A DNA stretch of 64,000 bases from Trebouxia sp. TZW2008 (Eukaryota; Chlorophyta; Trebouxiophyceae; Trebouxiales; Trebouxiaceae): assembly GCA_002118135.1 (NCBI GenBank), contig BDIU01000170.1:62001-126000 (forward strand). Direction: 5' to 3'. The position numbers and the translations under genes are program-made. A model generated the notes under the pieces. It was not told the origin of the DNA. It saw nothing but the letters and a program-made list of their open reading frames with translations, and did no database searches. Within the stretch, counting starts at the first letter, position 1. Each line of letters begins with the position of its first letter. Shown in pieces: positions 1 through 64,000 of the stretch.

Positions 1-784
1 GCGACTTCGTCAAGTCCGGATCAGTCGCTCACCAGCGGTGTCGAGCTCGCAAGCAGCGTGCTGCACACTTGCTAGCTCCGCTCGTATGCTAGCACAGGAG
101 CAGCAGCTGCAAGCTAAGCTGTGGGGTCTCGCTGCTGCTTTGAAAAGTGCTTGTCTCGCACTTGTTTTGAGTTTGAAATGTCTGAGAATCTCAATCAGAC
201 CCTGATGTGTCGTTGAGTCAGCATGACAATCCATCCTGTCGACAATTTTGGGCGCACGCGGCAAAGCTTGTCACAGATCCCTGTTAAGTCATGTGCCTCC
301 CACGCGTGAACATGGGCAATGCAACAACAGGCACTGCCGCTGGCATTGTGATGCAAGTTTGGCTGACACACAGACTGCTAGCATTAGCGCTAAATTACAT
401 GCTCCGCAACTTGCTTGTTGCTTACTGGCTTTTTCCTGACACAATGCAAGCTGTAAGTATGCATGCAATAGGTACTTTTGCCTTTGACGTCACCCGATTT
501 TCTTTTCCTTGTGTGGTTCATTAGCAATCGATTTTTGACCTTGACATAGATGCTGCCAGCCAAATCTGACGTGAAACCGCAATGTTTTGCTTCCTAGCAC
601 GTACGTTGTATGCTGAACCCTTGCCCTCACAACTTTTGGTTCAACTGTGTCACGTCACTGCTTTACTGGTGCGGCAAAAGGCAAAAATTTCCATGAGGTC
701 AACCAATGCTCACAGAACGCACTTGACGTTTCGTATTCACTGCTGGCACATCGCCTACAGAGCTCTCACGCAGCTCCAGCAAAC
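1..784. other. Left flank and putative 5' region of FMT
   Basis: No gene is recognised here. A minus-strand open frame at 264-10 (84 residues, Cys/Ala/Ser-rich) could be the first exon of a gene leaving the window to the left, but it has no recognisable domain and no convincing donor. Bases 265-784 hold no supported coding exon and probably contain the FMT promoter and 5' UTR. Confidence 0.35.
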
Positions 785-3700
785 ATGGCGCTGCTGCTCA
801 GCAGAACGTCTTTCAGACCACTTGCCGCAAGCGTATGGCTTGGTAGGCCAAGCGTGACTTGCTTCCGAAACGCACGGAGTCCATCTCGGACCTTAGTTAC
901 TCGAGTGGCCCCTGCGTTGACCAACCTCAAACAGTGGCATTGCCAGCACCATACTCGTCTTGGTGCTCCTCAGCCCCGTCGCTATGCATCTGCATTTGCA
1001 GCAACCCAGGAAGTCGAGGCTTCAGCGGATACACGGCCTAAAGTGGTGTTTCTTGGCACGCCAGAGGTGATCAGTAGCTGCTGTCAACTTGCTGTCAGCC
1101 TCATAGTCCATGGACTCGACGCCCCTTGTAGGTGGCTGCAGATGTTCTATTCAGGCTTCTTAAAGCATGTCAACAGCCCAGTACAAAGTTTCAGGTGGAC
1201 TATACGCTCCACACTGCTGCTAGACTTGTTCACAAAACAGGTCGACAATGACATCTCAATTTTGTGACAAGCAAGTTTCGGGTGTCATGTAGATAGCAGC
1301 AGTAGTTAGCCAGCCAGGCACAGCGCGCAAGCCCACCAAAAGCGGCGCAGAAAGACCTCCACTACCTCACCCAGTCCAAGTGCTAGCAGAAGAATGGCTC
1401 CATCCGGATCGAGTGTTGATGCCAGAAAAGGCCTCAGATGTGCGCTTTCTGCTCCAATCCACCTACTGTCCTCTCACAGCTTTCCTGCATGACCATTGCA
1501 GAAGCCATCAGGGTGCAGGGGACTGATATCTTTTCATAGCTTTCTGCATGACCATTGCAAAAGCCGGCACGGAACAGGGGCTTGTTGTTCTTTCATGGCT
1601 TTCTGGATCTTTCTGCATGACCATTGCAGAATCTATCATCAGGATGCATGGGGACTCATGGCCGGCTAGCGTCTATTGTGGGCTTTTTGAAGCACGCAAG
1701 CAAATCAACTCATATATGTCTTTCTGGCTTGCCTGTCGTGAGTCAGACGCATGGCCCCTCGTCTCCTGTTTCGCATGACAAGACACTGATGAGTCAACGC
1801 ATTCTTGTGTACTGTGTGATCTTGCTTCACATGTTCAGGCACCATAACACCTGCTGCGTGTTGATTCCCATGCTAACTCCTGCTGTTTAAAATCTATGTA
1901 ACACCTGTGTAACACCTGTGCAACACCTATGTAATACCTGCATAACAGCTGTGTAACAGCCTGTGTTGCACTTGACGACATCAGTGAGTCAGGACGCCCT
2001 TGCATATAATGCGCTCCTGCATTATCTCCTCAGCAACTTTGTCACTTATTGAGATGTATGGTGTCCTCTGCAGAAGACTTTCGTAGATTCTCTTAAGGCC
2101 ATATAGCCAAACCTGTGCATCACAGCAGCATACAAAGAACAGTCGCTACTGAACTTAACTTTTACGTCCTAAATACTTCTTTATTGCCTGCAGAAAGCTT
2201 TCATAGATAGTCTCAAGGCTGTGCAGTCAGACCTGTACATCATAGCAGCATACAAAACAAGCTTGCAACAGAACCATATTCTGCCTTTCTGAACTTTCCA
2301 CTGTTGCCTGCAGATAGCTTTTCTGGATACTCTCAAAGCCATTCAGCCAGACCTGTGCATCACAGCAGCATATGGACAATTCTTGCCACAAAAGTTCCTG
2401 GATATTCCCAAATATGGCACTGTGAATATCCACCCAAGCCTCCTGCCCAGATACCGGGGAGCAGCCCCTGTACAAAGATCCCTACAGGTAAAGTCTGCAT
2501 GCCCATGCTGTTTCTGCATCACTGTCATCATCATCACCATCAGCCAGACCTGTGCATCACAGCAGCATATGGACAGTTGCTGCCACAGAAGTTCTTGAAT
2601 TTTCCCAAATATGGCACTGTATCCACCGAAGCCTCTTGCCAAAGATAGGAGTGTTGCTCCTGTTTAAAGAGCGCTTCAGGTAAAGTGTGCATGCCTATGC
2701 TGCTTCTTCTGTGTTTGGTCTACATTTTGCTCAGATCATGTTCCTATGTCAGTTGCAACAAAGAGCAAAACTTATTGGCCCCCAATGCTGCTTGGGAGCA
2801 CACCTTGCCTCTGGGCATGAGTACAATTCAGTTTCTATGCAGTTTATGTGAATTGCTGCAGAAGTACCCTGTTCATTGCTGCCCCTGGACGTCAGTCTGC
2901 CGTACCACCAACATCAGAAAGCGTAAAAGTGTTGCATGAGGCATTGTCACACCTCAAGCAGATTTGCACGTCGTGCAGAGCGGTAGAACTGGGATGGACA
3001 TACATCTTCTATGCATGGTCATGGCCATGGACGCAGGTCCAATCATTCTTCAAAGACCAGCATCATTGAACACTCCAGAAGCAGTCTGGGCAATACATGT
3101 GTTAAAACATCTGCATGCTGTGTAGCAATGCATATTGTGCTTATTGCTGCTGCTGAAAGCTGGTTTGCTTGTTGTGCAGAGCAGTGACAGTGAAGTGAGG
3201 AGGATGTCAGTCTTCTTCACAGGGTCAAGGCCATAGACTCAGCGCCTCAGACCAAAAACCAGCATCATCAAACATGCAAGAAGCGAATTGAGTGATACAT
3301 CTGCATGCTGTGTAGAAATGCATGTTGTGCTGATTGCCGCTGCTACTGAAAGCTGGCTTGCTTGTTGTGCAGAGCGGCAACATTGAGGTGGATGTCAGTC
3401 TGTTGTCCAGCCAGCAAGCAGAAGAAGAAGTACAACATGAAGAAGGCGAAGAGGAGGAGTGCAGAAGTCACCATATTGACCCCATTTTTTTGTATGTTTG
3501 GGTTGTTGAGAGCTGCCTTTGCTGAAAGAAGTTTTGCTAGTTGTGCAGAGCGGTGATAGTGAGGTGGGTGTCAGTCTGTTGTACACTGAGAAAGCCATGG
3601 ACTCAGGGCCAATCATTGCTCAAGAGGCTGTCCAGATTGACGCTGGCATTCAAGCAGATGAGCTGCTGCTGCACCTGTTCGCTGTGGGCACACAGTGAGT

Positions 3701-6500
3701 TTTATCTTTAGATTGCCGCATCATTTGGTAGCAATGGCTTGCATGGCACATCCAGCCATGTTTGACTGTAGGCAAACTACCCAGCTGATGCTGGCATTCA
3801 AGCAGATGAGCTGCTGCTGCTGCACATGTTTGCGATTGGCGCAAAGTGAGTCATGTTCAGACTGCCGATCAATTTGATTCCATTCAAGTCATTCACTCAC
3901 TCACTCACTCACTCACTCACTCACTCACTCACTCACTCACTCACTCACTCACTCTTTCAGTGTGCTAGACAGGCTCAGCAGGCCCAGCTAGGTACGTACT
4001 GGAGCCAGCAACTGTCTCTAATCAGATTGATTTGATTGCGACGGCTTGCTTGGCACATCCAGTCTTATGAGACTGTGGGCAAAAACCCTGTGTCTTAAAT
4101 CTTGACTTGCACGACCCATGACTGTTGGCACATAATGAGTGACCAACAGGCCCCTTTGAAACAGGTTGTACGGCAGCATGCAGCTGCTGTTGGTGTTACA
4201 GTGACTTCTTTTTGTAAGGACTGCTCTGGTTCCCAAGAAATTGTTACTCCTACTACTTATTGAAGCAGAAGGCACTGTACAAGCATACCTCAGTGACATG
4301 AAGCACATCTTGTGTCTATGCCTATAAGTCAGGCAGGAAGGTGGCAGCATGGCGTTCACACAAATGCATGTCAAATTCTGGCATATATTGTAACATCTTT
4401 AGCAATGCAAAGAGGCTTACGACACATGTGTAGAGACAGACAAGTACAACATCTCACACTTAATCACCCTTTTCTTGGCTTGCTCCATCTGTACAATGCA
4501 AATTCGCTGCACAGGCTGGCAAAGTGAGCTCAATGCGTGAAAAATTGTGCATACTGTCCGTGGGAAGCAAATTGATGTGTTTTTAACATCATCACTGGTA
4601 AAGAAGAGTCTAATTTTGCAGAAAGGAAATTGCTGTGTTTTCTGCGCAAAGGCATACTCTTCTTTACCTTGTGGCTTGAACAAGTTTGTTGCAGCTGCTC
4701 CTCTGTAATGCATAATTTCCCTAACCTACTCTAGTGTATTGGCACAATGTTGCAACAAGCTTGTCATGACATTCTATGTGCAAATCATGCTGCAGTACAT
4801 TGCATCAGCAATGCAGCGAATAACAATACAGAACACTCAATACACAACATGTAATATGCAGTGTTTGAAAATGTGTGTCACCAAGATGTAGTGCAGATCG
4901 TGAAGTACATTGGGGCCCACACGTAATACCCAATACGCAAGAAGAAGACTTCACAGTCTCAATCACTGAAGTTGAGTGTTTGGTGATTCACTGCAATACT
5001 GTTTACACTGCAGGCTATTTCTGGATCATGCAAAGTCCATCTTGTCGGGTGAAGCTCAGCACACTGCAAAGCCGCAAGACAGCAAGCATGCCACACATGC
5101 ACCCAAAATTGAGAAGTCAGAGAGCCTATTGGACTGGGACTTGTCCGCGACTGCCCTTCACAATCAGGTACAGTGGCTTGTCTTTGCAATGGCTGCTTTC
5201 ATTACCAAGAGAGTTGTCCTTACAACGTAATGTCCTTACTCAGAGGTTCCAGCCCCTCTGAGGCGCCCCCCCCCCCCCACCCCCCCCCCCCCNNTCCACC
5301 CCCCCTGAGGCGCCCCCCCCCCCCCACCACCTCTCACCCTGCAGTCAGAATGAAGTGATTGGTTCACATCGGCACTGTCCATACATCAAGAATGTCTTTG
5401 TTTCGGAATGTCCTTCAAAAGAGAAGTTGCTGTACAGAAATGGTGACTTTAGCGTGAGCTTGCAATCATATGCTGTGACTGTTGATAGCAACATGAGATG
5501 AGTCAGCACTGAGTCATCAAACAGTGTCCAGTCCTGAAGGCGGCAAAACGCCTTACAGACTTGTGCACGACACCTAGCATATTGCACAGCTTGCAAAACC
5601 CACAAGGCAGCGCAGATAAGGTTGTGTCGCAGTTTGAGACTCAAAGGTCACTTAGGCATGGCAGCATGCATTAAATCACCTAGCATCAATGCATAGCTTG
5701 CAAAACCAGCAAGGCAACGTAGTCATGGTTGTGTCGCATGTTGGGACTCAACGGTCACTTGGGCATGACAGCTTTTGTTAAACCACCTAGCATCAATGCA
5801 CAGCTTGCAAAACCAGCAAGGTGGCGCAAACAAGGTTACAACTGAGCAACGCGTCAGCGTTCCAAGGTTGTGTCGCAGTCCAAAACTCAAAGGTCACTTG
5901 GGCATGAGAGCATCTGTGACACCACTCACACCTTTGTTGCAGTTTGCGAGTGTCTGCGCAACAACAGCAGTCAACTGCTGCACAACTGGGTACCATTGCT
6001 TTTAATTGTGCAGAAAATGGAGACAGTTAGTTGCTCCAGTACTTACCTAGCTGTGCCTGCTTGAGCCTGTCTAGCACACATTTAGAATGAACAAATGAAT
6101 GAATGTACAGTGGTGTTGCATGCTGCAAAGGAATGAGAACAGGCTGTGCACTTTGTAGGTGAGGGCTTTTGCACCATGGCCAGGCACTAAACAAACATTC
6201 TTGCTGTCAAAAAACAATTCGCCCAAAACAAAGCCGGTTTCAATGAACCTCAAGATTCTGAAAACGACTGTTGGGAAGGCTGATGATTGGCAAGGAGAGG
6301 AAGAGACAGACATCACAGTGACCCGGGATGCTCTGCATGTCAAGTGTACAGATGATACTGTGCTTAGTATACTGCAGTTGCAGACACCTGGCAAGAAACC
6401 TGTCTCTGTTCTGTCATTTGCAAATGGCTCCTTGCAGGACTCGACAATCTCACGGACACATATGCCAGCGCCTAAAGATGCATCTGAAGGCCAGACGTGA
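785..6500 (+). CDS. FMT: Methionyl-tRNA formyltransferase, organellar
   Basis: It formylates Met-tRNA using 10-formyl-THF to start plastid and/or mitochondrial translation. Seven exons close in phase: 785-1073, 1142-1194, 1293-1439, 2314-2487, 3549-3694, 5014-5167, 6159-6500, giving about 434 residues. The start is the first ATG of an Arg/Ser/Ala-rich transit peptide of about 80 residues. Then come the Rossmann start KVVFLGTPEV (exon 1), DLCITAAYGQFLP and the catalytic NIHPSLLPRYRG loop (exon 4), and AMDSGPIIAQEA with the conserved Asp (exon 5). Exon 6 has the linker ending SATALHNQ. Exon 7 starts the C-terminal tRNA-binding domain with VRAFAPWPGT. Introns 3-6 carry echo copies of exons 4 and 5 and two dispersed repeats. 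Exon 2 uses a donor inferred from phase. The last about 20 residues are uncertain, because another frame gives a more basic, FMT-like tail ending at 6519. Confidence 0.9.
1445..1985 (+). repeat. Tandem repeats in FMT intron 3
   Basis: At 1480-1650 a unit of about 65 bp containing CTTTCTGCATGACCATTGCA recurs three times. At about 1885-1985 an 11-mer-like unit (AACACCTGTGT and variants) repeats at least six times. Neither matches an exon. They appear to be intron-internal minisatellite growth. Confidence 0.75.
2070..2700 (+). repeat. Echo copies of FMT exon 4
   Basis: Real exon 4 is 2314-2487. Partial copies start near 2073 and 2192, each with a TGCAG acceptor and the bases for the QPDLCITAAY stretch, interrupted by stops. 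A downstream copy at about 2530-2695 repeats most of the exon and its GTAAAG donor, plus intron sequence (GCATGCCCATGCTG versus GCATGCCTATGCTG). Only the 2314 copy keeps the whole frame. Confidence 0.88.
2925..3860 (+). repeat. Echo copies of FMT exon 5
   Basis: Three decayed copies of the exon 5 acceptor and 5' part (GTGCAGAGCGGTGATAGTGAG in the real exon at 3549) start near 2973, 3175 and 3368. A downstream copy of the exon 3' end and donor lies at about 3785-3855 (GGCATTCAAGCAGATGAGCT in both). A further worn piece is near 4040-4090. The copies carry frameshifts or stops. Confidence 0.88.
3892..3955 (+). repeat. (TCAC)n microsatellite
   Basis: About 15 perfect TCAC/ACTC units lie directly 5' of a dispersed repeat core at 3961. 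The other copies of that core also sit beside tetranucleotide repeats. Confidence 0.97.
3961..4030 (+). mobile_element. Short dispersed intronic element, copy 1
   Basis: The core contains GTGCTAGACAGGCTCAGCAG, then GCCCAGCTAGGTACGTACTG, then AACTGTCTC. Related copies are at 6016-6110, 8128-8205 and 46495-46595. No ORF, clear terminal inverted repeat or pol III box was recognised. A SINE- or MITE-like non-autonomous element is the best guess. It lies in FMT intron 5. Confidence 0.6.
5263..5332. other. Poly-C tracts with two ambiguous bases
   Basis: Runs of 10-15 C flank NN at about 5293-5294 in FMT intron 6, with CTGAGGCG on both sides. This is probably a low-quality or collapsed homopolymer site, so the local length is unreliable. 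Confidence 0.95.
5570..5915 (+). repeat. Tandem repeat of about 110 bp, three copies
   Basis: Three copies share CACCTAGCAT, CACAGCTTGCAAAACC, a GTTGTGTCGCA segment and GACTCAAAGGTCACTTGGGC. All lie in FMT intron 6. No matching exon was found, so this is an intron-internal tandem duplication. Confidence 0.85.
6016..6110 (-). mobile_element. Short dispersed intronic element, copy 2
   Basis: The reverse complement reads CATTCATTCATTTG, GTGTGCTAGACAGGCTC, CACAGCTAGGTAAGTACTGG, then ACTGTCTCC, matching copy 1 and again next to TCAT repeats. It lies in FMT intron 6, antisense to the gene. Confidence 0.6.
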
Positions 6501-7208
6501 TTTCATTGTTTGCTGTTGATTGCCTGACGTGTGACCATACACTGCCACTGACAAACAAGCAATCAATGCATGAGTTCGAGAAGCCAGCCTGTTCTATCTT
6601 GCCTACAGCTGCGCAGTGTGCATACGCTTGTCTGGCATATTCACAAATGCGTTGAATTATTTCAGACAACTCTACAAGTCGACTGTGCAAATTTGAAGTT
6701 CAGTTGCGTTCACAACAATGCAGAAAGCGCTAGTTTGAACAAGCTCAATTAAATAGTGCAACAGACAGAAAGTTAATGCTTTAGTTTAGCTGACAACGCG
6801 GGACAAACCTCTTGCTGCAAGGGCATCTACTCAGCATTTGCCAATGACAACAGTCTTGATACATGTGCATGGGCTGGAGCAACTAGCTTCTGACCTATCG
6901 CCACCAAATTTTGTGTTCTTGGCAATGTATAGCTTGGGCACATCGTCAGGTTGTGATACGGGGGACATGAAATTGCCTCTTGGTCAGATATGCAATAAAA
7001 CTTGCAAGGCAAGGCTTGAATGCTGTCACAAATTCATCCTCACTTCTCGCGAAAACAGTTTTGGCTGGCTGATGCCAAGACACCTTCTTTCTCTCTCTGT
7101 TAGTGGCATGTGAGGTAAATCGCAAGCAATTGCACGTCTCAGCTGATGACTTTGTCTCTATTGGCCTTGTGCAGATCTGGCTGTGTAATGATACAGGCTG
7201 ATTGGTCA
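6501..7208. other. Intergenic, convergent 3' ends
   Basis: This lies between the FMT stop and the terminal exon of the minus-strand secreted-protein gene. No supported coding sequence or structured repeat is visible. It should hold the 3' UTRs of both genes. Confidence 0.5.
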
Positions 7209-7591
7209 TCACCCAACAATTATGGGTGGAATTACAGCGCCAGATTTCATGCCCAAGGTATAGCAATTACTGAGGGCTGCGCTTTGACTAATGGCTTGGT
7301 TGAAAGCTGCGAGAGTCATGTAATTCTGAGCCTCTGCAGGAGCATGAGCAAATGTCAGACATACATTAATGAGCCATTCTGCGCTGTGCTTTGACTGAGG
7401 GCTTGATTGAATGCTGCAGGAGGCATGTCATTCTGAGCCTCTGCAGTGCACATGGCAGGTGTCAGACATACCAAAAATGACTCATTGTGCGCTTTGCTGT
7501 GACTGATGGCTTGATTGAATGCAACAGGAGTCAAGTAATTCTGAGCTTCCGCAGGGTGCATAACAGGTGTCAGGCCACAAGGCAGACACAT
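7209..7591 (-). repeat. Triplicated terminal exon of the secreted protein
   Basis: Three copies of about 115 bp encode AAFNQA(I/L)SQS-type sequence. The copies starting at 7440 and 7333 both keep a CTGCAG acceptor and an in-phase frame to a stop (7355 and 7209). The third, near 7555, has lost the acceptor (GCGGAAG). Which copy is used cannot be told from sequence. Confidence 0.75.
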
Positions 7592-10500
7592 GTTAAAGAA
7601 GAGTGGCTGTAGTTGCCACTGGTGAGTAATGGCAAGCTGCAGCTATTTCCACTTAATTAGCAGAAGGGCGTTCAGGAAGCATTTGATGAATGCTGAGTAT
7701 GAACATGCACAGACTTACACATCAAAATAGAGTGTAAATCTAGTTGCAACCAGAGAGTGACGTCAGGCTGCAGCTGTTCCTACTCAGTCAGCAGAAGAAA
7801 TCCAGGAAGCATAAAGCAAGTATGCTTCCTGCATTTTTTCTGCTGACTGAGTAGAAATAGCCTGCAGTATGACCATGCACTGACTGACGTCTTGAAACAA
7901 GGTATAGATGTAGCTGCAGTTGGCGAGTAACAGCAAGCTGCGGCTTTGTCTGCTCAGTTACCAGAAGGGCGTCCAGAAAGCACTTGATGAATGCTAAATA
8001 TGAACATGGACTGACTTACGTATCAACATAGGGTACAACTGCATTTGCAACCAACAAGTACTAGCTAGCTGCAGCTGTGTTTACTCACCTAGCATAGGGC
8101 ATCCAGATAACGCATAGCGTGATGCATATTCATTCATCCATTCCAGACATGTGCTAGACAGGCCCAGCTAGGTATGTACTGGAGCAATCGACTGTCTCCC
8201 AACAGTTTGGTCCTGTGCTACCCTAAACCATGTGAACTGTGCATGAAGGGAGGTGGGGTTCTTATGATGAAAGTGATGCATATGCAATGACTTACGTATC
8301 AAAACAGGGTAGATGTAGTTGCAGCCTGTGGTTTGGGCCAGGGCCGCCAGCGCTGCAAGGGATGATATGCCACTACCAGTTGAGGGTCCTTTCTCTAGAG
8401 CTTCGTACAGTGACTCTCCAGCTCCCGCAACCTGTGAAGAAGGCGCTACTGGATCAAGTGAAACAGTGACGACCAAATCTGTAAAAAACAGACATGCCAT
8501 GTCTGGCTGGGCTCCTGTCTTAGGCAGTCAGCAAGAGCATGTCCAGTCCGTCCTGTAATCTTTCAAAAAGGTGACCCAAGCAGGGGGCTGTGCAGTAAAA
8601 GCTGCAAGGAACAACATGCCCTTGCGAGTTGATCAGCTTTTTCCAGTGCCTAATGCAGTGACTTTTCAGCTTACACTGCCTGTATCACAACATGCATGCA
8701 GTTTGCTTCCTCAAGGGCTGAGCGGTCAAGACTCACGCTGAACACATCTGACACAAGCCGCACAAGGTCTTCAGAAGAGGCCCCCTTCAAATTGGATAGA
8801 GGCGGCACTAAAAGGCACGTCTCATCAAGTTTGGCAGGATCTTACCTTGTATGAGGCTGAAGCTCCTGCACCCGCTACAGCTTGGGAAACAACAGTCTGA
8901 TAAGACTGTGTGGCAGCAGCTTGAGCCGTGGCATCTTCACCAGAATACAGGATCTGTGCTTGGGCCAGACAGGTAAGGGTGTTATTGGATGGGGAGAAGG
9001 TGGCGATGGAAGTCGCCAGCGCTGTGTTGTCCCCTGTTGTGGCCTGTAGAGCTGTCTGGGCAGCTGCAGCAGCACACAGAAAGGTCAGATCATCTTCTGG
9101 GCAGCAGCCAAATCAGCAAGATTACTCCACAAATGAAGGCAGACACGGTCTTGGTCAACAGGGCTTGTCAACTGATGAGCTAGGCTTACTTGCAAGCACC
9201 TTGAGGGCGATTTCAGAGCACAGGGCTGATGCAACGGGCAGCCCATCAGTAGTGACCCTCAGACCCGTAGTCAGGTGAATGGTGTAGACAGCTGTTCCAC
9301 GAGCAATGTTGATGGACAAATGAAAGTGGGCTCAAGCTTGATCAGCAGTGCTTACAAACAAATCAGCAGGGCTTACAGATTTATCAGCAGACCTCACTTG
9401 CACGCACCTTGAGTCAATCATGAGAGCACCCAGCTGAAATCAAGGGCAGACCGCTGGCGGTGGCCACCACACATCTAACCAGATTGATGTTATGGGCAGC
9501 AGCTAATTCAGCAAGACTCATACGCGAATGAATGCATACTCGGTTCTGATTGGCAGGGCTTGCAGACTGAAGCAGCAGGGCTTACTTGCAAGCACCTTAA
9601 GGGCATTTCCAGAGCACCCAGCTGAAACCAAGGGCAGCCCACTGGCAGTGGCCACCACACAGCCAGCCAAGTTGATGTTATGGGCAGAAGCCAAAGCCAA
9701 CCCAGCAGCAGTCTGGTTGGTATCTATCACTTGTCCAAGCGCCAAAGCATATTGAGCAGCTAGGAATGTGCCGTTGTTGCAGGTGCCACCTCCAAGCCTC
9801 TCAGCCGTGCCTGTGGCCACAGCTGCGTGCTCTGCCAGCCCTGACACAAAAGCGGTGGCAAAGACTGTCTGTGGACAAACGGAGAGCAGTCAGTCTCACG
9901 GCGGCTTGCAAATCTGCTATGACTACGTAGTCATACATGTCCTGTACACCATATTTGTACACTGTCTTTCAATGATGATCTGGCGTCTGTGATGATGAAA
10001 CATCATACAGCCACTCCTGCGTGCTCTGCCAGCCCAAACGCAAAAGCGGTGGCAAAGTCAGTCTGCAGGCAAATGCAGGGTAGTCAGTCTCTCGGCAGCT
10101 TGCAAATCTGCTATGACCACTGTCTGTGAATGATGATCTGGTGTCTGTAGACCATCACATGGCTGCTGCTGCCTGCTCTGCCAGCTCTGATGCCAAAAAT
10201 GGCAAAGACTGTCTGCGGGCACATGGAGGACAGTCAGTCTCACGGCAGCTTGCAAATCTGCTATGACTACTGTCTGTGAATGATGATCTGGTGTCTGTAG
10301 ACCATCATATGGCTGCTGCTGCCTGATCTGCCAGCCCTTACGCAAAAGCGTTGGCAAAGACTGTATGCATGCAAACAAGAGGCGTTGATACCAGTGCAGC
10401 TGGTAGACCTGCTGTGGATGCTGTCTGCATGAAAAAAGGCAATGACCACAAGTGCAGCTTGCAGATCTGCTTTGTATGCTATCTGCATGCAAGATAGGAA

Positions 10501-11813
10501 AGGCTATGACTAGAGCTTGACAATTTGCTGTGAAGGCTGTCTGCATGTGCGTAGGGAGCAGTTACAACCACTGCAGCTTGCACAATTGCTGTGAATGCTG
10601 TCTGCAGGTGCATTCTTTGTCACTGTGCTGGCGCAATTGCTGTGAATGCTGTCTGTACACAACCAGTGAAGCAGTCACTAACACTGCGGGCATACATTTA
10701 CTGTGAATGATGTCTGCATGCAAGTAGGAAGCATTCTTTGCCACTGCATTGCAGATATCTGCTATGACTGGTCTGAACTGAGTCAAATTTAGGTCACTGT
10801 ATTGGCAGAATGGCTGCTGCTAATAGCAGTATCCTCTGGAACAATTTAAAGCCAACGATCACTTGCAGATAAGGCTTTGGCTACACACGTAAGTGGCATT
10901 CAACCAGTTCAATTCTAGCTTGCCATGCATGTTCAGATACAGAGCTGCATTCAAAACGCGTTCACTGCTTGCTATGTAGCATGACGGGATGATCCAGTCA
11001 GAAGCAGTGTGACAAAATGCTGCCAGCAGAATCTGGCTGCTATTCCTGACTGCTGGATGTGAAGTGCACTGCAGCATACATTGCATGCTACAAAGCAGAG
11101 GTCATATTGGGCAGTATCTGTCACCTGTACAATGTATGGCTGCTGTGCTAAACGCATAGCACCCAATGCTGTGGTGGCAGTGTTGATGGACGCTGCTGTG
11201 TCCAAAGTGAACTGACCAAGCACGGCTTGAACAAAGGCGCTCGCCAGCGTGTCATAGATGTCGGGTACCTTTATTGCTGCCTCTGAAAGAGCTGCCGCTG
11301 TTTGGACTAGCAACGTGTCAGCAGACGCGGAACCTGCAAGCAGCTACTTGCTGAACGGCAGCAAGATTGCGCTTGTGTCTGTCTTGCAGGTGCTGGGCTC
11401 GACGCGGTGCATGGCAAGATGAGCGCATACGGCAGGCATCACGAGGCTGGCTCAGTCATTGCAACAAAATAGACGCCGGTCACAAGGTCCACATGCCCTG
11501 AAGGTTCTTGCTTCAGCACGTAAACAACATGAACACGATCGGTAGCTGTGTCTCTGCCCAAATGGCAAATATGACAAACGCGGGAGTACGCGACGGCCTT
11601 ACTGTTGCTGAACACTTGTACGAGCGCCGCAACGATTGCTGCAGAGTCTGCTGACTGCCCAGCTTTTGCAAAGCCATTGACGGCGCCTGTGGCATTGCCA
11701 GCGACAAGTGATGTTGTTATGTTGTACTTGTCGTTGCTGCCGGCAAGCAATGACCTGTGCGCGCTGACTGCTGTGACAAAGAGCACCGTCGAAAGCAGGC
11801 ACGCAATCTTCAT
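7209..11813 (-). CDS. Secreted alanine-rich protein of unknown function
   Basis: Not a family I recognise. The start at 11813 gives a clear signal peptide, MKIACLLSTVLFVTAVSA. Exons on the minus strand: 11813-11603, 11333-11125, 9868-9586, 9063-8846, 8478-8296, then a terminal exon at 7333-7209 or 7440-7355. Phases agree for most junctions, but 8846 to 8478 does not close, so a small exon is probably missing. The mature protein is a run of Ala/Ser/Thr/Gln helices such as LASAFVQAVLGQ and TVFATAFVSGLAE, with few charged residues. Cys occurs in GGTCNNG and TTGCNYIYP. This suggests an extracellular or cell-wall structural protein (inference). Several exons have echo copies on one or both sides. 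Confidence 0.6.
7600..8125 (-). repeat. Echo copies of the 8478-8296 exon end
   Basis: About four units of roughly 150 bp start near 7608, 7745, 7910 and 8045. Each resembles the region around the donor of the exon ending at 8296 (GACTTACGTATCAAAACAGG on the plus strand) plus intron sequence. They lie downstream of that exon in gene direction. Confidence 0.7.
8128..8205 (+). mobile_element. Short dispersed intronic element, copy 3
   Basis: CATTCATCCATTCC leads into ATGTGCTAGACAGGCCCAGC, then TAGGTATGTACTGGAGCAA and ACTGTCTCC. It matches copy 1 but lacks about ten internal bases. It lies inside the intron between 8296 and 7440, antisense to the gene. Confidence 0.6.
8560..8700 (-). repeat. 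Upstream echo of the 8478-8296 exon
   Basis: The plus-strand segment GCTGCAAGGAACAACATGCC and the following bases parallel GCTGCAAGGGATGATATGCC inside the exon. It is one partial, worn copy upstream of the exon in gene direction. Confidence 0.65.
9110..9520 (-). repeat. Downstream echoes of exon 9868-9586
   Basis: Two copies of the exon 3' end and donor (plus strand GCTTACTTGCAAGCACCTT in the real exon near 9583) lie at about 9180-9275 and 9390-9480. They still read partly as VASGLPL(V/I)SAGCS but are broken. Confidence 0.8.
9860..10800 (-). repeat. Upstream echoes of exon 9868-9586
   Basis: Seven or more partial copies of the acceptor region and first exon bases (GCAAAGACTGTCTG and CAGCTTGCAAATCTGCTATG on the plus strand) are spaced at about 60-130 bp up to about 10760. 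Similarity is high near the exon (10050, 10190, 10330) and weak far away. Confidence 0.85.
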
Positions 11814-12170
11814 CAAACCGCGCAGCGCGCTGCGGGCGAGCGAAGTCAACTGTTGCACAACAAGGCTCTGATACAAAGACTCAACATGCACGGGTCCAAC
11901 GAAGGCTGTCGCTGGGTCACAAAGACACAGATGCGGCAGCTTGATGCAGCTTTGCCCATCTAGCGCACGTGGTGCTTAACCGAACTCGAAAGCTGTCCAA
12001 ATGACTCATCGAGATGACTGACATTATACAATCGCAACACCTGTCCTTGCACGCCATGCACAGCACTCTACAGCCTGCTCAAAGGCTCGATGCCCTCTAG
12101 GTCCTAGGTCAGTTCTGCTCCGCTCACATTATCCAATATATATATTTACAACACTGATGAGCAAGCCACA
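11814..12170. other. 5' flank of the secreted-protein gene
   Basis: Likely promoter of the minus-strand gene starting at 11813. An AT-rich stretch (ATATATATAT) lies near 12137. No exon is supported. Confidence 0.4.
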
Positions 12171-12415
12171 CAATTTGCATTGCTTGTAGGACCATGTTCA
12201 TGAATCAAGCATGCAGGCAGAAGGGTCCCTCCACTCTCCAAAAGATCACCGATCAGTCCCATGCAACTGCCACCATGTTGCCACTATGTCTGCTTGGGGT
12301 TGCTGTGATCAATGCAATTTTTGGCAGGGTGTGTTTGGGGGGCCTGCTGCTCTATGTGGACAAAAGTCTGCATTATCACTATCACAACATCAACACACCA
12401 CATTGGTCAAGCAAT
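12171..12415 (+). repeat. Inverted repeat, left arm (inverted exon copy)
   Basis: About 240 bp nearly identical in reverse complement to 13632-13885. It contains an inverted copy of the exon at about 13812-13712, with flanking intron. The plus-strand frame stays open and differs mainly by conservative changes. It starts only about 40 bp past the stop of the minus-strand gene. Confidence 0.9.
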
Positions 12416-12453
12416 TCAGTTGATGCGGCCTGGGGTGCTTCTTGGGCTGTGGA

Positions 12454-14594
12454 CTATGAAATCTCAACCAACTTGATTGAGCCCCTTGAAGATCGCGAGT
12501 GATCTGCACCAGCCTGACTTACGCCTGTTGGTGTGCGGCTCTGAGGTGCAGATGCTACTGTGACTGCACGGTTGTGCACAGCCTCAGAGTTTGTTTTCTG
12601 GCATAAGCATAGCCACCTTGTCACTTGCTGCAAGATGGAATACCGCTCTGGCTCTGGCAGCTGCGGTGTCTGAACTTCTGAACCTGGCTGGGACAGCTGC
12701 ATCATTTGGACCATTAGTCTACTCGCAGCACGAATGCTTGGATGATGATACAGTATGTATTCTAGGCGATTTTCCAAAACCTTGCTGGTAAGTGCACTTC
12801 TGGGAGTCTGCTTCCAGATCACTAATCAAGTAATCTGGCTGGTACATGCACATGCTGATCCTGCTTTGACAGTCCTAGGTATGCTTTGGCACACCTGGGC
12901 TTGTTCTGCAGAACTTTCGTTGGTGACGAGTGGCAAGCAGAGGCAAAGGAGTCAAGGGCAAACTGTGCAGCTTGCATCACTGACAGATTTGGCACACACC
13001 TGCATATGCATGGCATGTCACCACGGCACAAGCAGAATTGAATCAAGCACAGTATACCAGGGCCCGAGGACACTGTCCACTTCACTACAGAACACAATTT
13101 TGATAAGCAGGCATGACAGATAGCTGTAGCAGCTTGCAGAGAAATGGCTAGAAGTGCTTGGTGGATCAGCTTGATGGTGTTGGTCTATCGAGAAATTGAG
13201 CTGAGATCTGATGCAGCCTGGTGAGGTGTGCACACCTTTGCCAGTTGAAAGAGCAGTGGTGGCCAACACTGGCAAGCATCCCAGGTACCACCAAGCTACA
13301 ATTGCCCAGAACTTCCTCCACTTTACATGACTTACGCCCTCTGTCAAGCCAACAGCCATGATAGCAGACACCTGCAAGCCAAGGCAGTTGACAATGCACA
13401 GTCAGCATGCTTCAAAGGCTTGCGTCTCAGTGCAGCTTGGGGATTTTGCTTCCAAGTTGGTTTGTACACAAAGCGTGGGCATCTGGCTGTATGGCAGTGA
13501 CTGTAACGCTTGCTGAGCTGAGCCATCATACTATCAACCTCAGAATAGGTGCGACGCCTGAGATAGATATTGTGTGGTCACCGTTTGATCAGCGCTGTTG
13601 CAAGCAGCTTATGCTGTGTTCAAGCAAAGACCAATGTGGTGTGGTGATGTTATGATAGTGATAACGCAGACTTTTGTCCACATAGAGCAGCAAGTCCCCC
13701 AAACACACCCTGCCAAAATTTGCATTGAACACAGCAACCCCAAGCAGACATAGTGGCAACATGGTGGCAGTTGCATGGGACTGATCGGTGATCCTTTGGA
13801 GAGTGGAGGGACTATTCTGCCTGCATGCCTGTTTCATGCTTGATTCATGAACATGGTCCTACAAGCAATGCAAACTGTGTGGCTTGCTCATCACAGAGGT
13901 ACTCGCCTGCCTGCTGATGCAGCCTTAGCAAACGTATTTGCCCAGACATCACATGCTGTTGCAGACCAGCCTGCTGCAATGTGTTGTGTGTGGAGTGCAG
14001 CCAGACTGCAATGACATGCAGTGGAGTTGATTGCGCATGTGGAAGTTGAGCATGAGCTGCCTATGCAGCATGCTCTGCCTGATCAGACAGGATGTAAATT
14101 CAACTGCCACAGAGATCTGTGCATGCACCTACCCTTGTGCAGTTGCTAAAGAGTGCACCAACATGCACAGACAACCACAGCAGGAAGGAAGCATGAAGCT
14201 TGGCAAAGATAGTGATGGAAATACACACCTTCTGAGCATGCAGCTGTAATTAGAGAGACTGGACCACAACAGATGTAAGACAAACAGAGGCATTCGCATA
14301 TCAAAGCGAGCTTGCCTGTGTTGAACATTCCGCTAAAGTCAAGGTAGCCTTGCTACAGAGACAATGGCATTTGCTTCAAGGCATCACGCAAGCCCTCACC
14401 ATGTAGAACAATGTGCGTCGTTCGGCAGCCGTGCTTGCATTCATCTTGCAGTTGCAGCACAGCTGCAGACTGCTGCAGATCGTAAGCGTAGCACCAGACC
14501 ACCTGACAGCCCCAGCCAGCAAAGCGCGTGAGGCGCGCCGTCCAACCGAACTTGTCGCTCCATGGCATGCTGTGGTCGCACACAAGGCTAGCAA
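12454..14594 (-). CDS. Putative multi-pass membrane protein
   Basis: Not recognised. Probable minus-strand exons: 14594-14400 (start, donor GTGAGG), 14231-14133 (phase 0, hydrophobic FAKLHASFLLWLSVHVGALF), about 13812-13712 (NSPSTLQRITDQSHATAT then MLPLCLLGVAVFNANFG), about 13332-13245 (WRKFWAIVAWWYLGCLPVL), perhaps one near 13110-13030, and a last exon 12784-12454 with a Gln/Pro-rich tail. The first three junctions agree in phase; the later ones are inferred. At least three hydrophobic segments suggest an integral membrane protein. Its start could also be the in-frame ATG at 14568 in another frame. Treat the model as provisional. Confidence 0.38.
13632..13885 (-). repeat. Inverted repeat, right arm
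   Basis: Reverse-complement partner of 12171-12415, containing the presumed real exon with its CATGCAGGCAG acceptor. Spacing between the arms is about 1.2 kb. Confidence 0.9.
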
Positions 14595-14976
14595 ATCGCC
14601 CCTACAGAGCGCTCTGACTGGCAGCGTCTCCGGTTGCTGACTGGCTCGCCAAGTAAGCTAAAGAAGAAGTGCACAGCATTATCCCTCACGTTGATGCCCA
14701 CACTGACGCATGCGGATGCCCTTTCGAACGCTCGTTCTTTGCGTTGTGCATTTCAATTTTAACCCCTCTACGCCTTGTCGAGGCTCAACGTATTTGATAT
14801 TTCGCCTGAAGGCATCGTTTCATCCAATAGGAAGACTGGCAGCCGCTCTTGCCCAGGTACCTTCATCTCTGCCCGAACACCCTTGTCGGTATCTCCGAGA
14901 CGCTAATCTGTCGAGTCGCAGTGCGTTCACCCAGCCTGTCTCGCCTTTTGTCGTCACGTGAGCTGTGAATCGCAGG

Positions 14977-15502
14977 ATGCCTCCTGTGGTATTCAATATC
15001 AGGCTTGATGGCAAGGCCGAAGGCTGCCTTACAGTAGATCTCCAAGACACGCAAAGCCTGAAGGACGCAAGAGGTAAGCGCAGCTCGACGCAGTGATGCC
15101 ATTTCACAACTGCGTGCCGTGCTCAGTGGTTCCAAGCTGCTGTTGTTCTACAAAAGCACAACAGCAAGTGATATGCAGGTGCAATCATGGTTCAAGCAGC
15201 TGAGCACCTAGGCCAGCAAGTGCTGCTACGCCACTTCTTGGTAACTGTCCGAGGACGTACAGGCTACTTGGAGCCACAGTGGGAAGACTGCTCTATGTCA
15301 GGTACTGCAGAGCTTTGAAACAAGCATGCTTTGCAAGCAAACCAGGGCTTGTTCAGAACAATCAAAATGACACTGACGCTTGTTTGCAGAGCTGACACCT
15401 CTCACATACTCCCAAGTAGGACTGGATCTGACAACCAAGGTTGACAGTCCTCGCAGCACCCGTAGTGGCGAATGGCCACGCATTTTTGCAATCACTGCCT
15501 AA
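14977..15502 (+). CDS. Small unknown protein, model incomplete
   Basis: Not recognised. Good coding blocks on the plus strand are 14977-15073 (VVFNIRLDGKAEGCLTVDLQ), about 15095-15178 (DAISQLRAVLSGSKLLLFYK), 15217-15301 (RHFLVTVRGRTGYLEPQWED) and 15390-15502 (ELTPLTYSQVGLDLTTKVD, ending RIFAITA and TAA). The last junctions agree in phase. The first two blocks are separated by only about 10-20 bases and differ in frame, so either the first ATG is internal to a longer exon set or there is an indel error. The intron 15179-15216 would be only 38 bases. Short beta-strand-like sequences and no TM segment suggest a soluble protein. Confidence 0.4.
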
Positions 15503-16180
15503 GTGAAAGCGCAGACGTTTATTTCATCGTCATGAATCTGAAATGATTCCAGCAGCCTTGAAAGGTGCAGAATATTCCAAGGAAGAGTGTGCATCGACAC
15601 ACAAAGCAGCAAACGCTGTGATGCCCTGTGCAATTTTGGCTCTATGAAGATTCGGTCTCTCATCAAGCGGCGTCTCCCAATTTTGCAGATTTGCATTGAT
15701 ATTCTGTGCCCAGTTTTGCAAACACCGATGCTTGCTACTGGCTCATGTAGATTAGTCTTTGAGAGTTGTCTGAGAGCAGCGCTGTTACGTAACCTTGCTG
15801 TCAGCCATTGCTATTTGCAATGTCCTGATGCTTTTTGTTGCGGTGTATAGAGTCCTTATATTTAAGGCATGTTGTTTAGGTGCATGATTATTGAGGCAGT
15901 TAGTGTTGCAGCCAATTGTTTTGACAATTGATATGATCTGCGTATCAGGTTTTTTAGATCTGGTGCAGCTTGCATGTGTCTCGAGGGTGAGGGAGTTTCA
16001 GGCACACTACTGAGAGCTGTTCAGCTTTTCATGTTGAATTTGCAGCTTGGTCAAGGAATGAAATGAATATACGGTAGCTGCCTTGGAAAATTGGCCAGCA
16101 TATTGTCTAAGCAGCGATTTTTGTTGCGATGGAGCAGCTGCACTAATCAAATATTTGTCTCTTAAATGATCGTGCAGGAA
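15503..16180. other. Intergenic, convergent
   Basis: This lies between the stop at 15502 and the PRCC-like stop at 16181. Open frames of 60-90 residues on both strands show no domain. AT-rich stretches near 15850-15960 are compatible with 3' UTRs. Confidence 0.45.
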
Positions 16181-17633
16181 TCAAGCTGCAGGTCCAGCCA
16201 AGGCATAGCTGTAGCCAAACGTGGCGTACTGTACACCACGGCCTCGTTCTGCATATCTGTTGACTCAGGCTCTCTTGGAGCTTGCTCATCAAGCTCATGT
16301 TTGCCGTCAAACATACAGGACGCTCACTAAAGACATTTGATGTTCTTTGATGTGCAGAGCTGTGACATGCTGACAGCTTGTACAAAACTGCTTCTGAGTC
16401 TGTGAGGTGTGTCTGCAGCATTGACCTGATATCTGCTTGTTATAAACCTCTTTTAAGCCTAGCACACACACACACACCTTCACATTTGTGTCATGTGAAA
16501 GTCTAGCAGCGTTTTGTCTTTTGTGTAGGCATATTCGCCCAAACTTTGTAATCTTGACATGACTTGAACAATTGCAGAACAGACAGTTGCATAACATGTG
16601 CACATCTTTGCAAATCACAGCCTGCCCAACAGCAAACACAATACTGGTACAACCTACTCAAATATGGCTCAACGCAGCTTCAAGAGTTAGTCTGCTTCAT
16701 GCAAAGTCTCCAGGCATTATTGAGACCAGCAAGCTTGAGCATGCATGCTGCGTATCATGGAGCAGCCCAAATTACAATTGCAGACAAGATGCTGTTGCAT
16801 TGCAAGTGGCCCACGCACGTCAGCAAGCATACAGCAGAGCAATACGACCAATGAACCATTACAGTTCTTGCTAGCGCTAATTGAATCTTGTAACAGAGAC
16901 AAAGACCTGTCTCGCAGAAATTTCACATCAAATGCATCAAGGCCTGGCATTTGGTGCAGCAAGGCGTGCATTGCATGTGTGCAAAAACCTCCAGCAAGCA
17001 AAAGTAGCATGCTGTTCAAGATTGTATGGAAGTTGCAGCTTTGCCCTCACTTTAATTTTGAAGCAGCTAGCTTTTTTTGGAACCCAAAGCGCTCCATGTC
17101 TTCAGTACTGGCATTTGCTCTGCATCAACACGCACACATCAAGCATCAATACAGTCAAGGTGAGTACTCAAACATCCTCACCTGCCACGCAGTTGCGGGG
17201 GCAGAAGCCGATTAGACTGAGCAGTATTTTGTTGCTGCTTGCTGGAGCTTGGTCCAGGCCCCACAGCACTTTTGACAGCTTTTGCAGATGGCTGCAGAAT
17301 TGAAGTGCTCACACGTTTGCTTCGCCCACTGGCTGACCAGGGCAGGCTGCAGGCAGTGGCAACCAAGGTGAAGATGAGGATATGCACTGGCTTTGCCAAT
17401 GGAGACATCTATATGATTACGAGTTCTGACCTGGAGTCCACCCCTGCAGCGAAAAGTGCAGACGCATCTGGCAAGGCTTGTGGCTGGGGACCTCTCGCGC
17501 TTGTATTAGCCGATTGCCTAGCTGCAGGAGTAGTTGCAGCCGCTATCGGCTTTCGACAACCAGTGTCAGGTTCTGATGGTGCGTCGTCGTCAGACTGATA
17601 GTCGACCAAACCTAACATAGTTTCAGGTCGCAC
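16181..17633 (-). CDS. PRCC-family nuclear protein (probable)
   Basis: Starts at 17633 with a short acidic N terminus (LVDYQSDDDAPSEPD). Exon 1 17633-17431 and exon 2 17346-17182 join in phase. Exon 2 is basic/Ser-rich and ends LLPPQLRG, close to the PPQL-x-GR motif of the PRCC family, which is linked to splicing factors and mitotic checkpoint control. A terminal exon at about 16250-16181 reads RGRGVQYATFGYSYALAG and could be the family's conserved AKYGW-like end. Exons between 17181 and 16260 are not resolved. The family call rests on these short motifs only. Confidence 0.48.
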
Positions 17634-18421
17634 TCAGCAGGCAACATGATCCAAAGTGATTCGTTAACTTCCGAAACTGCCTTCTTTACTTTCCACTTTC
17701 GTGAGATCCCGAACAACGTTTGCGCTGCAGCGGCAGGGAGTCTCGGTACCTTTGACGGCAAGCACTCTACTCGTACTGGACGCCTTCGATGACCGTCTTG
17801 CCTGCTTGCTGCTGAGCATGCTCGCTGTAAACCCCACGTGACTTGCACGTGAGACACCGTCCGAATTTCCAGGGATTTCGCTTTCGCGTCATTTGTCATA
17901 CGCTAAAATCCAGTACATCCAGCCACACGTCACAGCTCCGCATTCTCTGATTGGGATACCATGTGACCAGGATTAGTGATTGGTAATTCTGTTATTTTCG
18001 GCGCAAAAGCAAGTTCTGAGCCGTAGCCTTCAAGCCAAGACTTGTGCAAGCTAGAGTTGCCTGCGTGTTTGAGTCCGGACCAGCCCTGATAGCGAGTCGT
18101 TCTGGCACGAGATGCTGAGTGTGGCACCGTGACCGTGGATGTAGAGTCCTCGTCTGACTCGTTAGGCTAGGCTGAGCCCTTAGGACGACACAAGCACAGG
18201 TGCATCGGCAACTTCAGCTTTCAAAGCTATCCCTTGTGGGACTCGCAGCTCCAAGCAAAAGTTCAGTCTGCGAGCATCTCTTGCCTCAGAACGCGTGTGT
18301 CCGCCGCGTACAAGCTGAAAGACAGCCTGCAGTTTCTGTGCTGGGCGAAGTGACTACAAGCCCGGAACTTTTCTGACAGAAGCCTAGCAGAGTCACAGCC
18401 ACCGCCAGCGGATCCGAAGCA
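17634..18421. promoter_or_regulatory. Divergent promoter region, PRCC-like and TIC-like genes
   Basis: About 790 bp between two divergent starts. It contains two GATTGG/CCAAT-type motifs (about 17947 and 17977) and a CACGTGACTTGCACGTGAG stretch near 17830 with two CACGTG E-box/G-box cores. The cores are visible, but their regulatory role is an inference. Confidence 0.45.
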
Positions 18422-21400
18422 ATGAGCCATCAGGATGGTGGGTACCGCAGCGGCTATGCGTTGAGCGAAAGAGTTGCCCGACGAGGGCCAAGCCACCAAA
18501 GCCAAAGGGGCCACGTGCGTACAGACTTAGGCTTGCTTGCGCGCTCGACAGCGATTGTTTTGCCACAGTGGGCGTTGCCAAAGCAGCTTCGAAGCTTTGC
18601 AAGTGTGTTGACCTTGAGCTGCCGTTCAGGCGGGTCCGGACCTGCAAGGTGAAACTCACAGCCTGCTCAGAACGCCCTTGTTTGGGTCAGCTGTGCCAAG
18701 ACGACAAAGAACAGGTAGTCCGCGTGTGCAATGTCAGGACACAGCCAACTGCAGTGCTTGCCGTTTTGGATTGTTTCTGCTCGCCACTTGAGTCTTGCGT
18801 AACATCTTGTGTAGAATCTGAACAGCATCGTGCGTCTGCAGCAAGCGTCAAGAGACCAAGCGGCTGTTGGCATGAAGTTGCTCGGCGGATGCGTCAGCGT
18901 CATGCAGCGGTAAGCACATTGGGCTCTGCTGCCAAAGTTTGCTGCTGAGTCACTTGGCAGTCACTGACCTTGCTTGATGGCTGGCTCAACAGGCAGTCAA
19001 TAACAACCCGGGTCGCAGCTTTGGTCAGCCTATGCAGCAGTCTACGGTAGGTTGTCTCCAGGTGTCAAGAGCATGTCAACTTTGTCTGCTGTTGCTCCCT
19101 TTGACGATATCCCGCGTTCAGGACACCCAGGTCGACACAGAGCAAGAGCACGAGGTCGCGGAGGCGTTGTTTGATTTGGCTAACATGTTTGCTCGGCCGG
19201 CTGCTCCTGAGCCAAGCCGCAAGCCTACTCTCTCGGGTCAGCATAACACCACCCGAGTCAATGGATCTTATGGCAGGATGCACAGGGCCAGGGATCAGGA
19301 GCAGCACTCTGGCAGCCCTAAGCGTCACATCACCATGCCAGACAGGGAGGCAAAGAGACTGCATTCCAGAGACTGGCGGGTCAAGCCTGAACCATCTGCT
19401 CACAGCGCACAGCAGCAGCATGAGGCAGGGCCTTCAGAAGCCAGCCTAGGGGCAAATGTCACAACCCCACGTGCTGTCAAAGCAGCGCAGCATCCAGCTG
19501 CACCTGGCCCAGGCTTGCTAGGCTCTGGCAGCAGTGCACCTGTCTCACTTGGTTTGGGAGCTTTCCATCCAGGGGTACCACCTGGCCTGCCTGCACACTT
19601 CCGCAACAATGGCCAAAATCAGAACCAGTCAATGGCAAACTCTGACAGCCACAGCGGCCAATGGGGCTCAGCAGCAGGTCAGCCTCCAAGCTACCGCCCC
19701 AACACAAGGGAGGCAGCAGATAACGGCACATTTAGCGGTGCTTTCTCCAAGCCAAGCGAGGCAAATCCCCCTCCTCGTCCTAAGTCTATGAGGCGCTCTG
19801 CAAACCACGTCTACATTGCACATATGATAGTTGAATGGCAGCATCAGATGAGGGACCTCAGACGACAGAAGCAAGCACAGCAGCCAGCACCCAATTTGAA
19901 CTACCCCAGCAGCATGTCATACCCCCCAGCGGATTCTAGCCTGCAGCGTAGTCAATCTGGCAATGCTGCAGCTTCAGCTGTCCCCCGTCAATCTTCACCC
20001 ACTGTACCTGTCAAGCAAGAGCAAAGGGAGCCTGCAGTGCCCGCTCAGCAACGCAACTCTGCTCCACAGCCGTCCACAGCCCCCTTCTCCTACCCACCCC
20101 CCTTCAATCTACCCCTCATGCGGCCCCCCACCTCACAGCATGTTCCTGGGCCCAGGGACAGTTCGGGTAACATCATCCCTCCAGAGCAGTACTACAAGAA
20201 CATGTTAGGCCCTCAGAAGTTTGAGGAGCTGCAGCCCAGGCTTCCTCTTCTGCAGCCAGGGGCCACATGGCCCATGGGGCCCCCAGGGGCGCCCTCCCCC
20301 TTTGTCAGCACCCCCCTTATGCTGTCACCCCAGCAGCAGGTAAGCAGTTGCACCATGAAATCGTACTGCTTGTGCCAAGTGCTCAGCAAGCTGGGCTTCA
20401 ATGTCCTACAGCAGCAGCTCTGCAGCTCTGGTGCAGCATGGCATTCGAAAGATGTTTGCTATTTCAGCATCAGCCTGCTTCACATGCTTGTCAATTTGTT
20501 GTCTTTGAGCATCACTGCAATCATCAGGTTCAAAGACCCTGTTAGGCGCATTTCTCACTCTCATGTGTACACAACGCCTTGTCTCTACATAATATAGCTC
20601 CGGCTACATCTGTTAAAATTGAATCGATACAGAGAAGATTAGCATAAGCCCGCACAGAGGGGGGGCATGTGCTGCACGGCAGACAGGATGCTTTTGCTGA
20701 TCGTTTCCATGCTTGCCAGTGAGCATCTCATGTCCTGCTGGGTCTCCTGTCTCTCTGTCCTTGATGTCTTGTTTAAATATGACGACCCAGCACAGAGATT
20801 TTCCGGCACATCATCAACATGACAGAGAGGCCGCTGTATAGTATGGTATGCAGGCTGCCTTTGCTGCCCAGATGCAGGTGTTCCAGGCCTTGCCTGGTCT
20901 ACCTCGATGAAACGCACACATCCCTGAGTCTCTCACTGCACACAGTCCATCATAAGCACAGCAGTCAATACATGCCCTGTGCTGTGCAGGCTGTCTTTGC
21001 TGCCCAGATGCAGATATGGGTTCAGCCCCGCACACCCTTCCAGGGCTGGCTGGGTCTCCTCCTGGGGCAGTGAATGCATAGTATCCTGCCACTTTCACTG
21101 CACAAACACCAAAATCCTGACTGCACACAATTATGAGCACAAAAGTCAAGATATGCAATGTATTGTGCGGGCTGCCTTTGCTGCTGAGATGCAGATGTGG
21201 GGGTCTGCTCCGCCCCTCCCCCCGCCTACCCTCCCAGGCCTTGCTGGTTTCCGCCTTGTGGCTCTTACTGCACACGTTCATAAGCACTGACGTCAAAACG
21301 GCTCTATTGCTTACCATGCAGCATGTTTTGCAGGCTGCCTTTGCTGCACAGATGCAGATGTGGGGGTCAGCCCCGCACACCCTGCCAGGGCTGGCTGGAT

Positions 21401-23501
21401 TTCCCTCTGGGGCGCTGACTGCACACAGTCACGAGCAGAAAAGTTGATGCAGGCAGTGTGTTGCGCAGGCTGCCTTTGCTGCCCAGATGCAGTGGTGGGG
21501 GTCAGCCCCCCATACCCTCCCAGGCCTTGCTGGGTTCCCCCTAGGGCGCTGACTGCACACAATCCCTCAGTGTACACAAGCCTGATAATGTCTCTGCACA
21601 CAATTATGAGCATCGAAGTCAATGTACGCAGCATGTTGTGCAGGCTGCATTTGCTGCTCAGATGCAGATGTGGGGGTCAGCCCCCCATACCCTCCCAGGC
21701 CTTGCTGGGTTCCCCCCCGGGGCGCTGACTGCTCAACTGGCAGGCAGCCAAGCCATGCAGAGTGGCTTCCTACGTGGTGTACGATGGCCTGATGGCAAGG
21801 TATACGCATGACTGAATTTACACATGCCCATAAATACAGCACAAACACAACAAACACTTCCAACCGTAGCTGTGTCATGGCCTGATGGCAAGGTACACAC
21901 GCATGCATTTACACATGACAACATATATAGACACACACATGAACAAAACACCTCTAACTGTAGCTGTGCGACGGCCTGATGGCAAGGTACACACATGTAT
22001 GCATTTACATTTGAGTAGATGTAGTGTCACACACAATCACACAATTTCAATTCAAGCTGTGCTGTGGCCTAATGGCAAGGTACATGCATATATGTATGAA
22101 CACGCACATGCTCAGTAATGACCTTACATCAGCTGCATATAAGGACATTCTTATACCAGGAGAATGCTACTTTGAAACAATCGATGCACCTTGATTGGTG
22201 TGGTGTTCTGAGTCAGGACAGTCTGATGTAATGACGCGCTCTTTTGAACAAACGCAGCCATTGCATCAACAAAATAATGGAATCTCACACATAATCCAGT
22301 CTGGGCTGTGCATTGCAAATCTCTGACTATCACTCCTGGTATCATGCAGCCATTGTCAAGCCTTGTTCAGCAGCCAACTGGTGAAGTAGTAGGAGGCCAA
22401 ACATGCCTATCAATTTCAACAAATCCATCTTGCATGTATCACAATGTTTGAGTGTGCTGTGCAGGGAACTGCAACCATTCAGGAGGTGCCAGTGACAAGT
22501 TCAGCATCTTCTGTGGTCTGAGAGCACCTTCTGTGGTCTCAGAGCCCAGGCACGTAATGATCATTGATGTGTTCTCGGTGCTTCCAGGGCACTGCAACTA
22601 TTCAGGAGCTGCCAGTGACCAGTTCAGCCTCGCCTGTGGTTTCAGAGCCCAAGCAGCTCAACAGCAAGCCCGTCAAGCAGGAAGAGCCAAAACAGGAACC
22701 AGGCGGGCCGCCAGCCTCTGGCATCAGTGCTGACGCCCTCAACCGTCTTATTGCGATGGGAGGCCCTGCTGGTGAGTGATCAGTTTTAGAAACATTGAGT
22801 CTTATCTGCATACATGCACGCGCTGCCTGCTGCGCCCCATGCATCAGGGATCAGTGCTGATGCCCTCAATCGCCTAATTGCTATCGGCGGCCCTGCTGGT
22901 GAGTTGTAAACCTTTGAATGAAGAACAAGCTGCAGCACTTGCAATGATCGTAGACATGTGTGTACGCTTTGATGGTTTGCTGCGAATCATGCCTGGGGAG
23001 TCGGTGCTGATGCCCTCACCCGCCTCATTGCTATGGGAGGTCCTGCTGGTGCGTCTTGAGCTCTGGATGTAAAACAAGCTGGAGCTTCTACAGCAATTGC
23101 ACCTATGTACACACGCTTGGATGGTTTGCTGCAAACTGTGCCTGTGGAGCCTGTTTTGATGCCCTCAGTTGCCTCATTGTTATGAGAGGCTCTGCTGATG
23201 AGCCACTCTTGCCATGCTTGCAATTGCGCTCTTAGGCACTGCTTGACTGCTGTTATATGCTGCCACTTGTGGTTTTGACATCAATGCTGATGCCCTCAAT
23301 TGCCTCATTGCTGTGGGAGGTCCTGCTGATGAGCAGCCTGACTACTCAGTGTGTGCCTTGACAAACAACTCCCTGCTGCATGCAGGACTCTTGGATAGTC
23401 ACAATCTTGCGCAGTTTGGTGTACCAGAGCACGTGCTTCAGGCCATCAAACCTCATGGTCAGCATAATCAGCACAGCCAAGATGGCAGGCCAACTCATTG
23501 A
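18422..23501 (+). CDS. TIME FOR COFFEE (TIC)-like nuclear protein
   Basis: Exons with good support: 18422-18514 (start), about 18842-18909 (SVKRPSGCWHEVARRMRQRH), 18993-19046, 19122-20339 (406 codons), 21644-21799, 22588-22771 and 23386-23501 (TGA). All junctions from 18993 on close in phase; one exon before 18842 is unresolved. The big exon begins HEVAEALFDLANMF and holds RRSANHVYIAHMIVEWQHQM. Both resemble conserved blocks of plant TIC, a clock and metabolic regulator. The rest is Pro/Gln/Ser-rich, with KQE sumoylation-like motifs (VKQEQ, VKQEE). Later exons are helical (AAFAAQMQMWGSA, GISADALNRLIAMGG). The TIC assignment is from memory of these motifs; a generic nuclear regulator is the alternative. 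Exons at 21644 and 22588 are flanked by echo arrays. Confidence 0.55.
20845..21645 (+). repeat. Five upstream echoes of TIC-like exon 21644
   Basis: Copies begin with GCAGGCTGCCTTTGCTGC-like sequence near 20850, 20990, 21165, 21330 and 21470. Each covers the acceptor, the AAFAAQMQ block and the WGSAPHTLPGLAGF block, with intron sequence (ACTGCACACA...) between. The copy nearest the exon (21470) is visibly closer to it than the farthest (20850). Confidence 0.95.
21855..22092 (+). repeat. Three downstream echoes of the 21799 donor
   Basis: The exon 3' end, TGGCCTGATGGCAAG followed by donor GTATAC, recurs at about 21878, 21977 and 22066 as TGGCCTGATGGCAAG/GTACAC, CGGCCTGATGGCAAG/GTACAC and TGGCCTAATGGCAAG/GTACAT. 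Unit about 95 bp. Confidence 0.95.
22455..23345 (+). repeat. Echoes around TIC-like exon 22588-22771
   Basis: One upstream copy at about 22463-22556 repeats the acceptor and GTATIQE(L/V)PVTSS region. Four downstream copies of the 3' end (GCTGATGCCCTCAA-CGCCT up to CCTGCTGGTGAG) lie at about 22850-22905, 22998-23055, 23145-23205 and 23280-23335. Several keep a GTGAG-like donor. Confidence 0.95.
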
Positions 23502-23787
23502 TTTCTTCGCCCCAGTTGTCTTGTACAGGACGGCTTCTGTTCTTTTGTGCTTTTTTTGGGACTGGTCATGCAAACGCTGCAACAGTGTGCAAATCAGTCC
23601 TTTTACATGGTTACAGTGCTGGCCCACTCAGTGCTAGCGCTCAATGCCAAACAATTCGAGTTTCTGTGCTTGTATATGTATGCCAAGAAGTTTGCAATGT
23701 ATAGTAAAGCTGAAGCAAGCCATTTCATTTGTGACGTTTTCTGTGACATGTCTGGCTGAAGCACTGACGTCTGACTGATCATGAGTC

Positions 23788-24352
23788 ATGAGTAGTTGGC
23801 ATTTTACGGCTTGTGACAATGATGCTGAGACAGCTGAATCACAGGTTGAAACACGCGTAGCAATATGTTGTAGTCAGCTTTTGTTTTCAATCTTGGCTCT
23901 GGCCTTTGCAGTGGCTCTATCCAGCCAGCTTTCTTGTGCAATATGTATCTGGCCAGCCGAATTGTCTCCTTGCCCCGGTCTCCTGGCGTCTAAGTGCAAT
24001 TTTGCACGGCGTTGATGAGCACTCAATGCCTGAGCATGGCCTGAAGTTTGCTGTTGTCCTTGCTCGAGAGAGTTCCTGTCGCCTGTGGAAGCTTGCCGAG
24101 CAATCTGGCTGTTGTCGTCACTGACTTGCAACAACCCTTCGTGTGCTCCTTCCTGTGCCTGCACAGCAGCACTTTGTTTGGGTATTACCAGGCCTAACAT
24201 ACTGGTCCAACTCCATGGATGCTACTCTAATGTGCAAGGGTCAAACAAGTGCCAGACCTGTCGGGGGCATCCGCTGTTGGAACACAGCAACACACATTCT
24301 GCATAATCACAAGCCTAGCAATGCTGGACTTTATGCATATGCATCAGCTTAG
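23788..24352 (+). CDS. Candidate small gene, unknown
   Basis: Not recognised. Possible exons: 23788-23844 (starts MSSWHFTACDNDAETAES, GT donor), about 23912-24118 (long open frame WLYPASFLVQYVSGQ...ILHGVDEHSMPEHGLKFAVV), and about 24168-24352 (either QHFVWVLPGLTYWSNSMD... to TAG, or another frame ending QTCRGHPLLEHSNTHSA). The first junction closes in phase; the second depends on the frame chosen. It lies between the TIC-like stop and the 3' end of the FAM185A-like gene. It could instead be unspliced intergenic sequence. Confidence 0.3.
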
Positions 24353-24774
24353 GTGTGAGCGGTCTCAGAGATATTTGATGCCCAAATGACCTTTTAGTCT
24401 CAAAGCTGGACTTGCTGCTTTGGCTTGGTCAGCTTGATGCCTCACAACGCCTCGAGCAACATCATACAGTGCCGCAGAGGCGTATTTATACAGGCATATA
24501 AGTAAAAGCTGCATTAGCATTGGCAAGCAATTGGAATGATCCATTTTGGTTGGCAGGGCTGCAGGAAACAGCATTGATGCATGTGCAATTCTGTACGCAT
24601 ATCCATTTTCAAAACTTTCTGGTCGGTGCACATTAGGAAGTCTGACTTCCAGAGCACCAATGAAGTCAACTCTGTGTGCATGTCAGGCTTTGAACACAGT
24701 GGGCACTGGCACTGTTCTGCTGAAGCAATGTCAAGATGTTGCAGCCCTTGCGAAGTCCACATTGCACTGAACAC

Positions 24775-25430
24775 CTGGAATTGTCCGCCTTGTGCAAAGG
24801 TAGTACTGGCAATTGGCGGCAGGCCAGTTGGCAATGCCCCAAAGGACAGTTGCAACTCAGGCGTATCTTGATTAGGCAAGGTCAAAGCCTTTTGCTTATG
24901 GTACTGTCAACTTTCATCTGCTTACCTTGAATTGCACGCCTTGGGCAAAGGTAGTATTGTCAATTGGCAGCAGGGCAGCTGGGACTGCCCCGAGGGCAGG
25001 GGGTAGAGTGCAGTGAATGTCTCCGCCTGAGCTTTCAGCTTGAGTCTCCCTCAAGTCTTCTTGTAGCTTCAACTGCACAGCCAGCATTCACTTATTCTCA
25101 AACCTCAGCACCCATGCTGAAGGGGCCAGAATGCAATGAATATGGCTGCCAGCACATTTAGCTTGGAATGCCTCCAGGTTCCTTGCAGCTTCAACTGCAC
25201 AGCCAGCATTCATTTGTTCTCAAGTCTCAGCACACATGCTGAAGGAGCCAGAATGAAGTGAACGTGGCCGCCAGCACTTTCAGCTTGAACGTTTCTCAAA
25301 GCTTTTTTCAGCTTCAACTGCATAGCTGGCAATGACTCACTACACAAGGTATCAGCAGACATGCCAGGGGTGCAAAATGTCAAGTCAAGCCTTTCTGTGC
25401 AGTCTGCAAACGCATGTTGTGGTAAAGCCA
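24775..25430 (-). repeat. Echoes of FAM185A-like exon 25072-24926
   Basis: Upstream (right) copies at about 25130-25205 and 25235-25320 repeat the acceptor AACTGCACAGCCAGC and the AES(S/A)GG block. One downstream copy at about 24770-24835 repeats the PIxxTTFAQGxQF end followed by GTGTTC. The copies contain stops. Confidence 0.85.
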
Positions 25431-28400
25431 AATGGCTTTACTTCTGCAGGACAGGCACAAAATGATGCTCATGCAGATACGTAAGCATGCAAGACTTTCG
25501 CCAGGTGAAGTGAGCCAATTGCCATGTGACAAAGGAACCACTCGACCAGCAGCTGAATATGTGCTTCTCAAGACATACATGACAGCTGCATTGCTGGTCA
25601 AGGCACACATCTTAGCTGCAGCACTAGAAGAGGCTTTGTGTTGCGAAGTACTTCTGCTGTGCACAATGCTTGAGTCAGGTACGCGCAGGATGGCATGCAT
25701 GCTGCTTAGATGATGATCATGTGGTCAACCATTCATTACCTTTAAGGCCCAAAGGGTGTTTCAGGGTAGAAGGGGAGGGAGTGGGGAAGGCAGCGCAAAA
25801 TCAAATGGCAAGAGTCCACCACAGAAATGACAAGCACAGCAAACAATTGTGCAAGCATGGCACGGCATCAATGATGCAAAGCTGAGTTGAGTTACAGTGT
25901 ACGTGAATGTTTGTGATGCCATCAAGACCATTCACAGACATTGCTTTGCCAAAGAGTATGATTCAACACAAGCATATGAGTGGTGAGGTGTTGGTGATCA
26001 AAGTTACACGCCTGAAGTGGACCACCATGCGACCGCATATTTGCGGTGCCGTCTAACCCACTGACAGTGATCCCTTTGCTGATAGACAAAGTCAAGGAAG
26101 CGTAAAACCGACGAAAGTATACAGAATGGCTACAAACATTTAGGATCTTGAGTACCAACATGAATTGGACCACCACATGACTGCACAATTGCGGTGCCAT
26201 CCAACCCCCTTTTAAGTGAACTTTTTGCTGACAGACAAAGTCAGTGAAGCATAGAACCGATGTTTATAGCATACGAGATGGCTATCAACATGTTGCACTC
26301 ATGAGTACAAACCTGAATTGGACCACCATGTGACTGCACATTTGCAGTACCGTCAAGTCCATTGACGGTGATGCCTTTCCCTTCTGAAACCAGACTGGCT
26401 GTGCCATTCATAGTGTCCAGGAAGCCAATACTGACGGGTGCATCGCCAGCTCTCACTTCAAGAGCTTCAGTGTAGGCCACCTCAATGTCTACATTGCCTC
26501 TGCAACACAGCATGCTAGAATTGAGTATAGCTTGGATATCTGTTTGAGTGAACATCTGCCGCTGCGACAGAACACAATTGTGGTCAAAGCAGCATTGTCC
26601 TCCAGGCTGTCTGTTGAGACCTGCAGCCGGACTGGCTGTGCCAAGCACTCTGGCCAAGAAACCGATGCTGATAGGTGCGTTGTTGGCTCTCACATCAAGA
26701 GCTTCAGTGTAGGCCACCTCAATGTCTACACCGCCTCTGCAACACAGCATACCAAGAAGAGAGTGTAGCTTGGATATCTGTTTGTGTTGACATCTGGCAC
26801 TGCAGCAGAAGATAACCACGCTCACAGCAGCATTGTGATTTAAACCATGGTTGATGAGTTGTGACACAGAATGGCTGTGCTATTCATTCTGGAAAGCTGA
26901 TGTTGACGGGTGCATTGCCAGCTCTCACTCCAAGAGCTTCAGTGTAGGCCACCTCGATGTCTACAGTGCCTCTGCAGCAGGATACTGTGACGTGAGAATA
27001 GCTTCGATTGAGGACAGAGAATTAAGGACTTTGACAAAGCCAGTTGCCGTTGACTCTGTTATGGGTATGCTACTGATGCAGCACCACGCTCGTCAATGAT
27101 GATAACTTGTGAAAATGCACGTGGGCAGAGAAGCTTGTACCTGCCTGATGTCGAAGTTTCTTCGGCTGATGATCTGTCCAAGGCTCGGGTATCAAGCTCA
27201 CACTGTTGCCCTACTAAGCGCCCAAGGCTAATTGAGCCACCATTGCTGTTGATTGTGGCCTTGTTTGCAGTCAAGGCTTGGCACTGGATTGCAGCACCTG
27301 CAGAACAATGGAGATGTAGTCATGCAGTCATGGGTTGACACTGAAGTGCAGCATCTACAGAATGATGGCCTTTTGAGCAGTCATGGCTCAGCACTGAATT
27401 GCAGCACCTGCAAAATGACGCAGGCAATGTTAGCAGTCGTGACATTAACTTGCGGCCCCTACACAACAATGAAGGCATTGATATGCAGTCAGTTGAAACT
27501 GCACTGCAGCAGCGTCACTTTTGATAGAGAGCTTGTTTGCAGTCATGGCTTGACACGGAGTGGCAGCATCTACATAACAATGAATGCATCGATATGCTGT
27601 CATGATTTGACACTGCATTGCACCACCCTTTTCCTGTTTGAAAAGCTTGTCAGCAATCATGGGTTGACACTGCGTCGCAGCAGCTTCGAGATTGATGGAG
27701 GCCTTGTTGGTAGTCATAGCTTGACATTGAATTGCAGCACATGTCAGTGATGAGGGTCTTGATAGTCAGCAGTCATGATTTGACACTGAAATGAAGCGCA
27801 TACAGAACAGAGCAGTCAAGGATGGAATCTGCACCATCTTCAGTCCTGATGCAAAGATTGTCAGCAGTCATGATTTGACACTAGAGTGTGCCACCTTCTT
27901 GATGTCTTGATGGAGGTCGCATTTGCAGCCAAGATTTTGACACTGGACTGCAGCATCTGCAAACACGGGCTCTGCAGCATGATGGCAGAGAATGTGCAAT
28001 ATCAAGGCGTGTGCAGCGATGCTGACTGCTTGCCACAGTGGGCAAGAAACTTCTGATGCTCTGTGTCTTGCCAAAACTGAACAGTCTAAGTAACTTATTG
28101 TGAGCAGCTCAGGGTAATGGGTGAAGAACAAAAGGTGCAGTGTCCTGACGCTTCAGGGCACATGAACTTCTTGGTATAGGCATAGACGTCACCTGTCTTC
28201 CAATACATCACCAAGGATCAACCAGTCTGTTTGGTCACTAGAGCCAGTATTGGAAGGTGACTAAGCCAGAGCAATCATCAAGTGGCACTACAGTGCGAGC
28301 AGTAGAGTGAGCACACAAGAAATGTGCAATGAGCAAACCCTTCTTGCCCAACTGAACACTTGAAAGCAGTGCTGTAGCATGTGAGGGGATCACCAACACC

Positions 28401-31099
28401 TCACCACATGCTACGCAGCAAGCAAAAGCTGTTTGCAATTGTTTGCACATCTTGCAGTGCTGATGGGCAGCGGGGTATTCAGGTGAGTGAGACTCAATGT
28501 TGACCGTGGCAGTGTCATGGCTGATGCATGCAAGGCCACTAGACACAATTGATGTCTACTCAGTGACACACTGCAGCTTTGCTGGGCTTACAGAGCGGGA
28601 TGTCGGCCTGGCTATCATATTCTGCCTCCTTCAGAAAGCAAGGAAAGAACAGGAGAAGAAAAGTCTATGCCGTCAGGTGTCACGAGGGGAGCTTGTGTGT
28701 ATAGAGGCAGCCCAGGATCCCTCAGACATACAACAGCAGGCATAAGAAATGTTTCAGTAGCTTTGGGAATATGGCATTGATTTGGTCAGAACTTCACCTC
28801 CAGATGACAGATCAGCGGTTGAAACCCAAACCTTGCCGACATGTTGTGGCATGCTGCCATCAGTCAATCATTGACTCTGAAGCAGGTGGCATCTGAAGGG
28901 GTTTGATGTCATGATCAGAACTTATCTTCTGATGACAGATCAGCAATTGAGGCCTTGACCTTGCCAGAACATCCTTGAATGCTGCAACCAGTCAATCAAT
29001 GACTCTGAAGCAGCTTGCATTCAAGAGACCCACTTGTCCCAAGCAGGAACTCACCTCCTGATGGTAGATCAGCAGTTGAGACCTGAACCTTGCCAACATA
29101 TCAATGCATGCTGCAATCAGTCAGTCAATGACTGTGAAGCAGCTTGCATTCGAGAGACCCTCTTGTCCTGATCAGGAACTGATCTTCTGTTGAGAGATCA
29201 ACACCTGAGGCTTTGATGTTGCCGACATGTTGATGCGTGCTGCAATCAGTCAATCAATGACTCTGAATCAGCTTGAATTGGAGGGACTCTCTTGTCCTGA
29301 TCAGGAACTTACCTCCTGATCAGAGATCAGTTGTCGAGGCCTGGACCTTGCCAGCATCTCAATGCATGCCGCAATAGTCGATGAATGACGCTGAAGCAGC
29401 TTACATCTGGAGGCGATCCCTGTACTGATCAGAAACGTACCTCCAGATGACAGATCAGCAGTCAAGGCCTGGACCTTGCTTAAATGCTGCAATCAGTCAA
29501 GCATTGACTCTGAAGCAGCTTGCACCTTGGAGGGGCGGTCTTGACGTGATTTGTCATTTACTATCTAATGAGAGGTCAGCAGTTGAGGCCTTGTTCTTGC
29601 CAAGACTTCATGCTGTAATCAGTCAATCAATAACTTTGGAGCAGCTTGCATCAGGCACGGGGCGGAGGGGGTGGAGGGAGGGGGGATGAATTGGGGGTGG
29701 GGGGGAAGGCATCATCGCGTGCTGATCAGAAAATTACCTCCTGATGAGAGATCAGCAGTTGAGGCCTTGACCTTGCCAAGCTTGATGGCCCCTGCATTGC
29801 TGACAACCCTCAAGCTAGCCTCCGTGATGCTTTGAATGTCCACATTGCCACCTATGATGCACACATATGTTGTGGTCTACCTGACAATCCGTGATCATGC
29901 GAGGCTTTTGACAAGTACTAGGAAAGCGTTGGCTTTTGCATTGCTGACAACCCACAAGGTTGCCTCTGTAATGCTGTGAATGTCCACATTGCCACCTGAT
30001 AGGCAATGTTAGAGTCTACGGCCATGGTTGATCTCGTGGGGTTGTTGAAGGCAAATATACTAGGACAGTATTGGTTCACACAGCTAGCTTTTGTCTCGTA
30101 CTGAACAGCGTTTGTAAGTACACACAGGAAGCTTGGATAAAATGTCTGTGCAAGCATAGCATATGATATGTTGGCAGCCGTGCAATTGTTCATGGCAACA
30201 TGTCAAAGCATGCACTGCTAGCATCGGCAATATGGTCATTGTAGTGGGAATTATGGTTGTCGTTCTCATGTCATTGTCAGATCACTGTCATTGTCATAAC
30301 ATGGTCATTGTCATTGTCACTGTCACTGTCATTGTCATAACACTGGCATTGCAGTGGAGATCAGCATTACATATGGTGCTGTTGACAACAGCAATGGCCA
30401 GGCATTGGTGACAGACACATCAAGGCAATTTGGCTGCAGGCATGCTGACATCAAATTTGCTGATTGTTGTAAATGTATTGTATGCAGAAAGCCTACCAGC
30501 TGTGTGAACCCCAACATTGCAATACCGCTCTGGGATGGTTGCCAATATTTCCCGGGAGGTTGACTGCTGCTGCTGTGGCTTGCTGCCATCTCCTTGCTGT
30601 TCCACCAATGCTGCAACCGCAGACAGCTTAGTGCAACAACAAGCACAGAATAATGTATTGCATCTGCTTACAAGCAAAACGGTGTTACACACCCACATGG
30701 GAACCGTCATATTCAAGGTCCAAGCCTGCAGCTCCAGCTGCGCTTTGAACCTATGGAAGCATGACAGAAACGTCGCTCGAGAGCCGCAGGCCAACATCTT
30801 TGCGAGTCGTCACGTCGATTCGACATGGTGTTCACCTTGATCAGCAAACTTTCGAAGCCTCCTGTGACCACCTTAACGTGGGCTTGGCTGAAGGGGAACA
30901 GCAGAGTCAAACGGAACGGCGGCTGCTGCAGAGGGAAGTGCAGCGCGCCCTCCGCTGTACGAGACGGCTGTGCAGCAGCAAAGAGCCGGATAGGCTGGTT
31001 TTGCCCTGCCGACCAGCAGGGCGCCAGCGGCGTATGTAGATGCAGCAAGCTAGTCAGCGGTTGGCAGTGCGCATGCAATGCCTGGCGCAGCATATTCAT
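24926..31099 (-). CDS. FAM185A/DUF4097-like beta-helical protein, probably mitochondrial
   Basis: The start at 31099 gives an Arg/His/Leu-rich presequence (NMLRQALHAHCQPLTSLLHL). Exon 1 is 31099-30836. Then 30610-30497 (ILATIPERYCNVGVHTAG), 29851-29738 (GGNVDIQSITEASLRVV, AGAIKLGKVKASTADLSSG), 27297-27141 (ATINSNGGSISLGRLVGQQ), 26499-26313 (GNVDIEVAYTEALEVRAGDA, ITVNGLDGTANVQSHGG) and 25072-24926 (AESSGGDIHCTLPPALGA). From 30610 on every junction closes in phase. The repeated GG-N-(V/I)-x-(I/L) strands fit the DUF4097 putative-adhesin fold seen in FAM185A; no enzyme activity is known. An exon between 30836 and 30610 and the C-terminal exon(s) left of 24926 are unresolved. Nearly every exon is flanked by echo copies. 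Confidence 0.78.
25900..27000 (-). repeat. Echoes of FAM185A-like exon 26499-26313
   Basis: Two upstream copies, about 26650-26745 and 26895-26985, repeat the first 60-100 bases and the CTCTGCAACACAG acceptor region. Downstream copies at about 26145-26260, 25990-26110 and a worn piece near 25918 repeat the exon end (TTGGACCACCATGTGACTGC) and intron start. Confidence 0.92.
27297..27960 (-). repeat. About ten upstream echoes of FAM185A-like exon 27297
   Basis: A unit of about 60-85 bp, AGTCATGG-CTTGACACTG-ATTGCAGCACC on the plus strand, recurs near 27290, 27345, 27400, 27435, 27490, 27545, 27600, 27660, 27720, 27775, 27870 and 27925. It matches the acceptor and the AAIQCQALTANKA start of the exon. 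Most have lost the frame. Confidence 0.9.
28238..28745. other. Two overlapping open frames inside a 2.4-kb intron
   Basis: Between exons 29738 and 27297. Minus frame 28546-28238 (102 residues) has CKMCKQLQTAFACCVACGEV and VVPLDDCSGLVTFQYW. The latter resembles an OB-fold strand pair (DDxTGxI-x-CVxW), but this is weak. Plus frame 28497-28745 (82 residues) ends with a charged helix LLQKARKEQEKKSLCRQ. The two overlap by 50 bases, so at most one is likely real. Neither is an echo of a neighbouring exon. Confidence 0.3.
28790..29737 (-). repeat. Seven downstream echoes of FAM185A-like exon 29851-29738
   Basis: A unit of about 127 bp begins ACCTCC(T/A)GATGA-AGATCAGCAG-TGAGGCCT-GACCTTGCC and continues with CAATCAGTCAATCAATGACTCTGAAGCAGC. 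It recurs at about 28790, 28918, 29050, 29178, 29303, 29433 and 29560. It is the exon 3' end (KVKASTADLSSG), its donor and the first about 80 bases of the intron. One upstream copy of the exon 5' part lies at about 29935-30000. Confidence 0.95.
30255..30350 (+). repeat. TCATTG/TCACTG hexanucleotide array
   Basis: Imperfect GTCATTGTCATTGTCACTGTC units over about 95 bp in an intron of the FAM185A-like gene. Simple repeat. Confidence 0.9.
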
Positions 31100-31767
31100 G
31101 TGACAGCACAACACCGTGCATCCGGCAGATATGTTTCTCAGAATGATGGGGTCTGTCATAGCACTCACAGCACAGCAGGCTTGATCAGTCACAGAGGATA
31201 TGCATTATTTAGTAATCGCTGCGTGGGTGGCTTCCTGCCTCACGCAATGCATGGTCATTACGATGGCTTCTGAGACATTTAGAGCCGCCAGAATGTGCAG
31301 ACGCAACCTTGCAGTCAGACCGGCTGCTGGCGACGCGTTCAGGCCCGCAGAACTTATCAAGAGCGCGTACTGCCAATGCCCGCGGGATGTATGTGACTTC
31401 GCAAATGTCATTGACTCAGTGAGACAAGTCTCCTCGGCGAGGACATGGCATATCCTCGCAAGCTGGCTTTATGCATATCTCACACTGCACAAGGTTTGCT
31501 GAAGAAGACTGGCAGATAACGGTGGCATCATTACAGCGTTTCAAAGAAAGTACTCAACTTTGCGTTTGTTGCTGATCAGCCGTCCCGCTCACTCTGCTCT
31601 GATTAGAAAAAGACTGAAGGGTCCAAAGTCTGAGGCCAAAGTCTGATGATTATGGGGCAAATTTCTTGCAAAGTGTTGTCAGTGCAGCAGAACTTTATAA
31701 TGAAATACAGTACCACTTGACAAACTGGAACTGACAGAACCTCTAATGCACACCCAAAGATGCCACC
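31100..31767. other. Intergenic
   Basis: This lies between the 3' end of ferritin 1 and the start of the FAM185A-like gene, both on the minus strand. It must hold the ferritin 3' UTR and the promoter of the next gene. No exon or repeat recognised. Confidence 0.5.
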
Positions 31768-34348
31768 CTAAGCCTCGTACTGTGAAGAAGGTGTAGCCAA
31801 TCTCATTGGGTCCTCTTGCAGGACCTTGTCAAAGTGGAACACGCCATGTCCCTTGCCAATGCGCCTGAGCTGTGCAACATAGTCTGATGCTACCTTCACG
31901 TCCTTTGCCTGCAGAGACATGCACTGGTCAGTAAAGCCAGGTACAGGGACCAATTCCGGCAAATCAGGACTGGAGTGGTGGTCAGTCCTGTAAATACATA
32001 AATTTATTTCAAGCAAGGCGCAACTCACTCTCGAAACAGCAGCATCTCACAGTGGTGTCGCCTTGCAGACGAGCCAGGTTGTACCACTGCAGAGCACCTC
32101 TTGTCCAGAGCGTTGTTGACATTTGCTGCGCGCAAACAACTTCCTAGCACAAGCTGTGGTAGGCGGTGAATTGTGAGCCAAAGTCTCCTGTTGAGAGGTG
32201 CCATAGACAGACATGCACCATGCCCGCTGTTGCAGTATCTGATGTGCACTTTTTAAATGCACGTGGGACACGGTCAGTAATCAGCCAGCCACAGCAAAGG
32301 CCCTGCTGTCAACATTGACACAAGCAATGCAGCAAAGCAAAACACACCTGGTCCGCTAGCATAGCCTCCACGAAGTCAGAGAACTGGGCATCATCAGACT
32401 TCTCAGCGACGTCATGCAGCTCCCTGAGCTTGTGGAAGTTCAGCTTCTCCAGTGACAGTGCTAGCTCCATTGCGTGCAAGGCATCACCCTTCTCCTCATT
32501 CTGGTAATCTGCCTGAGGAGCTGTCAAGTGTGCTAGCTTGGTGCGCCCACCACGTGTTGCCTGCAGAACTTGACACAGTGAGTTGGCACATTGAGTTGGC
32601 ACAGTGCTGTCAGGACTGATCATATATGCAAGCACAAATATGTGCGCAAGCTGTTAGCATGGTACAACATGATGCTAGCACCACATGTTGCCTGCATGAC
32701 TAGACACAGGGAAAACTATACATGCAGCCCTGTACGCTACGCTGAGTGTTGCAAACAAAAAAAAAGAAGGTGCATACAGGGATATGCTGCAGCTTGCACC
32801 AACAGCATTGACGTTGCAACATGAGCAACAAGCAAGTGCAGTTGCGCTGACATATGTTGAGCAATGTCAGCATGACAAAAGTTACATGCTTATATTGACA
32901 ACACAATTAGAAAGCTTGCTTTGCAAGCTGCTTTTGAGCTGCGAACAACAGAGCCCCAGCACTTCTGATGCGTTTATGCACATGCAAGACATGCCTTGTA
33001 TTGAACACAGCACCAGCGGATTGGACCTGTGATACGCCTGACCGGCCTTGCAATGACATGGGTCAAAGGGCTATCACATTCATTACATGACAAATGCTTC
33101 GTTGCTTGACAAACGCAGCAACGTCTGTCCTTTGCATGCCATGCCTTGTACTGCAATAACACAACCCATGAACATAGATCATGAGCTGCACTTGGTAAGA
33201 GCAAACTAAGCAAGTATGCAAGACCAATCCTGGACCAATATCTGCATACCCACGAAGGTTGCACATGTGTGGTGTGGTGTCAGCATAGCAACTACAAGCG
33301 ATAAGTACCTGGAAGTCCATGAGTGTTTGGGCATGACCCCTCTCCTCCAAGGCTGAGGCTCTGAAGTGCTGGGCAAACCCAGGCAAGGCAACGTTGTCTC
33401 TGTCAAAGTAGGCTGACATGGCATGGTACACATATGACATGTTGTACTCAATGCTGCATCACACAACGGTATTGTCAGTTGCTGAACACAAAGGTACTGT
33501 CAGTTGCTGAAGAAAACAGACTATGCTGCAGCACACAGACTATGCTGCAGCAACAGTGCAAATCTGCATCTTGCTTGATGTGCGTTGTTGAGCATACAGG
33601 CAGGCCAGAGGTGAAGGCATGCACATGTCATAACTGACAAATTCCTGTGCATAAACACAAGGCGCTGTATGACAGGGCCCCTCCTAATGCAGAAAGTGAC
33701 ACAACACAAGGCACTGTATGACAGGCTCCCTCCTGACACGAAATGACACAATGCATCACACAGGAAATGGCTACAGCTACACTCAAAAACATGCAAGATG
33801 CGCTGACTTACTTAATCTGCTCATTGACAGCGTATTCAGAGTCTCTGGTGTATCCGACACGTGCAAATGAGTCTTCTACTGGCTGTCCATTCAGGTCAGC
33901 TTGCTCAACGTGCTGCAACTCATCTTTGACCTGCAGGAAGCACGTGTTAGAAAACACACATGTCTGCTGCAATGTGAAAGTCATTACTGCAACAGTGCTT
34001 CATTGCCTACAAACGCACCTCATCGAATGGCTTGAACACAATGTCGTTTGCCAGATCCTTCTTGTCCTTCTGAGCAACCTGTGCACCCTCCTTGTCAGCA
34101 GCAGCTCTGACGCTGAGAAGCCTCCTCTGAGGAGCTACAGCTCTAGCTGACACTGCCCTGTAGGGATCAAAGCGTGAGCGAGTTACATCACTCTGGATTT
34201 GCATCAACGGCTGGCGCACTGACTGGCACAGCATACTAACGCTGTGTTGTCTACAAGCTGCGAAGCAGGCGAAACCTCACCGTGCGGGCTGGGCGACGAG
34301 AGGGCGGGAGACGGCAGCTCTGAGAGCGGTTGTCTTGATTGCTTGCAT
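31768..34348 (-). CDS. FER1: Plastid-type ferritin 1
   Basis: Iron-storage ferroxidase subunit of a 24-mer cage. Six minus-strand exons, all in phase: 34348-34281, 34157-34019, 33930-33812, 33453-33309, 32560-32348, 31908-31768; 274 residues. Transit peptide ends near [11 protein letters not shown]. The core begins [13 protein letters not shown]. Ferroxidase ligands are present: Glu in [10 protein letters not shown] with the Tyr, Glu-Glu and His in LEERGHAQ, Glu in LSLEKLNF and Gln in AMLADQ. In the nucleation-site helix the usual E-x-x-E of EREHAE reads ERGHAQ, losing two acidic ligands. C terminus [14 protein letters not shown] is plant-like. Divergently paired with ferritin 2, with identical intron positions and phases, so the two are duplicates. 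A short echo of the exon 5 acceptor lies near 32681. Confidence 0.97.
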
Positions 34349-34623
34349 GATTCGTAACAAAAAGCACGTTTAACAGCTGAAAGGAATCTCTGTCGATGCA
34401 CACGAGTTTGACGCGAGCGATACTCGAGGTTCACGGGGTGAACCTTGAGTACTTACTGGATCTGCAATGCCGGCTGCGCTTACGTGGCGCTATCCGAGAT
34501 CATCGAGTGGAGCGCATTACGCTACCCCATTCGTGCTCGTAGGGTCGGGATGTCAAGCACATCAAACAGTTTCGCGACGCACTTGTGTCAGCTTGGTTCG
34601 TGATACACGCGAGCACACGGACA
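34349..34623. promoter_or_regulatory. Shared bidirectional ferritin promoter
   Basis: Only 275 bp separate the two ferritin ATGs, so both 5' UTRs and promoters must share it. Co-regulation by iron or oxidative stress is expected from the family but is an inference here. The palindrome at 34421-34451 lies within it. Confidence 0.75.
34421..34451. promoter_or_regulatory. 14-bp palindrome in the ferritin promoter
   Basis: Left arm TACTCGAGGTTCAC, spacer GGG, right arm GTGAACCTTGAGTA; the arms pair with one mismatch. It sits 73 bp from the ferritin 1 ATG and about 170 bp from the ferritin 2 ATG. It could be a dimeric regulator site, or a stem-loop in the ferritin 1 5' UTR. It is not the animal CAGUGN-type iron-responsive element. 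Confidence 0.55.
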
Positions 34624-36823
34624 ATGGCTTTCTCCACGCTCCGCAGCGCCAGCGCCACCGCAAGGATAGTCGCAAAAGGCTGCGCAAGGTGAGTGATCGA
34701 AACTTGCATGCTTGGCGGTGCTACAGCCTTGCGCGTTCGCTTCAATCGCTGATTGTGCCGTTTTGACTTTCGTGCAGACCTGCCGCTCATGTGAGACCCG
34801 CTGCTGTTCCGACTGCCGCAGCGCGAGCATCCGTCCGCACCTTTGCACAAGTCTCCAAGCAGGATAACCATGGCCTTGTACAGTTCGAGCCATTTGACGA
34901 GGTGGGTCTGCAGCTCTGCTCACTTGCTCGTATCAACTAGTGTCTCGTGTCTTTAGTAAACAGCGTGCTTTGACTTGCTCTGACATTTGGCGTGAAACCT
35001 GTTGATGCTCTGATGCAGGTCAAGGGTGAGTTGCGACAAGTAGAGGAGGCTGACAAGCAGAGTGCTGCCATTGAGGACTCATTTGCCCGCGTGGGTTACA
35101 GTACTGAGGCAGAGCAGGCTGTCAATGAGCAGATCAAGTGAGTCACTGTGCAGCCTCAGCACTCAAAACTTGCATGCAGAGGGCCTTGGTTGATCTGACT
35201 GCGTGCACCTCTTTCACTCTGTCAAGAGCCAGTGGCACTGTAGACGCCTGCTTTGCTTCTTTGCCACCTGCAATGAAAGTGTTTGTCACAATAAGGTGCC
35301 ACCAAGCTCAAATTTTGTTGCTTGTCTGCAGTGTTGAGTACAACATGTCATACGCTTACCACGCCATCTCATCATACTTCAACAGAGACAACGTGGCCCT
35401 GCCTGGCTTTGTGACATACTTCAGAACTGCCAGTCTGGAGGAGAGGGATCATGCACAGAAGCTCATTGACTTCCAGGTAATAATTTTCCCATCTCAATTG
35501 TGTCCTTGTGTCAAGGCACATCAGTGTAAAAATCCCTGTCTACAACTTGCCTTCTGCCATAGATACATAAAGCCACTGCATTTGGCTTGTGTTTTGTTGA
35601 CTGGTCCAGTGTCTGTCGTGTGTCAACCAGGTCTGCACTGGCAGCACATTCGTTCTCTTTCAGCATTCAGCAATATGCAATGCATAAGCTACTCTTGCAT
35701 CCACATGCTGCTTTGTACAGACATCTCATGCCCGTGTAGCCTGCGCAGTGCGAGGGTTCAATGTGCTGTCCATATGCAGCGTCAGTTGTGCTGTCTTAAG
35801 TCCATGCATCAACGATGTTGTGTAGCATGCCGGTCTTTGGATGCTGAAGCAAGCAAAGTCACATCAACAATGATGATCTGCTGCATGCATGTCACCCATT
35901 TGCGGCATGTTTTGACAATCTTGCCTGTCCTGCAGAATGTACGTGGTGGTCTTGTCAGGCTTGCACACATCACAGCTCCCCAGTCAGACTTTGGTGGCCC
36001 GGGCCACAAGACTGATGCTTTGCATGCTATGGAGCTGGCCCTGTCTTTTGAGAAGTTGAACTTCCAGAAGCTCAAAGAGCTGCAGGCCATTGCAGAGAAG
36101 AACTCAGATGCTCAGATGTCTGACTTTGTGGAGGCAATGCTGCAAGAGCAGGTACATTTGCTTGTCTTGTTGTAGGGCTGTCTCAGTATTTTTTGAGTTG
36201 AAACAGCTCATGTCAGTTGAATGTATTGCTGCGGCTGTGTGTGTCTGCGTTTGCCAGATGCTGAATTTGCTGTTTGTGGGTGTCAGGCAATTTTTTGAGG
36301 CATTGTTGATTGTTCCAACAGCTCATGTCAGTTGAATGCACTGCTGTTGTGCTGTGTGTCTGCATTTGCAAGGCGCTGTCTGTGGGTGCCAGGGAATTCG
36401 TTTGAGGCATTATTGACTGACAGATCTTCAGTCTTCCTGTCAGCAGCCTGTGTGGTCTTCAGCTGCGCGCGCTGTGTGCATTGTCACAGGATGCTTTGCT
36501 GACATTGACACCGTAGATCTTTCAGTTATGTCAAAACTTGAATCGCATCCATTGCATTGCAGCTACAAAGCAGCTGTGTTTGCAAAAGCACTTGCAGCTA
36601 TAGTGCGGCTGTGATTGCAAAAGCTCACTTGATGCTGTTCAGCTGCTGTCAAAGCCTGACTTGCGAATTGTCCTTGCAGGCTGCTGGTGTCAAGATTGTT
36701 GCTGATTACGTTGCACAGCTGCGCCGTGTTTCTGATGGACATGGTGTGTGGCACTTTGACCAGATTCTGCAGATGGACAACAAGGCTCTCACCACTCCAT
36801 CTGTGGAAAGCATCCCTACATAG
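34624..36823 (+). CDS. FER2: Plastid-type ferritin 2
   Basis: Six exons, all in phase: 34624-34688, 34778-34901, 35019-35137, 35332-35476, 35936-36151, 36680-36823; 270 residues. Organelle-targeting N terminus [19 protein letters not shown]. Core begins [14 protein letters not shown]. Ferroxidase residues are intact ([31 protein letters not shown]). The nucleation motif is ERDHAQ: Asp in place of Glu, and Gln in place of the last Glu. C terminus [13 protein letters not shown] as in plant ferritins. Differs from ferritin 1 in the presequence and the loop [10 protein letters not shown] versus NEEKGDAL. Which organelle each enters cannot be settled by eye. Confidence 0.97.
36190..36620 (+). repeat. 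Tandem duplications in ferritin 2 intron 5
   Basis: A unit of about 115 bp (AACAGCTCATGTCAGTTGAATG ... GAGGCATT in outline) occurs at about 36204-36305 and 36318-36412. A 40-bp unit (GCAGCT-T-GCGGCTGTG-TTGCAAAAGC) is doubled at 36560-36628. Neither is exon-derived. Confidence 0.8.
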
Positions 36824-37734
36824 AGATCATGCTACAGCCTGTTTAGCAGCTTGGAGTGCAGCCATGATCAAAGCATGCATTGCCATTAGTGTTTGGCATA
36901 TGCTTGAAAGTTGTGCTCAGCAGGAGCTTGTTCACAGTGGTATGTCTTGTCGAAAGCACATGTTGAGAACTTGGTAAGATTTGGTACTTAGAAGCAGATT
37001 GCTCAAACAAATTTCATTTTGATGTTACTGTCAGATTCAGCGCAAATTTACTATGACAGATTGCTCAAGCAGCACAATGCAGTCCATGCTTTTCAGTGTT
37101 GTGCATATCTCAATGCTCAGCAACAGTTTCCAGTGACGGCAGTGAATGCAATTCAGCGACATCCATGGTCAAGTGACTGGTAGTCAGTGTGCAGACCAGT
37201 GACTCATTGAGTCGGTGCTTGGGTCGTCGGCGTGGCTTGCAATGAGCAGCGCACAATCCATCCACTTGCACACACAGTCAAAAGCAATTCTGCTGTGCAA
37301 TAGCAGATGGCACGAAACGATTTATGCCTGTGCATGTAAGTTGGCAAGCGTGTGAGCAAATTGGATGCTGACGCAGTGCCCAGTTGTCATTTGTCCACTC
37401 ACCAACACTGGCTACGCTGAACAAAGACAGCGTGTTTTGTGCTTATGCGAAATTGGTGTGACATCAAAAGCTGTGCATGCTGGCATGCAAGCCTCAGGCT
37501 GTTGAACCAGGAGGATATTGTAGCTTACAAATAGTGTCATGCGTTGCCTCACAGCTGAGCTCTATAATATGTCCAGTCTTTACAGTAAATAGCATTACAA
37601 TGTCAATCATATTGTTGCAAATTACGTCAATCAACTTGCCATTTGGGTCAGATTGCTGCAGCGTCAAAGATGACAAACATCACAGGTTGTCCTCCTTGGC
37701 AATCAGCTTCAAACAGGCATTCTCAACTTTTCAA
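36824..37734. other. Intergenic, convergent
   Basis: About 900 bp between ferritin 2 and the four-TM gene. Short open frames only. No repeat or RNA recognised. Confidence 0.5.
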
Positions 37735-38717
37735 TCAAGCAATAGTGGCTCCAGTTGCTGGGGTTGCAACTCCCCTGTTTGGTCCAGCAGCGCTTGCTGT
37801 GCCCTTGCGGTATGCAACACCATCTGTCTCATCTGGGACTGTGCCCAAAACCAGGATCAACAAGCTGTTGAAGATTGACACAAGCAGGAAACCTGCAAAC
37901 AGTGTGTCAGCCCTCCTGCTGTCAGCTGTGCGCCTGATGACGTTCCATTCTGCATCACAAGCATGAGCTTTGACACTTGAAAAGCGTAGTCATCTCTTAC
38001 AGGCTGTGAATTGATGGTGTTGGCAGCTTGTAAGTGGTCACTTGAGCGCAGACAGCAGGACGGCACGAGATCGAGGTACTCACGGTTGCACCACAACATT
38101 GAAAGGGCTGTGACCACTGACAGCAGGGCCACAACCGCTGCATGTCCTGCACGGAAGCCCTGCACAGGGGAAGGTGATCGATAAGTGACAGCGGTGATAA
38201 GGTTGCTGCGGTGAAGCTGCAGTACGGAAACATACCAGGAAGTGTCCGGTGGCTGCTAGGAACAACACGAAGGCATCGAACCACAAGATCTGCGAAGTCA
38301 AACTGAACGTCAAGAGGAAATTGCTTGTGAGACGAGGTAGGAGCTATACGCTTTCAGCCGTTAAACAACGCTAGACAGCATACTTACCCACCACTCGAAC
38401 TCAAGAGCGCTTGATGCGCCATTGTTGTCATGGTCTGCGGTAACAAAGAAGACTGTTAGCTGGACAGATGTGAAAGGTATGCCAACGGTCGATATGGCCG
38501 GGACTCAGGTCACTTTGCGCATAAAGCGCAGATGTTGCAACACTGTGCAGAATGTGAACAGAGCTTGCAGAAGCTCACCAAGCTTTTGCACGCTTGCAAC
38601 ACCTCCAAGCAGCACCAACCAAGCGATGAAGGACAGGCCAAGCAGAAGAGCACCCAGGCCAAGGTGCGCCTTGTTCCTGTTGGATCTCATGTTGGTCATC
38701 ATGGTGACTTGCGGCAA
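37735..38717 (-). CDS. Four-transmembrane protein of unknown function
   Basis: Five minus-strand exons, all phases close: 38717-38579, 38434-38388, 38289-38236, 38159-38084, 37892-37735; 157 residues. Predicted TM segments: LGALLLGLSFIAWLVLLGG (exon 1), DAFVLFLAATGHFL (exon 3), AAVVALLSVVTALSML (exon 4) and FLLVSIFNSLLILVLGT (exon 5). A loop DHDNNGASSALEFEWW lies between TM1 and TM2. The C-terminal tail of about 35 residues is Ala/Gly/Thr-rich. The topology resembles MARVEL or tetraspan-type proteins, without a diagnostic motif. In-frame ATGs at 38702, 38699 and 38690 are alternative starts. It is a compact gene with short introns and no echo arrays. Confidence 0.82.
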
Positions 38718-39452
38718 CTGTGCCTGTGTCTTCTCTGCAGAGGCACGTCGCGACAGTCAACAGCTCAACGCTCCTAGCAAAGTTTTGAAAAGTGTTGTCC
38801 AGCCAGGCTTGGTCTGGGATCGAAAAATTCGAAAAGTTTTCAATCCCGAAGGTCTGGTGCTGCCCATGGTGGCATCACTTTTCAGAAGATTCGCATGATC
38901 GCACTCGAGATGCTGCTGCGCTGTGACACTTCAGTCGCTGCAACTGCAACATGCGCTACAAGTTGCAAGCCACCAGAAGTGTGCACTTCAAGTAATACTA
39001 TGCACGGGACATAGCAAGGCAGTGTGAACTTCAAGCACTTCCATGATCATAGGCGCTAAATCAGAGAACTTGCAAGGCTGCCAGCGTGATGGATGTTTGT
39101 GCATGCACTTTTTTATTGACAGGTTTTCTCGTCTCTGCGGTAACTCAGGGACCAGGCATGTGCACGAGGTCAGCTTCACCATAATCATGATGTCTTGCTG
39201 AGCTTGTTGACGTTTCAAGGGAGAGCCGTTAATCCTTCTGAGAGCTACTTGCATCAAGGGCCTTTGCCAGATGCTGGTGGATTGTTCGGCGTCAGAATTG
39301 TGGTGTAAACTTGTGTGCAATGTCTGCTTCCAGACTAATGCTTGTCCCCAGCAATATGGGGATTGCAACTCAGGAGAAAACGTCCAGATCAGACAGTCTC
39401 AATAGACAGCGATACATCTTGCATTGGCACTGCGACAAGCATTGTTTCAAGC
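38718..39452. promoter_or_regulatory. Divergent intergenic region
   Basis: Separates the divergent starts of the four-TM and pentapeptide genes. No repeat recognised; presumed promoters only. The open frames here run on in both directions without domains. Confidence 0.4.
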
Positions 39453-40778
39453 ATGTCGTGTCAAGCACTTATGGCACATCAAACGTGCGCACTGAATGCA
39501 GTGGCGACTCCTCGGCGCAGCTCCGCGTGTCGCAGACCTTTTGTTGTGGCATGCGGTCAGTTCAGCCTCTTGTGCTTCTAGTCTGCCAGGACACATATCA
39601 ATACAGATCATGACCACACTAGCCTTTGTTACGCAGGTCCCGCCAAGCAGCACAGACAAGGGGTTTTGTCCAAGGCTCAGGAAAGCTCAGCTCTGAAGTT
39701 CATTGGAAGTTTGGCAGCAGCAGCAGTGCTAGTTGCTCCACAAACTGCTCTGGCTGCTGCCAGGCTGCCGCCAATAGATTCTGGCAAGTCATCATGCGTC
39801 ACCTTCCCGTATCTCAGTATGCCACAGCCCTTGAAATCTATTTGCCTGCAGATCCCAACCGATGTGAGAGGGCATTTGTTGGCAACACCCTAGGAATGGT
39901 AAGCTAACGCCTGTGTGCATGCTCGTACTGCCCTATGGCTTCCTGCCAGTTGAGTTGCTTGTGCATTGTATGCTGGTGCGTTGCATGCTGGTGCATTCCA
40001 CAAGCATTTCTTGGTGGTTAAGCAAATCACGATCTGCGGCAACATCGGTCTGCATTTTACTGCGAACAATATCCTCTGCATCTGCAGGCAAATGCAGTCT
40101 CAGACAAGCTGTTAGACCTGCGTAGCTGCGTCTACACAGGCAAAAACTTAGCTGACAAGGTGTTGTCTGGAGCACTGGTGGCAGATGCTGATTTCAGCAA
40201 TACAACTATGAGTAATGTCACACTCACAAAGTCATATGCCAAGAACACCAATTTCAGCGGTGGGTGATGATGCGTTACTTGATCTAGGTCCAGCTTATTG
40301 CCATTGCTGGAGTCATCAAGGGGCAAAATCATCAATAGAGTCAAGTTCTTTTCATGCAGGGGCTGACATGACAAATGCTGTCCTTGACAGAGTAAACTTC
40401 ACAGACGCAAATCTTCAGAAGGTCAATTTCACAAATGCTGTCATTACCGGCGCTACATTCACAGGAGCAAAGCTGGATGGTGCCACATTTGAGGACGCCC
40501 TGATTGGCCAGGAAGACTACAAGCAATTGTGAGTGTTGTGGTCAAGCTGCACTCTGCTGTGTTTGTCTTCGCAACTTGTTTGATCCACTGCAGCTCTGCC
40601 TCAGTAATGTTAATACTGACCTGTGCGCACAATGCCTTATGCACAACATGCTGTACTTCGTGTGATTGTCTTCATGCGCTTGCATTGCATTGACATGACT
40701 TGGAACATGACATGCAGGTGCCAGAATCCGACTGTAACAGGCGAAACTCGCGCAGGAATTGGCTGCAGGGCAAAGTAG
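39453..40778 (+). CDS. Thylakoid-lumen pentapeptide-repeat protein
   Basis: Six exons in phase: 39453-39555, 39637-39783, 39852-39898, 40088-40259, 40360-40528, 40718-40778; 232 residues. A bipartite presequence: a stroma-targeting part rich in Ser/Arg/Ala, then a hydrophobic thylakoid-transfer segment KFIGSLAAAAVLVAPQTALA with an ALA cleavage site and no twin Arg. The mature part has FVGNTLGM, LDLRSCVYTGKNL and a right-handed beta-helix of A(N/D)(L/F)xx repeats from ADFSN to GATFEDALIG. It ends with a Cys pair (LCQNP...GIGC), as in lumenal TL15/TL17-type proteins. Their function in the lumen is poorly known. The start was chosen at 39453 because the presequence follows directly; 39342 is an upstream in-frame alternative. 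Confidence 0.93.
39784..39851 (+). other. GC-AG intron in the pentapeptide gene
   Basis: Exon 2 must end in phase 1 to join exon 3 at 39852 (GAT from G+AT). The only site that works is CTG/GCAAGT, a GC donor otherwise matching consensus, with acceptor TGCAG. GT sites nearby give the wrong phase. Confidence 0.8.
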
Positions 40779-41386
40779 ATCTTCTATAACGGTACCTACC
40801 ACATTTTTGCCAGTGTGATGGGGGGTTCTGTTCTGTGGGTGCTACAATTTTGACACTGCTCGCCTCTGAAGACTTTAAATTATCGTTATTATGGCTTTCC
40901 CTGTTTGCACGATCTGTCATGTATGCCAAGACCTAGTAGGCCAGCAGCAAGACTGGCATGTCACACTGAACGTCAGCATTCAACCATTGTTGTTTGCATC
41001 CGTTTAATAGCGGCATAGTCAGTGACAAATAAGCATATGTTCTTGCCGGATAGGAACATGTATCCTGCCCTATTGAGGTGCTTGTGTAATGATGACATCT
41101 GATATCTCGACTGCTACATCAGCTTCATTGCTGTGCTGAGAGCACGCAGCGCATTCACTATTGCATTCAAGCGGTGGGCATCAGTACTGGTGCCTTGTCA
41201 GAGTTTTCGGGTTGCAGTGTTGTGCGTGAGCCAAGCCTGATAGAGACATTGCGTAATGACGCTGCAGCAGGCCATCTTGATACAGCGAGCGTGGTGTACT
41301 CACAGAGACTGTACTCGACATCAGTAAACATTGCTCCAGCTTAGCACAACACTTGTGATATGTGTAATTCAAACCCCTGATCTAAG
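40779..41386. other. Intergenic, convergent
   Basis: About 600 bp of 3' flanks of the pentapeptide gene and the three-TM gene. Nothing recognised. Confidence 0.5.
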
Positions 41387-42038
41387 TCATCTCCTCCTCT
41401 TTTTTGTCTCATACCAAACTGCTGCTATGAGTCCAAAAGAAATCAACGCCAGCAGTACCTGTGTTGACGTGACGGATGCTGTCCAGCAGTTGCAATAGAG
41501 AGTGCAGTACAAGCGTGAACAGTAGCCACAGTGATGCATGCATGCATGCATAGTGCATGATAGTGCATGATGCAGCAATGTCCAAATGGCACATAGCAGT
41601 CCCTGACTTACCCATTTTGCTCCTGCCAAAAATATGGCCACAAGCACTTGCTCAACTTCCAGCAGGGTCCCCAAAATGAGCCTTTCCAACCCCACAAGCC
41701 CAAGTGTGGCAAATCTAGACACGGCCAACACAGCAAACAAGCTGCCCAGTGCAGCAGTCACTGGGTAGTCTTTCACAAGCGTTGTGAGCTTGTTTGCTGA
41801 CCTGCAAGACGCATAAAATTTGCTCACAGTTTGCCTGTGACCCTGTGACCAGCTAGTGCACTGGACACAGCAATATGACTGACAGCCAGTACAGGACATG
41901 TGCAAGCAGATCTAAAGACACACACCTACCATGACTTGCTTGCTGACCCTTGTCTTTGTTGGGGTCAAGGTTTGCAAAAGTTGTTGAAGCTGCACAGCAA
42001 TTTGGAAGCGTGCGTTGATTACTCGCGCGAGGAAACAA
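41387..42038 (-). CDS. Small membrane protein, about three TM segments (5' end incomplete)
   Basis: Well-supported exons: about 41801-41612 (ANKLTTLVKDYPVTAALGS, then SLFAVLAVSRFATLGLVGL and LEVEQVLVAIFLAGAKW) and 41458-41387 (VLLALISFGLIAAVWYETKK, then RRR and TGA); these two join in phase 0. An upstream exon at about 42038-41930 is likely (FANLDPNKDKGQQAS in one frame, or FQIAVQLQQLLQTLTP in another), but no ATG was found for it, so exon 1 is missing. The basic C-terminal tail after the last TM suggests a cytosolic or stromal end. Family unknown. It is divergent from the ACBP region. Confidence 0.6.
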
Positions 42039-42149
42039 CCTGCAACAATTTGGCGACTGAGCGTCACCAAGTCTTCAACAGATTCTGTTCACTGTAGCTG
42101 TGACTGCAACTCGCTAGATCAGTCGATGTTTACGTTCATGTACCTGCGC

Positions 42150-42519
42150 AGGCGGTGCGCCTGGCCGCCAACGGAAATGGTGTGAAAGCTTCTACCCTTG
42201 CGCTTGGACTTGATGATGGTGGCGCAGGTGATGCGCGTTTGAAGCCCAGTGATCAGAGAGGCCATGGAGACTACGACAGATCAGCTCAGATCGTGCAATC
42301 CCGTCTGGTCAGTTCTGCCCCGCGTGTAGTGCACACATGGAGCCTATTCTCGGAAATGCAGAGTTCGCCAAGCTTGCAGTCGAGACAATGGATGCGCATG
42401 CAAATCTGCGTCAGCAGATGTGGGAAGCAGAGAGAGAGAGAATAATTTTACATTTACAGCACGAAGAAGAACGTGACACTCTCCTCATTACCTTCGGCAA
42501 CTTGTGCTTGATAATATAG
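42150..42519 (+). CDS. Candidate exons upstream of ACBP
   Basis: Two open blocks: about 42151-42309 (VRLAANGNGVKASTLALGLD, after a CGCAG acceptor) and 42337-42519 (MEPILGNAEFAKLAVETMDA, LRQQMWEAERERIILHLQHE, ending TAG at 42519). The second is a plausible coiled coil. No common frame through an obvious intron was found. It could be a short gene or a 5' part of an ACBP transcript. Not recognised. Confidence 0.3.
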
Positions 42520-42543
42520 AACAGACCGCTTAACAATCCCATC

Positions 42544-43217
42544 ATGTCATCCAAGGTGAAGCAGCTGTGGCCTACAATCATTCGCGTTCAAGGCTGCATG
42601 ACTCGCAAAGGCATGCCACTAATGGCTCGTGATGCATGTGCAGGCTGACTTTGAGAAAGCTGCTGAAGACGCCAAGTCTCTGCCTGACAAGACATCAAAT
42701 GACGACAAGTTGATTCTGTACGGTCTGTACAAGCAGGCGACAGTCGGCGACATCAACACCTGTGAGTCAATGAACCTTCTACAGCAAAGGAGAGTGACAA
42801 CTTAGTGGTGACTTCTGTGTGCTAACATGCGTCTCTGTACTTGCAGCCAAGCCAGGAATGTTTGATCCAAAAGGTGTGTGTCATACTCTAGCACAATTCA
42901 GACACATTTGCGCAGCGCCGTCCTGCTCAGGTCCATGTCTGCATTTGTAGGCAAAGCTAAATGGGAAGCATGGAATTCTCAGAAAGGTAATTTGATGCAG
43001 ATCATTTGCTTGCTCACGAGCTTCAGTACAAACTGTACAGAGCCCTTATGCCGTGCTTGATATGATGCAGGCAAATCACAGCAGACTGCACAAGAGGAGT
43101 ACATCATGTGAGTTGCACTGATCAGCGCTGTAAAGATCAGACTTCAGCTTGCATCCCTCTCATGCACGATGCTTCTGCTGCAGGAAGGTGTCAGAGCTAC
43201 AAGAGAAGTATGCATAA
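42544..43217 (+). CDS. ACBP: Acyl-CoA-binding protein
   Basis: Binds and buffers long-chain acyl-CoA in the cytosol. Six tiny exons, all in phase: 42544-42555, 42644-42761, 42847-42873, 42951-42986, 43071-43107, 43184-43217; 87 residues, the usual size of class I ACBP. Family motifs: [28 protein letters not shown] with the ligand-contacting Tyr and Lys, [15 protein letters not shown], and [15 protein letters not shown]. The first exon codes only MSSK. No targeting signal. Introns are short and free of echoes. Confidence 0.96.
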
Positions 43218-44097
43218 GCACATCACTTTCTGCATAGCCTCATGTAATGAATGTGATGATTGCTTCACAGTTAATTTGTGACTTGCGGCTTGACTCAAAT
43301 AATCCCTGCAATCAACAACAGTGACTTCTCATTGTAACGAATGCTTTTGCTCCCCAGAAATATGTCGTTGTATCAAATTGTCCTCACTCAGAGGTGCCAT
43401 TGCAGTCAGAGGGCAACAATTGATTACCAACTGCAGTGACTTTACATCAAGAAGTTACTGTGTTCACCTTTGAACTCAGTGGTGATGATGCTGCATGCAA
43501 AAGTTTGAAGTATGTCAGAACCCCCTGCGCAAGTTGTTGTGCAAGCAGATCTTTCTTTCATACAGTCGGCAGCTTGTATGGAGCAACCATACAATTTTCT
43601 GTGACAACAGTGCTGCATGTTGAGTGTATCTGTTTGCTGTGCAACTCTAATCGTCTGAGCCAAGCCAATTTTTCACTGTCAGGATCAGTTGCAAATCTTT
43701 GTTGATACTGTCAAAACCCCAGCAGTGTATGTGTCCAATTCTGCATCGGATGTTGCAGCACATGGGCACAATTATGCATACACGATCAGAAGCACATTTC
43801 TTGGTCACTCACATCTACTGCTTTGCTTCTGCTGCTGTGACAGCATGGGTCAAACTGCAGCGGCACTTCAGTGCATCCCTGCCATTGCCCAGTCAATCAC
43901 ATCCTTGGTAAGATATTGTCAAGGCAGCAACAGGAAGCAGCCTGTCTTGCAATGCCATGTTACATTCATCAGGCACATGACACACCACAGAACTTTGTTT
44001 AGCTGCAGCAGAGCATGTCACCCAGCAGCTCATGCGCAACGTTGATAGCCAAGCACAACGGGCTGATCAGTGTCACTGTGAGGCTCCGCATGCTATG
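43218..44097. other. Intergenic, convergent, with worn repeat
   Basis: Between ACBP and TCD. At about 43325-43410 the sequence TCGTTGTATCAAATTGTCCT followed by ACTCAGAGGT resembles 5205-5250 (TTGTCCTTACAACG, CTTACTCAGAGG). It is a possible worn dispersed repeat. The plus frame 43689-44045 is open for 118 residues but has no domain and no splice support. Confidence 0.4.
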
Positions 44098-47000
44098 TCA
44101 TGTCAGGGCATAGTCTGTTCTGACCAGCTGCAGTCTTTGCTGCACATATTGCTTGTGGGCATTGTCTGCATCTGGCGCCTTCACGTGTTCCTGAGCCTCA
44201 TGCTGATCTGCTTCATCAAATGTCATCAGTACTAGGTTATCAATGCTAGCTGGCTTTGATGCTTCCCACCTGAAAGCACATAGCTGCCAGCAATTAGACA
44301 CAGCTTGCAGTCTCCTTCATGTGATGTGTAACCTCTCAGGCTGCTTGTACTCACGGCTGTCCCTGTTTTGATGCCTGAAAACGTAGGGTGTCATTTCTGT
44401 TTTTAACATACAGCAAAAGCGAAGGCAGCAGAATTGCAGAACTTGACATCAGCAATGACCTTTGAGGATTGAATACATATGAGGCTAGCTCTGTTAATGA
44501 GACAACAGACATAACTAAGGCCCCTGGTACCTGGTCAAGACCAAGTTTGCAGTAGACCGGTTGAAGCCCCTTTGCAGGCCAGGTTCCTGCACCCCTAGAG
44601 CGTGTGAACTGATCCCCCGCCACACGTCCCGAATCAGATACACCACCTGCAGCAGAGACAGCAGCACAGACGTGACATCAGATCCAAAGTCGGTCTAAAG
44701 CACAGGAGACACACTTTGCAGGAGACAGTACAACTGCCACAAAGCTGTAGAAAAGAAGGCACAAACCACTTACTGCAACAGCCAAGGTCTCACTGCTAGA
44801 TTGCAAATCAGCAGCATGTCAGCTGATGTTGTCAGCAGTCGACTCATAAACTTGGCACAATCTGAACAGCTGTGTGCTTGCACTACTCATGTCGTCACAA
44901 TGCTGCACATGGACCTTTTCCAGGATATTGCAATGCCATGACCCTTACATCACTGTAGTCAACAGCCACAGCATCTGTGCTGCCAAATTTGGCTTCTTCG
45001 CGCTCCAGCAGCCGAGACATCTGAGTCTCATACTGCACTCCTGTGATCTCCATCACAGGCTCGGGATTGAAGGGCTGTTCAGCCAAGTGACACAAGATGT
45101 GGCTAGCAGCAGCCATGCCAAACATGGCTGGCATAGTACCCAGCACTGGCACAATGCCTACTCTGAAACCAGGCACTATCTGCAGCAGCATGCAATGGGT
45201 CACAATCGTGAGTGAGTGCTACACCACAGGGTCTTGGTTGCAGGGTTATTGCGCCAAGTAACATGAGATGTGACTAGCAGCAGCCATGCCAAACATGGCT
45301 GGCATAGTACGCAGCACTGGCACAATGCCCACCCTGAAACCAGGCACTATCTGCAGCAACACGTAGTACAGTCATGAAAACAGCTGAGCGCTTCACCACA
45401 GACTCCTGGTTGTAGGGCTGTTGAGCCGATTGACACAAGATGCGACTAGCAGCAGCCACGCCAAACATGGCTGGCATAGTAGCCAGCACTGGCACAATGC
45501 CCACCCTGAAACCAGGCACTACCTGCAGCAATGCACATGACAATAGTCAGCTTTCTGTGGCAGAGGCACAGGATGTGATTGGCAGCAGCCAAGGCAAAGT
45601 TTGCCGGCATAGTTCCCAGCACTGGCATAATGCCGACTCTGAAACCACGCACTATCTGCAGTATGAGTCTTATGTGAGCTGATCTCATTGAAGCAGCGCA
45701 TTCTGCATGGTCATTGCATTCTGGCAATGTCTGCAGCAATGTGCATTACAGTTGTGACCGTAGCTGAGCTTTGCATTGCAGTGACATGAGATGTGACTAG
45801 CAGCAGCCATACCAAACATGGCCGGCATAGTACCAAGCACTGGCACAATGCCCACTCTGAACCCAGGGACTATCTGCAGTATGATGCAATACATTCACAT
45901 TCATGAGTAAGTGCCACCTCCCCTCACACGCTACTATGCCAGCAATGTTCAGCATGGCTGCTGCCCTTTTCATCTTGTGTCATTTGGCACAACAGCTCTT
46001 CAACCCCAACCAAGCCGTGGCACAAAGCCCGGTTTAAAAGCAGGCACTGTTTACAGCAACAGGAGGTACAGCCACGACAATAGCCGAGCGCTGTACCACA
46101 GGGTCTCGGTTGTAGGGCTGTTTAGCCAAGTGATACAAGATGTGACTAGTAGCAGCCATGCCAAAAATTGCTGTTATAATTTGACATGCTGATACACTGC
46201 CTGCTCTGAAAGCAGGCACTATCTGCAGCAACATGTAATGCAGCTGTTACCATAGTTTAGCGCTTTGTTGCAGTGGCACAAGGTGTGATTGGCAGCAGCC
46301 GTGCAAAACATTGCTGGCATGTTATTGAGTCCTGGCACAATGCCTGCTCTCAACACAGGCGATATGGGCATCAGCATGCAAAGTCATGCTGTCCTGCTGC
46401 TATGGCACGCTGGATTTTGCTTTGATACTATGCTGCTGCTACGCTATGTCTGGCACTTCTGAGTTATGCAAATGGTTTAGGTTAGCACAGAACCAAATTG
46501 GTTGGAGACAGTTGACAGCTCCAGGATGTACCTAGCTGGGCCTGATGGGCTTGTCTAGCACATGTGTTCATATGAGATGAACATGCATGAGTGAGCCATG
46601 CAGACAGCATAGGCTTACTGCTATGGGGCACACATGCCTGTACTGCAAGATTGCGTTACAAGTCATACTGACATATGTGCAATGAGTACTTGACAGAGAA
46701 CATTTGTGCCATGTGTCTGGGTCACCTGATAGTCATGTGGGTTTTCAGTCAGAATCAGCTTCACACGCGGCTTCTCAAGGGACAGCAGCACTGGAATGCC
46801 ACTTGAGATGCCATGTTGCCGTCGTAATCGATACCTCACAGAGCGGGAAAGCTTGTCAGCGCTGCATTCAGCAATGTCTGCAATGCGCAACCTTGTTGGA
46901 TCAGCCCGAGAACCTGAATTGCACGTTTTGCATCAATTTCCTTTCCTGTTGCTTGATGTTACTGGCTCAGCATCTCAGCAGAGCTGCTGCAAGGCTGCAC

Positions 47001-48933
47001 ATGCTCTATCAGTCATGCGCAAGAGCTATGTTGCTGCCTAGGCTTACACTTGCCTGAATTCCACACACCACAGTCACAGTCTGATTGTATGCAAGCTTGC
47101 TGCTTGCCAGCTTGCACATCGCAAGTGTGCAGAATACACATTGACTGTGGCAACGGAGTCTTTGTGCACACCTCAGCATGCAGAACAATGAGCGTCTGCT
47201 GTGCGCTGATGAGTGCAAAAGCCATGCCAGCTGAGAGCACAACTACGATGGCTGGCTCATGCATCAAGCATGCAGAGAGATCTTGAGTGTAGTCAGAGAC
47301 AAGTGATATTGATTCAATGGTGGTGAACAGCAGGCTACACAATGATATACAGAACTTGAGGTTGCTGTGAAGTACACTACATACTTGACGTTGTGCAACA
47401 AGATACTGGCCAGTGGGTCCAGTCATGATGCTCAAGCATGGCACTGCATATGTAACACAGTGCATAGCAACATCAGAGGAGCAGATGTGAGCCAGATGTA
47501 TTCGACCATTCTGCCACGATGCAAACTTAGCAATATACAGGTAGCGTTTACAAGTAGACATGTTGCTCACCTGCCCCAGCAGAGCTTAACACCGGGATGC
47601 CTTTCCTGTGGCAGGCCGCCAACAGCGCAACTTTGGTGTCAATGTTGTCTATGGCATCTAGCACAAAATCTGGGTTGCCGCCCAGAAGCCGCTCTTCTTC
47701 AGCTTCAGTGTACATTGCATTGACAGCCTCCACACGCGCTTCTGGCAAAATCCAATGAAATTGGTCCTGCAGGGTTTTGACGTATTTGCAGTCCAGAATA
47801 GAGACAGATGAGGTTCAGATCCCATGACGCCAAGCAAGCAGTGACTCAGTGTATGTCTCAGGGAAGAGAACCAGTGGAAAACCTTTCGAAAAGCCTACCC
47901 CCCGAAAAGAAGAGATACATACAGGGTCGCAAAAAAGAAAAGACGGTTGTATCGCTCATGCTTGGCATGCAGTAAGTAGGGTCCTTATCAGCCTAACTTC
48001 CTCACGAATGTTGATATGTGGGTGCAGATCTTCAACCATGCATTGCTTCTGCGCCATGTCCAGCGCCGTGATCCATGCATGCTGAACGACAAAGTGCGTC
48101 CCTCTATGACACATAGGGGAGCCATAGTGTGCAGGAAGCTTGACAAGCAATGCCTGATCGACGCTTTGGCTGATGCCATTTCACAGGCCATTGGCACAAT
48201 GCAACCAGACTGTATCCTATCCAGTTGACGCATATCAACAAGTACAGACGTCTTTGCAGCTGAGATTGATCACAGCAGCAAGAGCAGACCTTCAAGCATT
48301 GAGCTTTTGACATGCCAACATCCTCTCGTGTTGCCACTGCATGCCGGTTGAGAGATGAAACAGACACCTACACGACATGAGGCATGACAAGCAGTTTTGC
48401 TGTAATTTCCCATGTGTTTGGCTTGTTGTGGCCAGAATTGTGAGCTGTGTCCGCAACAGCAGGTTTGCGAGGATGATGATTGCAGAACTTGCACACCTGA
48501 TCGAAATCAATGATTCTTAGCTTGCCAACTCCTGAGCGCAGCAGCATATGCGCTGCATGGCTGCCCACTCCCTGCGTTTGCAACAGATCACTTCAGATGG
48601 ATCCTGTACGACCAAACTGAATTGCATACGTCTTTCTGCTCTCACCCCAAGCCCGACAACAACCACAAATGACTTGGCAACGCTCCGCTGGCCATCTATC
48701 CCAAAGAACTGCACGTTTCGCGTGAACTGCTCTGCCAAAACCTCGTCTTGCAAAAAGTCTTCGAGCCCTGTTGGTGTGTCTGTCGGCGTGCTCGCTAAAT
48801 TGTGCCTTTCCTGTGGTTGCTGAAGCGGCTGTGCGGCGTTGTCACGACTCCGCACAAGCTGCAGGGCAGCGTAAGCTGCAAGTGCACCAGCAATGCCGCC
48901 AGTGAGGAACAGGAGCGACGAATTCTGACTCAT
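44098..48933 (-). CDS. TCD1: tRNA threonylcarbamoyladenosine dehydratase (TcdA/Tcd1-like)
   Basis: E1-like enzyme that uses ATP to convert t6A37 of tRNA to cyclic ct6A. Eight minus-strand exons, all in phase: 48933-48646, 48571-48497, 48367-48290, 47766-47571, 46913-46726, 45179-44949, 44646-44531, 44269-44098; 447 residues. N-terminal TM segment SLLFLTGGIAGALAAYAALQ, as in the yeast outer-mitochondrial-membrane Tcd proteins. Then FFGIDGQRSV, the nucleotide-binding VVGLGGVGSHAAHML, LRIIDFDQV, SSLNRHAVATREDVG, DFVLDAIDNIDTKVALL, GIPVLSSAGAGSRADPTRL, VPVLGTMPAMFGMAAA, a loop with YETQMSRLLEREEAKFG, and C-terminal RWEASKPASIDNLVLMTFDE. The 1.5-kb intron 5 is filled with echoes of exon 6 and one dispersed element. 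The plastid/mitochondrial alternative location is open. Confidence 0.96.
45180..46400 (-). repeat. About seven upstream echoes of TCD exon 6
   Basis: Each unit of about 150 bp holds the CTATCTGCAG acceptor and the first half of the exon (GFRVGIVPVLGTMPAMFG, AAASHILCHLA, PVV). Copies start near 45358, 45522, 45660, 45880, 46045, 46220 and 46375. The middle ones still read through tens of codons without stops (for example AAASRILCQSAQQPYNQ). The most distant copies are most worn. Confidence 0.95.
46495..46595 (-). mobile_element. Short dispersed intronic element, copy 4
   Basis: The reverse complement reads ACATGTGCTAGACAAGCCCA, TCAGGCCCAGCTAGGTAC, CAACTGTCTCCAAC, with TCACTCATGC on its 5' side. 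It lies in TCD intron 5, on the same strand as the gene. Confidence 0.6.
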
Positions 48934-50283
48934 TTCCTGTGCTTCTCATGCTTTGCATCTGTGCATTGCAACAGTGAAAAGCTTTGCGCGTCAGCGCAGC
49001 AGCAGGCCCAACGGAAGTGCGATAGCTTTGCTTGCAGAGCACCATAGCCAGTGCGCTCTTGCAACTCCGATTTAGTCATCCGATTGCATTGCCTCTGAGA
49101 ATCGAAGGGGCCTGTTTGGACTGAATATACTTGTCATCGCCAGACAATAGTGCAGAATGCCGTGCTCTTGGAGACATGGTTTGTTTCCACATGCAACCTA
49201 TGCAACATTGTCTAAACCTGGTCTTACCGAATGCCAGCCACGCTGTGATCGTTGGACAAGATGGTGATAGAATTGGAGCGGGCGACTTGCACAAGAAACA
49301 ATCATTGAATTACACAGTCATCAAATGTCATAGCCCTAGGCTCAAATCTTGACACAGTGCTGGCGTGTAGCACGGTCCTAAGTACCTCACCAAAGCGACG
49401 CCGTATTTTGTCTGCTAAAAAACACAAAGTATGCGCAACAAGCTTATTGCTTTGCATGGTGTATTCAAATCGGCTACTTGAACACTACCTCAGAAGCACC
49501 ACCAGAAATAATAAACCATGGCAATCACGCCCAATGATAACCACACCTGAATACTGATAAAGATTCATATGCTACTGAACAAGAACATGAAATTGTACAT
49601 CACTGCAACAGGCTCATAATGCGCAAGTCCTCTATGCTGCACTTATGCATGCAAAACTAACACCATGAGATGTATTTGACATGTTACTTTGGTCTCCAGA
49701 CACAAGGTGCATAGCTCACATGGGCATCAGCAACGTACAAAGCAGAGTCAAACAGGGCAAAAGGAATGTGTGGCTGAACAAGATCTAGAATGAAGGCGCC
49801 TCAACCAGGGCAAGTGCAGCTGTCTTGCCTCAACCCCACATGTTGCATTTCACTGACTTCTGCTACCGAGCTGCCATTATCTGCGATTACCTGCGCCTTG
49901 GACTGTGTTCACACTCTGTGGTTCCGATGATGGGACAGCAAGCAGCAAGCAGCAACCGCCGTTTCAGCCCTGCTCATCTTCTGCAGCCTTGGGAATAGAC
50001 AACCACCTCGGCCAGGGCAACCACGCTGGCCCCTTCACAGTGCTGTGCTGTACTGAACTCTGCACAGATTCTGCGGCCCCTGATACAGGGCATCAAGCTA
50101 GACCAGGTCAAACACACCGCCTCCTTCATATTGCTGTGCCTTACTTGAGCCCTGCCCACTTTCTGCAGTTGGCTTGTTGGCACAACAGGCTAGAGCCAGG
50201 TAAGAACTGTCGCCTCCTTCATGCCACTGTTGCTCAAGTTCAACCCTGTCCGTTTCCTGCAGCCTTTGAGACAGCGCCACAAG
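48934..50283. other. Intergenic between TCD and the lipase gene
   Basis: About 1.3 kb. The right part (about 49990-50283) holds worn copies of the last recognised lipase exon's 3' end. The rest shows no supported exon. The lipase gene may have one more small 3' exon here. Confidence 0.45.
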
Positions 50284-50300
50284 CTAAACCAGATCAAACA
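49990..50300 (-). repeat. Downstream echoes of the last lipase exon
   Basis: The plus-strand motif AGATCAAACACACCGCC near 50291 recurs as AGGTCAAACACACCGCCTCC near 50103 and in worn form near 50020-50215, with CTCCTTCAT-GCTG-TGCT between. Unit about 110-180 bp. Confidence 0.7.
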
Positions 50301-53300
50301 CACCGCCAAGCGCCGCCTCCTTCATCCCCCCGCTCTCATTCTTGCTCTTCCTGAAGGAGCCTGACCCGTTTTCACCAGAGTCCTTGTCTGCTGCTGTAAC
50401 TTGTGTTGAACCTTGCGTGGTGTCCTTGCCTGCTTTGCCCTCTTGTGAGGCCAGCCGCTCGCTGACTGCCTTGAGGGAACGCAACAGGGAGGTGGTGTAG
50501 TGATCTTCAGTCATCTTTGGAGACACCAGCAGCCCCTGCAGCACTTTAACTTTGTTAGACAAAGCTCCTGACAATTTTTGAATGACAAATAGCTCTAGGC
50601 AAAAGAGGCTGACGCTCACTAACTGCCTTGAGAGACAGTGACAGGGAGGTGGTATAGTGATCCTCAGTCATCTTGGGTGAAACCAGCAGACCCTGCAGCA
50701 GTAAACTTGAAACACTCAAATGCATTGTTTCCAGACAAAATGGCCAGCTGCTCCTTGACTGCTTTGAGTGAGCGCAGCAAGGTGGTGGTGAAGTAGTCCT
50801 CAGTCATCTTGGGAGACACCAGCAGCCCCTGCAGTGGGGAGGTCACGAACCTCAGTTATAATTGCTGATGTAGCTAAACTGCTTTGCCTTGTTGTGAGGC
50901 CAGCAGCTCACTCAATGCTTTGAGAGATTGCAAAAGGAAGGTGATGCAGTTGTGCTCAGTCATCTTGAGTGAAATCATCAGCCCCTGCAGCAGTCAACGT
51001 GTAACACTCAGTTGCATTGCCTTTAGACAAAATGGCCAGCTGCTCATTGACTGTTTTGAGGGAGCGCAGCAGGGAGGTGGTGTAGCGGTCCTCAGTCATC
51101 TTCAGAGACACCAGCAGTGTCTGCATTGATAGAGTCACTGAGCTCCATTGCAATTGCTGATCTAGCTAGGCTGCGTAGCCCTCTTGTGAGGCCAGCTCTT
51201 GTCATCCAAAGCTTCTACTCCACATCATTGTGTAAACAATATTCACCTACATTGGCCAGCCACTCGCTGACTGCCTTGAAAGATTGTAAGAAGGTGGTAG
51301 TGCAGTGATCCTCAGTCATCATGGGTGACACCAGCAGCCCCTGCAGCAGTGGGACTTGGGCAGACAAAGCTCCTGATTTCCTGAACTACAGTGGTGCGTA
51401 GACAGAACAGCCAGCCGCTCACTGTCTGCTTTGAGGGAGCGTAACAGGGAGGTGGTGTAGTAGTCAGCTTTGGAGACATCAGCAGTCTGTAAAGCAGACA
51501 AGCTCATGCTGACCTTGATTGCTGCAAGACAACAGGCAAGCTGTAAGACAGGTGATGAGGAGTGGTCCTGAGACGAATTAGGAGTGACCAGTAGCCCCTG
51601 CAGCAGTCAAAAGAAGAACCAAGCTGCATACTTAAGCGAACACCACATGTGCAACACTGCAAACTTGATGGACGTTTACATAGACTGACTTTCCGCTTTT
51701 TCCTGTCACTGATGCTAGCCTGCTTTTGTCCAAGACAGCAATCAAGCTGTAAGGCAAATATGTTGTTGCTGATGCCAAAGTATCTGGCTTCCAACCATTG
51801 TTTGGCATGTACAAATCTCAGCAGTTAGCTCAAAGACACTCTGCGACATGTTGTCAAGGACTGGTCAGCAGAGAAGCAACCTAGTGTTGTGTGACGCTGG
51901 TACTGTGCATGCTGGCAAGCTACAAGTCAATCCCTGCAGCAATAGCGATTCGTGAGTGGCGCGACCAGCTTACACGTTTGCAGCTTGAGTAAACTCTCTT
52001 TGTAGCGACTGCTTTCGTTACCAACAAGACAATTGTGCAGCACAAGAGCTAAACACAAAGCAGGCAATCTAGGAGATGACACAGTTGTTTTTTGGCGGTC
52101 ATCAAAACACGGTATCTCACCTCTCTGATGATATCTTCGGGCTCAATCCAGACAGCATCCCAGAACAAGTCTGTGGGGTTGACTAAGCTTTCATGCAGAG
52201 TCTTCTTCTTATGCCTCCTGTGCTTGTATTGCTTCAGATTCCAGGTGGATCCAGAATCCATGTCATTCTCAGTTGGCCTCTTGGGCTTCTGCAGCCCAGC
52301 CTGCCGGTAGTACTCTTCATCTTCTTCCTCTGCCTGTTGCAACAGCTGATCCCGATCAGGCTGACTGTACTGCCGCAGATCATCGCTGCATTCAGGTGCT
52401 TGATGCTGAGGATGATCACGCGCCTGATCTTGATGATTCTGCTGATCAAGGTCATGATCCAGGGCATCATCAGGGGCAGACTGCTGACTATGCTGATGCG
52501 CTTGATCTGGGGCATGTGACAGCTGATGGGGCTGCTGCACCTGCCCTAGTCTCTGCCCTTGGCCCTGAGCTTGTGACGGCTGCTGGGGCTGTTCGACCTG
52601 CCCTGAACTCTGCCCTTGACCCTGAGCATTTGACGGCTGCTGGGGCGATTGCAACTGCCCTTGCTCTTGGCCTTTAGCATGTGACAGCTGCTGAGCCTGC
52701 CGAGCATGCTGAGCAAGACCATCAGGCTGATTGCTACTGAATGTATGCCTGTCATGGTCTTGCTCCTGGCCTGAGTTCAACAAGCCTTTTGTCTGGTGGT
52801 CATCCTGCATGTGAAGCAGTGAACGGCGCTGATGATGAGGGAGCGCTGGATGCTGATGCTGCTGTTCATTCAGACCAGCAGGCTGCTGTTGCCATTCCTG
52901 CTGGCCATCAGGGCTGGTGGCGGTGCCCTGAGGGCTGCTCCAGGAAGCCCCAGTAGCCTGCTGATCTGACCTGTGTGGCTGTTTTGAATGCTCATCATGA
53001 CTCATCCCCGCTTGCTGATGTGCACTGCCATGCTGGTCAGGTTGCACACTGTTCTCAGAATGCTCTTGGTGACTCGACGCATTTCCAGTATGTTGCTGGA
53101 CGCCAGGCAAACGCTGACTATCCCTTTGGTGGTTGCATGCCTTGGTGTCATGTTCATGGTGATGTGACGCCTCATCACCAGAGCTGCCAGACAGCTTCCG
53201 CTTGAGCTTGCCGAGTACTGAGTCATCTCCAGAGCTGTCAGAGTCACTGCTGGTGAGCCGTTTCAGACCCGCCAGGCTGCTGTTGGGGGTCTTAGGCAGG

Positions 53301-56300
53301 AAGCTGTGGGCCCTACGGCGATGCTGTTCCTGCTTGAGGGGCGAGGCGTTTGGGGATGCTTTGAAGCGGCGGAGGTACATGACACGCCCGGGAGGGACCA
53401 TGTCTTGGGCGCTCACATCTGTCAGAGTGCACTCCTGAAATCTGCAGGGCAGAAGCAGGCATCAGTAAATAAGCAAGTTCTTTTGAGAAGGTCAGCTGCT
53501 GTATGCAGGATGTATGATGGAGCCTGGGAGAAGCATGCCTTGGGCGCTCACATCTGTCTGAATACACTCATGAAACCTGCAGGAAAGCATCAAGCATGTG
53601 CAGTATCACACAAAGTGCAGATAAACCCTGTTTGGCCTGTCAATTTTTCTGCTGACATGAGGCAGTTGTTACCAAGCCATTGTCAAGGCCTTTGTACTGG
53701 ACATGTTGTATGACACCAACTAGCAGGAGGCATGCATAGATTTCAGAAGACCTCTCTAGCCTTCTGTGCAGCTGTTCTTGTCAGGACACCTTTTGCAACT
53801 CACAGTGCAGCACTTGACCGGACAAGCTTAGGGCTCTTCTTTGGAAAAGGTTAACAGCACAGCAGGATGAACAAACATGCACAACTCTCAATTCTCTGCC
53901 TAGCTCCTGTGACCAGAGGTTTCCGCAAAGCCTGCTCACAACTTGACATGGCAGCAACAGCGTCTTTCTGCAACAAGGTAGACTGTATTGTGTGCAGGAT
54001 ACAGACGCACGCATACCACTCCACCATCTGCCTAGCTTCTGACACCAAATTCTTCAGTAAAGGCTGCTCTTGACGCAAGTTGCAGAACTTGACGGGGTGG
54101 GCGTTGGCATCTTTTGGCAATAAGACCAAAAGCATCGTGTGCAAGACAAGAAGGCACGCCCACCTCTCCAGCATCTGCCTAGCTTCCTGAGGCATCTCAT
54201 CCAGAGTCCTGAAGAGATCCTTGTCAAAGAACCTGCGCCTGTTGACTTTCCCATACGATCCCCAGAAGATTTGAAACGCATTCAGCCTGCTGCACGCTAG
54301 CGCCATTAGCTTTCCCTCCATGAAGCGGTTCAAATTTTTCAAACTCATTCTGGGGATGCAGTCCTTGTTGACCACCACGCTGGTGCAAAAGGGCTTCATT
54401 GCATGAGCCATGTTGGGGGTCAGCAAACCCCCCGGGGGGCAGTAAGCCCAGCACTTGACTTCCGGAAAGCGGTCTTTCAGCTTGAGGGCTATGAGGGCTG
54501 CTGCACCTGCCCCGAGACTGTGCCCTGCACGCCAAGTGAAAATGTGATTGTCAGGCCTGATTTGTTGAGACCAGAGGCTGGAACAGGGTATAAAAAGCAA
54601 CACTGGTAGCTCAAGGGCTGATGTTGCTGCTGTATCTGCTCCCAGACTTGACTTGAGCCTCGCACAAGGCGTTTGAGCCAAAGGGCTATGAGGACTGCTG
54701 CATCTGGCCCTAGGCTGTGCATTGCATGCCAATTTTGATATGCGTACAAGGTCTGTTCTGTCACCATAGCAGGCATATGTTTGTATGTGAGTGCATTTGG
54801 CGCGCAGGCGCTGACACTTGACAAAAGCACATCTAACAGCATGGACCGCAAAGCAGGACTTTGCAATCTGTGGACACTGTGTTTTCAAGCCTGTTTTTGT
54901 GCTCAGCAAAGTCAATCGGCCTGAAGCAGCAAATCATGAATTATGCACAGAGAAGTCTGCAGATGGCTATGGCGCTTTGACAACTCAGGTGCAGGCACAA
55001 AACCCTCAGTGCTGTTTGACAAATTCAGTACACAGACAACCAAAATTATAGCAAGCCGTCTGGCAGCGGCATGCCATGTTTGCAACAGTGTTTGTGTGCA
55101 GTCCGGGCAAGAAAACCAGAGATGAAGGCGCAATACAAGTCAGAAATACAGAGTACACAGAAAAGGGCAGAGAAGCAAGGTGACTGTACCCAGGATCACA
55201 AGCTTCTCAACGTTGTATCTCGCATGTAGTGAAACGATGAAGACACAAAAGGATAAGGAGCAAGAAAAAGAGGCAAAGTGGGTGCACCTGTGATGACCAG
55301 CTTCCAGCCCTCCTTGTTGAGCCCTCTCATGATGATTTCAGATGCATACTCATTGCGTGTGGCGCTGTCCTTGCTCTCCTCAGTCTCATCCTCCTCGCTG
55401 ACAGACACCTGGAAAACCAAGAGGGTCACTCGGTAATTCCTCACCGATTGAGGGTCACAAACCCATGTTGCTCAATGCATGGTCATCAAAGCTTAGTCTG
55501 GCGTTACAAACATTTGACATTCGCAAACATGAAGCGGTGTCAAAAGTTTCTGCCAAGACTCAAACTTCTTCCAACAGCAAGAATGTTGTTGAATCAAGAC
55601 ATGCTGGTGAGCCCTGCAGTACTAGATGCAGCTTTGCAAACTTTTCACATACAATGAACGCAGAACGCTCACAGAATGCAGCAGGAAGTGTAATGAGGCT
55701 TGCAGCAAAGGGTATGTTTCAAGACTCACCTTCCTGCCAACAGCCTTCTCAGGGTTTTTGGCGCCATACTCGGACACTCGGTCATTCCCTGGGGCGTTGG
55801 AGGCACCTGACGATGTAATCTTATGCCTGTCAAGGTGGCGTGACGCATTTCCCGCCTGACGGTCAAGATGCTGCTGCTCCTCTGCCTCTTTTGACGAGTC
55901 TTTGGCGCCACGTCCTGCCATCAAGGCAAGAGCAGCTGCCATTTTCCCGCCTCTGCTGTAAAGATACTGCATGGGACCAGTGGTGTTGCGGCTCAAACTC
56001 CCGCCAGAAGTTGAGGAGCGCTTGAGCTCCCGCTCAGCCTCCTTCATTTCTTCTTCTGGAGGCGTGGAAGTAGAAGACAAGGCAGCCGCTGCAGCTCCCT
56101 CCATGCTGGATGAACTTCCTGATGGATTTCCTGGATTAGTCGCGGCACCCCTGACCACCTTTCTGACCTTGTCCCAGCCTCTCAGATCGGATGACTCATC
56201 AGCGCTGCTCTGATGATTGACTCCCGCTGCTGACTCATGCAATGCTGCTGACTCATGCGATGCAGAATCCTGGCCAGGTTGCTGAGATTCTGAAGCAGCA

Positions 56301-59300
56301 TTTTGATTCCTGATCCTGTGGCGCCTTTTCCTTCCAGAGCTTCTAGCAATACCGCCAGGGCTTTTGGGAGGGGTGTTTCCAGCAGCCCCTGCACTCCTCT
56401 CAGCAAGCAGCTGCCGCTTCAGCTGTTTCGCTGAGCGATGGCCACCGCCGAGTATGTGGCCAATGGTCTGCTGTGGGACGTCTTGTAGGGTTTCAACCCA
56501 GGCATGCAAACCCTTGCCAACCATCATCAGGGGGTTAGACTTCTGTTGCTGCGGCTTTGGCTTGCCTCTGGGAGAGCGCAATGATGGATGTTTGGGTGAA
56601 TGTTCATGGAAACCTGCTGAGCACCAGCACGTACAGTGACCATCCTCTATCAAACTGCTTAGCAAGCAAATGGTCCTTACATTGAATTGCTCCTGTTCAG
56701 CTATACCACTGCAGTTGAATGCATTGGCTGATTTCCAGTTGCTCTGTCCTTGCAACAAGAATGTCCTTATACAAAGTATGGCTATTGGGAGGAATACACC
56801 ACCATCAGTGACTCAGGTCAAGTAGCTGAGCAGGACATCAAATGGTGAAAGGCTGCATTTCAAGATGGCTGAGACAGTTGTGATGAGGGGTGGTGGCATC
56901 CTTCTCTGACGTGTCCTAGCATATGCTCTGCATAACTCTGCCAAATGGGAAACATCCATTGTGACCTGGTGAGCACAACCACATACGATAGAGAGAAGCT
57001 GCATTTCAACTGACTGGGAAAGACGTACAACAGTCAGGAAGGACACGAACCAGATGGATGAAAGATGTCACAGGCAGTAGTTGCAATCTTGCCCAACATG
57101 TTCAAGCACATGCTCTGCCTGTTCCAAGCTCACATTCCAGACATGTATGACCACCTATCTCGAGCTGGGTGTTGGTACAGCTGAAGCATGGGCGTAGGTG
57201 AACAGGCTCACCTTGATCTACAGGGGCAACAGGCTCATCCCTGTGGTGGGGACCTGGGTGCTCATCATACCTCACTGGCAATGGCAACTGAAAGATGCTG
57301 ATGAGCAATGTGTGATACATAACATATGATATGTGTGCAATTGAGAGACTTTGATTTGCGTGCCAGCTGAACTTGATCTGTAGGAGTGACAGGCTCATCC
57401 TTGTGGTAGGGCCTTTGGTGCTCATGGCACCTTTCTAGCAAGCGCAAGGATGATGATGCTAAATATGTTGTCATATGTAACAGGTGACATAGTCACAAGT
57501 CAGTCATGTTTAATTCTGGTTAGGCTGACCTTGGTCTACAGGGGCGACAGGCTCATCCTTGTGGTGGGGCCCCGGGTGCTCATGAGGGGCAGGTAGGCGC
57601 TGGTCCTCAGGCATTGGGGCAGGGTCATCATCAGGGCCGTATGCCTCATCAAACCCATCCTGCCCATCTGCAATTGAGCATGTATACAATGAGACAGACA
57701 CACCATCAGACAGACAGGCACACAGCCTGAGCAGGCGCTGGTTCTCAGGAGTGGGGGCAGGGTCATCATCAGGGCCGTATGCCTCAGCAAATCCATCTTG
57801 CCCGTCTGCAATGAGGCAGATACACACTCAGAAAGACAGACAGACAGGCAGCCCCTAGGTGAGACTGGGGTGATCACCAGGGCCATACGCCTCGTCAAAC
57901 CCATCTGCAATGCAGCACATACACCATCAGATAGACAGACAGACTGTCAGACAAACAGGCTGGTGAGTGCTGGATCTCAGGGGTGGGGCGGGGTCAGCGT
58001 TAGGGCCATACGCCTCATCAAAGCCATCTTGCTTGTCTGCAAGACGCCACACTCATGAGGACAGACAAGCAGACAAACACAAACGCACAGACAGACAGGC
58101 GCTTATACAGATGGACAGACAGGCAGTCAGCAGAAACAGCTACTGCCATCTTGTGCACATGCAGACACTGTTCCCAACCAACAGCTGAAGCCTGTTGCAT
58201 CACCTCAGTTCTCAAGGTATGATAGCAATTCACCTGCTCCAATGTCATACTCAGGGTTATCATCATCCTCAGAGTCTGAGATATTGAGCAGGGAGGGCAG
58301 GATGCGGTGGCCCCGCAAGTCCTTCCAGATAGCAGTAGCTGCTGCCATGATGCCTGCGTGCGCTCTTCTAGGGCCCTGCTCTATGCACTCCTCCTCATCC
58401 TGCATTGACATGAACATGACAGCATCAATACCTGCCCAAATTTGTCTGAATAGCATGCTATACACATAGTCAAAAGCTTTGCAGTGACCTCTGAAGTCCT
58501 TGCAGATGGCTGTGGCAGCTGCCATGATGCCTGCATGCGCAACCCTAGGCCCAACTGTTCAAAAAGTGAAGCATGTGGTCTATGAGGGCCGTGCTCTATG
58601 TACTCCTCATTTTGCAGCATGACATCGGTGACAGCAACACATGTTGCTCATCCACAGTCAATAGGTCAAAGCAGGGTTGCGCCTGTGTGCTGCTCCTGTA
58701 GAATATGCAAGCGTTTAAGACACCACAAAAGGCATGCTGACCGCATTGACAACTCACAGGACAGCTCCCCATAAGTATGTGTTGAAGCTAACCTGGGTGA
58801 AGGTGTCAGGAAGCCACTCCTCCATGGGTTCAGGGTCCGCCAGCATGTCAGTTGCCAGGTCAGCCACTGACACAGTGCCTCTGATGGACAGCACCACACT
58901 CTTGGTGGGCCTATCCAAGGCTAGCATGTAGGGTAGGTCACCTACATCAATAATTATTGCATTTGCTGACAGACCAAATGTAAGCACTGAAATTATCCCT
59001 GTGCACACATTGCTGTGACACTGTGGGGCAGTACCAGATTCTTGGTGGGCTGATCCAAGGCTAGCATGCAAGGCAAGTCACCTGCACATCACAATAATGG
59101 TGAATAAGTATATGTGACCAGAAAGCAAGTCAAAAGAGGTGTCAGGCAGTCACTCCTTTGTGGGTTCAGGGTCTGCCAGCATGTCAATTGCCAGGTCAGC
59201 CACTGACACAGCGCCTGTGATGGACCGCACCACACTCTTGGTGGGCCGGTTCAAGGCCACAATATATGGCAACTGGCTTTGGCACAGCAGGTAAAAGCAG

Positions 59301-62300
59301 TGTTTGGCTGATCGTGTCGCTTGCAAAGCCACAGTGATGGTGCTTGTCCAACACCTTTGGTGCGGACTTCCAGAGCCTGTAGTCACCTGTACATTGCAAA
59401 AATGATGAATATGTATTCGACACCAGCATGTCAGGTGATTTATTGTGACAGGGAGCCACTCCTCCATGAAAAGAGGGTCAGCCAGCATGTTGGGTGCTAG
59501 GTCAACCACTGGCAAATGCTGCTCCAGGGTCACAATCATGGCACACTAAGAGTGTCCAGTCAAACTCACCTAGGGCTTGGTTGTCAAAGTTGAGGTACAG
59601 CAGGTCCTGATCCTCAATTTCAGCAATCTGAATGATGGCTTCATAGTCCAGATGCTGCTCCAGGGTCATAATCTTGCTGGCCATCAGCTTGTTGGCCTTG
59701 TAAGCATTCCTGCCCCGGTTCTTCAGCAGGTTATAAGTGTTTTTGGACTTCCTGCAAAGCATTGAGCCTTGATAAGTTCAAGCCAACAGCCTCTGCTGAT
59801 GATAGCAAGCATGCGAGCAACAGCTTTTGCACATACTACACGTGTAAGCAATTCGTTCATGGGCTTGCTTATGCATGATGTTACTGTTGGCATTACCATT
59901 GACCTGACATTTTTTGGATTGCATAGCAGGACCCCTGACAACTCCTCTCCAGCCGTGCAACATGCAGTCAAGAGTAGACCTTGGGAAGGCAGGTTGGTCA
60001 TCAAAGATGGACACTAAGTTTCTTAGTTTGAAAACCAACAGCTGAATGTTTCTGCGTCATACAATGCAGCAGAGGCAAGTCAAAGGGAACAGAGGTCAAC
60101 AGCAGATGGTTGAGGACATGTCATTAGGCAACACATGTCCTGTTTTATGTCCATGTGTTGGAAATAGAAACAATTCCTAGGCAATAACAGGGGTGCTTGC
60201 GAGGTCTGGTGGAGGTAATGGAAGGCAGCAGGTCAACAAGCAGCAATGGCTTTCTGCATCACGCAGCTACAGAAGCGCACTGCTTGTGACCTCTGGTGGA
60301 AGTACTGAAAGCCAGCGACTCCATAGGCAGCAGTGACTGTTTGCATGATGCAACAGCATACGTAAGCAGGCCAAAGGAACCAAAGCCCCCACTGAACAGC
60401 AGAGTAAGAATGCGCAGGGTGCTTACGAGGTCTGGTGCAGGTATTGAAAGCCAGCGGCTCCATAAGCAGCAATGGCATACTTGGCAAACCTGGCCGCCTC
60501 TGTCACCGCTGGCCTTGACACACGCTCCTTGTGACCTGCACACAACCAAAACAAACCCTCTGCATGTCATGATTGTTCAGCTATGACGCTGTTGAAGGAT
60601 TGATATAGAGGGAACAGTGACTATGCAGCCAAATATGGACTGAGCGCACCTGCAACCACCCTGGACACAACAATGCAGTTGTGATCTTGCAATTGTTATC
60701 TAAACAGCTTGATTCTTTTGGTCGTCAACGGGATTATTGCTTGCTGAATCAACTCGGCTTGCCAAGAAGCTCGAGGTATCAGCCCAGGACTAGTGATAGC
60801 CACCTGATAAAGAACAGCTGCAATGCTGAGGGTCTGCACTCAACAAGACATGCAAGCTTGCAGCCGATGCACAGGCAATGCTGTCTCTTGCCAATGTCAG
60901 CAGCAACAAGTGAAAAGCCCCATATGAGAGGTATGTACCTGTGTAGATGTCTGCCAGCTTGTCTGGCGGGATGTCAGGATCATACTCACAGGCGTAGGAG
61001 CTTGGTGACAACATGAAATCCCGCTGGAAAAACGTGTCCTGATTTAGGCGCCGGCGGGAAGACTGCCTACTGTGCTGCTGCTGCTGCTTGTCTTTGGCGG
61101 GGTCTATCTGATTGTCAGTACCGCAGTGTCCCTCCTCCATTTCCCGCATATGCTGTGCATCTGCCTTCCTGGCAGAAGCTGGTTGACTACGCCGCTGGGT
61201 TTTGGTGGGAGCCTGGGAATTTGAATGCACTGAGGAAGCTGAGTTGGAAGCCGGTGACTGATTCTGGTGCTGACCGTTCGGCATGTCAATCACATGGTGA
61301 CCTTGAGAAACTGCATGAGAAGCTGCTGGGGTCCCATGCGTGGATCTGTCCGGTGAGCCTGTGAGGCCTCTGTCATCTGCAGCATTAGGCGTATGAATCC
61401 TGCTGAGTGTATCTGCCATTGCTTCGTCCATTCTTTCTTCAGGATTATTCAAATCTGTGGCGTGTATGCTGCCATTCAGATTCCTGTGCTGATGCTGATG
61501 GTGCTTCCCGTTCATCTTCTGCCCCTCGGTTGCAGACTGTGAGTGGTGCGAATGGTGTCTGTCTGAGTGGGGGTGGGTGGTGGATGGGTGTCTTGAGGGG
61601 GCATGAGACGATGGGGGTGGGGGTGCTTTGTCGCTGTGAGATCCGGTCTTGTCAGCAATCTGCTGAGCACCTGGCATTTCCTCCCTATACTTGATCAGTG
61701 CCCTGCAGGCATGCATCCAATGTACAGAAAGAGCTAGCTCGCCATCTTGGCTTTGGATATGAGGCATCAGACAAAGCCAAGACTGCATCAGTGCTCTGCA
61801 GACATGCAACTTAATGTACATGACTGGCAAGTTGACATTGACTGTTTTGAGAATCAGGCTTTGCAAAAGATCAACCTCATCAGGTTTGCCTGGTCAAGAC
61901 CACAATTTCTGCAGAAACAGCATTCAACACATACTGGAGATTAGCAGTTTTGAACTGAGCTTGCTGCAAACTTTTGATTACAACCTGCTGCATAGCAGCA
62001 CAAGTCAATCTCTGATCAGATTTCCGAAGTGTTTTGTCAGGTAACATACCTGCGGATGTGCTCCTGGCGGGATTTACGCTGGGCAGCAGACAACAGGATG
62101 AGCGAGATGAACTCGTCAGAGGGGGAGAGGTCGGCCCCATGCAGTAGGCGTGAATACAACTCGGCCAGCCGCCCCAGAGGCCGCCGCCTGCACTCAAATT
62201 GCGCTTGAAGGTGATATGGCCACGTAAAAACAGATCACGACAACAACAACAACAGCAGCAACAATGAGAATTGTAACACCCAAAGCATGCAAAGAAACGT

Positions 62301-64000
62301 TGAGCAAAGCTGCCTGAGACTGCCACCTGCACCCAGACATCATTTGTACTCCATGCTTGTGCTACGTGACACTGACTTGTCAAGTCACCGGATATAGCTT
62401 CAGCCACAAGTCAGATGTATCCCAAACGCATCTTGCACGTTCTGTCTGATTGTGTGATGCAACTTGTGCTTGCTTCCGCCTCTGTGATGCAAGCCAAAAA
62501 GCATGTTGCATTGAGTCCATGCGACACCAACTGCTGGACTATGCTTGCAGTCAACATGCCATCTTGAGACCTGAGCATCAAAATCAAAAGCAGGAGGGCT
62601 GCTTACTGGTGCTTCTCAAGTGTGTGATCACATTGCTGCGTGAGTACCCTCCATGTGACAACAAATGCTGCACTGTGCATGCCAACCACTTCCTGTCCTT
62701 GAGTACATGCATCCAGTCTCAGAAGGAATGCTTACTGGTGCTTCTCCAGGTGTGTGACCACATTTTTGCTGCGTGAGTACCAGGTGTAAAAGCGTATGCG
62801 CTTGGCCCAGCTGTCAATGCGCTCATAGTCTGGAAACAAGCTGCAAATTAGCACCAACCGCCCCCTGCACAACAGGTTGTACTTCAAAGAGTGAACTTGC
62901 AGTGTCAATGTGGCTCACATGCTTGAAATTGTTGAAAAGCTGCTGAATCACGTCCTGCCTACTGTGCAAGCCAGAGTGCACATATGGTTTTTTTGACAGT
63001 TCTGTGAGTTGCTTGAGGGCCACGAGGTGACTGATATACATAGGCATAATGACTCAACATCGTGCTTGCAGGGCAACACAATGCCAGTGCTGCTTGTGCG
63101 TCTGCAAGTGAGGGTGTGCAGCAGAATTGACGTCACACAAAGGCCTGGAATGGCAACATCATGAGCTGTGTCAAAGGACTGATACAGGCGTACCAATTGA
63201 AAGCTGTCATGGCCCAGGAGCTGTATACAAGCACCTTCAACATCACCACTGATGCATCACTGCATTCGCTGATGAAGGTTCCCCCTGAATACCTGTGAGT
63301 CACATACGTCCCATACCCTGCATGTGACAAATCATTTGTGGAACTTATCTGCATTGCCCTGAATGTGATATGTCTATGCAAAGGCCAAAAACTTGTTCAT
63401 TCATGCGTCAGTCAAGACGGCTGCATCATTATAAACATAGCCAGGGGAAACCGCAGCCCTGAATGCTTTGTCTCTGAGCAAAGGTCAAAAGCTTGCGCAA
63501 AGGCCAAAGGCTTGTGCAAATGCCAAAATCATGTGCATGCTTGCATCAGTCAAAGCAGCTACAGTCTCTTTACCACAGCAAGGAGGAAAGTCATACCTAC
63601 AACACCGAGTTGACCTATCCAGTTGAAAGTTTGTGTATACAAAACTGGGTACATCCATTTCCGTTTGCTTGTCTCAAGTGGAGTGCCTGTATTGCAATGC
63701 AGTCATGACAAACCCACTTGAACAGAACATGCAGGTTGTATGAGGTTGCAGAAGTACAGTGGCACTGAACTCTGCAAAGTAGCAGAAGTCAAGCAGGGAC
63801 GAGAGTACCTCGAAGACCGATGAGCGTGATCAGCAGCTCTTGTATAAAGGAAAGCACATACAAGATGAAGAACAGGGATACTGCTGCTAAGAAGTGTCTG
63901 CCTGCTTTCGTATTGTTGCACCTGTCTACGTTTGTGATCCCGAACGGCCAGATGATAATGAAAACGACCCAGATTGAGTGAAACACTATTCCAATGCCAG
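50284..64000 (-). CDS. sn1-specific diacylglycerol lipase-like protein (DAGL family), 5' partial
   Basis: Cleaves DAG to monoacylglycerol plus fatty acid. Exons: 64000-63809, 63292-63194, 62864-62781, 62187-62050, 61702-60939, 60535-60427, 59751-59570, 58941-58793, 58399-58234, 57667-57530, 56613-55730, 55408-55288, 54524-54164, 53441-52121 and 50535 to about 50284; about 1,650 residues visible. All junctions from 63292 on close in phase; one exon after 63809 is missing and the start lies outside. N-terminal TM part: FHSIWVVFIIIWPFGI, FLAAVSLFFILYVLSFIQEL. Catalytic parts: FAKYAIAAYG, SVVLSIRGTVSVADL, GHSLGAGAAALIALKLK (nucleophile Ser), CWAYCPPGGLL, VVVNKDCIPRMS (Asp), MVPPGRVMYLRRF, VSPKMTEDHYTTSLLRSL (His). 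Long disordered, Gln/His/Ser-rich inserts lie in exons 61702, 56613 and 53441. The 3' end is uncertain: the donor GTGTGT at 50303 suggests another exon, otherwise the stop is at 50284. Confidence 0.9.
50535..51620 (-). repeat. About seven upstream echoes of the lipase His exon
   Basis: Copies of the acceptor (AGCAGCCCCTGCAG on the plus strand) and the first about 90 bases (LLVSPKMTEDHYTTSLLRSL) occur near 50697, 50833, 50990, 51122, 51345, 51495 and 51605, at intervals of 110-220 bp. Some keep MTEDRYTTSLLRSLK intact, including or replacing the catalytic His codon. Confidence 0.95.
52510..52710 (-). repeat. In-frame coding minisatellite of about 57 nt
   Basis: Within lipase exon 53441-52121. 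About three and a half copies of a 17-19-residue unit of the type QPSxAQGQGQxxGQVxQP, Gln/Gly/His-rich. Length variation is expected between strains. Confidence 0.85.
53540..53585 (-). repeat. Upstream echo of lipase exon 53441
   Basis: GGGCGCTCACATCTGTC-GA-T-CACTC-TGAAA-CTGCAGG occurs at the real exon edge (53408-53447) and again at about 53540-53585. Confidence 0.85.
53860..54160 (-). repeat. Two downstream echoes of the lipase 54164 exon end
   Basis: The exon end (EARQMLER, plus strand CTCCAGCATCTGCCTAGCTTC) is repeated near 54020-54045 (EARQMVEW) and near 53885-53925 (GARQRIES), with intron sequence between. Confidence 0.9.
54640..54745 (-). repeat. Upstream echo of the GHSLG exon
   Basis: Plus strand GAGCCAAAGGGCTATGAGGACTGCTGCATCTG... 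resembles the real exon start region (GGGCTATGAGGGCTGCTGCA) and reads as a worn HSLGxDAAVLIAL. The catalytic Ser codon is still recognisable. Confidence 0.85.
57190..58045 (-). repeat. Echoes around lipase exon 57667-57530
   Basis: Three upstream copies (about 57745-57812, 57875-57912, 57968-58040) repeat the acceptor and GFDEAYGP-DDDPAP block. Two downstream copies (about 57215-57275, 57370-57425) repeat the HPGPHHKDEPVAPVDQG end and donor. Poly(GACA)-type simple repeats lie between. Confidence 0.93.
58440..58620 (-). repeat. Upstream echo of lipase exon 58399
   Basis: One long worn copy (CTTGCAGATGGCTGTGGCAGCTGCCATGATGCC...) of most of the exon's first 120 bases and the GCATTG/TTTTGCAGCATGAC acceptor region. 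Confidence 0.85.
58941..59510 (-). repeat. Three upstream echoes of the lipase RGT exon
   Basis: Copies at about 59040-59082, 59150-59275 and 59455-59505 repeat DRPTKSVV, SVADLA(T/I)DMLADPEP and the GGTCACCT acceptor region. In the 59150 copy the RGT motif reads TGA (Thr-Gly-Ala) in protein terms. Confidence 0.92.
60195..60427 (-). repeat. Two downstream echoes of lipase exon 60535-60427
   Basis: The exon end and donor (plus strand CTTACGAGGTCTGGTGCAGGTATTGAAAGCCAG) recur in worn form near 60284-60350 and 60197-60250. Confidence 0.9.
61702..61810 (-). repeat. Upstream echo of lipase exon 61702
   Basis: ATCAGTGCCCTGCAGGCATGCA at the real acceptor and ATCAGTGCTCTGCAGACATGCA near 61788 are the same junction, followed by an AATGTAC match. 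Confidence 0.9.

Follow-up and report, generated by a model that had tools for sequence, protein, structure and literature searches.

To our knowledge, it is poorly explained how introns lengthen in genomes with modest transposon content, and the present locus raises this question because many of its exons are accompanied by worn partial copies of themselves (echoes) in the neighboring introns. The window, the whole 64,000-nt stretch that was analyzed (C163 in our analysis), is part of a genome of 68.5 Mb in 527 contigs, whose closest named relatives at the protein level are Trebouxia. When the window was compared with itself by BLAST at E<1e-4, 114 direct and 12 inverted pairs were obtained, with a separation below 1 kb in 109 of the 114 direct pairs. 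At E<1e-3 and a lag below 1.5 kb, 121 direct and 7 inverted self-matches were found, covering 22% of window bases, and two dinucleotide shuffles of the window gave 0 such matches. Depending on gene-finder stringency, 17 of 60 or 21 of 83 window exons had a direct partner nearby that lay outside predicted exons. An earlier note, made from the sequence alone, had described at least 18 such exons with 1-10 copies each. The first figure was roughly right rather than exactly confirmed, since some called exons (e.g. 3373-3393 and 45397-45522) are themselves echoes; for the second, our analysis gave 1 to 8 echoes per exon.

The FMT gene on the plus strand shows the pattern on both sides of an exon. 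Its intact Formyl_trans_N exon (2314..2487; PF00551 on the spliced prediction, boundaries by exon call) was preceded by two acceptor-side echoes (2068..2252, plus strand, lags 240 and 120, self-matches of 72-82% with AG aligned) and followed by a donor-side echo (2540..2707, plus strand, lag 197, 83% match) reaching 28 nt past the donor. The second FMT exon (3549..3694, plus strand) had acceptor-side echoes upstream at lags of 176 and 369, and a donor-side echo at 3786-3874. On the minus strand, the predicted exon 9586..9868 of a "secreted/TIC-like" gene without a Pfam hit had acceptor-side echoes reaching as far as 10375, and its donor-side echoes began at 9092. In the FAM185A-like gene (minus strand), predicted exons 24926-25072, 26313-26736 and 27141-27297 (24926..27297) were flanked by echo arrays (24773-27807). 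A further exon of this gene (29738..29853, minus strand; start set by eye, 29738-29876 in the gene finder) carried about seven donor-side echoes with a unit of ~129 nt (array 28783-29665), and one acceptor-side echo by self-match (29937-29997).

The intact TCD exon (44949..45179, minus strand) was located by tblastn with three Trebouxia-like TCD proteins (79 aa, 83.5-84.8% identity). Alignment to this exon revealed six acceptor-side echoes within 45222..46365 on the same strand, at 45222-45353, 45391-45525, 45566-45658, 45784-45876, 46091-46225 and 46276-46365. Between the DAGL and TCD cores, the predicted exon 50304..50535 (minus strand) had about six acceptor-side echoes (50536-51495). In the DAGL region, also on the minus strand, predicted exon 54164-54524 had a single echo per side (53987..54732), predicted exon 57530-57805 had donor-side and acceptor-side echoes (57204..58075), and predicted exons 58234-58399 and 58793-58998 had upstream echoes (58234..59514) whose similarity stops within the exon. 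By contrast, self-matching gave zero echoes for the pentapeptide exons and for the 11 predicted exons of a divergent ferritin gene pair (32348..36820), whose plus-strand member equals a 270-aa public protein with 100% identity over 99% of the query. Pfam or PDB support was obtained for the FMT, ferritin, pentapeptide, lipase (DAGL-type) and TCD genes, and was weaker for the FAM185A-like gene (DUF4097, 19.0 bits against a cut-off of 22.9).

The comparison set outside the window comprised 32 genes (155 kb, 166 homology-anchored exons), in which loci for aminoacyl-tRNA synthetases and the first kinesin loci had been picked for wide spacing of their profile hits; of the kinesin hits, a subset was retrieved. 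A direct partner was found near 50 of the 166 anchored exons, a proportion that is biased as a genome rate because some loci were chosen for long introns. Local matches in this set were 227 direct and 5 inverted, and 0 remained after each locus was shuffled once. Echo arrays were also present in two of three 10-kb stretches taken by contig number alone. The density was uneven, as no more than 6 of the 50 anchored exons with echoes fell in the eight chaperonin loci and local self-matching gave no array at L067. Identity across 102 arrays was 95-98% in one and above 98% in none, so near-identical copies of the kind left by assembly duplication are rare. The expectation of the earlier note that direct, worn, junction-spanning partial copies beside one intact exon would recur in other genes, in excess over shuffled sequence, was thus borne out.

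Repeat units measured about 70-200 nt (median 138), and the copies were mostly 65-95% alike. The geometry was read from the exon partner matches of the 32 genes, 96 of them outside predicted exons; a further 24 inside predicted exons were left aside, and one echo may account for several of the 96. Upstream matches crossed the acceptor in 41 of 50 cases, and downstream matches crossed the donor or reached within 5 nt of it in 42 of 46. Altogether 83 of the 96 crossed or reached the nearer splice junction, 13 stopped inside the exon, and none crossed the far junction. Among 110 non-redundant units in these genes, 74 covered one junction, 18 were noncoding only and 18 touched at least two edges. 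The earlier statement that the unit always crosses one junction was therefore too strong, the observed share being 67% against 58% from random placement of the same units. Noncoding-only units made up 16% against 33% by chance. Part of this deficit is to be expected, since only one member of an exon-echo pair decays and the pair can therefore be detected for longer. No special mechanism has to be invoked for the one-junction rule, since a duplication over one junction still leaves an intact exon. Tandem exon duplication likewise places direct exon copies in adjacent introns. It differs in copying the entire exon with both splice sites as coding sequence, whereas the copies in this alga are partial and decay as noncoding sequence; it was rejected on the absence of matches crossing both junctions (0 of 96 outside predicted exons) and on the even codon-position changes given below.

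We consider it very probable that local tandem duplication of short segments, filtered by selection, builds these exon-edge echoes and lengthens introns. Short DNA segments in the size range of the units would duplicate head to tail at many gene sites. Where a segment lies over one splice junction, a complete exon would survive in the product together with its splice site; at a donor this is the upstream copy, at an acceptor the downstream one. Splicing through the complete copy would leave the mRNA unchanged and turn the other copy into intron. Duplications confined to an exon or spanning all of it would alter the mRNA and be purged by selection, whereas intron-only and one-junction events would be retained. 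The displaced partial exon, free of constraint, would decay neutrally, and recurrent events at one edge would produce arrays and a longer intron. The echoes are direct, local, arranged around one junction, decaying near-neutrally and linked with intron length. We infer that the event is DNA-level tandem duplication rather than templated copying; a selective filter on the duplications, and their initial tolerance by the spliceosome, probably also took part. A simple rule, by which a tandem duplication over a single splice junction does not show in the protein, would open a neutral route from exon sequence to intron sequence, with the echoes serving as internal clocks for the local duplication rate.

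The decay of the echoes bears on whether they are functional, as alternative or decoy exons or as splicing regulators under selection. Echo-specific changes were even across codon positions (186:192:220, p=0.19; these and the AG/GT retention and similarity-end counts also include window exons, not all homology-anchored), and changes separating an exon from all its echoes were mostly third-position (12:9:49). Echo gaps had lengths that were not multiples of 3 in 56 of 62 cases. Splice motifs were often present, as functional echoes would have it, but AG/GT retention was no higher than that of other echo dinucleotides (88 of 128 against 84.3 expected; AG 52/75 against 48.2, GT 36/53 against 36.1). 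An apparent preservation of splice sites (30 of 34 acceptor alignments with AG) was ruled out by these counts, which come from an alignment independent of BLAST extension. Recursive splicing at AG|GT was also considered; GT was absent from the start of many aligned echoes. The TCD echo 45784-45876 favors function, differing from the real exon by only 1 nonsynonymous codon of 31 with 7 synonymous, but the remaining five TCD echoes had 6-19 nonsynonymous codon changes each, with a stop in one. Moreover, a public 539-aa protein, which comes from a 1,988-nt contig of a close relative or strain, maybe another organism, is 97% identical to the chaperonin prediction at L041 and skips the echo, joining the exons on either side. 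Functional echoes are thus very improbable. The four-fold clock of exons ran 1.5 times as fast as the echo clock (95% 1.24-1.92; window exons, not all homology-anchored, entered), so that echoes may be under mild constraint or bias.

The two halves of a unit did not appear to age together. The intron-derived half was often barely recognizable even where the exon-derived half was 85-95% alike (r = -0.05, 112 pairs; window exons, not all homology-anchored, also enter this and the echo-echo, sister-pair, mosaic and flank tests), and the younger appearance of the exon-derived halves was unexpected. Of 46 echoes with at least 85% identity, 25 lost similarity within -10 to +20 nt of the junction and 1 between +20 and +100; in 14 it ran past +100 and in 6 it stopped within the exon. 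Sharp similarity ends and uncoupled halves are not predicted by plain tandem duplication with few indels. Heavy intron indels could produce the average flank identity; in a simulation with 0.15-0.3 indels per substitution at T=0.2, flank identities came near those observed. A decay of intron flanks at exactly twice the exon-echo rate was set aside, the agreement (0.663 observed, 0.672 predicted) being uninformative because the same alignment gives 0.612 for unrelated flanks.

Gene conversion, extending tandem duplication, could account for the decoupling of ages. The exon held by selection would act as a master copied over short range into its own echoes, with the splice site and the breakpoint of the original duplication, where homology runs out, setting the limits of each tract, so that exon-derived parts are refreshed and intron-derived parts diverge. 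We regard this as a plausible addition whose chances fall somewhat short of even. Consistent with it, echo-echo matches of at least 78% (14 of 59) all ended +3 to +24 nt past the dead junction, and in 6 of 6 echo pairs with flanks at least 0.72 alike, one exon part resembled the real exon more than it did its sister, although a static real exon tends to keep echoes nearer to itself and so weakens this sister-pair test. In 5 of these 6 pairs, the two flanks resembled each other more than they did the real flank. In the best case (L058), the exon part was 0.95 alike to the real exon and 0.80 to its sister, and the intron part 0.60 and 0.90, respectively. In four arrays (L066 and L068, gene-finder exons only), farther echoes were 0.86-0.92 alike with flanks that looked unrelated. 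Clumped mismatches (p<0.05) occurred in 10 of 103 echoes against 5.2 expected, a small mosaic excess (p=0.03). Against conversion, the heavy indel rates above nearly reproduce the flank identities, and flank identity showed no difference between the farthest and inner echoes (p=0.68). The idea that flank similarity is missing only in the farthest echo of an array was not general by the same comparison. Selected exon edges may, tentatively, keep rewriting their own dead intron copies by homology-limited gene conversion, an exon-anchored concerted evolution. In that case echoes would stay recognizable long after the rest of the unit had melted away, introns would keep a continuing trace of earlier exon sequence, and exons would shape the sequence of their own introns.

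The sharp similarity ends also bear on templated copying, in which a polymerase changes template at short motifs common to both sites (TGCAG, GTAAG-like), placing an exon edge with its splice site in the intron. Similarity frequently stopped 5-20 nt past the junction and the acceptor motif TGCAG is strong in the genome, as this reading would have it. However, templated insertions are expected in both orientations, and the inner end was often common to echoes of one edge (69 nt in 3 of 4 echoes, L042 2776-2971). Single-echo flanks kept weak residual homology to the real flank (0.567 against 0.523 in the control, p=3e-4), and some arrays repeated the entire unit including its intron part (e.g. 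L041, L058, L066). We therefore consider templated copying unlikely. A dispersed mobile sequence, introner-like or transposon, would fit repeats located in introns and at exon edges; it is scarcely credible, since the units come from the local exon and the one array searched, TCD, gave 7 matches in the whole 68.5 Mb genome (very common words skipped), all at its own locus. Insertion of near-identical copies into unrelated genes was rejected on this same search.

Among known systems, local tandem duplication resembles internal tandem gene duplication, in which within-gene tandem duplication supplies intron sequence; the matches were direct, local and head-to-tail here as well (the 227 direct and 5 inverted above). 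Copying of the intron part along with the rest of the unit gave a mixed picture, with z>2 for that part in 30 of 60 adjacent pairs and z>3 in 20 of 60, and weak residual homology in single echoes. In the parts of that literature drawn on, it is cited for duplications that carry whole introns or make new ones, whereas the alga has partial exon copies decaying as intron filler. The available account of the potato RdRp gene (PeerJ 2016, PMC4974935) describes a tandem duplication over an intron-exon boundary, one event in one gene giving a new intron, whereas many local copies lengthen existing introns here. Tandem duplication of AGGT segments, as outlined for intron gain (Rogers 1989; Hellsten 2011; via PMC3443670 and PMC4974935), likewise turns exon-derived sequence into intron, and as outlined there it predicts the echo junction at the splice site of the opposite exon. 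This was seen in 1 of 110 echoes (L058 2712-2822), and intron creation at AGGT was rejected. No account of exon-edge echoes in Trebouxia or other algae was found in the literature searched, which covers subscription journals thinly. Exon-edge echoes are a variant, and a widespread one, of the internal duplication already known.

The echoes also call for care in annotation, as they bear real-looking splice sites and reading frames. The final version of the gene finder called some of them exons and missed 18 of 170 profile hits, and at L057 an early unit was taken over the best profile hit.

Across 99 introns, length correlated with the bases covered by repeats (Spearman 0.66), and the median length was 634 nt with repeats versus 327 nt without. 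Detectable repeats covered a mean of 29% in introns of 600-800 nt (n = 19) and 46% in those longer than 800 nt (n = 6), lower bounds because older copies fall under the detection limit; the earlier claim that the arrays make up most of the long-intron length was not supported at this level. Its description of a mode of intron growth is fair, since the wide identity spread among copies indicates events spread over time. Of the 25 sampled introns longer than 600 nt, 21 carried such repeats.

Because the gene models of the window were weak, 32 loci outside it were collected via family profiles (8 chaperonin, 4 aminoacyl-tRNA synthetase and 20 kinesin), which made the exon-edge test independent of those models. 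Wide gaps between hits were part of the reason for choosing the synthetase loci and the first kinesin loci, so the rates found in these 32 loci do not stand for the genome average. A small gene finder trained on the profile matches of these loci recovered 152 of 170 profile hits, and its splice signals were clean (donors CAG/GTAAG, acceptors TGCAG/GT). Near-complete proteins were predicted from three chaperonin genes, one of which matched many algal and plant CCT epsilon proteins. In an array of 166-nt units at locus L057 (2868-3478), the last unit carries the profile hit, yet the gene finder picked an early one, showing that echoes, the worn direct partial copies of exon edges in flanking introns, are able to mislead annotation.

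Among the 166 exons of these loci anchored by profile homology, 50 had a direct partner within 3 kb, only 6 of them in the eight chaperonin loci, and one inverted match was found. An inverted repeat in the chaperonin gene L034 (1548-1725 and 2006-2185, 84% identity) was among the few inverted pairs seen. After 24 matches overlapping predicted exons were set aside, 41 of 50 upstream matches crossed the acceptor and 9 ended within the exon; downstream, 31 of 46 crossed the donor, 11 halted within 5 nt of it and 4 ended within the exon. None of these upstream or downstream matches crossed the opposite junction. This is the geometry that single-junction tandem duplication leaves, with the intact copy touching the rest of the exon. 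As a chance control, the same 110 duplicated units were placed randomly along their own loci: one-junction units made up 67% observed versus 58% at random, noncoding-only units 16% versus 33%, units on two or more edges 16% versus 7%, and units inside exons 0 versus 2%. The excess on two or more edges perhaps comes partly from mis-called exons. At L056 (C489, 845-1293), 126-nt tandem repeats, a multiple of 3, with 94-97% identity overlap predicted kinesin exons. At L058 (C251, 2712-2822), a predicted 74-nt intron equals the repeat lag in length, and the echo junction falls exactly on the upstream donor; it is either a candidate case of intron gain by tandem duplication or a repeat within an exon that was wrongly called intronic.

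Intron length was compared in 99 introns with both neighbouring exons anchored. Repeats were present in 1 of 7 introns below 150 nt, 1 of 22 at 150-300 nt, 5 of 29 at 300-450 nt, 8 of 16 at 450-600 nt, 15 of 19 at 600-800 nt and all 6 above 800 nt, covering 19% of total intron bases. When three 10-kb stretches were picked by contig number alone, arrays were present at the edges of predicted exons in two and absent from the third.

Changes private to echoes were even across codon positions, and those separating an exon from all its echoes fell mostly at third positions. Most echo gaps broke the frame, 31 of 3,056 echo codons were stops, and echo splice dinucleotides were retained at the same rate as other echo dinucleotides. 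The prediction for the chaperonin locus L041 is 97% identical to a public protein that joins the exon ending at 2092 to that starting at 2817 and lacks the echo at 2583-2645. The even codon-position changes, frame-breaking gaps, splice dinucleotides kept no more than others and echo-free L041 protein therefore indicate that the echoes are mostly dead. One TCD echo, with 7 synonymous codon differences and 1 nonsynonymous, is an outlier, but it is only one among the 128 echoes examined.

In a joint-decay simulation with few indels, flanks were 0.69-0.76 alike at an exon-half likeness of 0.82-0.87; observed intron flanks were 0.57-0.61 alike, regardless of exon identity. Similarity in young echoes mostly ended at the splice site or continued through the whole unit, and in well-matched pairs of dead copies it likewise ended at the splice site. 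At 0.128, the echo clock was within about 1.5-fold of the four-fold clock of the exon itself (0.195), which argues that the exon halves are truly young and not strongly constrained. The second echo of L058 matches the real exon at 0.95, yet it has its intron flank in common with another echo (0.90). Gene conversion from exon to echo, to which we give somewhat less than an even chance, would keep the exon halves young and accounts for the flank mismatch, the splice-site ends, the clocks and this L058 echo. However, a many-indel intron simulation (T=0.2 per copy) also yielded flanks of 0.56-0.62, near the observed 0.57-0.59, and the mosaic test for conversion was only marginal (10 of 103 echoes, p=0.03).

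The kind of event is already known. That introns can be gained through tandem duplication is accepted (PMC3443670), and one potato gene is described in which a segment spanning an intron-exon boundary was duplicated in tandem and gave rise to a new intron (PMC4974935), whereas the echoes here are tied to the length of existing introns. For Trebouxia A48 and Asterochloris, a search of the genome papers for intron and tandem terms showed no passage on such echoes. The density, the role in existing-intron length and the possible exon-driven refreshing look new within the literature searched.

The assembly comprises 68.5 Mb in 527 contigs, and GC content in the window (C163:62001-126000) is 49.7%; the Trebouxia sp. 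A48 genome is given as 69.1 Mb and 49.7% GC (PMC12712428). In protein database searches, the plus-strand ferritin of the window matched a public protein at 100% and those of Trebouxia sp. C0010 and C0005 at 75%, and the TCD protein was 71% identical to that of Trebouxia sp. C0009 and 70% to that of C0006. The alga is taken here to be a Trebouxia or closely related to that genus. The two ferritin genes lie head-to-head about 275 bp apart (32348-36820), and their 11 predicted exons carried no echoes, in contrast to several neighbours. A C-rich run in the FMT region (5266-5305) contains two N letters. Self-comparison of the window (E<1e-4) gave 114 direct and 12 inverted pairs, mostly separated by less than 1 kb, and two shuffles of the window gave no self-match pairs. 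A genome search with the TCD array (45054-46400) also returned five minus-strand matches at the same locus (66-76 nt, 77-82%). The exon-derived segment of this array is partly palindromic and may be a source of some of the inverted pairs in the window.
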